A stretch of 35,776 nt of DNA from Candidatus Woesearchaeota archaeon (GTDB taxonomy: Archaea; Nanobdellota; Nanobdellia; Woesearchaeales; GW2011-AR9). The position numbers were made by a program, and so were the translations under genes. The notes under the pieces are model-generated. The model was not told the origin of the DNA and searched no databases. It was given only the letters and a program-made list of their open reading frames with translations. The stretch is from NCBI GenBank assembly GCA_018303265.1, contig JAGVYN010000013.1, forward strand, positions 1-35,776, read 5' to 3'. Below are positions 1 to 35,776 of this stretch, one piece after another (position 1 is the first letter of the stretch; each line of letters begins with the position of its first letter).

Positions 1-339
1 TATCTGCTCTCCACAAATGAAGCAATTGTGCTACCTCCTGCCTTTGCCGGCGAACTTGCGCAATTTGACCCACGAGTAGGGCATATTACTTCCCACTATG
101 CCGGTTTTTTTGACCCGGGATTTGGCTATTTCCCTGGCAAGGAAGAACAAGGCAACACCGCGACATTAGAAGTTCGTGTTCATAACAAACCAGAGATCAT
201 CCGTGATGGTCAACCGATTGCTGTCCTCCGTGTGGAGCGGATGGCCAATGATCCTTTGTTCTATTATGGTTGTCCGGAACGAAGTTCAAACTATTCTCGA
301 CAAACTGGTGTGCGTTATGGAAAACATTTCAAAGAATAA
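1..339 (+). CDS. dCTP deaminase / dUTPase-like protein, C-terminal part (5' end outside window)
   Basis: Frame 1 is open from base 1 (YLLSTNEAIVLPPAFAGELAQFDPRVGHITSHYAGFFDPGFGYF...TATLEVRVHNKPEIIRDGQPIAVLRVERM); the pattern matches the C-terminal region of dCTP deaminases. The GTG at 28 is probably internal. Confidence 0.8.
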   Translation, partial: YLLSTNEAIVLPPAFAGELAQFDPRVGHITSHYAGFFDPGFGYFPGKEEQGNTATLEVRVHNKPEIIRDGQPIAVLRVERMANDPLFYYGCPERSSNYSRQTGVRYGKHFKE

Positions 340-371
340 AAAAAGAAAAATAAAATAAAAAAAATTCAAAC

Positions 372-1355
372 TTAATTTACATCCTGCAACCCAATATCCA
401 ATACTTCAAAACAGCATTCGCCATCTGGAAGTGCGGGAGCGTCAATCAACTTGGCAACTCTGCTGCCTTTCTTCCCTTTCCGCAAATAAATTCGGAATGT
501 TGACGCATGCGCAACAATATGCCCGCCAATTGCCACCGTGGGATCGCCAAAGAACTGGTCTGGTTTAGCCATGACTTGGTTTGTCACATATACACAGATA
601 TTATGGCTGCTGCCAATTTTAGCGAGTGTATGCATGTGCCGGTTCAATTTCTGTTGTCTCTCTGATAAAGTTCCTCGTCCAATAAACTCGGCCCGGAAAT
701 GTGAGGTCAATGAGTCAACAACGACAAGGCGAACATTTTTCCCTTGTTCCGTGATTAAACTTTCAACTTTCTCTGCCAGCAGCATCTGATGATCAGAGTT
801 GTAGGCACGAGCGACCATGATCCTGTTCAGCGCATCTTCCGGATTGAGTCCAGCCCCTTCCGCTAATCTCTGGATACGTTCCGGACGGAAGGTATTTTCT
901 GTGTCAATGTACACGGCAACCGCATCAGGGTCTTCCTTCAAAGTATTCACGCAAAGGATATGCCCTATTTGTGTTTTCCCAGAACCAAACTCGCCGAAAC
1001 ATTCCGTGATCGCACCGGTTTCAAACCCACCGCCCATCAAGGCATCAAAAGTGGCGGATCCCGTCGAAATTTTAGCGACAATTTCTCTTCTCTTCAGGAC
1101 GTCGGTGCCCGTTTCAAAGCCCATTTTCATACCATCGCGGGCGGCATTGATCATTTTTCGAGCGACCGCTTCCGAAACGCCTGCCGTTTCACAGAGTTCG
1201 CCGATCGTCGCGACGGCAATAGCCATCAAATCACGATATCCTGCCAATTCCAATTTTTCTGCAGTGGCAGCTCCTACGCCAGGTAAATCCTGGATACTGG
1301 GCTGTTTTGCTTTCGTATTGTTTTTTTCCATTTTCAATTCTAATTTTGCTTCCAT
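372..1355 (-). CDS. radA: DNA repair and recombination protein RadA
   Basis: N-terminal HhH (DLPGVGAATAEKLELAGY), Walker A GEFGSGKTQ, Walker B LVVVDSLTSHFRAEF, VTNQVMAKPD, GGHIVAHAST; GAGGT Shine-Dalgarno upstream of ATG. Confidence 0.97.
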   Translation of the reverse strand: MEAKLELKMEKNNTKAKQPSIQDLPGVGAATAEKLELAGYRDLMAIAVATIGELCETAGVSEAVARKMINAARDGMKMGFETGTDVLKRREIVAKISTGSATFDALMGGGFETGAITECFGEFGSGKTQIGHILCVNTLKEDPDAVAVYIDTENTFRPERIQRLAEGAGLNPEDALNRIMVARAYNSDHQMLLAEKVESLITEQGKNVRLVVVDSLTSHFRAEFIGRGTLSERQQKLNRHMHTLAKIGSSHNICVYVTNQVMAKPDQFFGDPTVAIGGHIVAHASTFRIYLRKGKKGSRVAKLIDAPALPDGECCFEVLDIGLQDVN

Positions 1356-1382
1356 TGTATAATACCTCTTTTATTTTAATAT

Positions 1383-1700
1383 TTATGCACTTGCGAATAA
1401 ATCCTGTTCTTTGAAAACAAGGAATTCGTAGGCCTTCTGCAGGACCACATTCGCCTTGGGCAGATCATTCACCCGTAAAGAATTCGTGGACTGCCATCTG
1501 CCATCTTTATCGGTATAACTTCGTTCGATGGAGATGGTTCGATACTCTGCCGCTGCTCCATTGATACCCTGGCCTTTATTCAGCCAAACTGTGGCAGAAA
1601 TGGCGCCGGCACGAAACTTTTTTTCCGGCAAGTTCCCGCTTCCGGTATTTCCATTGTGCGCTTGTGGCGCTAGTTGTGGTGTTTTTTGTTGTGTTTGCAT
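1383..1700 (-). CDS. Conserved small beta-rich protein upstream of radA, function unknown (ssDNA-binding-like fold possible)
   Basis: MQTQQKTPQ...FRAGAISATVWLNKG...YRTISIERSYTDKDGRWQSTNSLRVNDLPKANVVLQKAYEFL. Start moved to ATG at 1700, which has AGAGGTG just upstream. Same strand as radA, 27 nt apart. Confidence 0.75.
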   Translation of the reverse strand: MQTQQKTPQLAPQAHNGNTGSGNLPEKKFRAGAISATVWLNKGQGINGAAAEYRTISIERSYTDKDGRWQSTNSLRVNDLPKANVVLQKAYEFLVFKEQDLFASA

Positions 1701-1908
1701 TGTATGCACCTCTTTCCTTTCGGTTTTTATTTCAAACCGCTTGCAATTATACAAGCGGCGAGGGGCAACTTGGTTTCAAGCTGCAGTAAGCATTATACCA
1801 GAACTCATTTAAATATCTTGACTGAACCTGACCAGTTGACCAGTGGGACAAAAAAGTCATTTGTGAATGGAACATTTAAGCTTATTTTTATTCACTTTAA
1901 CCAAAGCG

Positions 1909-1916
1909 TTTATATG
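1909..1916 (+). promoter_or_regulatory. TATA-box-like element for the TA operon
   Basis: TTTATATG about 24-31 nt upstream of ATG 1940, implying a leaderless transcript. Confidence 0.5.
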
Positions 1917-1918
1917 TT

Positions 1919-1941
1919 ATAGCAACTTATATACTTGCTAT
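1919..1941. promoter_or_regulatory. Inverted repeat ATAGCAA-N9-TTGCTAT overlapping the antitoxin start codon; candidate autoregulatory operator
   Basis: Perfect 7-bp arms at 1919-1925 and 1935-1941 with spacer CTTATATAC. Confidence 0.5.
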
Positions 1942-2158
1942 GGTAACAACAATCCAAGTAAGTGAACAACTGATGGATACCTTGAAAAAGAGGAAACAAT
2001 ATGACAAAGAAAGCTACGAAGAAGTTATTTGGGATTTGGTAGAGGATACGATGGAAGTAAACGAAGAAACAAAAAAAGAAATTGAACAAGCAAGAACAGC
2101 TATCAAATCAGGAAAATTCTATACGCATGAACAGGTCAAAAAGAAACTGGGGTTGTAA
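1940..2158 (+). CDS. Antitoxin of RelB/RHH-like type
   Basis: 72 aa, MVTTIQVSEQLMDTLKKRKQYDKESYEEVIWDLVED..., RHH-like N-terminus; directly upstream of a RelE-like gene with no gap. Confidence 0.8.
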   Translation: MVTTIQVSEQLMDTLKKRKQYDKESYEEVIWDLVEDTMEVNEETKKEIEQARTAIKSGKFYTHEQVKKKLGL

Positions 2159-2410
2159 ATGTACGAGTTGATTTATTCCCCATCTGCATTAAAGCAGTTA
2201 GAGAAACTCGAACACAACATAAAAGAAAGAATTGTTATTGCCCTTGAAAGATTAAGAATCAGACCGGAATCCTGCGATATCAAGAAACTGGTTGGAATGC
2301 AAGGGTACCGATTCAGAGTTGGGGATTATAAGGTTATTTTTGATATGGAAAAAAATAAACTGATTATTCTTGTTCTTCAAATCGGCCATAGAAAGAATAT
2401 TTATGATTAG
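2159..2410 (+). CDS. RelE/ParE-family toxin
   Basis: MYELIYSPSALKQLEKLEHNIKERIVIALERL...LVGMQGYRFRVGDYKVIFDMEKNKLIILVLQIGHRKNIYD; classic RelE pattern. Confidence 0.92.
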   Translation: MYELIYSPSALKQLEKLEHNIKERIVIALERLRIRPESCDIKKLVGMQGYRFRVGDYKVIFDMEKNKLIILVLQIGHRKNIYD

Positions 2411-2471
2411 GGACAAAGCAAAACTCCGCCGCGTCAAGTGATAGAAACATAACATCGGAAGTATCGAGGAA

Positions 2472-2927
2472 TCACCAAAATTGTTTGATAATGACGATAA
2501 TTAACACGATCATAATTATTCCTTCCCAAAAACCGCCTGTTTTAATGGGGCCTCTTATTTTAAATTGGGAGAATGGGTAGAAGAGTTGGACTCCCATGGG
2601 AGTAATCCCATCACCGACAATATGTGCAGTATATCCCAATAGCAAAGCCCAGGCATAATACGTGTTGAAAAAATAACTAATTGCAAAAAAGATGATACCA
2701 TGGAACAACAACGAATGAAAAAATCCTCTGTGCTTGGCAAAAAAGGCAACAATTGAGCCAACAATACCAAACCATTTGTTGATTCTACTATGTTTTTCAT
2801 CGATATCAGGGAGAATGCTGCCGAGCAGAATGAGAAGGAAAAAAAGAATAGTGCTTCCTTCGGAAAAATAATTTCTTAAAAGTAAAAAGAAAAGAATGCC
2901 TAGGAGGATGTGAGTTTTGAAGAGCAT
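2472..2927 (-). CDS. YdjM/DUF457-like membrane-bound metal-dependent hydrolase
   Basis: MLFKTHILLGILFFLL...LPDIDEKHSRINKW...HRGFFHSLLFHG...AHIVGDGITPMGVQLFYPFSQ: conserved His/Asp motifs in a multi-TM protein. Start shortened to ATG at 2927. Confidence 0.8.
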   Translation of the reverse strand: MLFKTHILLGILFFLLLRNYFSEGSTILFFLLILLGSILPDIDEKHSRINKWFGIVGSIVAFFAKHRGFFHSLLFHGIIFFAISYFFNTYYAWALLLGYTAHIVGDGITPMGVQLFYPFSQFKIRGPIKTGGFWEGIIMIVLIIVIIKQFW

Positions 2928-3003
2928 AGAAAAGAGAAGAACAAGAATTGAATTATTAATGTTTTGATGTTTTTCAATCAATAAAGTAGTTTTCAGAAAA
3001 AGA

Positions 3004-3987
3004 TCACTGAACTTTCTCCAATCGTGCCAATTCCTCTTGAGGATTAGCATTCTCTACTATTTGAACATTTAATTCCAAACGCTGGAACATGTCGTTCTTT
3101 TGAACACGGCCTTTCAATTTAAATTGCTCTCCCAACAGATCAGTTTTCACATCCTCAAACAGATTCATGTGATCTTTATACTGCGCTATGGAAGCTTCAT
3201 CTTTTCTCAAAAGGTGATGCGTTTGATTCTTCCAGAAGATGCTGCGGATCGTCCCCGTGCCATCATCAATAACGACGTTGACTACGTATGATAATTCTGG
3301 TTTAATTGTTCCGTGCTCAGCGCAGGTGAACGCCCCTTCATTTTGCTGTGCCCGTTTACGGCATTCTGAACAAAGATAAAAGAACCTCGGATCAAAAACC
3401 TGCACGACTGTTCCCATAATCTCGGCGTTTTCTTCTCCTTGCAATTCCTGAATTGACTTGCGAATGTAACTCATTTCTTTACGTACCGTCTCGATGACCT
3501 CGCCTTGCGGATTAACCTGAAGACTGCCGCGATCGCCAAGATGGATTTCTTTATTGTCTCGATTCTCACGAACATACGCTTCTTTTATCAAAACAATGTC
3601 ATTCTCATTCACAGTTGAAAGTTGTTCAACCTGGTCATTCCACAGCACCACCCGAATTGTTCCTGTTTCATCGCCAAGAATGAATGAGCATACTTTGCCC
3701 AGAGATTCTCCTTTTTGGAAGGTGCGTATGTCAAATTTGCGGACAACTTTTCCTGCCGTGGAAATATTTCTCATCCCGCTGTATAATTCCTTGATCTTGA
3801 GTTTTTGTTGTTGAGAAAATACTTCGATGCCTAACTCATTGGCAATGATGTGGGATGCTCCTTCCTCGCTTATCAGCCCAGAAAGTTCGTTAATTTTATT
3901 CTTAATGCTCCTTTCAAGCTGCTCTGCTGTCACTTTCCCGCTGCAGATAATTTTTTCTTTTAAATCAGATAATGGAATTTTAAACAT
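3004..3987 (-). CDS. Replication protein A / RPA-like ssDNA-binding protein (OB folds plus zinc motif)
   Basis: VRKFDIRTFQKGESLGKVCSFILGDETGTIRVVLWNDQVEQL...; Zn-like motif CSECRKRAQQNEGAFTCAEH; second OB-like segment. ATG 3987 is preceded by AAGGTGA. Confidence 0.88.
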   Translation of the reverse strand: MFKIPLSDLKEKIICSGKVTAEQLERSIKNKINELSGLISEEGASHIIANELGIEVFSQQQKLKIKELYSGMRNISTAGKVVRKFDIRTFQKGESLGKVCSFILGDETGTIRVVLWNDQVEQLSTVNENDIVLIKEAYVRENRDNKEIHLGDRGSLQVNPQGEVIETVRKEMSYIRKSIQELQGEENAEIMGTVVQVFDPRFFYLCSECRKRAQQNEGAFTCAEHGTIKPELSYVVNVVIDDGTGTIRSIFWKNQTHHLLRKDEASIAQYKDHMNLFEDVKTDLLGEQFKLKGRVQKNDMFQRLELNVQIVENANPQEELARLEKVQ

Positions 3988-4085
3988 GAGGCTCACCTTT
4001 TATTTGTTTAAGAAAAGGATATTGGAAGAATATTTATAAGGATTTAGGTAATTAAACATAACAAAAGATGGTAACGGAACAAAGA

Positions 4086-5234
4086 CTACGAATTGAGGAC
4101 AAATTGGCCGATGGATGATTCCTTTCCCTTCTTTATTGCTGTCGCGGAGAAAGCATAATCACCCCCTTCTTCTAAATAAACACTTTCCAGAAGATAAAAT
4201 ATTCGACCATCACAAAGATAGGCTTTTCCCTTTTCTTTCTGTGAACATTGCTCCACAGCCGTACGAATTTCATCCCGCAGGAACGAAACTTTCTCCAAAA
4301 AGCTGCCTGCCGCTTCGAAAATAATAATATCCTCCGCTGAACCGGTGTAGTCCAGCAAACGCAAGTCATTGGTAAAATAAATAGTGTAGCTTTCAGCAGA
4401 CAGGTCATCAGGAAAAGAGATCTCAAAGAGGTTCGTATTGACAACTCCTTTTGCTTCAATATCTTCGATGGGAAACGGTTCCGTGGGAGTGAAGTCAAGA
4501 GTAAATAGGTATAATGCGGGAGAAGACAGTTGGGTTGCAGAACTCACAACGCAAAATGGTATCTGCCGTCCTTCCGAAGGGAATTCTTCCTCATCACAGG
4601 ATGCATATTTCCAACCAGCGTTTCTTGCGCCATCCACGCATTCTTGAAGATTTCTTTTGTTTCGGCACGCTTTAATAAGGCGCTGGGCTTCGGCTGTAAG
4701 TTGATCATACTCAGCAAAAGAATAACCTACGTCAACGCTAAAACCATTTTCAAATGTATACGTGCCGTGGTTCGTTTTTATTGTTTCTGCGCTTCCCTTG
4801 CCGAAAAAGAAGGTGCTGCTGTAGCCGATGTCAGTGAACGTCTTGCCTGCAAGGCGTAAAGCAAGTTTTTCCTGGGCTTGGGTAATGACTGCATTCTTTA
4901 CGTCCGGCAAACACCACTGTTCTTCTTTGTTCCAGAAATTTCGGCCCTTGCTCCTTCCGCACCCTGATGATGTTTCGGGAGGAAAACCGCCATTCGCAGC
5001 CAATTCCACGGCAATTTCCTGACCAATATTTTTGGCTATGATGTCGTTTTTCAACAATACTTTCTGCGCTTCAAAATAACCTTCCTTGAGAAAGGTAACC
5101 ACCCATTCCCCCTTCACGCCCGGAGTTACGCTGCTTTTGATGCTTAACCCTAAAAAGACAATAAGTCCTGCCATGATGAGGAGAACACCCCAATGCAAAA
5201 TTCCCCCGTGCCGATTCATCTTTTGCTTCTTCAT
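4086..5234 (-). CDS. Membrane-anchored extracytoplasmic protein, unknown function
   Basis: Single N-terminal TM (ILHWGVLLIMAGLIVFLGLSI) then a large polar domain; last gene of the surface cluster. Confidence 0.75.
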   Translation of the reverse strand: MKKQKMNRHGGILHWGVLLIMAGLIVFLGLSIKSSVTPGVKGEWVVTFLKEGYFEAQKVLLKNDIIAKNIGQEIAVELAANGGFPPETSSGCGRSKGRNFWNKEEQWCLPDVKNAVITQAQEKLALRLAGKTFTDIGYSSTFFFGKGSAETIKTNHGTYTFENGFSVDVGYSFAEYDQLTAEAQRLIKACRNKRNLQECVDGARNAGWKYASCDEEEFPSEGRQIPFCVVSSATQLSSPALYLFTLDFTPTEPFPIEDIEAKGVVNTNLFEISFPDDLSAESYTIYFTNDLRLLDYTGSAEDIIIFEAAGSFLEKVSFLRDEIRTAVEQCSQKEKGKAYLCDGRIFYLLESVYLEEGGDYAFSATAIKKGKESSIGQFVLNS

Positions 5235-5240
5235 TTTGGA

Positions 5241-5666
5241 CTACCGCAATACTTTTTCCACACACCCTTTCTGTTCTTCCAACCAGACACACCTGTTACC
5301 GGCGATTTTCACTGTATCAGTGAGGCAGTCATTGCTGTCAATGTAATCATGACAAGAAGTGATAACCTTTCCTCCCAATACTTTGCTGTTCTTAATTTTC
5401 TCATTCAAGTCGACTCCTTCCAGGTTCTCTCCTGCCTGCATCTCCATGCGAAGATTGAGCAAGGCTGATTCTATTTGCTTAAAACTTTCAAAATTTTCAG
5501 TGGCCCCTTTTAAAGACCCTTTTGACGCTATGAATAAGAGGATGCCAACAAAGAAGATAAATACAATCGATAAGAGAAGAATCAAAAAGAGATCCTGTTC
5601 ATTGATGCTGGCAGCCTGCGCCTTCTTATTGAAATGAAGCGGTTTCAGGCTTTGTCCTATTTTCAT
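5241..5666 (-). CDS. Small pilin-like membrane-anchored protein with Cys/Trp C-terminus
   Basis: FNKKAQAASINEQDLFLILLLSIVFIFFVGILLFI; C-terminal CHDYIDSNDCLTDTVKIAGNRCVWLEEQKGC; stop overlaps the upstream gene end. Confidence 0.75.
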   Translation of the reverse strand: MKIGQSLKPLHFNKKAQAASINEQDLFLILLLSIVFIFFVGILLFIASKGSLKGATENFESFKQIESALLNLRMEMQAGENLEGVDLNEKIKNSKVLGGKVITSCHDYIDSNDCLTDTVKIAGNRCVWLEEQKGCVEKVLR

Positions 5667-6139
5667 CTGCTCACCTTTTGAACATAGATCACGAGAAGAT
5701 CTTTTTCTACCATACCTTCTCTCTTAACAAGCACTTCTTTGAAAATGGCAAAATCATCTTTGTAAGCATACTTATCGGTAATCGCTTCCTGGCCGCTTTT
5801 TTCCAGTTTCAATCTGAAATTCAACGATTGTATCCCTTGAAGCGCCTCACTCTTGTAGCACGTGCTAAATCCCTCGTTGGTAAACTTGTCAAGGTCAATA
5901 ACACCGGGAACGACCTTTCCCGTAGTTTCATCTTGAAAAGCAAAACATTCAGGGATGGTGGTAAAACGCAAGGAGATGAGTTCTGCTTCCAATCGGGGAG
6001 GAACTTCAATGACGGTATTGATGAACGCCTGAATTGTAAAGCCCAGAATAAACAGCAATACGGTAAAAATCCCTGTAACCACGGTCCAAATGATGATTTC
6101 TGACGTTGCCGTTTGCCCCTTACGATTCATTCTCTGCAC
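5663..6139 (-). CDS. Small pilin-like membrane-anchored protein
   Basis: MNRKGQTATSEIIIWTVVTGIFTVLLFILGFTIQAF then ectodomain; overlaps neighbours at both ends. Confidence 0.8.
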   Translation of the reverse strand: MQRMNRKGQTATSEIIIWTVVTGIFTVLLFILGFTIQAFINTVIEVPPRLEAELISLRFTTIPECFAFQDETTGKVVPGVIDLDKFTNEGFSTCYKSEALQGIQSLNFRLKLEKSGQEAITDKYAYKDDFAIFKEVLVKREGMVEKDLLVIYVQKVSR

Positions 6140-6530
6140 ATCCTCGTAAAATTACTCTCTTTTTTTTCTTTTCTAAACACACGGCTGATTCTTTCTCCGC
6201 GACACCTTCCCCCGTATATCCCTCAGGTAAAAAAAAGGAACGGCGCAGCCATTCCTGTTCCGGCTCTCCTGGCTTAAATAGAATAACACTTGTTGAATCA
6301 AGAACCAAAGAATATTCCGATAAATTACGCGGATACGTGACAACCGCATCACCAGGCAAGGCAGCCAACGTATTGACCATCATCGAAACGTCATCAATGG
6401 ATGTTTGCTTGAAAATAGTATCTTTCTTCGCAAAAGCCATCCCTTTACTGATGGCCAGAAACCCCACCAACAGAACAAACAGTACTTTGATGACAAAAAC
6501 AGGGCTGATGAAAAATCCTTTTCGGTTCAT
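6120..6530 (-). CDS. Small membrane-anchored protein of the surface cluster
   Basis: MNRKGFFISPVFVIKVLFVLLVGFLAI then SIDDVSMMVNTLAALPGDAVVTYPRNLSEYSLVLDS. Confidence 0.78.
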   Translation of the reverse strand: MNRKGFFISPVFVIKVLFVLLVGFLAISKGMAFAKKDTIFKQTSIDDVSMMVNTLAALPGDAVVTYPRNLSEYSLVLDSTSVILFKPGEPEQEWLRRSFFLPEGYTGEGVAEKESAVCLEKKKKRVILRGCAENES

Positions 6531-7183
6531 TGTTGTGGTTTTGGTGATTTAACTGGATGTAATATTGGTTTCTCAGGAATGGTGCAGGGTGGATTTTGAC
6601 AGACGTAAATAACCTTCCCTTTCTTGATCATCTGTACTTCAAAGCGTTTTGTTCTCGTTTCATAGTTTAACCACGTATTAAAATCTATACCATAAATATA
6701 ATAGTTGGGGGAAATTTCAATACATCTCATTTTCGTGGGAGTGACTGTCTTGATCTCTCTCTCTTCACCGCAGAATGTTCCTTCTGTATCTGTTTCTTCA
6801 AGAGTATATTCTTGAACCAAGCAGATACAATCATTACCCCCGCATTTGTCTTGCGGGCCGAGCCAATGTTCTTCAACATCATCAGTAGTACAAAAAATTG
6901 CCTCATTTATATACGAGCTCCAGAAATTTAACACTCGTGTGCCAGGATCAAGAATCAATAAAGATGTTTTTGGCTCTCCTTCCCTTCCTGTTTCCCCTAA
7001 CGTCTGGATATCACTGACAAACTTGTCGAAACTATCTTGGCCTTTTGAGAGTAAACCGACATACTTGACAGAGCAGGAAATAAAGGTAACGAGAATGATA
7101 ATAGCCAAGGCTAAACCAACCAATTCCTGAGCTGATAGAATGAACGCTCTTTTTGTTTTTTTGATTTTTTTTATTGGTTTCAT
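6527..7183 (-). CDS. Small membrane-anchored protein of the surface cluster
   Basis: KKTKRAFILSAQELVGLALAIIILVTFISC plus Cys-containing ectodomain; ATGA-type 4-nt overlap with the next gene. Confidence 0.75.
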   Translation of the reverse strand: MKPIKKIKKTKRAFILSAQELVGLALAIIILVTFISCSVKYVGLLSKGQDSFDKFVSDIQTLGETGREGEPKTSLLILDPGTRVLNFWSSYINEAIFCTTDDVEEHWLGPQDKCGGNDCICLVQEYTLEETDTEGTFCGEEREIKTVTPTKMRCIEISPNYYIYGIDFNTWLNYETRTKRFEVQMIKKGKVIYVCQNPPCTIPEKPILHPVKSPKPQQ

Positions 7184-7259
7184 GTTCCATTGTTTTTATT
7201 ATGTATTTTCATTTTGTCTGAGCCTCTGGGAATTAAACATGCAATACAGAAAATCATTT

Positions 7260-8741
7260 CTAGGACCATTCCCTATTTTTACAGACATATCGTTTATTGT
7301 CAATAACGAGCGGCGCAAGATCATTGGCAACATCACAGCGATGCCAGAAATTCTCTTTGCAAATTAACGAGCCTGATGTTTTTGCTTTCCATTTGTAATC
7401 TTCGTTAGTAAAAACTTCCAGCGCGTCTGCATCTGAATCAGCAAATGTAGATGTAGGAGTTAATTGTTTTTCTGTCCTATAATCAATGACTTCTCCTTGC
7501 TTAAACGCTCCAGCCCCAATATCACTGCGCCCTCCTCCTGTTCCTTCATGTTGTGCAACAAAAATCCAACATTGGCCTTCGGCAGCTACGGTCTGTGGCA
7601 AACTACCACTTACTCCATAATATTTATACTTTTTAGAACGATCCTGCACACATTCTTCAAAACTCCCTTTACCACTTTTCGCGAAAATTTCACATTCCCA
7701 ATCAATAGATCCCCCATCCGTTCCGTCATCATAGACCGCTTCAATTTGAAATTTTTGGAATGATTCGAATGTTCCTTGATTCACCACATCAAGCAGGATA
7801 AAATACTCATTATTATCTTCCTGCGGTTCTGCAAGTTTCTCGGTGGAATCAACATGAATTTTAAGATAGCATTCGCTGTGGCCAGGGTTATCACAAAGAT
7901 CTGCTTCACTGCCCAACTGCAGATATACTTTAGGCGTTATTTCTTCATCGATGCCCAATCCCGTTGTGTATTCAATATTAATTTTAAACTTCGAAAGATC
8001 AATGAAAGCAGAAGGATCTTTCCATATGTTCTCTAAATCTGAACTGGAAACGTCGGAGGGGTCGATTTCATACAACTTCTTTTTAACACAATTTTTTTGA
8101 AGGATATCGCAGACAGAGACTGTTGTGGTAAATGAATGTGAGATGGCCTTTGGCCCTTTATTTTTAATGGTGGGAGCCACTTCAATCCATTGAAATACCT
8201 TGCCGTTAAAATCAAAAAAATATTTTTCTAACCCTTTTGATGCTCCTTCGGCTTGAAGATTGGCGTCAAGAACAGCGAGATCGCTTTCGACTTCAATTCC
8301 CTCTGGTTTAGCTTGCACGGGCGCGAGGGTTTCTTTTGCTTCCTGGCATTTTGTTTTATATTTCACATCGCAATCTTCCTTCTTCTTGGCATCGCATTTC
8401 TCAACAAACGTTCCCGGATTTTTCTCGGAAGGATATTGCAAACACGTCTTGCGGTCATTTTCCGCTTCATTGGGATCGGTAAGTGTTTTGGGACAGCCTA
8501 AGAATGCCGTGGAGGTATGTCCTTCCCCCTTGGTTGAGATGCATGGGCACTTATCCAATTTATTAAAAACGCCGTCAGAATCGCAATCTTCACTGTATGC
8601 TTTTGCTTCCGCACCGATACCTTCTATCCCTAACTTAATTTTTGAAAGAGCGGGACCGCCATATGCTAGTAAAAGAAGAACGCCGAGGATAAGGGAGATA
8701 ATTATTGAAATCATCTTGCCACTGACCCCTTTTTTGTTCAT
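7260..8741 (-). CDS. Membrane-anchored extracytoplasmic protein with TSP3-like Asp/Cys segment
   Basis: MNKKGVSGKMISIIISLILGVLLLLAYGGPAL; EDCDSDGVFNKLDKCPC; 493 aa. Confidence 0.8.
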   Translation of the reverse strand: MNKKGVSGKMISIIISLILGVLLLLAYGGPALSKIKLGIEGIGAEAKAYSEDCDSDGVFNKLDKCPCISTKGEGHTSTAFLGCPKTLTDPNEAENDRKTCLQYPSEKNPGTFVEKCDAKKKEDCDVKYKTKCQEAKETLAPVQAKPEGIEVESDLAVLDANLQAEGASKGLEKYFFDFNGKVFQWIEVAPTIKNKGPKAISHSFTTTVSVCDILQKNCVKKKLYEIDPSDVSSSDLENIWKDPSAFIDLSKFKINIEYTTGLGIDEEITPKVYLQLGSEADLCDNPGHSECYLKIHVDSTEKLAEPQEDNNEYFILLDVVNQGTFESFQKFQIEAVYDDGTDGGSIDWECEIFAKSGKGSFEECVQDRSKKYKYYGVSGSLPQTVAAEGQCWIFVAQHEGTGGGRSDIGAGAFKQGEVIDYRTEKQLTPTSTFADSDADALEVFTNEDYKWKAKTSGSLICKENFWHRCDVANDLAPLVIDNKRYVCKNREWS

Positions 8742-8830
8742 CGTAATAACACCTATCTTTTTTTCTCCGTTTTCTTGTTATCCAGACTTATTATTTCTTG
8801 TACCTATAAACTTTCTTGTATGTATAAACC

Positions 8831-9634
8831 TTACGATTCGAGGCCTTGCGTAAAACAACCGCCGGCTTCAGCAGAGGCTAAGTTGTCAATTCCGATGGTG
8901 CTCACGGGACGTTCTTTATCATTGTAAAAATCGGTTTTGCTGAAAGCCGTATTTACTCCCCATATAATTCCCACAGGCGGGAGCAGCACTCTCACTGCCG
9001 TCTTCCCTGCCGTCACCCATGTCGAATCCTCTTTCTGTCTGGACAAATAAGTTACGGCATAAATATGTCCTGGCTCAAGAGTGTCTAAGATGGCAAGGTA
9101 TCCCTGTCCGCCATAACCTTGGATATAATCGAGATATTTCATCCCTTTTATCTTATGATGATCCTTTTCAACCATGTAATCAAACATTTCTTTGGCAGGA
9201 ATCTCTCCTTCTTCGATCGCCCGCGGTAAGGTTACAGTATAGCAAAGGAAACATTTGTTTGGACCAAGACCAAATAAAGTAGAAACCCTTTCTGGAGGAA
9301 GTACATCATCGTGCCGGCCTTCATTAAACATTGCCCAGCAGTTGGCCATCAAATGTGCAAGCTGGCCTTTAATCTCTTCACGGCTCCCACCGATTTCCTC
9401 ATCCTGCGTCTGGCAGAGGAGCGGGCCCCAGTTTAAATCCGTAACCCCTATATCTATAGCCGTAGATGTGCGCGCAATAACACTGGCGCGGCAGATACTT
9501 TCCACAGATTTATCTTCCGCCTCGGCAAAAAAAACATATAAGAACCCTCCGACGGCTAAAAAGCTCATAACCACACCTATCAGTAAGACGAGTTGGCTGA
9601 CAATCCCTTTTTTATCTTTCTTTCGGAGGAACAT
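8831..9634 (-). CDS. Membrane-anchored extracytoplasmic protein, pilin-like N-terminus
   Basis: FLRKKDKKGIVSQLVLLIGVVMSFLAVGGFLYVFF. Confidence 0.75.
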   Translation of the reverse strand: MFLRKKDKKGIVSQLVLLIGVVMSFLAVGGFLYVFFAEAEDKSVESICRASVIARTSTAIDIGVTDLNWGPLLCQTQDEEIGGSREEIKGQLAHLMANCWAMFNEGRHDDVLPPERVSTLFGLGPNKCFLCYTVTLPRAIEEGEIPAKEMFDYMVEKDHHKIKGMKYLDYIQGYGGQGYLAILDTLEPGHIYAVTYLSRQKEDSTWVTAGKTAVRVLLPPVGIIWGVNTAFSKTDFYNDKERPVSTIGIDNLASAEAGGCFTQGLES

Positions 9635-9644
9635 GGTTTGTCTC

Positions 9645-10445
9645 TTAGGAACACCGTTGCAGTTTTCCTTCCGCTACTTGTCGGGGAATGGATGTTTCCC
9701 CTTGCGGATCTTCTCCTAAATAATCATCGTCAAGCCCATCAGCATCACTCCCACCATCGACCGTAGGAAAAAAACAGATGTGCTTGTTATCAGGGGTATA
9801 AAGATAACCGGCATCTTCAAAATCTTTAAAGCCGGTACCAAAATCAATCCTGTTCTCAGACAATCCTCCGTACCCTCCATCGTCATGCCTGATGGTAATC
9901 GAATTCACTGGGTTGTAATGCTCTTCTTCAATTATTTTTATTTTTTCTTCCCAACTTTTTTCATTAAGGAAACTTTGTTCAAAATTGCTCGTAACTTCTG
10001 AACTTCCGGCAATGACGCAGGGAGCCATGTTCTCAACAGAAAAATGAAGATTGGGATCGGTAACAAGCTGTTTTCCCCCTGCGCTGCCATACACGGAAAA
10101 CGACGTTGTGCCGGCATTGCCATCGTACTCCATAATTAATGATGTGCCGCCCTCTTCACCAAGCTCTGAAAAGCCCCCGTACGATGCAAAACAGCGGCCG
10201 TTGCTGGCCAGCATTGTCTTGATCGTCTCTTGCAATTTCAGAATCTCCAGCCGATGTGTTTCTGGAATGGAAGCTGCGCCAGCGGAAACTTCTTCCCCTT
10301 TTTCAGGAAGAAGGGATTTTAATGCCGACGTAAACGATTCTTTGATTTCTTCTGTAAGCCCTGTCTCAGGACCAAAGAGAAAAAATACCAAAACGCCGAT
10401 TAACAGCCCAACCAGAACTATTTCGATCAAGAATTTGATTTCCAT
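9645..10445 (-). CDS. Membrane-anchored extracytoplasmic protein
   Basis: N-terminal TM MEIKFLIEIVLVGLLIGVLVFFLFG plus 230-aa ectodomain, tightly spaced in the cluster. Confidence 0.72.
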   Translation of the reverse strand: MEIKFLIEIVLVGLLIGVLVFFLFGPETGLTEEIKESFTSALKSLLPEKGEEVSAGAASIPETHRLEILKLQETIKTMLASNGRCFASYGGFSELGEEGGTSLIMEYDGNAGTTSFSVYGSAGGKQLVTDPNLHFSVENMAPCVIAGSSEVTSNFEQSFLNEKSWEEKIKIIEEEHYNPVNSITIRHDDGGYGGLSENRIDFGTGFKDFEDAGYLYTPDNKHICFFPTVDGGSDADGLDDDYLGEDPQGETSIPRQVAEGKLQRCS

Positions 10446-10446
10446 A

Positions 10447-10650
10447 TTACAACCCTAAAATATTTTTTCCCAATTCGATCATCTTCTCGCGAAAAAAAAG
10501 AAAAATGAGCGCGGCAATAACCAGCAGAAAAATAGCTGCTAACACTATTTTACCTAGATCTTCCACGACAATAGCTTTTTTCTGCCATGTTTTTTTATTT
10601 TCCCCTATTTTGAGAGCTTTCTTCACCGCCATGCTTTTCATCTCTTTCAT
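10447..10650 (-). CDS. Small single-TM protein (67 aa)
   Basis: VVEDLGKIVLAAIFLLVIAALIFLFFREKMIELGKNILGL; 1 nt from the next gene. Confidence 0.6.
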   Translation of the reverse strand: MKEMKSMAVKKALKIGENKKTWQKKAIVVEDLGKIVLAAIFLLVIAALIFLFFREKMIELGKNILGL

Positions 10651-10664
10651 CGGCTCCTACCCCT

Positions 10665-10784
10665 TTACGGTCCCCCGGCCGTGCCTGCTCTCCACAAGAT
10701 ATACCCCACAATGAGAGCGCCAAGAATGAGGAGGAGCAATACCACGAGCTGCTCGACTTGGACGAGACCTTTTTTTTTGTTCAT
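10665..10784 (-). CDS. 39-aa single-TM microprotein missing from the supplied ORF track
   Basis: Hand-translated: MNKKKGLVQVEQLVVLLLLILGALIVGYILWRAGTAGGP*. Same MNKKxG + hydrophobic architecture as its neighbours, in a gap between cluster genes. Confidence 0.6.
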   Translation of the reverse strand: MNKKKGLVQVEQLVVLLLLILGALIVGYILWRAGTAGGP

Positions 10785-10852
10785 AGTATTTTGTCCATAG
10801 CATCCTGCTTTTTCATTGCCGATGTTTCTCTTTTTGTAATGTCACTCTTAGT

Positions 10853-11116
10853 TTATTCTTCGGCAAAACAACAGATTTCTTTAGCTGCTCCTGCGCCTTG
10901 GTTTTCTTCCGCGGGACATTGAAACGTCAGTGATCTTCTGTATCCATCAGGACATTCCGGGTCACATGAGCCCCCTTTACTTTCGCAATCAAACAAGCCA
11001 AGTTCCGCTTTTCCTTTCTGTTCCCTGAACATAATCAATAATAGAATCATGACCAGCAAGGCCATCGCCATGCCAATAATAATCCACCACATGTTCGCAT
11101 CTGCTTTTCTGTTCAT
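10853..11116 (-). CDS. Small Cys-rich membrane-anchored protein, paralog of 11134-11463
   Basis: MNRKADANMWWIIIGMAMALLVMILLLIMFREQKGKAELGLFDCESKGGSCDPECPDG...CPAEE...ICCFAEE. Confidence 0.75.
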   Translation of the reverse strand: MNRKADANMWWIIIGMAMALLVMILLLIMFREQKGKAELGLFDCESKGGSCDPECPDGYRRSLTFQCPAEENQGAGAAKEICCFAEE

Positions 11117-11133
11117 GTTCTCTTGTTCATCTT

Positions 11134-11463
11134 TCAGCTGAAACAGTATCTTTTCCCATTAAATATGTCAGTTGAACATTGCTCACCAGCATCACAGGCT
11201 TTGTCAATGTCGTTGCATTCTTTTGGTGAACCAAAACAACACGTCTGCTCTTTTGCACAATCGAATGCCGGTGATGAAAACGTCCTTGCGGGACAGGCAC
11301 TTTTTTCACCAACACAAACGCCGCCCTTGCTTTCGCATCCTGAAACGCCCACACCAAACTTCCCGGTTTTGCCGGTAAATAATACCATCAGCACGATCAA
11401 GACAATTAAAGCGAGGACTGCACCGATAATGATCCACCACATGTTAGCGTCAGCTTTTTTCAT
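11134..11463 (-). CDS. Small Cys-rich membrane-anchored protein, paralog of 10853-11116
   Basis: MKKADANMWWIIIGAVLALIVLIVLMVLFTGKTGKFGVGVSGCESKGGVCVGEKSACPARTFSSPAFDCAKEQTCCFGSPKECNDIDKACDAGEQCS. Start set at MKKADAN. Confidence 0.75.
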   Translation of the reverse strand: MKKADANMWWIIIGAVLALIVLIVLMVLFTGKTGKFGVGVSGCESKGGVCVGEKSACPARTFSSPAFDCAKEQTCCFGSPKECNDIDKACDAGEQCSTDIFNGKRYCFS

Positions 11464-11504
11464 GATTTTATAGACCACCGGATCCCTTTAAACACAGAGT
11501 GCAT

Positions 11505-11924
11505 TTAACTCCAGTCGCATAATCCATCAGCTTCACAGGAAGTTTTATCTACAAAGTTATTGCATCTTCCTATTTCATCCTGCAATTTATTCCTTGCTTC
11601 TGCTTTGGCCGTATTTACTTCCTGGATGTTTTCTAACTTAGAGGCTGCACTGTACTCAGAACGAAAGGTACTTTCAACACTTGCACCTGGATGGCATGGC
11701 CCATACGCAACTTTTATTGTTGAAAGTTCTGTTTTTGCTTCGCCTGTACCTTCTTGAAAGATAGCAATTTTTCCTGTAAAAATCAATGCTAAAACAACTA
11801 AGATAATCAATGCCAAAACAGCAACAATAATAACATTTAAAGAAAAACCTTGTCCTTTATTGTTGTGGTTAAAAAAAAGACCTAAAAATCGATTAGAGAT
11901 AGCTTTACTATTCTTTTTGTTCAT
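11505..11924 (-). CDS. Small pilin-like membrane-anchored protein with Cys/Trp C-terminus
   Basis: NNKGQGFSLNVIIVAVLALIILVVLALIFTGKIAIFQEG; ends CNNFVDKTSCEADGLCDWS. GAGGTG precedes ATG. Confidence 0.75.
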   Translation of the reverse strand: MNKKNSKAISNRFLGLFFNHNNKGQGFSLNVIIVAVLALIILVVLALIFTGKIAIFQEGTGEAKTELSTIKVAYGPCHPGASVESTFRSEYSAASKLENIQEVNTAKAEARNKLQDEIGRCNNFVDKTSCEADGLCDWS

Positions 11925-12024
11925 GTTCTACACCTCGTTTTTATCCAGACTATTATAATAGGCTGTTTATAATCTTATAACCTTATTTAAAAAGAAATTC
12001 CATATATAAATGTTACGCGGAAAT

Positions 12025-12555
12025 TCAGGAACAAACATAAAGCCAGCTATACACCACGCCACTGTCTGTTTGCAGAGGGAAACGGTCAGAACTGGATCTC
12101 TTGCCCGTACAGCCGCCATTCTTTTTTATCGGGGGAATAATTTCAATCGGTTTTTCTCCCAGAAGAGGAACCAGCTCGGAATGGAATTCATACTTCTGGT
12201 TCCAGTTTCCCAGTGTTCTTTCTAACATTTCAGGGAGAAACTCGCTCAGAAAATCACAGCTGTGCCTGCCCCGGCAGGTATATAATGACGTCGTATCTTT
12301 GTTTATCGCGCAATCTTCAAGGAGATCTTTCTCAATTTCTGGAAAGGCTCCCCTGGCAACCTCTTCCACGCAGTTTGGCTCATCAACCGTCATTTTCATC
12401 AGCGCCCCCATCGTGCTGTAGGCAAGCCTTTCGGGAGTGAACGTCCTTCCTGTTGGTTCTGCGCGCAAGGCAAAGGTGACCATAAAGATCATCCCCAGAG
12501 TAAGTAAAATCACAATCACGACTAATCCCATGATCTCCATCTGCGCGCGTTTCAT
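12025..12555 (-). CDS. Pilin-like membrane-anchored protein
   Basis: MKRAQMEIMGLVVIVILLTLGMIFMVTFAL; ATGA overlap with the upstream gene. Confidence 0.8.
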   Translation of the reverse strand: MKRAQMEIMGLVVIVILLTLGMIFMVTFALRAEPTGRTFTPERLAYSTMGALMKMTVDEPNCVEEVARGAFPEIEKDLLEDCAINKDTTSLYTCRGRHSCDFLSEFLPEMLERTLGNWNQKYEFHSELVPLLGEKPIEIIPPIKKNGGCTGKRSSSDRFPLQTDSGVVYSWLYVCS

Positions 12556-13079
12556 GAATACACCGTCACATTGAGATACCCTAGATCATACACTGATCTT
12601 CCTTCAATGGCGAGATCATCCCGTAACGTGATCACGGTAAACGTCGACAGTTTTGTTGTCCAGTCAGGAACGACCGTGCCATTTTCCAACGTTTTTACTT
12701 TTTTCTTATCGTAAATAGTCCATGTTTGATTTTCAGGATAGGTTTGATGGATCATAATGGTAGAAAACGAAAAAAGATCAAAGTAATAATCATCGAGATG
12801 TTTCAAAAATGTATTATTTGCATGGTGCAATTTCACCAAATCCACGCAGTTATCTTCCGACTCTGCTTCACCTTTGCTGCATTCCAATTCCGGAAGAAAG
12901 AGCGTGTAGAGCACAGTTTCTATCGCCCGATTCGCCAGAATTTCCTGTTGTTTTTCCTTAAAAGCGACCTGGGAGTATTTATAGTAAAAAACAATACCTA
13001 AACTCACGAGGATAAAAAATATAAAAAGGACGGCGATCGTCTCCGTCATGTGAATCTGCGCTCTTTTTTTTCTATTCAT
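12552..13079 (-). CDS. Pilin-like membrane-anchored protein
   Basis: MNRKKRAQIHMTETIAVLFIFFILVSLGIVFYYKYSQ. Confidence 0.8.
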   Translation of the reverse strand: MNRKKRAQIHMTETIAVLFIFFILVSLGIVFYYKYSQVAFKEKQQEILANRAIETVLYTLFLPELECSKGEAESEDNCVDLVKLHHANNTFLKHLDDYYFDLFSFSTIMIHQTYPENQTWTIYDKKKVKTLENGTVVPDWTTKLSTFTVITLRDDLAIEGRSVYDLGYLNVTVYS

Positions 13080-13153
13080 TTTTAGCTGCTATTCTTGTTT
13101 CTCTTTTATTTTTCATTAGTTCTTATTTATCGTTTTTAAATCATTTTAAAATA

Positions 13154-14329
13154 TTAATACAGAGTCGCGCAATTGCGCGCCAACTCCTGGTTTAATTCCT
13201 GGATCGTCAATGCCAGCGGCCGTAACTCAGTGCAGGAAGCTGTCGCTTCAGGATAAGTCGCAGCACAGGCGGCTATTTTGTTCTGAAACAGTTCCAACCT
13301 TTCTACCAAGTTAGTTGGAAACAATTTAATATTCCCTATACAATCAGGATAATTTACCTGGCGCAATGGAGTATCATAATAGGCTTCCATTTCCTGCAGT
13401 TTCTCAAGATAGACCTCACTTACGTACTGCAATCGCCGGAAGGCTTTCTTCATATTACAAGTATATAACTCTTCATTTTCTGCAAAGATGGCCGCATATT
13501 TTGCCGCATCGCGTTCCCCGCCCAAGGAAATGAGATAAATGGGTTGTTTGTTACGTTTCATCCAGGTATCTCCCGCTTTCTGGAAAAAATCAGCAGTATT
13601 TCCAGCGGTAAACGAAACGGCCGTTACTTGCCCGTCTTCCAACGACCGTAACTTTTGCGGAACAGAATCCCCGGCTTTTATCGTATTCCCGCCAACGTCC
13701 ACAATGCGGATATGGAAATACTTCTCTGGATCAATAACATCAACAGAAGTCACAAAATCCCGCTTGATTTCAAAAAGAACTTCTTTTTTGCCTGACAGTT
13801 CTTTTTCCGTCTGGGAAAAGAATTCGTTGACAAAGTTCTCATCCTGGCCGACAAAAAAATATTTGGTCGTTGAGGATGTAACAAACAAAAAATCGATTGT
13901 TTTATATGGGAGTTTATACGGTATGCTCCACAGATTAAGGCGCGGCGCTTTAATTCTGGTTGGTGAAAAAACCGGTTGAACCACATCTTCTACCTGCGCA
14001 GAAGTCCCTTCAAGCCCGTATTTACTGACACCTTCCTCGCAAGAAAAATAGAGCGTATAATCTTTCAGTCCGCTGATATCAATCGAGTTTTTGGTCTTCT
14101 CAGAAATGCTCGCGCCTTTAATGATCGATTCTAAAATTCGAACAACATCAAAAGAAAGCTGCGTCTCCGATCGGGCCTGCTGCTTCACGACAATCCCCAC
14201 GAAAAACAGTAAAATCAACCCGCCGGCGATCAGGATATAAAGCCAGTTAAATGTAATTTCAGTCTGTCCTCTTTTTTGCCACTTTTTTTGGCCTGCTTTT
14301 GTTCCGTTTTTGCCCCATTGTTGTCCCAT
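13154..14329 (-). CDS. Membrane-anchored protein with pilin-like N-terminus, 391 aa
   Basis: WQKRGQTEITFNWLYILIAGGLILLFFVGIVV followed by a long ectodomain. Confidence 0.8.
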   Translation of the reverse strand: MGQQWGKNGTKAGQKKWQKRGQTEITFNWLYILIAGGLILLFFVGIVVKQQARSETQLSFDVVRILESIIKGASISEKTKNSIDISGLKDYTLYFSCEEGVSKYGLEGTSAQVEDVVQPVFSPTRIKAPRLNLWSIPYKLPYKTIDFLFVTSSTTKYFFVGQDENFVNEFFSQTEKELSGKKEVLFEIKRDFVTSVDVIDPEKYFHIRIVDVGGNTIKAGDSVPQKLRSLEDGQVTAVSFTAGNTADFFQKAGDTWMKRNKQPIYLISLGGERDAAKYAAIFAENEELYTCNMKKAFRRLQYVSEVYLEKLQEMEAYYDTPLRQVNYPDCIGNIKLFPTNLVERLELFQNKIAACAATYPEATASCTELRPLALTIQELNQELARNCATLY

Positions 14330-14372
14330 TTTTTTAGTTATAATACGATACCAAAAAGGTAAGGTAAATAGG

Positions 14373-14939
14373 TTATGATAGATATGCCGAGAGTTCCGTA
14401 TGGTCGCCCTTTCCCTCTAACTGCAATGAGAATGATCCTTTCACAATCGGCAGGCAGAGGTAATTTTTCCCTTCTGAAGAAGCGATACTGATCTTATGGA
14501 TTTTTATTTCTGGTATCCCTTCATGGGAAGGCTGCAAGAAAACATTCTTACTGACGCTGGCATATTCTTGGGAATCTTTCCAGACGCTGCAGGCGATGGG
14601 ATCTTCCTGGCAGAGAGCAGCATCATACGGCGCATCCATGTCCACAAAGCAAACTTGTGTGTAGCGGGCAGGAGTCTTGAATTTCTCGATGTTCACCGAT
14701 CCAAACTGTGTATAGATTCTCTCCACGGAACGTTCAATATCTGTTTTGAATTGGACCAATTCGATGGTCTCGGCTCGTTGCAAAAATTGAATAATAGCTT
14801 TGTAGCCAAAGATCATGATCAGAGCAAACGTCAGGGCAACAACAATAAAAATAAACACCTGGCCGATCCCCAGCCCTTTTTTCCCTGGGATTATTCCCGG
14901 TGGTGTTTTTGGTTTTATTCTGGATTTCATGATCCCCAT
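14373..14939 (-). CDS. Membrane-anchored protein, pilin-like N-terminus, 188 aa
   Basis: GKKGLGIGQVFIFIVVALTFALIMIFGYKAI; FGSVNIEKFKTPARYTQVCFVD. Confidence 0.78.
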   Translation of the reverse strand: MGIMKSRIKPKTPPGIIPGKKGLGIGQVFIFIVVALTFALIMIFGYKAIIQFLQRAETIELVQFKTDIERSVERIYTQFGSVNIEKFKTPARYTQVCFVDMDAPYDAALCQEDPIACSVWKDSQEYASVSKNVFLQPSHEGIPEIKIHKISIASSEGKNYLCLPIVKGSFSLQLEGKGDHTELSAYLS

Positions 14940-14945
14940 CTCCCT

Positions 14946-17900
14946 CTAGGAGGCTCCTTCCTTCCGCTTCTTGCTTATTTCTTTCAATTTGGTGAAAATA
15001 TCTTTTGCTTCGTCTTTGCTGACCACTTCTTCAATCTTCTTTTGTTCCGTCTGCCTGGCAATATTTTCCAGCTTGGAAAAAATATCTTTTTCTTCAGGGC
15101 GCAGGCCGGGACTTATTTTCGCTTTGTCCTGCTGATAACGATGCGCTAATTCATCCAGCCGCGGCAAGTGGGGCGCTTTTTTCTGCAAGATTTCCGCAAC
15201 ATGGGGGATCTGTGCTGATTGTTTGCCAAATGCAGCAAAAAGTTCCTGGCGCTTCTTCTCTTTCCGCTTCTCTTCACGCATTTTTTGCAATTGGGTGAAT
15301 TGATCTCTCCATGTTTTCTTGACGAGCGATGGCTGGCCTGGAACCTGAACACCAGGAAGACCACGAACCACGGGACGTGCAGGGACCTTTGCCTGCGGCG
15401 AATACAAGTAATAATAAATTAAGTATCCACTTCCGCCCAGAAGCAGAAGAAGCCCCAGAAGTAAAAAGACCCAGGCGAGAAGCATCGTTAAGGTGAGGGC
15501 TTGTTCTTCAGTAACAAGCGGTACTTCAAGGGTTGGTGCATCGGCCAAGCAAGGATTTAAACCTGAACTATATTCTCGCAGATTTGTATATCCGTCCCCA
15601 TCATAGTCTTCCTCCGCATCAGATTTTCCATTGCCATCAGTGTCTTTGTTCTGAGAATCTAATTGGCAATTAAGAGCATTAAAATCGCCTTCCCATACAT
15701 TGGGAAGCCCATCGCCATCATTGTCCAAGAATTTCTGATTCGCTGGAACCTGGCCATCCGCACAGCCGATCTCGTTGGCAATTTTGCCTGCATCAGTAGA
15801 GGGGCATTCATCACAGGAATCGGAAATATGGTCCCCATCAGCATCATTAAACGGAGTTTCTTTCACACCGCTCCAGTTCTTCCCGGCATTATCAACGACA
15901 TAATAACACACTGCCCCATCATTGGTAAACGATATTTTTTGGCCGTTATACTCCTGAGCAGGCAAACACAATTCTGCCGAAGAATGAGTTCCATACTTCC
16001 ACTCATTGCAACCAACACTGCTATCACAGCTCATTTGAAGAGAAACATCCGTACAGGTTTCTGCATCAGTAGTAAAAGTGACAACAGGAACTTCATCAAC
16101 TGCGCAGCGGGAATCATTTTTAGAAATGATCGTAAACCCGTCGCTGTCTTTAAACACCCCGACATTTCCTGCTTCATCTTGCGCCAAAACTTTTACTTTA
16201 TACGTCCTGCCGGCATCTAAATCGCCAACAAAAATAGTAAAAGAAGAGTTCTTGCCAATGGTTCCATTACGCACAAGAATTTCCCCAGCTTCATCGCCAA
16301 CAAAAATAGGAGATGAAGAGTTCTTGCCAGAGATGTTTAAGCTGGTTGATAATGATGATGTAAAGGGCGATGTTGTGGGTGATGTTGTAAAAGGCGAGAT
16401 CGTAAACGCCGGCGCAGCGCTGCTGAGAGTGCTGCCAATATCATATAATTCATAATAATAACCAGCAATGCTTTTTTCTTGGGAATTGGCAATAATTTTA
16501 AGGTTATTATTGCCGCAGGTAAAAGTGCCGTCATCAACAGCAGTGATAACTGGAGGGGTAAGATCAACAGTAAAAACTATTTGTTCAGAAAGAGGCTCGG
16601 GCTGATCGCCAACCTGGCACTTGACGGGAATCACATGTTCTTTCTCTTCTAAGACGGGAAGCGGAGCGGTGTGAACCGTAGTTCCAGCGCCTGTCGCAAA
16701 AGGCAGGTATGATGGCGTAGACGATTTGTTGGAAAACGATTTATTATTAGAGAACGATTTATCGGAAAATTTGTATTCACAAACAGCATTTTTGGACGTT
16801 TGCACGGACAACGTCACATTCTTTGTTCCAATGAAACCGCTGGGGTTAAGGGAACGAATAAACCCAGCTTTGGTGTAATCAACGTGAACTTGTATCTCTT
16901 CAACTTCTGAAAGAACACCAGCGCCATTTTTACACTGAACATTCAACAGATAATCTTTTATCCCTGTATCACCAACGTAATTTAACGTGTAGGTATCTTT
17001 ATGTTCTTTATTCAAGATTTTTTCATCCGCGCCCGGGAAGGAAAAAGACATCGTTTCATACGTGGTATGGCCGGTATCACTGTAACGGCAGATGGTTTTA
17101 TCATCCGTTGTAACAAACAAAGTTGTGGTAACTCCTTCAAATACTTCGTCCGGTTCGGCATGGGCATCGGTAACTTTTGGGGATGTGGGGTCATATTCTA
17201 AAATAATCTTTTGTTCCGGACCTAGCTCGTCTTCATTATTCTTGCATTGGACGTAGACGGTTTTGATTTCATCCTCTTTAAATGAAGTGAAAACGCTTTC
17301 CGGAAAGTTTTGGAATAAATACTTTTTTTCTTCATTCGCAGTTCGGGTACGATGCGGAGGAGTTGCGTCGTAGTTAAAACCGGGAACAAAATCAAACCGG
17401 CATTCTTTTGTGGGAATTTTGGTGAAAAACTGCCAGTCAAAGACGGGCTTGTCGCTGACGCCCCACAACGTATTCTGATAATAATGCTGCGGTGGTTTCT
17501 CCATAACGAGACCGTATCCATCAATGAGAACCTTGCCGCAAACAACCTGCAAGGGAAGATTACCGGCGCTGTCGGTGGAATAATAACACAAACGGGTAGA
17601 ATTTGTCAGGAGAACCGTCTCTACATATTGCGTATATCTCTGAGGGATGAAAAATTCACACTCTGCGCTGTTTTCTTCCAAGCAATAATACGTCTCCTCG
17701 CACCCGAAGCCGGTTTCTTCCGCGCATTCGAAATCCACAGCGACGGTATTGACAAAGAATTCCTCCCATTCCAAACTTGTCGGCTGTTCTTCCCGTTGTT
17801 CTTCGCGCAGAAGGACTTGAGTTTTCGGAGCAGTGCGGTCAACAAAAAAGTGAAAATAATCAGGGTTGTAGGTTTCTCCTGTAAGTAACTCTTTACAAAG

Positions 17901-20900
17901 TACTTCTTGTTCAGCTACATACTCTCTTTCTTCTGGAAGCGGCAATGGTTCTGTTTCGTGTTCTTTTCCAACATCATCCGTGATCGTGAAATCGCGTAAT
18001 TTTTGCTTGGTGGCTGCATCGTATAACGCGCAGGACGCAGGAGCGAGGGTATGGATTTTGAAGACTACTTCCTGCTCGGCGACCGCCCCTTGTAATGGAG
18101 GATAGACGATATCGATGCGTTTTTCTACATCAAAAGTATAGCTTTTCTTTTTTGTATTTTTGTTGCCCTGATCATCAGTACAGGCTGCTTCAAGAGTGTA
18201 GACAATGCCGTCCAAGTTTTCAAAAATCGCCTGTTTTTCTTTCTCCTCTCTGGAGATGGAACGTATTTGAGATGAGCCGGAAGGAAGAACCGGTGTTAAC
18301 GTAAACGTGCAGCTCATTAATTCGGTGGTCCCTTCCAAATATGCGGTTAACGTGGTGATTTCCCCAACCGTGTCAATCGTTTCCTGAATATTAAACTCAG
18401 GAGGGACATTATCAATCAAAACAAAGGCTTCCTGAAGCGCTTCCTGATTCAAAAATTTGTCTGTGGAATAAAATTGCAAGCGGTACGTATCCCCCGCAGC
18501 TTTTGTTTTTTCTTCCAGGGAACCAACAATATTAACGGTGACAGATTCTTTCTGAAGTTTTCCCGGATAAAGAACTTCTTTGAATTGGGAACAAATGCTT
18601 GGAGCATTGGCTTCTTCTTTTGTCAAACAGAACCATAACGAGCCCAATGGATTTCGCTGTCCAGCGTGTTCGTGGAAACTGTCATCGCCAGTGAACGTGA
18701 GATTAGAAAAGGCAAGGGAAAGAGTTGGCTGCGAGCTTAGTTCCGTTCTCGGGGGAGAAACATCATTGCGGCACGCCGCAAGTTCACTTCCGATGAATCC
18801 GGCGCAATCATCAAGAGCATCACCATTGCCATCTTTTACACAGCTTGCTCCCGCACCATTGGAACTTCCCTGCCATAAACAGCGCTGCCAGCCGCACTGA
18901 TCTGAGGAAAATGTAAACTGGTTATCAGCGCCTTTCTGCACACTTTGGCCGCCGGTACATTCTAATTCCGTTTCATACGTATAACAATTTCGTTCTGCGG
19001 TGGGTGTTTCTCCGCAGTTCTGGCAGGAAGTAAGGCCTGGTGCAGAGAAACATCGCCCTAAACTTGAACATACTTCTGCCGTGCAATAAAAATTTTCAAA
19101 CAATGTGGATGGGGGAGAGTCTGGGCCGCATAAAGAACACTTGTCATCTTTTTCATAATTTTCTTCCACGCAATACCCAGCGCCGGTTTCTTGCGTCACC
19201 AGTCCAGGAAGATTGAGGTTGATTAAAGAGTAATCCACGAGCAGGGATTCTTCCGCGCTATCAACCCATTGGCAATTTTTGGTTAAACAGCTGTTAATCT
19301 CACACGCATCCTTACTCTGGTAATCAAAACAACTTTCTATTTGCGTACAGCTCTTGCATTGGTTGATAATTGAAGTGGTGGAATCATAATAACAATAATT
19401 GGCTGCTTTGCCGCCGCTGGGATCATTCGTGCCATAGCACATCTCTTCCACATAATAAAGACCAAAAGGATCTCCTCCCAGACTGCACACGGCAGCATTC
19501 TTACATGAAGCTTGGCGAGGGGAAATTTTCGCGCAATAAGAATACTCCCCTTCGCATAACCACGCCGTTAATAGATTTTGATCGTTGCAGGTCCAGACTT
19601 GTTTCCTTTCTTCTTCCGTTCCTACAAGACAAAATGTTTCCCACCCTGAATTATCATGATACTTCCCTTCGCAGGCCTGATTGCCAACATTAATGGTATT
19701 TGACGAGACGGGGTTTGATTTCCTTCCTTTATCATACAATGCAGCAATTTGGTAAGTGTACTCTTCTCCCCATGAAACAGTGGTATCGATAAAAGAATTG
19801 GTGAAAGGAGATATTTCAAATGATTTCTCGACAGTAGCTCCTTTGACACGTTGGAGAGTGTAACCGATAACTTCCGGGCACGGTTTCACCCATTCAACCT
19901 TGAGTTGTTCTTTCCCTGGAACAGGAGAAACGACCAGTGATCCTACATCTTTCTCCGTCCCCGGCTCCGTACACTCTCCGACAAGCCGGATTAAGAGCAC
20001 GTTTTGCGAAACAGTTTGATCCGCAAGAACAGTTATGGTCTTTTTTTCAGAAACATAATCCTGATACGTGGCAGCAATGGTGTGTTCCCCTGTTGTTGCG
20101 ATTTCCAAGTTAAAATCTCCATCAGGAAATTGGGAATAGCCTTTAAACACGCCATCAACATATAATTTGACGCCGTACGTAGTTTCACCATCATCAGGCT
20201 GGTTATTTCCATTAACATCAACATAGGCCGTCCCCTGCACGCCCTGAGGGATTGTTGCGGTTAAGACCAAATCAAGAGTAAGAGCATCTTTGGCAGCGAC
20301 AGAAATTGTTTTTTTGTCTGCGCTGTAGCCAATTTTACTTGCCGTTATTTGATATTCTCCGGGAGAAACTTCAATGCTGTACGAGCCATCCGTGCTGGTC
20401 ACAAAACCGCTTTCAGGACCAGTCCAGGAAAGAGTTGATCCGGCCAGCAAATTGCTTTTCACATCCTTGATCACTCCAGAAATTGTTGCTGTTCCTTTCA
20501 CCACCAAGGTAAATTTCTGTTCTGCAGACTGGCCAGGGTTTAACGAAAGAGTCAGCATTTCGGAAACGTAGCCCGCGGCACTTGCCGTAATCGCTTCCGT
20601 TTTGGGACTTAAACCTGTAAAAGTAACAACACCAAGGGAATCTGTTTTCTTCTCAAGACCAGCGCTTTTTAACATGACAGAAGCACCCGCAATAGGTTGC
20701 CCTTCTTCTGTATTGACAGAAACAGTGAGCGTCGCGGTTTGAATTTCAACCTTGCAATATTGAGAAGCGCACTGTTCTTTCGTTAAGCCAGTAGGGTTAT
20801 AAAAATCATAATTTGCGATACCTGATTGGTCTGCTTTTTGATCACAGAGATATTTATTACTCAGAAAACTGCAATAGGACGTGGGAGTAGTAGGAATTTT

Positions 20901-21269
20901 ACAGCATCCTGCTGTACACCATAACTCGTATTCTTCATCAGAAACAGCCTGCCCTCCCACTTCCTTGGACGTACAGAATCCGGCGGGATGAGTTAGGCAA
21001 TCAATGTTGCAGGTTACGGGAACGCACTCGCTTAACGCGGAACAGCTTTGGGAAATAACATACGTTTTTTCGTCACATTCAGGATCATCCGCGCACTGGG
21101 CTTGAGCATCTTCATCATATTCTACACAATACAAATCATCGAGAAAGGTGCCAGCAATGTCGGTTCGGGGATAAAGTATACAAGAAGCTTGGGAAACCAC
21201 GAAAGAAGACAGCAATAGTAAAAATACACTTAAAACTACTACAATCATCCCTCTTTTTTTTACTACCAT
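14946..21269 (-). CDS. Giant (2107 aa) Cys-rich surface protein: signal peptide, three carboxypeptidase-regulatory-like repeats, FN3-like region, TSP3-like Ca-binding stretch, C-terminal TM and charged cytoplasmic tail
   Basis: Signal MIVVVLSVFLLLLSSFVVSQA; repeats such as VNTEEGQPIAGASVMLKSAGLEKKTDSLGVVTFTGLSPKTEAITASAAGY; DADGDHISDSCDECPSTDAG...DNDGDGLPNVWEGDF...DTDGNGKSDAEEDYDGDGYTNLREYSSGLNPC; TM LLAWVFLLLGLLLLLGGSGYLIYYYLY; basic tail. Confidence 0.9.
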   Translation of the reverse strand: MVVKKRGMIVVVLSVFLLLLSSFVVSQASCILYPRTDIAGTFLDDLYCVEYDEDAQAQCADDPECDEKTYVISQSCSALSECVPVTCNIDCLTHPAGFCTSKEVGGQAVSDEEYELWCTAGCCKIPTTPTSYCSFLSNKYLCDQKADQSGIANYDFYNPTGLTKEQCASQYCKVEIQTATLTVSVNTEEGQPIAGASVMLKSAGLEKKTDSLGVVTFTGLSPKTEAITASAAGYVSEMLTLSLNPGQSAEQKFTLVVKGTATISGVIKDVKSNLLAGSTLSWTGPESGFVTSTDGSYSIEVSPGEYQITASKIGYSADKKTISVAAKDALTLDLVLTATIPQGVQGTAYVDVNGNNQPDDGETTYGVKLYVDGVFKGYSQFPDGDFNLEIATTGEHTIAATYQDYVSEKKTITVLADQTVSQNVLLIRLVGECTEPGTEKDVGSLVVSPVPGKEQLKVEWVKPCPEVIGYTLQRVKGATVEKSFEISPFTNSFIDTTVSWGEEYTYQIAALYDKGRKSNPVSSNTINVGNQACEGKYHDNSGWETFCLVGTEEERKQVWTCNDQNLLTAWLCEGEYSYCAKISPRQASCKNAAVCSLGGDPFGLYYVEEMCYGTNDPSGGKAANYCYYDSTTSIINQCKSCTQIESCFDYQSKDACEINSCLTKNCQWVDSAEESLLVDYSLINLNLPGLVTQETGAGYCVEENYEKDDKCSLCGPDSPPSTLFENFYCTAEVCSSLGRCFSAPGLTSCQNCGETPTAERNCYTYETELECTGGQSVQKGADNQFTFSSDQCGWQRCLWQGSSNGAGASCVKDGNGDALDDCAGFIGSELAACRNDVSPPRTELSSQPTLSLAFSNLTFTGDDSFHEHAGQRNPLGSLWFCLTKEEANAPSICSQFKEVLYPGKLQKESVTVNIVGSLEEKTKAAGDTYRLQFYSTDKFLNQEALQEAFVLIDNVPPEFNIQETIDTVGEITTLTAYLEGTTELMSCTFTLTPVLPSGSSQIRSISREEKEKQAIFENLDGIVYTLEAACTDDQGNKNTKKKSYTFDVEKRIDIVYPPLQGAVAEQEVVFKIHTLAPASCALYDAATKQKLRDFTITDDVGKEHETEPLPLPEEREYVAEQEVLCKELLTGETYNPDYFHFFVDRTAPKTQVLLREEQREEQPTSLEWEEFFVNTVAVDFECAEETGFGCEETYYCLEENSAECEFFIPQRYTQYVETVLLTNSTRLCYYSTDSAGNLPLQVVCGKVLIDGYGLVMEKPPQHYYQNTLWGVSDKPVFDWQFFTKIPTKECRFDFVPGFNYDATPPHRTRTANEEKKYLFQNFPESVFTSFKEDEIKTVYVQCKNNEDELGPEQKIILEYDPTSPKVTDAHAEPDEVFEGVTTTLFVTTDDKTICRYSDTGHTTYETMSFSFPGADEKILNKEHKDTYTLNYVGDTGIKDYLLNVQCKNGAGVLSEVEEIQVHVDYTKAGFIRSLNPSGFIGTKNVTLSVQTSKNAVCEYKFSDKSFSNNKSFSNKSSTPSYLPFATGAGTTVHTAPLPVLEEKEHVIPVKCQVGDQPEPLSEQIVFTVDLTPPVITAVDDGTFTCGNNNLKIIANSQEKSIAGYYYELYDIGSTLSSAAPAFTISPFTTSPTTSPFTSSLSTSLNISGKNSSSPIFVGDEAGEILVRNGTIGKNSSFTIFVGDLDAGRTYKVKVLAQDEAGNVGVFKDSDGFTIISKNDSRCAVDEVPVVTFTTDAETCTDVSLQMSCDSSVGCNEWKYGTHSSAELCLPAQEYNGQKISFTNDGAVCYYVVDNAGKNWSGVKETPFNDADGDHISDSCDECPSTDAGKIANEIGCADGQVPANQKFLDNDGDGLPNVWEGDFNALNCQLDSQNKDTDGNGKSDAEEDYDGDGYTNLREYSSGLNPCLADAPTLEVPLVTEEQALTLTMLLAWVFLLLGLLLLLGGSGYLIYYYLYSPQAKVPARPVVRGLPGVQVPGQPSLVKKTWRDQFTQLQKMREEKRKEKKRQELFAAFGKQSAQIPHVAEILQKKAPHLPRLDELAHRYQQDKAKISPGLRPEEKDIFSKLENIARQTEQKKIEEVVSKDEAKDIFTKLKEISKKRKEGAS
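16221..16329. repeat. Intragenic partial tandem duplication with 72-bp period
   Basis: atcgccaacaaaaatag...gaagagttcttgcca occurs at 16221-16257 and 16293-16329 (protein GKNSS[SF]xIFVGD, 24-aa period). Confidence 0.75.
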
Positions 21270-21296
21270 CTCTTAACGTATAGAAGTGGGTTCTCG

Positions 21297-21305
21297 TTTA
21301 TAAAG
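21297..21305 (-). promoter_or_regulatory. TATA box of the 2107-aa gene
   Basis: CTTTATAAA on the minus strand, about 30 nt upstream of the ATG. Confidence 0.55.
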
Positions 21306-21382
21306 CTTCCGAGATTAAAATAGACAGTAAAACCCTTATTTTTGTTGAATTTTTTAAAGGTGAGTGAAAAAAGAATTACCTA

Positions 21383-23917
21383 TTATCGGCATAAGCCATC
21401 AGGTTGGCATGTTCCTTCAAAAATGCCATCAAAATTATTATCGCATACGTTTCCTGCCGTACGATCTTGTTCTGTACATTCACAATGAACTTGAAGTGCT
21501 TCATCATTCGTGAAAAAATTTGTTTCCGCTCGAAGATTCATGTTATACAAAGTATCTTTGGCGACAGGGGCTCCAATCTCGGCCACGACTGGACCAGCAC
21601 ACACGCTAGAGCAACCCATTTTTCCATGACACCAGAGGTCATTCTGGCCATCATTATTAGAATCAGAAAAACCCCAAGCGAGTTGATCGTAACATTCTTC
21701 AACCACTTTATCACAGCTAAGGGATGTATCTTTGTTTCCGCAGCGCAATTCGTCATTCCATAACTGGGATTTTCGAAGAGTAGGATTCCCACAGATGTTC
21801 CCCCTTTGCCCGTCACAGTAATCTAATTTTTGTTCAAGAAGATACCCCTCATTGCCGGAGAGTGCGGTATATTCAGGAATGTTCCCTTCACAATCAGGAA
21901 GAGGACTCTCGAAACAGGATGTTCCTGCAGGGGCAACATCCCATTTGCCAGGAATTTCAGGAGTTCCCACACAACAAGTATGAGTCGCTTGAAATGGATT
22001 GGCAGTTTTTTCTATCTCTTTAAAATGAGTATTCCCTTCTTCATCAAATTCATACGTATACTCGTGATATGGATACGCCCACGGATTTGTGGGGTTTTTA
22101 TGTGGAACACAAGCGGTGACAGAAACAATGGCCTCTGCGCTTTGTGATTGGGCAAACGCACCACAATAATTTAGGTTATAATCAAGAACAAGTTTCCCTA
22201 AAACAAGCTCCCTGAATGGATGAGTGGTGAAATATGCCCGATCAAGAAAGTTTTTGAGATCCTCACCTGTTTCCGGCTGACCACCGCCTATTTTTTGTGG
22301 AATGTTCAGTGTTGTTAACTTCGTGCCAAGTTCGTCAAGGGGTGGTTCTGTCGTGGATGTTTCTATCGGAAAAGTAAACTCCTGGCCAGCAGCGATGTAC
22401 TGTAAAGATATTTCTTCAAGATCCTCAGTAAGGGAACTCTGCGGAAAGGTGACCTCAAGCGTGATGGGATCTTCCCGGGAAACAAAATAGACGCCCGAAT
22501 CAAACAGGTTTACATCTTGATAAATTGATTTTAAATCAAGATTCATGGTGATCGGTCGATCAACTAAAACGCGAACGGTTTGGGTATCTTCAAGATCTTC
22601 ATCCGCTGCTTTAGCGATGATCTTATACCACCCAGGGTTTCCAACTTCACGGGTGAAAAAAACATTGCCAAGAACATTGTCAGGATAAGTGCTGTCTTTA
22701 GTAAAATCCTCAGAGACAAAATCATACTCTACTGCATCTTCATCCGGATCTGAGGCATTTGCTACGATATTAATTTGGCCAAATTTCTCATCACCCGGAA
22801 TAACTAAATAATCATAACTTTTTTCTGGATTCCCGCCAAGAAGACACTGCGAACGGTGCACATAATCTAAAGCCGGAGGACGATTTTGACGCGCAATGCG
22901 AAATGTATACGGCTTATCTTTGACAATGTGAGGGACATCGCTGAAGATGAAGAAATCATCGCCTTGTTCCAAAGGAAGAATCTTTAAATTAAGATTCAGG
23001 TTTTTGTATTTTTCAAATGGCAAACTTCGCTTGCAAAGGTAATAGCCTTCCTGCGGCTCGCATCCTATAAATTGCTGTGTATTTCCATATTCAAAAAAAG
23101 GGCTTCGGAGGATCGCATCCGTATACTGAAAGTCGACAAATTTCTGATCATGCTCTAAAGGGAAGAGGATAGCGCTGTCCAATAATTGTTTAAATTTTGT
23201 GGGATGAAAGAAATCAAATTCGGAGAGTTGAAAAAATTCTTGATCGGCAAGCCGGAATTTCAAAGGATATGACACCTGGACGCTGATTCCTTCATCCAAG
23301 ATCGCCAGCTTCAGATCAATATCGGTTTCTTCAACTTTAGCTGTCGCAGAGATGTTGATGGCGACAAAATCTGTAACACAACTTACAGTTTGCTCGATAA
23401 GATATCGTTGCAAATCACTCTGGATTGAACCAGCGCGCAGCTCCAGTCCGCCAAATCCGACCGTGATATCAGGATATGTATATTGGCAAAATTCAGGAGC
23501 ATTTTCATCAGTAGCGCAGGGATACGCTTCCGGATACTGAAACGGTTCTTCTCCGCGTGTAATCCCATAAGCGATCTTCTCCTCATCCGGCCCGTAGGTG
23601 ATGCCCGTGATCCCCTCAGAGAAAGAAGTTAAGCCGCCTTGATCTTTCCAGATACGTCCTTGCTTTCCCAGCAAAATAAGCCCTTTTTCAATGCCATCAG
23701 CGAGGCAATCTTCAACGAAAATACGAAGAGCTTCTTTCTGGAACACCTTTGACAGAACTTTCTCCTGCTCGGTTTGCAGCTGTCCTTTTCGAAGCTGATT
23801 TGTCAGCATCAGAATAGAGAGAAAAATGAATAAAATGAGGATCCCGACAATTATGAATATAGTTATTTGAGCCCTTTTGGAGGAAACCCTATTTCTATCG
23901 CGCTTCTTTTTCCCCAT
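21383..23917 (-). CDS. Membrane-anchored surface protein (844 aa) with pilin-like N-terminus
   Basis: SSKRAQITIFIIVGILILFIFLSILMLTNQL; Cys-rich C-terminal third; DSNNDGQNDLWC. Confidence 0.88.
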   Translation of the reverse strand: MGKKKRDRNRVSSKRAQITIFIIVGILILFIFLSILMLTNQLRKGQLQTEQEKVLSKVFQKEALRIFVEDCLADGIEKGLILLGKQGRIWKDQGGLTSFSEGITGITYGPDEEKIAYGITRGEEPFQYPEAYPCATDENAPEFCQYTYPDITVGFGGLELRAGSIQSDLQRYLIEQTVSCVTDFVAINISATAKVEETDIDLKLAILDEGISVQVSYPLKFRLADQEFFQLSEFDFFHPTKFKQLLDSAILFPLEHDQKFVDFQYTDAILRSPFFEYGNTQQFIGCEPQEGYYLCKRSLPFEKYKNLNLNLKILPLEQGDDFFIFSDVPHIVKDKPYTFRIARQNRPPALDYVHRSQCLLGGNPEKSYDYLVIPGDEKFGQINIVANASDPDEDAVEYDFVSEDFTKDSTYPDNVLGNVFFTREVGNPGWYKIIAKAADEDLEDTQTVRVLVDRPITMNLDLKSIYQDVNLFDSGVYFVSREDPITLEVTFPQSSLTEDLEEISLQYIAAGQEFTFPIETSTTEPPLDELGTKLTTLNIPQKIGGGQPETGEDLKNFLDRAYFTTHPFRELVLGKLVLDYNLNYCGAFAQSQSAEAIVSVTACVPHKNPTNPWAYPYHEYTYEFDEEGNTHFKEIEKTANPFQATHTCCVGTPEIPGKWDVAPAGTSCFESPLPDCEGNIPEYTALSGNEGYLLEQKLDYCDGQRGNICGNPTLRKSQLWNDELRCGNKDTSLSCDKVVEECYDQLAWGFSDSNNDGQNDLWCHGKMGCSSVCAGPVVAEIGAPVAKDTLYNMNLRAETNFFTNDEALQVHCECTEQDRTAGNVCDNNFDGIFEGTCQPDGLCR

Positions 23918-23939
23918 ACTAAAGGTAAAATTTAGCAGC

Positions 23940-23949
23940 TTATAAAATT
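23940..23949 (-). promoter_or_regulatory. TATA box of the 844-aa gene
   Basis: AATTTTATAA on the minus strand, about 23-32 nt upstream of the ATG. Confidence 0.5.
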
Positions 23950-23969
23950 TGTTGATAATCTTCCCTAAT

Positions 23970-26900
23970 CTAACTTACCCTTACCTTTCCCGTCAGCTGC
24001 GGCCACAGGAGATCGAGATTAGAAATGGCTTCCACGTGCTGGATTGCCTCTTGTTGTATGCAGCTAAGTTGCTGCTGGCCGGCAGCTTCTTCTAACAGTT
24101 CGAGATCTTCAGGAAGATTAACATGAGTTACATATTCACAGACGGGCGTTTCAAAATTTTCATATTCCGCGATGAGGGTTTGTTTTTGAGGGGAAAATAC
24201 CTCGCGCACGGCACGAATGAATTTTTCGTCTTTTTTCAACAAGTAGACATCACGGAAATTTTGTACTTCTGCTACAAAGATTGATTCTTGTGAAAGTTCA
24301 CTTTCGACACCAAATAAATTCTTGATTTTTTCCCATACTTTTTCTACCAAACCAGGTTCCAGCGAAAAGCCTTCTTTTCCGTAGATAACAGCATTTAATT
24401 TTTGAGAGTACCACAAGTCGCCTTTGACGGCCGTTCCTGTTACATCGCATTTTACAAACTCATTTTCTCCGGATGGAGGGCATAACACTTTAATCTTGCC
24501 TTGAGGAATGCCTAAAGCCAGGAAAAAAGAATCCGGGTCGGTAATGTCCCTGTTTAACGTCGTGGCAAAGGACGTCTTTCCTTTGTGCTGCAAGACACAG
24601 AAATTGTTGACGCAGGTGTTTTCTTTTTCTGGAACGAGCCTCGCCCCTTCTTTGTCGAGAAGGGCATCAAAACAGACCGTCGTTACTTCCTGGCCGCCTG
24701 GGCTTCCTAACGTTTCGGCTAATCCGACTTTTCCCGCAGCGGCAACTTGCTTGATCCCTTCAAGATAATTTTCTTTTCCTGCTGTTTCCAGCTCAGCCTC
24801 ACGAAGGGAGGTGCAATACAGAACAAAATCATCATCACCGGCAACATTCACAAGCTCTTCAGCGACAAATTTTGTCCGTGACGTCCAGTTCCCTGCCTGA
24901 CAATAATTATCAAAAACATACTCGCCGGAATTAATACAAGAAGGATATTCTCCTTGATAAAAATCAGCCGTCGCCGCGTCAACGCTGGCGCTTTCCGTGC
25001 TGAGGACGAAACATTGATCTTCGCTATTGCAGAAACCGCTTTTTTCACGATTCCAGTCCTGTTTCAAAGGCTGGTATTTCCAGATGCCTTGGACACAGCG
25101 ATAATTGCGGTCATCGGGGAGATGTTCCACCAGCGCGGAGGCGCTCATGTCTTCAACACAAGCGTAGCCGTTCCAACAGGAATTTTGAGAACAGCAAGCT
25201 GCCCCGGAACGGGCATCAAAACCTGTGAGAGAAGGCTGGGACTTGTAATGATAAGGGGATTTTCCTTGGTTATCAACATATTGAAGCAGGGGTTGGAAGA
25301 TAGTGCAGGAATTAGATGTCCCTTTAAATTCAACGACAAGATATGAAGCATCGGCTGTACTAAATTCTGGCGGCGAAGCAATATTCCTGTTGCCATCTTT
25401 GTCAACAAGTGTTATTTGAATGTCAGAGCAGCTTCCGTTGTGGGAAAAGGATACATTCGTATTTTTTCCGATGGCAATTCGTTCAGACCGCAGTATCTCG
25501 CCATTATTAAGAGTTACTTTATTTTGAACAATTTTTTCTTTCTCATTCTGGACGGCAATTCCATCCGCTGCAAGAATATCCCAATGGGGAAGGATCTTCC
25601 CATCCAATCTAAATTCAGCATTGGGGAGAAAGTTTTGCCCGGGAAAGGCAAACGTGGAATAATTGCGCTCGCCGGCAGCAACGGATTGGTCTTTCAATGG
25701 GAATGGCAAGTTGGAAAAAAATGTGGTGAGATCGGACGTATCAATTTCTCCAACAGCATAACCAACTTTGGTTATCTCTTCAGCACTCCACGAATTGATG
25801 GTTGTAAAACGTTCTTTGTTTATTTCATGATCAACACTGTAGGAACAAAATGCTCCCCCCTTCACAGAACAATACGGAAGGTTGTTTTCTGGGTTTATTT
25901 TATTAATCCCTTCCAGAAAACTTGCGGCTTGGCAGCCATAAAAACCTTGATCGACATTCCCCTCAGCATCTTCTTCATTGACAAAAATGACTTGCTGGGC
26001 AGCTTTTTTCACTTTCACGTTCGCATCTTTATCGTACGTATTTGATGAGCCTACAGGGATCTCTCCTTCATTCGTAACAAAATAGAGTTCATACAAATCA
26101 GGGTTGGGATTGGTTACAGTGTAGAACGGTTCTCCAGGAAGTGGATACACACATTCTACATTCCCGCTGCAGGAATATTCCGGTTCCCAGGTTTTGCCTT
26201 GACTATTTACACTAAACTTAACATTCATTGTCGTCTCGCCAGGCGCGATTGGCTGTGAGTTCCAGCAGCCGTAATTATCCCTGGAATCATCTGCATAATA
26301 TTCTTTATCATCATTGCCGCAGCAGCGGCGGGCGGGAGCAACTACTTCTTCATCTCCCAGCCAGGCTATTCCTTGATATGCTGGATCGTCCTTAAAAAAA
26401 GGATCGTATAGAGCATTGCATAATTTTTCGCCGCTGATTTTATCTCCTTTCTGCCAATAATCCAAATCCGTCAGCCAAGAGCTTTTGCCCTCATCACTGC
26501 TATATTCGCCGGAACATATTTGCGGCTTTTCTCCCGAAGTAAGATAAGCATTCCTCACTTCAATCTCATTCTTTTCAGGAGAAGCGTCAATCCTCATGAA
26601 TTTAACATTGACCATCTCTGAAATTGGCACTTTAACATGAATCCAGCGATTCTCTTCGAGGACAGGATTGTTAGCAGCATAGCCTAGAACGCTGTCGTCA
26701 AAATAAACAACATTTTTGCCGTCATCCTGTTTTGGACCAAAGATGCTTAGCCGCACATTGGTGGGAACATCTTCTTCGAGATGAGTAAAACGAACATAAA
26801 ATTCAAGATAGGTCTCACCAATGAAGTCTGTTGGAGAATCTTCATAATAATCGGAATATACTTTGTCTAAATCAATCAGAACTTTGTTTGCGGGCATTGC

Positions 26901-28469
26901 ACTTATAATGGGAAGAGAGAACAAACCATCCCCTGGTTTTCGTTCTTTTATCCCATTGAATGAAAGCTGGATTGGTTCATTAGGATCGCGGCAATCTGCC
27001 CAGCTCCAACGGTTTCCTTCTTTGTAGCAATAAAATCTGTTAGCATTCGTGATATCATCTGGAAAAATTAAACCCGTGGAAATTTCTTTCGTTCCTTCTT
27101 CATTCTTACATTCCACCCACTGCTGGCCGTTGGCAACAATGTCATATGCTTCTTGCTCTGGTTTTTTTATGGTGAAGATATGGAACTTGGCATCTCCGTC
27201 ACTTTTTACCCAGCACCATTCACCAGCGCAGCGGTCGGGAGAACCGTCAGGCTTTTCACTGGGCCAATCTGGAATGTCTCCAACTCGACCAACCAACTCC
27301 GGCTTTTCATTATTCAAACAAATAAAATTACCTGGAAGATTGCCTGCTGTGCCGGAAGCGATGTTTCCGAAGTCAGTCAGTGGATCAGTTTCATTATCAT
27401 CACCGCAGCAATTGTTGTTGCCTGTGTTGGAGTTTATCCACGAAAATGATTTATCAAATAAATTTTGATCAGCATTAACACAGGTTTCCTCATTTTCATC
27501 CGGATCATCAATGCTGATGCCATCGCAATTGTTATCAATCCCATCACCGGCGAATTCTTTCACTCTGGGGTTGATGCAAATAGCACATTGCGAATGTTCA
27601 GGATAGTCGCAATCTTCAGGCCCTTCTACATCTTTACAAAAAGAAGGATCAACGGAGGGATCATCTTTGCAATCAACAGCTTCCAGAAAGAAATCACGAT
27701 CACGATCAACACCCGCTGGTTTCCAGAGAGGGATGTCAAATTCATCAAGAGTGCAGTTGTACATCTGGCCATTGGCCCAGGTGATGGTGTTTAATGAGCC
27801 GCTTTTTCCATCCTCGCCATCCACACCTGCTTCACATTTATGCCAGAATTTGTCATAGGCGCAGATGTGAGGGTAATCTGTCTTAAACAAAGAGTAAGTG
27901 AAAGATAAAAATGCGTCACCTCCAGCTTCATCACATTGGAAAAGAATGTTAGAAATCTCGCTAGTATGATCTAAGAGTTTTCGTTCAGAATTAAAAATAA
28001 CCCCCTCTTTTACTATGCCAGCTGCACCATCACTAGTATCGCTGGTATCCCGCTCTTCAATCAAAACCCAACATCCACTTCCTTCAGTTATCTGGTCCTG
28101 GGGCGGTTTAACTAATTTCGAACCAAAATTACATTCTTTTATATTTGATTTCCCTTCATTTAATGTAATAAGTCCTCGATGCCCTTTGCCTTCGTCTATA
28201 ACATCCATAGAAGTATAATCATAAAGTCCGGATGTGGCTAAATCAGTGTCTTTAAAACAATCCAACACATCAGAACCATAATCACATCCGCCATGCGCAG
28301 CAGGAGCTTCCACACTTTTTCCTAAAGCGGCGAATTTGTCTGTATTAGCAACCAAGCCTTGTGAAATACTTGGTTCTGGTTCTCCGCCTTCTTCTTGAGA
28401 AAAAGAAATTAATGCGAAGAGTGAAAAACAGACTACAATGAGTAAAAACATCCCTCTTTTTGTGTTCAT
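23970..28469 (-). CDS. Giant (1499 aa) secreted Cys-rich protein with MopE-like metal-binding motif
   Basis: Signal peptide MNTKRGMFLLIVVCFSLFALISFSQ; DRDRDFFLEAVDCKDDP...EFAGDGIDNNCDGISIDDPDENEETC; CCGDD/CCGND motifs; no obvious C-terminal TM. Confidence 0.88.
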   Translation of the reverse strand: MNTKRGMFLLIVVCFSLFALISFSQEEGGEPEPSISQGLVANTDKFAALGKSVEAPAAHGGCDYGSDVLDCFKDTDLATSGLYDYTSMDVIDEGKGHRGLITLNEGKSNIKECNFGSKLVKPPQDQITEGSGCWVLIEERDTSDTSDGAAGIVKEGVIFNSERKLLDHTSEISNILFQCDEAGGDAFLSFTYSLFKTDYPHICAYDKFWHKCEAGVDGEDGKSGSLNTITWANGQMYNCTLDEFDIPLWKPAGVDRDRDFFLEAVDCKDDPSVDPSFCKDVEGPEDCDYPEHSQCAICINPRVKEFAGDGIDNNCDGISIDDPDENEETCVNADQNLFDKSFSWINSNTGNNNCCGDDNETDPLTDFGNIASGTAGNLPGNFICLNNEKPELVGRVGDIPDWPSEKPDGSPDRCAGEWCWVKSDGDAKFHIFTIKKPEQEAYDIVANGQQWVECKNEEGTKEISTGLIFPDDITNANRFYCYKEGNRWSWADCRDPNEPIQLSFNGIKERKPGDGLFSLPIISAMPANKVLIDLDKVYSDYYEDSPTDFIGETYLEFYVRFTHLEEDVPTNVRLSIFGPKQDDGKNVVYFDDSVLGYAANNPVLEENRWIHVKVPISEMVNVKFMRIDASPEKNEIEVRNAYLTSGEKPQICSGEYSSDEGKSSWLTDLDYWQKGDKISGEKLCNALYDPFFKDDPAYQGIAWLGDEEVVAPARRCCGNDDKEYYADDSRDNYGCWNSQPIAPGETTMNVKFSVNSQGKTWEPEYSCSGNVECVYPLPGEPFYTVTNPNPDLYELYFVTNEGEIPVGSSNTYDKDANVKVKKAAQQVIFVNEEDAEGNVDQGFYGCQAASFLEGINKINPENNLPYCSVKGGAFCSYSVDHEINKERFTTINSWSAEEITKVGYAVGEIDTSDLTTFFSNLPFPLKDQSVAAGERNYSTFAFPGQNFLPNAEFRLDGKILPHWDILAADGIAVQNEKEKIVQNKVTLNNGEILRSERIAIGKNTNVSFSHNGSCSDIQITLVDKDGNRNIASPPEFSTADASYLVVEFKGTSNSCTIFQPLLQYVDNQGKSPYHYKSQPSLTGFDARSGAACCSQNSCWNGYACVEDMSASALVEHLPDDRNYRCVQGIWKYQPLKQDWNREKSGFCNSEDQCFVLSTESASVDAATADFYQGEYPSCINSGEYVFDNYCQAGNWTSRTKFVAEELVNVAGDDDFVLYCTSLREAELETAGKENYLEGIKQVAAAGKVGLAETLGSPGGQEVTTVCFDALLDKEGARLVPEKENTCVNNFCVLQHKGKTSFATTLNRDITDPDSFFLALGIPQGKIKVLCPPSGENEFVKCDVTGTAVKGDLWYSQKLNAVIYGKEGFSLEPGLVEKVWEKIKNLFGVESELSQESIFVAEVQNFRDVYLLKKDEKFIRAVREVFSPQKQTLIAEYENFETPVCEYVTHVNLPEDLELLEEAAGQQQLSCIQQEAIQHVEAISNLDLLWPQLTGKVRVS

Positions 28470-28498
28470 GGTATTATAGAATAAAACAATCCTTTTTT

Positions 28499-28508
28499 AT
28501 TTATAAAT
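28499..28508 (-). promoter_or_regulatory. TATA box of the 1499-aa gene
   Basis: ATTTATAAAT about 30-39 nt upstream of the ATG at 28469. Confidence 0.5.
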
Positions 28509-28538
28509 ATTCCGAACACTAAAGAGAAAAAAGTAGTT

Positions 28539-29621
28539 TTACTCCCACTGCAAGAGAAGGGGATAGACTTTATTGGTGCAATGAACCTTGTCAGTGGAGA
28601 AAGTTTTCACACACAGACCTTCTTCAGTGGATAGAAACGCAATCTTTGAATCATCCGGAGAAGGAGCAAAAGGAATGGATACTCCTTGCGCGATGAGAGA
28701 ATAATAGCCGTTGAGAGAAATGCTGTTCAATGTTTTATTTGAACCATCAAAATAGAGAGCATTTCCTTTTGGGGACCAGTGGACGAAATTTATGGGCTTC
28801 GCAACTTGATTTTCAGTGACAGCACTTGTTTCTTTAGTGTCCATATCATAGACTACGGCTTCTCTTTTCCCACCGCAGTCTTGAATGAAGGCGACAAGAT
28901 CCTCGTGCACCGCAGGCTGATATTCATCACAACCAGGATCAAAACTCGTTGGAAGAAGGCGCTGTAATTGTGAACCGTCTTGCTGTATTGAAAGAATCTT
29001 GAAATTACCATTATCTTCAGAAGTGCAATAGGATTGGCCACCGCAGGTTCCTGAAAAAAGAATCGTGGAAGAACCGTGCCATGTAGGAATGAATTGAATA
29101 CCATAAGGCTCCTCGGAGGCTCCCTTTGGCAAAAGTAATTGAGGCGTGGAACCATAAACATAGAGTTTGTCATTAAATGTTACAACAGCAATTTTTCCAC
29201 TGCCAGCAACGGAGAACCACCCTATTTGGGAGATATCTTTTTGATTAAGAATTATTTCATCAAGCCCCGAATTAAGAGAAAACTTGTTAATAGTATTAGT
29301 GTTATCGCCAAAGTCATGTTTAAGGTAATGCCAGTTTCCACAACCCAAATCATCTACTACACCATTACACGTATTATCCACACCATCGCATAAGTCAAAC
29401 TCTTCCGGCTGGCATGTTGGCTCAGGGGTTGAGGGTTGGGAAGAGGATGATTCCTTTTGTGGAGGATTTTGACATTCTCCTTTAACGCAAATACGGTCTC
29501 CTTTACAATCATAATCTGCGGTGCAGTAAGGGGAAGATGTGCTTCCAGAATCACACGAAGGAAAACTTACGGCAAGAGCTGCACCCAATGCTAATTTCCT
29601 AACCAGATCAGTAAGTGTCAT
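28539..29621 (-). CDS. Secreted/lipoprotein-like protein with MopE-like motif and TolB/WD40-like beta-propeller
   Basis: Hydrophobic leader ALGAALAVSFPSC; CDGVDNTCNGVVDDLGC; propeller-like WSPKGNALYFDGS and PSPDDSKIAFLSTEEG. Confidence 0.75.
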   Translation of the reverse strand: MTLTDLVRKLALGAALAVSFPSCDSGSTSSPYCTADYDCKGDRICVKGECQNPPQKESSSSQPSTPEPTCQPEEFDLCDGVDNTCNGVVDDLGCGNWHYLKHDFGDNTNTINKFSLNSGLDEIILNQKDISQIGWFSVAGSGKIAVVTFNDKLYVYGSTPQLLLPKGASEEPYGIQFIPTWHGSSTILFSGTCGGQSYCTSEDNGNFKILSIQQDGSQLQRLLPTSFDPGCDEYQPAVHEDLVAFIQDCGGKREAVVYDMDTKETSAVTENQVAKPINFVHWSPKGNALYFDGSNKTLNSISLNGYYSLIAQGVSIPFAPSPDDSKIAFLSTEEGLCVKTFSTDKVHCTNKVYPLLLQWE

Positions 29622-29646
29622 TTTTACTACTAAAAAGGGAAATGAT

Positions 29647-29656
29647 TATATTTAAA
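29647..29656 (-). promoter_or_regulatory. TATA box of the 360-aa gene
   Basis: TTTAAATATA on the minus strand, 26-35 nt upstream of the ATG at 29621. Confidence 0.5.
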
Positions 29657-29658
29657 TG

Positions 29659-29988
29659 TTATGATTGTTTTTGAATTTCTAAACACCCTTTACCAGCACC
29701 ACCTAACACATTCCAGAAAGATAACAAATCTCGGGCCGATCTCATTTCCATTTGTTCCATGGAAAAATTGCTGAAAAACACTTTCACCTTATACTTCTTA
29801 CACAGTTTGATGTTAAACATCATGCGGGCAAGTAGTTTTGATCTCTGCGGAGAGTTTAAGATGTCAGAGAACGAAAAAGCAATGATTTTGTCTTTCTCTG
29901 CTGCAATTTTGCAAAGAATTTGATCCAATCCTCCCCGAACAAAATGAGTGCTCTCCTTAGGATGAATATGTTCTATGCCCAAAACCAT
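29659..29988 (-). CDS. RNase P protein component p30 (Rpp30), C-terminal part
   Basis: GGLDQILCKIAAEKDKIIAFSFSDILNSPQRSKLLARMMFNIKLCKKYKVKVFFSNFSMEQMEMRSARDLLSFWNVLGG; strong Rpp30 pattern, lacking the N-terminal part. Confidence 0.85.
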   Translation of the reverse strand: MVLGIEHIHPKESTHFVRGGLDQILCKIAAEKDKIIAFSFSDILNSPQRSKLLARMMFNIKLCKKYKVKVFFSNFSMEQMEMRSARDLLSFWNVLGGAGKGCLEIQKQS

Positions 29989-30000
29989 GCTTATTGGTGT

Positions 30001-30174
30001 TTATGTAAGAAGTTTTTTGGAAACAGCACGATTTGTTTTTAATAAAAGTTCTTTTTTGGTCTTGGCTTCAATGATGACCGCATCCGTTTCCAGAAACAAT
30101 GTTCTGGAAAATCCCAGCTTTGCACTCAGTTCCTCGAATTCTTGATTTTTTGGAAGTAATATAAGATTGTCCAT
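30001..30174 (-). CDS. RNase P p30 (Rpp30), N-terminal part, ending in an in-frame TAA
   Basis: Hand-translated MDNLILLPKNQEFEELSAKLGFSRTLFLETDAVIIEAKTKKELLLKTNRAVSKKLLT*; same frame as 29659-29988. TATA-like ATATATAAAG about 22-31 nt upstream. Confidence 0.7.
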   Translation of the reverse strand: MDNLILLPKNQEFEELSAKLGFSRTLFLETDAVIIEAKTKKELLLKTNRAVSKKLLT

Positions 30175-30287
30175 CTTTTCTTAAATGGAATACTGCTTTA
30201 TATATTTTCAGGAAATATTTATAAAAAAGGAATCAAAAATTACATTACGCTAAACCGGGCCTTACTTAGAGACTTGGGGAGGAAATG

Positions 30288-30491
30288 ATGGAACTGAGAA
30301 TTATTAACGAACGAGATCAGACTACACAAGATATTGCCTTTGCAGGAAAAACAGTTTTTGAACTTCTTACTTCGCTGAATATTAATCCGGAAACAGTGCT
30401 TGTAGTACGAAACAAAGAAGTAATAACAGAAGACGAAGCAGTAAGAGACCAAGACGTTCTGGAAATTCTGAGCGTTATTTCTGGAGGATAG
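30288..30491 (+). CDS. Ubiquitin-like sulfur carrier (MoaD/ThiS/SAMP/TtuB-like) ending in Gly-Gly
   Basis: MELRIINERDQTTQDIAFAGKTVFELLTSLNINPETVLVVRNKEVITEDEAVRDQDVLEILSVISGG*. ATG 30288 preferred over 30285 given the GGGGAGG spacing. Confidence 0.9.
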   Translation: MELRIINERDQTTQDIAFAGKTVFELLTSLNINPETVLVVRNKEVITEDEAVRDQDVLEILSVISGG

Positions 30492-30494
30492 GTT

Positions 30495-31427
30495 ATGCAA
30501 TGCGGCAAATGCGATCTTAAAGCAGTCATGGAGCTCCAGCACGGTGCTCTCTGTAAAAGCCATTTCATCTCTTATTTTGAAGATAAAGTATTCAGGACAA
30601 TCAACCGCTATCAGCTTATCCAGAGAAAGGACAGAATTTGTGTGGCAACATCAGGTGGTAAGGATTCGTTGACGGTTCTCTATCTTACCAAAAAATATTG
30701 TGAGAAATACCAAATCCCCACTAATAATTTATTTGCCCTTGTGATTGATGAAGGCATTGCTGAATATAGAGAAAAAACGGTGATTGATTTAGAACTGTTT
30801 TGTCGTAAACACAACATCCCTCTGAAAATAGCATATTTCAAGGAAGAATTGGGAAAGACTCTTGACGACGCATATCCTATCATCAATCAAGGAACAAGTA
30901 AAAAACCATGCAATGTCTGCGGCGTGTGGCGCCGGTATTTGTTAAACAAACACGCCAAAAAAATAGGGGCAACGAAAGTTGTGACCGGCCATAACCTCGA
31001 TGATGAAGCGCAGGCGATTATCATGAACCTCTTTAAAGCAAATGTGGACCTCGCCGGAAGATTGGGCCCTCTCTCTGGAGGAAGTGAGCATGATCTGTTT
31101 GTGCAGCGTGTAAAGCCCCTTTATCTATGCGGCGAGAAAGAAGTGAGGTTATACACAGTATTAAAAGGCTTCCAGGTTCAATTTGCGGAATGCCCGTATT
31201 CCAAAGAAGGGTACAGGCATCACATCCAGGAAATGCTTAATGAATTTGAGCACAAATATAAAGGAACAAAGCAGGGGATCATAAAATCATTTCTCGCAAT
31301 GCTGCCCCGCCTGCAGGAAAAAGAGGAGAAGCAACAGATAACACCCTGCAGAAAGTGCCATGAGGCGGCAAATAATGACATCTGCAATGCCTGCCAGATG
31401 AAGGAGGTTCTGGAAATTGCCCGATGA
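30495..31427 (+). CDS. TtuA/NcsA-family tRNA 2-thiolation enzyme (PP-loop ATPase)
   Basis: N-terminal CGKC zinc motif, PP-loop ATSGGKDSLTVLY, KPCNVCGVWRR, TGHNLDDEAQ, AECPYSKEGYR, C-terminal CRKCHEAANNDICNAC. Confidence 0.95.
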   Translation: MQCGKCDLKAVMELQHGALCKSHFISYFEDKVFRTINRYQLIQRKDRICVATSGGKDSLTVLYLTKKYCEKYQIPTNNLFALVIDEGIAEYREKTVIDLELFCRKHNIPLKIAYFKEELGKTLDDAYPIINQGTSKKPCNVCGVWRRYLLNKHAKKIGATKVVTGHNLDDEAQAIIMNLFKANVDLAGRLGPLSGGSEHDLFVQRVKPLYLCGEKEVRLYTVLKGFQVQFAECPYSKEGYRHHIQEMLNEFEHKYKGTKQGIIKSFLAMLPRLQEKEEKQQITPCRKCHEAANNDICNACQMKEVLEIAR

Positions 31428-32379
31428 AAGATATTCCCGGCAAATACTGCTGCAGGAGATAGGGACAGAAGGGCAGGAAAAGCTGCGGCAGAACAACGTG
31501 GCCATCGTCGGAGTTGGGGCTCTGGGCACCGCCGCTGCGGAACTGCTGGTACGGGCTGGAGTAGAGAAGATAATCCTTATTGATAGAGATGTTGTAGAGA
31601 GAAGCAACTTGCAGCGGCAACTCCTGTTCACAGAGGAAGATGTGGGGAGGAGCAAGGCTGTTGTCGCCAAAGAAAAATTACACAAAATAAACAGCAATGC
31701 GGCAATTCACGCAGAAGCGATCCATCTTAACAGCGAGAATGTTCAGCTCTTGCAAAATGCCGATCTCATTTTGGATTGCACGGATAACATCCAGACGCGG
31801 TTGCTTGTAAATGATTATTGTAAAAAGAACAAAAAAAGATGGATCTATGCGGCCGCAATTAAAACCTCCGGGTATGTCATGCCTATCCTTCCGGAGGGAC
31901 CTTGCCTGCAATGTTTTATGCACGAAAGCGGCGTTGACACCTGTGATACGGTTGGTGTTTTAAATACGATTACTTCTTCTATTGCCGGTATGCAGGTGAC
32001 GCTGGCGCTGAAAATGATGGTGAAAGAGAATGTTGAACCTTCATTGTTTTATTATGATATCTGGCAGGGAGCAAGTAAAAGAATAACAGTGAAAAAAAAT
32101 AAGAAATGCCAGGCCTGCCAAGGGAATTTTACCTACTTAGAAAAAAAAGAGAATGTAAAAGTTATTCCTTTTTGTTCTTCGGGACGATACCAAATACAAG
32201 GAAAACCACGGAATGTGCAGGAAATGAAAAAAAAGTGGCAGAGATTAGGGAAAGTTGTCGATGACGGCATCACTCTTCAATTTAAAGATATTCTTCTGTT
32301 CCGGGATGGCCGGGCGCTGATTAAAGCAAAATCTGAACATGAAGCGCTCGCTACGTATTCAAAATTTGTTGGAAATTGA
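31417..32379 (+). CDS. E1-like adenylyltransferase (ThiF/MoeB/UbaA family)
   Basis: RYSRQILLQEIGTEGQEKL, VGVGALGTAAAELLVRAGV, DRDVVERSNLQRQLLF, CxxC pairs (CLQC, CQAC), TCDTVGVLNTI. TTG start with AAGGAGGT at 31401-31408; overlaps the upstream gene by 11 nt. Confidence 0.95.
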   Translation: MPDERYSRQILLQEIGTEGQEKLRQNNVAIVGVGALGTAAAELLVRAGVEKIILIDRDVVERSNLQRQLLFTEEDVGRSKAVVAKEKLHKINSNAAIHAEAIHLNSENVQLLQNADLILDCTDNIQTRLLVNDYCKKNKKRWIYAAAIKTSGYVMPILPEGPCLQCFMHESGVDTCDTVGVLNTITSSIAGMQVTLALKMMVKENVEPSLFYYDIWQGASKRITVKKNKKCQACQGNFTYLEKKENVKVIPFCSSGRYQIQGKPRNVQEMKKKWQRLGKVVDDGITLQFKDILLFRDGRALIKAKSEHEALATYSKFVGN

Positions 32380-32400
32380 CAGGGCCTCCCTTCTTTTTTT

Positions 32401-32639
32401 CTATTTTTTAAGATTTGTTTGTCCGCCGTGAATCGTCCTGATGCGAATATGCTTTTCTTCAACGATGATTAACGAGTTTTCAACCTGTGCTAAAGAAATG
32501 CTTTTAAGCAGATATTCAACAGTTCTTTATCTTTAATGCCTGAAATTTTTTCTGAAAAAACACTGCTGATAGAATGATGGCGGTTTTTTAACAACCTTCC
32601 CAGCTGCAAAGGAACGTTTTCATCAAGTTTAAAGTGCAT
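32401..32639 (-). pseudogene. Decayed DUF5615-like (PIN-like) toxin
   Basis: MHFKLDENVPLQLGRLLKNRHHSISSVFSEKISGIKDKELLNICLKAFL* (hand-translated), then in another frame SISLAQVENSLIIVEEKHIRIR...; the expected middle segment is missing. Confidence 0.65.
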
Positions 32640-32640
32640 C

Positions 32641-32895
<255 letters not shown>

Positions 32896-32985
32896 TCATT
32901 TTAAATAAGTTGTTGTAAGATTTCGTGATTTGTTCCTGGGGGGGGGTGAGAAAGTATTAAATATTCTTTTTTGAATGAAAAACGG

Positions 32986-33573
32986 ATGAGGTTCAAACAG
33001 CTCTCGTTCGTGGTCTTGCTTATTCTGGCGGCGCTACTGGTTGTGGGTTGTACGCAGTATGTTTCTGACGTGCCGCCGGAGCTTCGGCCGACCGCCCTCG
33101 CCGGGCAGGCTACATACTACGACCAGACCAAAGTGGAGGCGTGCAAGAAAGATCCATCCTGCTGGACGAAGTTCTTGAGTTGTTACAAGCCAAAGTGCGT
33201 TGACATCAAAGCTACCGGCACGCCCGCGGAATGGGGCGAGTGTGTGAACGGGTGTCTGCCTAGTGGATCAGGCGAATCAAAGCTGGACTGCAAGCAGTTT
33301 GGCAACCCTACTCTCTCATCAACAATGAACGGCGATTCATTCTGTACCAATCAGGGTTATGATGCTTGCATAGATGGAACCTTCATCGCCCGCATACAAT
33401 ATAACGACGGTCACTATAGCTTGTTCACGATGCCATTCTTCTGTGAATACCCGTCAGTTTTCTTTGGACCGGATCTTGTCCATGAAAATCTACCAGTTAC
33501 AAAAAACATGCCCGATACAAACTACACGATCAATGATCCAGACCTGGTAGTGACCTGTTGCAAAATTTATTGA
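32986..33573 (+). CDS. Lipoprotein, Cys-rich, unknown function
   Basis: MRFKQLSFVVLLILAALLVVGCTQ lipobox-like; many Cys. TTG at 32971 also possible; TATA-like TATTAAATAT at 32955-32964. Confidence 0.7.
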   Translation: MRFKQLSFVVLLILAALLVVGCTQYVSDVPPELRPTALAGQATYYDQTKVEACKKDPSCWTKFLSCYKPKCVDIKATGTPAEWGECVNGCLPSGSGESKLDCKQFGNPTLSSTMNGDSFCTNQGYDACIDGTFIARIQYNDGHYSLFTMPFFCEYPSVFFGPDLVHENLPVTKNMPDTNYTINDPDLVVTCCKIY

Positions 33574-33604
33574 CAACGGTGGAACAGCGACTAGCCGTAA
33601 TAAT

Positions 33605-33633
33605 CTAGCAAGCATCGAAATGACGTTTGCTAG
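33605..33633. terminator. Hairpin between convergent genes (possible bidirectional terminator)
   Basis: CTAGCAAGC / GTTTGCTAG stem (one G-T pair), 11-nt loop, in the 33574-33646 convergent intergenic gap. Confidence 0.4.
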
Positions 33634-33646
33634 AAGCCAGCACAGA

Positions 33647-34474
33647 TTATATTCCTTTAAACTTCTCCAAACCAGCTTCAATCTCTTCTTCCCTCCACGT
33701 GAGCAAAGGACGAAACACTGTTAATGAAGTTGGAAGGGAAGAGAATGCGGCAAAGCGCTGATCGACAACAAGAACAGAACTATTTTTCACTTTTGCATAA
33801 CTCTCAATCTCCGGCCACGTTTTTACCTCCTCCAACCTTAATGGAAGCGGACTATATCTTTGGAGCAGAGAAATATCTTTGTCCTCAAAAGCAATAGGGA
33901 AAAGAGTGCAGCCCCTCCGCAGCATAGACAATCCTGCAAGAATGCTCGCCTTGGTTTCCACGAGGAGGAGAACTTTTCCGCCGGTTCCCACCGGCAAGCC
34001 GCCAAAACAGGGGATTGTTTCCAAAAACAAATAAGCCCCATCATTATTTATTTCGATATTGAAGATGGTGCGAGGATCCTTCGCGCTAAACACCAGATTG
34101 CTCTTTTCTTCGATAGACATGCCTATCTTTCGATTTAACTCCATGGAAGACAGAGGAAATTGTTTATCGGCTCGTTTGGTGATGATTTTAAATGTACCTT
34201 TCTTCCCTTGAAGAAGATCCAAGGCCTGTTTTTCAATTTCAGCTATATCTTTTTCAACTCGCACGGCCGGAGAATAAGAAACAATGCCAAATATTGCCCG
34301 CAATTGTTCATGAGGCACAAAGTAAGGGAGGATGAGCCTCTTTTGCGTTCTGGTCACGAATAAAGTCTTGCTCTGTTTTTTTATATTTTGGACAAGAATT
34401 TTTTCAAAAAAAGGGCGGTTTTTGCCTTTTAAGAAGATTTCCCCATAGCGCAGGAGTAAATGGGAGTAGTTCAT
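33647..34474 (-). CDS. ThiI-like protein (THUMP region plus degenerate PP-loop domain)
   Basis: MNYSHLLLRYGEIFLKGKNRPFFEKILVQNI (ThiI N-terminus), GGLPVGTGGKVLLLVETKASILAGLSMLRRGC at the PP-loop position, FRPLLTWREEEIE near the C-terminus. Confidence 0.8.
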   Translation of the reverse strand: MNYSHLLLRYGEIFLKGKNRPFFEKILVQNIKKQSKTLFVTRTQKRLILPYFVPHEQLRAIFGIVSYSPAVRVEKDIAEIEKQALDLLQGKKGTFKIITKRADKQFPLSSMELNRKIGMSIEEKSNLVFSAKDPRTIFNIEINNDGAYLFLETIPCFGGLPVGTGGKVLLLVETKASILAGLSMLRRGCTLFPIAFEDKDISLLQRYSPLPLRLEEVKTWPEIESYAKVKNSSVLVVDQRFAAFSSLPTSLTVFRPLLTWREEEIEAGLEKFKGI

Positions 34475-34624
34475 GAAGAAGGTGCAAGTACTTCATTTAA
34501 AAACTTTTCTTGAAAAAAAACAAAATTGGTGTGATGCTGCATTTATAAAGGGAATATTTAAATAGGGTGCGTCTATTTATAAACTAGATTATCACTTAAA
34601 AACTGTCTGCGGGAGGGGTTGTTC

Positions 34625-35154
34625 ATGGTAAAAAAAGACACCAAAAAGAAAATTAGGATTGTCAATATTGTTGTTTCAACCGGCTTGGAAAAAGATATTC
34701 CTTTAGAAAAGATGGCGGCACGGCTGCCGAACACTGAGTACAATCCGGAACAGTTTCCAGGGCTGGTGCTGCGGATAAAAGAGCCCAAGACCTCTGCTCT
34801 TATTTTTTCCAGTGGCAAAGTAGTCTGCACGGGAGCCAGAACTTTAGAGGAAGTAGATCGAAGCATCCAAAGTATAATCAAGAGTTTAAAGAAATTAAAC
34901 ATCAATGTGACCATTAAACCAGAAATCACCGTGCAGAATATCGTTGCTTCTGGAAGCATATTAAATTACCTAATACTGAATATGAACCTGAACAGTTTCC
35001 AGGACTGGTGCATAAATTAAAAGGGACCAATGCTACTTTTCTCTTGTTCAGCAATGGCAAGATTGTTTGTACAGGAACAAAGACCGAAGATCAAGTGAAC
35101 GAGGCGACGGATAAATTGATTGAAAACCTTAAAAAAGTGTTGAATAAGGAATAG
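34625..35154 (+). pseudogene. tbp: TATA-box-binding protein (TBP), frameshifted in the second repeat
   Basis: Frame 1: IRIVNIVVSTGLEKDIPLEKMAARLPNTEYNPEQFPGLVLRIKEPKTSALIFSSGKVVCTGA...ITVQNIVAS; another frame: KLPNTEYEPEQFPGLVHKLKGTNATFLLFSNGKIVCTGTKTEDQVNEATDKLIENLKKVLNKE*. SD GGGAGGGG upstream. Confidence 0.85.
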
Positions 35155-35162
35155 TTTGTTTA

Positions 35163-35576
35163 TTACCTTTTAATTTTTTTTATAAAAATCAGAGAAATTA
35201 TCCCTATCAAAGCTAATTGAATCAAAGGGCTTATTCCGATTCCAAAAAGAGTTGGCATTGCTGCAGTATATTCCCATCTTCCTAAGCTTAAATTTATTAT
35301 CTCTATATAAATTGCGATAATAAGACCTAAAAAAATAACCACCAAATAATCAAACTTACTTGGATTTTTTATCCAATTAAGATTTTTGTGTTTTAGTGAG
35401 ATAATTGCAAAAATACTGAAGAGGATAAACGTATCAGCAAAGGAAGCAATAATTAAATGAAAGTATTTTGGAATCCCAGATAAATCAACATATAAAAAAT
35501 GATGAGAAAATTCCCAGATGATATTTAAAATTAAGATGACAAATCCGGCAATAAAAAATCTTTTTTTAATGGCCAT
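35163..35576 (-). CDS. Multi-TM membrane protein, unknown function
   Basis: MAIKKRFFIAGFVILILNIIWEFSHHFLYVDL...IEIINLSLGRWEYTAAMPTLFGIGISPLIQLALIGIISLIF; about 5 TMs. Start trimmed to ATG at 35576. Confidence 0.65.
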   Translation of the reverse strand: MAIKKRFFIAGFVILILNIIWEFSHHFLYVDLSGIPKYFHLIIASFADTFILFSIFAIISLKHKNLNWIKNPSKFDYLVVIFLGLIIAIYIEIINLSLGRWEYTAAMPTLFGIGISPLIQLALIGIISLIFIKKIKR

Positions 35577-35776
35577 AATGGGGAGTAATCTATTTTTGTT
35601 TAAATATTTATATTTAAGCACTGGCTTCGAATGAGGGCTAGATATACCATTCATTATTGCTGATAACGAAAAATATCTACAAAAAGTGACCAATAAAACA
35701 ATTCATAACATAAATCTTTAAATATTCTCTTTTCCGTTTTTATTTATCATATAAGCTATATTATTATAAAATTAAG

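What the first reader, a model, noticed from the sequence alone, without database searches (positions are those of the whole stretch)
4086..29621. 25-kb single-strand cluster of pilin-like and giant Cys-rich surface proteins: candidate undescribed surface apparatus
Seen: about 19 consecutive minus-strand genes. At least a dozen begin with a basic [KR][KR][GA](Q) motif directly followed by one hydrophobic helix (RKGQTATSE, KKAQAAS, KRAQMEIMG, KRAQIHMTE, KRGQTEITF, KRAQITIF, NKGQGFSLN, RKADANMWW and others). Four larger proteins (493, 844, 1499 and 2107 aa) carry Cys-rich or Ca-binding-like segments. Several neighbours overlap by a few nt, suggesting translational coupling. Knowledge: archaeal class III (type IV pilin-like) signals have a basic stretch, small residue, then Q/E and a hydrophobic helix. 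Inference: many pseudopilin-like subunits assemble on giant adhesins to form a surface structure, possibly for host or cell attachment. No assembly ATPase, PilC-like platform or peptidase is in the window.
Basis: partly seen in the sequence, partly recalled or inferred. Interest (0 to 1): 0.85.

Follow-up and report, generated by a model that had tools for sequence, protein, structure and literature searches.

The report
Pilin-and-giant-protein surface operon of DPANN archaea
A block of about 20 genes, kept in the same order across a large group of tiny uncultured archaea, probably encodes the parts of an uncharacterised surface appendage of the type IV pilus kind, whose assembly motor is encoded elsewhere in the genome.

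Summary
Twenty co-directional genes (4086-29621, minus strand), closely spaced, mostly start with basic-[GAS]-(Q) plus one hydrophobic helix; two very large Cys-rich secreted proteins are among them. It is not a chance island. The order g02-g20 recurs in 6 other genera of the family and, diverged, in other families of the order. A core (g03 N-domain, giant, g05, g06, g07, g08) recurs in other orders of the class, mostly beside an S-layer gene. g07 is in 41/41 high-quality relatives; g06 in 222/282 genomes of the phylum. Most family members have no other recognisable platform. Best reading: substrates (minor pilins, tip/adhesin and anchor proteins) of a divergent DPANN type IV filament. Filament formation, processing and host contact are untested; the pilin fold was not confirmed. 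The motor locus (Hamm 2024) and the idea of diverged DPANN pilin islands (Makarova 2019) are published; I found no description of this operon.

The parts
28539..29621 (-). g01, 360 aa lipoprotein (lipobox ..FPSC), sub-threshold MopE and propeller-like hits; probably accessory, not a conserved part
23970..28469 (-). g02, 1499 aa secreted Cys-rich giant (signal peptide, no C-terminal TM); conserved C-terminal half (~765-1499); candidate tip/adhesin
21383..23917 (-). g03, 844 aa, SKRAQ + helix; N-terminal ~260-aa domain conserved across the class, stand-alone in other orders
14946..21269 (-). g04, 2107 aa: signal peptide, CarboxypepD_reg-like domains, fn3-like, Cys-rich part, DxDxDG repeats, C-terminal TM (~1922) and ~150-aa charged tail, presumably cytoplasmic; candidate envelope anchor/scaffold
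14373..14939 (-). g05, 188 aa pilin-like core subunit; AF2: helix 25-76 plus beta-rich head (pLDDT 71)
13154..14329 (-). g06, 391 aa pilin-like core subunit (KRGQ), Q invariant
12552..13079 (-). g07, 175 aa pilin-like core subunit (KRAQIHMTE); in 41/41 high-quality relatives
12025..12555 (-). g08, 176 aa pilin-like core subunit (KRAQMEIMG), Q/E/G invariant; overlaps g07 by 4 nt
11505..11924 (-). g09, 139 aa (NKGQGFSLN), order-level
11134..11478 (-). g10, 114 aa (KKADANMWW), Cys-rich head, order-level
10853..11116 (-). g11, 87 aa (RKADANMWW), close to g10 in sequence
10447..10650 (-). g12, 67 aa small single-helix protein, variable between genomes
9645..10445 (-). g13, 266 aa, N-terminal helix without the motif
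8831..9634 (-). g14, 267 aa (KKGI + helix)
7260..8741 (-). g15, 493 aa (NKKGV + helix), Cys-rich; sub-threshold TSP3 and CARDB hits
6527..7183 (-). g16, 218 aa (KRAF + helix)
6120..6530 (-). g17, 136 aa (NRKGF + helix)
5663..6139 (-). g18, 158 aa (RKGQTATSE)
5241..5666 (-). g19, 141 aa (KKAQAAS)
4086..5234 (-). g20, 382 aa (NRHGG here, NKKGA in relatives, + helix), last gene of the block
372..3996 (-). conserved downstream flank in the order: RPA-like OB protein (3004-3996), YdjM (2472-3050), RadA (372-1355); not counted as part of the system

Best explanation
The block encodes the structural subunits of a type IV filament-family surface apparatus of DPANN archaea (Nanoarchaeota in the broad sense; order Woesearchaeales is my inference). 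Shown here: about a dozen membrane proteins with class III-like N-termini, two giants, deep conservation of order, and separately encoded peptidase, ATPase and platform. Inferred: the Sec pathway inserts the prepilins, the A24 peptidase cuts after the basic-[GAS] stretch, and the ATPase and platform assemble the helices into a short filament or pseudopilus. g05-g08 with g03 would form the core or tip complex. g04 (C-terminal TM and charged tail) would tie it to the envelope and S-layer, and g02 would be a tip adhesin. What it binds is unknown; contact with other cells or surfaces is most plausible.
For: Gene order kept in G014, G015, G006, G026, G028, G010 and in G049 of another family. Core kept in other orders, mostly next to S-layer genes. 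g06 in 222/282 phylum genomes, g07 in 41/41 high-quality relatives. Motif enrichment and invariant Q. A24 peptidase in 32/37 family genomes, both catalytic Asp motifs in G000. ATPase like afGspE 2oap (E 3e-25) and FlaI/CpaF. Platform in 275/282 genomes, related to TadC by hhalign E 3e-5, probability 73%. PF00482 is absent from 28/37 family genomes, including cluster-bearing, nearly complete G006, G014, G015, G026, G010, G028, so the divergent machine is the only recognisable candidate there. g05 model: 52-residue N-terminal helix then beta-rich head.
Against: No Pfam or NCBIfam pilin family hit. Foldseek found no pilin match for either model, both made from very shallow alignments (pLDDT 56 and 71). 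PDB profile search of g07 gives only non-significant pilin hits (E 0.5-0.7). Motor and cluster are unlinked, and the platform persists in order members that lack detectable g06 and mostly g08, so it must have other clients. The platform was not found in the window's own genome (83% complete; its ATPase gene runs off contig C24).
Confidence: 0.62

Rival explanations
1. A membrane-bound envelope or S-layer anchoring complex, not a filament: the helices are permanent anchors, the giants and small heads form a disulfide-rich coat-linked lattice, and the pilin-like N-termini are only topogenic.
For: Core beside S_layer_C genes in other orders; g04 has a C-terminal TM and tail and weak S-layer-like hits; many genes have basic-[GA] without Q; no pilin fold match.
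Against: Invariant Q right after [GAS] in g06 and g08 and near-invariant in g07; widespread A24 peptidase and T4P-type motor.
Confidence: 0.22
2. The cluster's pilins are served by an unrecognised system unrelated to the near-universal ATPase/platform, which serves only the two pilin-like proteins beside the peptidase gene.
For: Two pilin-like genes lie next to the peptidase in G000, G006, G014; the platform stays when the cluster is lost.
Against: No other platform was recognisable in most family genomes; sharing one motor among pilin sets is reported for archaea (PMC4858521).
Confidence: 0.1
3. A pseudopilus for transport, in particular DNA uptake, linked to the neighbouring RPA and RadA genes.
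For: RPA, (YdjM), RadA follow the block in the window and most order members examined.
Against: No ComEC channel (PF03772) in 61/61 genomes; in other orders the core is not beside RadA; RPA and RadA are housekeeping genes.
Confidence: 0.06

Closest known systems
Archaeal type IV pilus systems (Makarova et al. 2016, PMC4858521), especially the Pyrobaculum-Thermoproteus loci with two large proteins and many Cys-containing minor pilins
   Same: Many small class III-type subunits, two large proteins (one with C-terminal TM, one signal-peptide only), conserved Cys, S-layer association
   Different: Here ATPase and platform are not in the locus and no subunit is recognisably related in sequence; [quoted passage not shown]
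Cluster-2 DPANN type-IV-pilus-like loci with coiled-coil proteins (Hamm et al. 2024, PMC11291902)
   Same: The separately encoded motor here (ATPase, in some genomes the platform, two coiled-coil-like soluble proteins) looks like their Locus 2 (CpaF, TadC, CCPs), for which no filament proteins are listed
   Different: The text read there does not describe the pilin/giant cluster; three conserved 5-6-TM proteins sit in the motor locus here
DPANN 'dark matter' pilin islands (Makarova et al. 2019, PMC6393860, Fig. 2A)
   Same: Proposes that unrecognisable signal-peptide proteins in DPANN T4P islands are diverged pilins
   Different: Those islands contain the ATPase/TadC; whether any overlaps this cluster could not be checked (figure not held). 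NEQ255 (cls.004306, near an S-layer-like gene) may be a core homologue; not tested
Archaellum (FlaI/FlaJ/FlaK)
   Same: ATPase scores best in NCBIfam to FlaI (131 bits), peptidase to FlaK (42 bits)
   Different: Far below the equivalog cut-offs (550 and 330); locus organisation differs

Membership tests
Type IV filament superfamily | Prepilin (class III) N-terminus: basic, [GAS], Q/E, hydrophobic helix | tested here: met
   seven strict cases in the window, g06 and g08 families invariant for Q
Type IV filament superfamily | Prepilin peptidase A24 in the genome with catalytic Asp | tested here: met
   (G000 E 4e-17); YTD..REVP and GGGD
Type IV filament superfamily | Assembly ATPase (T2SSE) | tested here: met
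   over cut-off, Walker A GTRSSGKT in G000; gene outside the window
Type IV filament superfamily | Platform protein (T2SSF) | tested here: inconclusive
   ~730-aa 9-TM protein in 275/282 genomes; no Pfam hit; hhalign to TadC E 3e-5, probability 73%; not found in G000
Type IV filament superfamily | Pilin fold (long helix plus beta-rich head) | tested here: inconclusive
   g05 model has this layout (pLDDT 71); Foldseek finds no pilin
Type IV filament superfamily | Cleavage after [GAS] and filament assembly | not testable with these tools
   needs proteomics or microscopy
Hamm 2024 DPANN Locus 2 (motor) | CpaF + TadC + coiled-coil proteins in one locus | tested here: inconclusive
   ATPase with two coiled-coil-like proteins in six of seven genomes (one of the two in G000); platform adjacent or near in G049, G056, G015 only; no direct sequence comparison with their genes
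Archaellum | FlaI/FlaK equivalog score | tested here: not met
   131 of 550 and 42 of 330 bits
PilY-like DUF2341 large proteins of archaeal T4P | DUF2341 domain in the large proteins | tested here: not met
   no such hit in g02 or g04
ComEC-dependent DNA uptake | ComEC channel in the genome | tested here: not met
   0/61

The most novel reading that the evidence does not exclude
An ancestral, vertically kept appendage of the class: a heteromeric pseudopilus of a dozen different single-copy pilins plus two giants and an S-layer link, built by a near-universal one-per-genome motor with three extra polytopic subunits, and used as the cell-contact organelle of these host-dependent archaea.
Probability: 0.25. 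Interest if true: 0.85.

Novelty: new variant of a known kind. Interest (0 to 1): 0.58.

Why it matters
How DPANN cells touch and feed on their hosts is a long-standing question. A type-IV-like motor is known in these lineages, but the published Locus 2 lists no filament proteins. This operon offers a concrete, single-copy, order-conserved candidate parts list for its substrates, making the question testable in co-cultures by proteomics and cryo-tomography.

Tried and rejected
Pfam and NCBIfam give no useful domain for nearly all cluster genes. PF00482 alone would have suggested that no platform exists; rejected after a home-made profile found it almost everywhere. Fold search of two AF2 models gave nothing usable; the models used only the window and related-loci loci, so alignments had 5 and 3 rows. 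Viral contigs hold no relative of g06. DNA uptake considered and downgraded (no ComEC). g01 rejected as a core part.

Full report
Observation. All the ORFs named exist where stated. Twenty genes, g01 (28539-29621) down to g20 (4086-5234), run on the minus strand with gaps or overlaps of -20 to +202 nt. The [KR][GAS]Q start with one helix is strict in g03, g06, g07, g08, g09, g18 and g19, and looser in eight more. To see whether this exceeds background I compared cluster genes with other single-helix genes in the homologous regions of other genomes: 105/227 against 5/82. The p-value is inflated by homology, but the Q is invariant in g06 and g08 and nearly so in g07 over large divergence, which points to selection rather than chance.

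Conservation. The window lies in an 866-kb, 83%-complete genome. Named relatives carry titles such as 'Nanoarchaeota archaeon', so this is a DPANN archaeon; the order Woesearchaeales is my inference. Six other genera of the family (G014, G015, G006, G026, G028, G010) and G049 of another family keep g02-g20 in order, at roughly 25-60% identity for the detectable orthologues. g11, g12 and g19 are hardly detectable elsewhere, and g01 is a variable lipoprotein. In the window and most order members examined the block is followed by RPA, (YdjM) and RadA. More distant families of the order keep g05-g08, g09/g10-like, g14, g16-g18 and g20 to varying extents. In five genomes of other orders only a core remains: large secreted proteins, a stand-alone g03 N-domain, g05 (in three of five), g06, g07, g08. 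In four of these (G093, G114, G255, G132) the next or nearly next gene is an S-layer protein (PF05124 over cut-off in three of the four, 20.5 against 23.9 bits in the other). Over 282 phylum genomes g06 is found in 222, including 28/28 of the family; g07 is in 57/61 relatives and all 41 high-quality ones, mostly single copy. Two genomes (G003, G016) have split clusters. Of 20 order members without detectable g06, 16 also lack g08, so loss or strong divergence tends to affect the core as a whole.

Machinery. A24 peptidase is in 32/37 family genomes; the G000 copy has YTD..REVP and GGGD and lies beside two further pilin-like genes. PF00482 finds a platform in only 9/37 family genomes, which at first suggested pilins without a machine. 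But nearly every family genome has one ~770-aa T2SSE ATPase, next to which G049 and G056 encode a 9-TM, ~735-aa protein. A profile of it (A1, A8) finds it in 59/61 relatives and 275/282 phylum genomes. It matches the TadC T2SSF domain by profile comparison (E 3e-5, probability 73%), not by Pfam. The ATPase resembles afGspE, CpaF and FlaI. Its locus also holds three 5-6-TM proteins and two coiled-coil-like soluble proteins in all or nearly all of seven genomes. Because nearly complete cluster-bearing genomes have no other recognisable platform, I infer that this machine serves the cluster; that is elimination, not proof.

Structure. AF2 of g05 (3 rows) gives a helix at 25-76 starting just after the predicted cut and a beta-rich head, pLDDT 71. 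The g03 N-domain (5 rows) gives a helix at 13-85 and pLDDT 56. Foldseek finds no convincing match for either. The layout is pilin-like but the fold is not confirmed. g04 has a signal peptide, CarboxypepD_reg domains (E 2.5e-26), DxDxDG repeats, a C-terminal TM and a charged tail, which suits an anchor or scaffold rather than a pilin. g02 has only a signal peptide.

Literature. [quoted passage not shown] Makarova 2019 (PMC6393860) proposes that DPANN islands contain unrecognisable pilins. Hamm 2024 (PMC11291902) reports two T4P-like loci in cluster-2 DPANN including Woesearchaeota, Locus 2 with CpaF, TadC and coiled-coil proteins but no listed filament proteins; the motor here resembles Locus 2. 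I found no description of this pilin/giant operon in the held library, which lacks many subscription journals and preprints.

Verdict. A real, ancient, functionally coherent gene cluster, most likely the subunits of a divergent type IV filament. New variant of a known kind; mechanism inferred, function in host contact unproven.

Noticed in passing
window 372-3996: RPA-like OB protein, YdjM and RadA follow the cluster on the same strand in the window and many order members; probably chromosomal neighbourhood stability, but the link is unexplained.
   Followed up: partly
L058:11658-13389, with counterparts in L053, L054, L055, L056, L057, L059: Three small 5-6-TM proteins and two coiled-coil-like proteins are conserved beside the near-universal ATPase; no Pfam family fits convincingly. 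They may be unrecognised motor subunits.
   Followed up: partly
L062:2599-3995: Two further pilin-like genes (KGSLNLSIEAIVV, AAIELSVNMLVM) beside the A24 peptidase gene in G000, with counterparts in G006 and G014.
   Followed up: no
around g03 in G015, G010, G028, G003, G016: Lipoprotein-like genes (..AACGSS..VACES..INCKDP) are repeatedly inserted near the cluster, often on the opposite strand; g01 may be one of this class.
   Followed up: no
window 1940-2410: Two small adjacent plus-strand genes that look like a RelBE-type toxin-antitoxin pair.
   Followed up: no
G030, G008, G011, G013, G020, G022, G032, G033, G035: A minority of family members carry additional canonical T2SSF genes, mostly with a T2SSE partner, on top of the divergent motor.
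   Followed up: no

What the first reader, a model, noticed from the sequence alone, without database searches (positions are those of the whole stretch)
34625..35154. TBP gene carries a 31-nt frameshifting deletion in its second repeat
In repeat 1, 15 residues (45 nt) separate VVS from LPNTEY; in repeat 2 only 14 nt separate VAS from LPNTEY, so 31 nt are missing and the frame changes. The remainder is well conserved and ends at a proper stop. TBP is normally essential, so either another TBP copy exists, the truncated 1.5-repeat protein works, recoding occurs, or this is an assembly artefact.
Basis: seen in the sequence. Interest (0 to 1): 0.7.

Follow-up and report, generated by a model that had tools for sequence, protein, structure and literature searches.

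The report
Broken TBP gene, probable assembly error
The gene for an essential archaeal transcription factor looks broken here because 31 letters are missing, but several other core genes in the same draft genome carry similar abrupt losses or exact duplications of a few dozen letters, so this is most likely an error in stitching the genome together rather than biology.

Summary
The only TBP gene in this Woesearchaeota-type draft genome (866 kb, 50 contigs, 83% complete) lacks 31 nt at the start of repeat 2. The lost stretch encodes the GMDLNLNVLG segment, and the rest is thrown into the -1 frame. No relative shares it: 77 of 77 full-length homologues examined and 56 of 59 related genomes (the other three gave no match) have an intact two-repeat gene. 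The sequence after the gap is fully conserved (32 of 32 near-invariant residues), so the lesion is either very recent or not real. The decisive evidence lies elsewhere in the same draft genome. A 324-kb sample (37%) holds at least seven more conserved genes broken in similar style: abrupt losses (-23, -38, about -45 nt), exact tandem duplications (+34, +25, +65 nt) and single-base shifts. Three comparison samples without N runs (828 kb) had no frame change or exact duplication. This matches published descriptions of scaffolding and local assembly errors. The best explanation is an assembly artefact. A real, recent strain lesion remains possible. Recoding or a working 1.5-repeat TBP is very unlikely.

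The parts
34625..34954 (+). TBP repeat 1 and start of repeat 2, frame 0
   Evidence: Pfam TBP 1-85 of 85, E 4e-30; 54 of 54 near-invariant columns kept
34952..34970 (+). Junction of the 31-nt gap, between 34959 and 34960
   Evidence: single 31-column gap against eight homologues
34963..35154 (+). Remainder of TBP repeat 2, frame -1, to the TAG stop
   Evidence: Pfam TBP 28-84 of 85, E 2e-20; 32 of 32 near-invariant columns kept
34625..35020 (+). Frame-0 reading as assembled: 131 residues, ends in an out-of-frame tail
29659..30174 (-). Second damaged conserved gene on the same contig: RNase P p30-like, about 15 codons missing and TAA at 30001-30003
   Evidence: Pfam RNase_P_p30 on the part after the stop, E 1e-5, below the curated cut-off

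Best explanation
The frameshift is most likely a local assembly error, not a property of the organism. Shown: 31 nt are absent from the assembled sequence; homologues keep them; the same draft genome has other conserved genes broken by losses of 23-45 nt and by exact tandem duplications of 25-65 nt. Inferred: contig ends were joined without being properly overlapped. A true overlap left unmerged gives an exact tandem copy. A short unfilled gap closed up gives a deletion. At TBP the second happened, and the real organism carries an ordinary intact two-repeat TBP.
For: At least seven further conserved genes are broken in a 324-kb sample of the same draft genome: losses of 23, 38 and about 45 nt, exact duplications of 34, 25 and 65 nt, shifts of 1 nt. 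Frame-change clusters: 6 of 171 conserved stretches in G000 against 0 of 317 in three sets without N runs, p 0.0017, or 0.005 without TBP. Exact two-copy duplications: 4 in 324 kb against 0 in 828 kb. G000 holds N runs of 22 and 69 nt, so it was scaffolded. The TBP sequence after the gap shows purifying selection and keeps 32 of 32 near-invariant residues. No relative shares the gap. The gene lies 622 nt from the contig end. Such errors, including duplicated overlaps, are described in PMC7111523 (section 9 read).
Against: No reads were available. The assembler of this draft is unknown. G030, the closest relative in the DNA search, and G066 also show frame changes (4 of 113 and 4 of 92), so against all six comparison sets G000 does not stand out (p 0.10); grouping the clean sets by absence of N runs was done after seeing the counts, and G030's sample has no N run. 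A natural tendency to short indels in this lineage is not excluded.
Confidence: 0.86

Rival explanations
1. A real but very recent deletion, present in some or all cells of the population. It is lethal or nearly so unless another TBP exists in the unassembled 17% of the genome.
For: The sequence can be read as a simple deletion. Conservation after the gap limits its age but does not exclude it: at most about 0.04 neutral changes per site. Second TBP genes occur in some genomes of the order (four matches in G043 and G048).
Against: At least seven other conserved genes in a third of the genome would have to be broken just as recently, several by exact duplications. The same-family genomes with a TBP all have exactly one two-repeat gene.
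Confidence: 0.12
2. Recoding: ribosomes shift to the -1 frame and make a TBP that lacks the start of repeat 2.
For: Both frames are open and overlap around the junction.
Against: No X XXY YYZ heptamer in the overlap; the one at 34885 leads into a TAA at 34915 in the -1 frame (for the site, for the sequence). The product would still lack ten residues, six of them identical in 77 of 77 homologues. No relative has the arrangement.
Confidence: 0.01
3. A shortened protein (131 residues, one repeat plus tail) works as TBP, for example as a dimer.
For: Repeat 1 is complete and conserved.
Against: The unused repeat 2 remnant is under purifying selection like repeat 1, which a useless remnant would not be for long. 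No relative does this.
Confidence: 0.01

Closest known systems
Archaeal TATA-binding protein (PF00352; e.g. PDB 1ais_A, 1pcz_A)
   Same: Repeat 1 complete; what remains of repeat 2 matches fully; nearest homologue 95% identical over the first 110 residues
   Different: The segment aligned with GREFNLDVVA of 1ais_A is missing and the frame is lost
Local assembly and scaffolding errors in metagenome-assembled genomes (PMC7111523)
   Same: Incorrect protein-coding sequences; duplicate sequence left where flanks overlap (section 9); here exact duplications and short losses in several conserved genes
   Different: The paper's overlap error has Ns between the duplicate flanks; here the copies abut. 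The read-support test that identifies such an error could not be run

Membership tests
Archaeal TBP | Two PF00352 repeats in one open reading frame | tested here: not met
   repeat 2 partial and in the -1 frame as assembled
Archaeal TBP | Conserved residues of both repeats | tested here: met
   54 of 54 and 32 of 32 near-invariant columns outside the gap; the six near-invariant columns inside the gap are absent
Local assembly error | Consensus at the junction lacks perfect read support | not testable with these tools
   no reads held
Local assembly error | Similar unexplained losses and exact duplications elsewhere in the same assembly | tested here: met
Local assembly error | Absent from assemblies of relatives | tested here: met
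   0 of 77 homologues share the gap
Programmed frameshift gene | Slippery site in the overlap and arrangement conserved in relatives | tested here: not met

The most novel reading that the evidence does not exclude
A living archaeon transcribes with a TBP whose second repeat is broken (a 131-residue one-repeat protein, or a recoded protein without the start of repeat 2), as part of a lineage with an unusually high rate of short deletions and tandem duplications.
Probability: 0.01. Interest if true: 0.85.

Novelty: not a real feature. Interest (0 to 1): 0.1.

Why it matters
If the gene were really broken, archaeal transcription could run without a complete TBP, which would be very surprising. 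As it stands the case is a warning: this draft genome, and perhaps G030 and G066, should not be used to claim gene loss or recoding without looking at reads.

Tried and rejected
Second TBP copy: searched by family and by DNA in the window's own genome; none. Same-genus genome for comparison: only G000 itself is held. Recoding: a heptamer scan of the frame-0 ORF found two sites, neither in the overlap. Long direct repeats at the junction as a cause of real slippage: with the conserved codons on both sides I can fit at most about one shared base (inference). Stop-codon reassignment for the p30 TAA: not pursued, because the stop sits beside a missing stretch. A first frameshift survey mixed in spurious antisense ORFs; it was replaced, which drop overlapped ORFs.

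Rows dropped: one search counts frame changes only, so the p30 stop and the CDP-alcohol transferase duplication in G000 are not among its six clusters. In-frame stop clusters listed (G000 1, G017 2, G030 3, G010 1) were left out of the p-values; apart from p30 I did not examine them further. I inspected by eye only the G000 events, not those of G030, G034 or G066. The 29-nt duplication in L208 lies in a low-complexity stretch and may be natural. One search had used a looser repeat rule (15-120 nt, near-complete copies) and listed 42 events in G030, 6 in G000, 2 in G010, 1 in G017 and 1 in the mixed loci. Seven of the 20 G066 stretches are wholly N.

Full report
What is there. The window is one whole contig (C35, 35,776 bases) of a draft genome of 866,278 bases in 50 contigs, 83% complete. 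Its nearest named relatives by TBP are Woesearchaeota drafts. The TBP gene starts at 34625. Repeat 1 is intact. After VASGS the frame breaks and the frame-0 reading ends at 35020; repeat 2 goes on in the -1 frame to 35154. Aligned with eight homologues, the DNA shows a single clean 31-column gap between 34959 and 34960, where relatives encode GMDLNLNVLG or nearly so. The gene ends 622 bases from the contig end.

Is it shared? No. Of 60 genomes searched, G000 included, 57 have TBP matches. The 56 relatives among them carry both repeats in open frames of 186 to 272 residues without stops; three relatives (G005, G018, G027) gave no match. Of 80 homologous loci from named genomes, 77 give a full-length TBP and three run off their contigs; all 77 keep six residues of the segment that the window lacks. 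G000 is the only genome of its genus held, so no second copy of the same species could be read.

Is the gene decaying? Compared with L042 (about 79% identical in DNA on both sides of the gap), synonymous sites are saturated while nonsynonymous distance is 0.025 before and 0.057 after the gap. After the gap, 32 of 32 near-invariant columns are kept. Under neutrality this allows about 0.04 changes per site at most since the event (95% bound). The sequence therefore evolved as a working two-repeat TBP until very recently, or still does.

What settles it best. I sampled 20 stretches of the same draft genome, together with the window 324 kb, and compared them with proteins of relatives. Conserved genes are broken repeatedly. 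On the same contig an RNase P p30-like gene (29659-30174, minus strand) lacks about 15 codons and carries TAA at 30001-30003. Elsewhere: an Lhr-type helicase (my naming; Pfam DEAD_assoc) loses 23 nt (L199 near 13435). Fpg loses 38 nt (L196 near 4339). A GT4 glycosyltransferase has an exact 34-nt tandem duplication (L210, 788). An STT3 oligosaccharyltransferase has an exact 25-nt duplication (L212, 5828) and a 1-nt shift near 5509. A CDP-alcohol phosphatidyltransferase has an exact 65-nt duplication (L213, 1604). A conserved protein without a Pfam hit in the part scanned has a 1-nt shift (L201, 3868). In the three coding duplications one copy reads in frame with the upstream part and the other with the downstream part, as expected when two overlapping contig ends are laid end to end.

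Controls. Frame-change clusters in conserved stretches: G000 6 of 171; G010 0 of 173; G017 0 of 98; nine loci of other relatives 0 of 46; G034 1 of 114; G030 4 of 113; G066 4 of 92. Exact two-copy tandem duplications of 20-120 nt: G000 4, G030 13, G034 2, and none in the other four sets. Against the three clean sets G000 is clearly worse (6 of 171 against 0 of 317, p 0.0017; without TBP p 0.005). Against all six sets it is not (p 0.10). G030 is the genome of L042 and G034 that of L062, judged by equal contig lengths; the titles of both name scaffolds. G000 and G034 contain two short N runs each and G066 one of 14 nt besides wholly masked contigs; G010, G017 and the nine loci contain none, and neither does the G030 sample. 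The split roughly follows scaffolding, but I drew it after seeing the counts, and a lineage effect shared by G000 and G030 is not excluded.

Mechanism (inferred). Joining contig ends without merging a true overlap leaves an exact tandem copy; closing an unfilled gap deletes a few dozen bases without a repeat at the junction. Both signatures occur. PMC7111523 (passages, section 9 read) states that leaving out curation propagates incorrect protein-coding sequences in databases, suspects IDBA-UD assemblies especially of local assembly errors, and describes scaffolding that leaves duplicate sequence, with Ns between, where flanks overlap. Which assembler made this draft is unknown. A relative gives a small parallel: in G061 the TBP gene is cut between two contig ends that overlap by about 69 query bases.

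Rivals. A real recent lesion needs reads to exclude. Recoding lacks a slippery site in the overlap and could not replace the missing residues. A functional one-repeat TBP does not explain why repeat 2 stays conserved. The missing segment aligns with GREFNLDVVA of the solved TBP 1ais_A, which I recall as part of the first helix of repeat 2, near the TFB contact. A paper on DPANN genomes reports RNA polymerase subunits, TFB and TBP conserved in about 88.8% of tested genomes (PMC8407392, one passage). My search for papers naming both TATA-binding protein and Woesearchaeota gave two; I saw a passage of one and only the listing of the other.

Verdict. Observation confirmed; most likely an assembly artefact (0.86).

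Noticed in passing
window 29659-30174, minus strand: RNase P p30-like gene with about 15 codons missing and an in-frame TAA at 30001-30003; many relatives have an intact copy, often within a few kb of TBP.
   Followed up: yes
L196, L199, L201, L210, L212, L213 (other contigs of the same draft genome): Six further conserved genes broken by short losses, exact tandem duplications or single-base shifts.
   Followed up: yes
L237-L255 (G030 sample): The closest relative's draft has many short tandem duplications (42 events by the loose rule) and four frame changes; some are multi-copy repeats and may be natural.
   Followed up: partly
window 33647-34474, minus strand: ThiI-like protein of 275 residues with ThiI_fer and THUMP domains but no Pfam hit for the catalytic part.
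   Followed up: no
window 4086-28469, minus strand: A long run of genes on one strand for proteins with N-terminal hydrophobic segments, including ORFs of 2107, 1499 and 844 residues; looks like a secreted or cell-surface gene block.
   Followed up: no
G061:C22:1-435 and G061:C16:1-195: In another relative the TBP gene is cut between two contig ends inside repeat 2.
   Followed up: no
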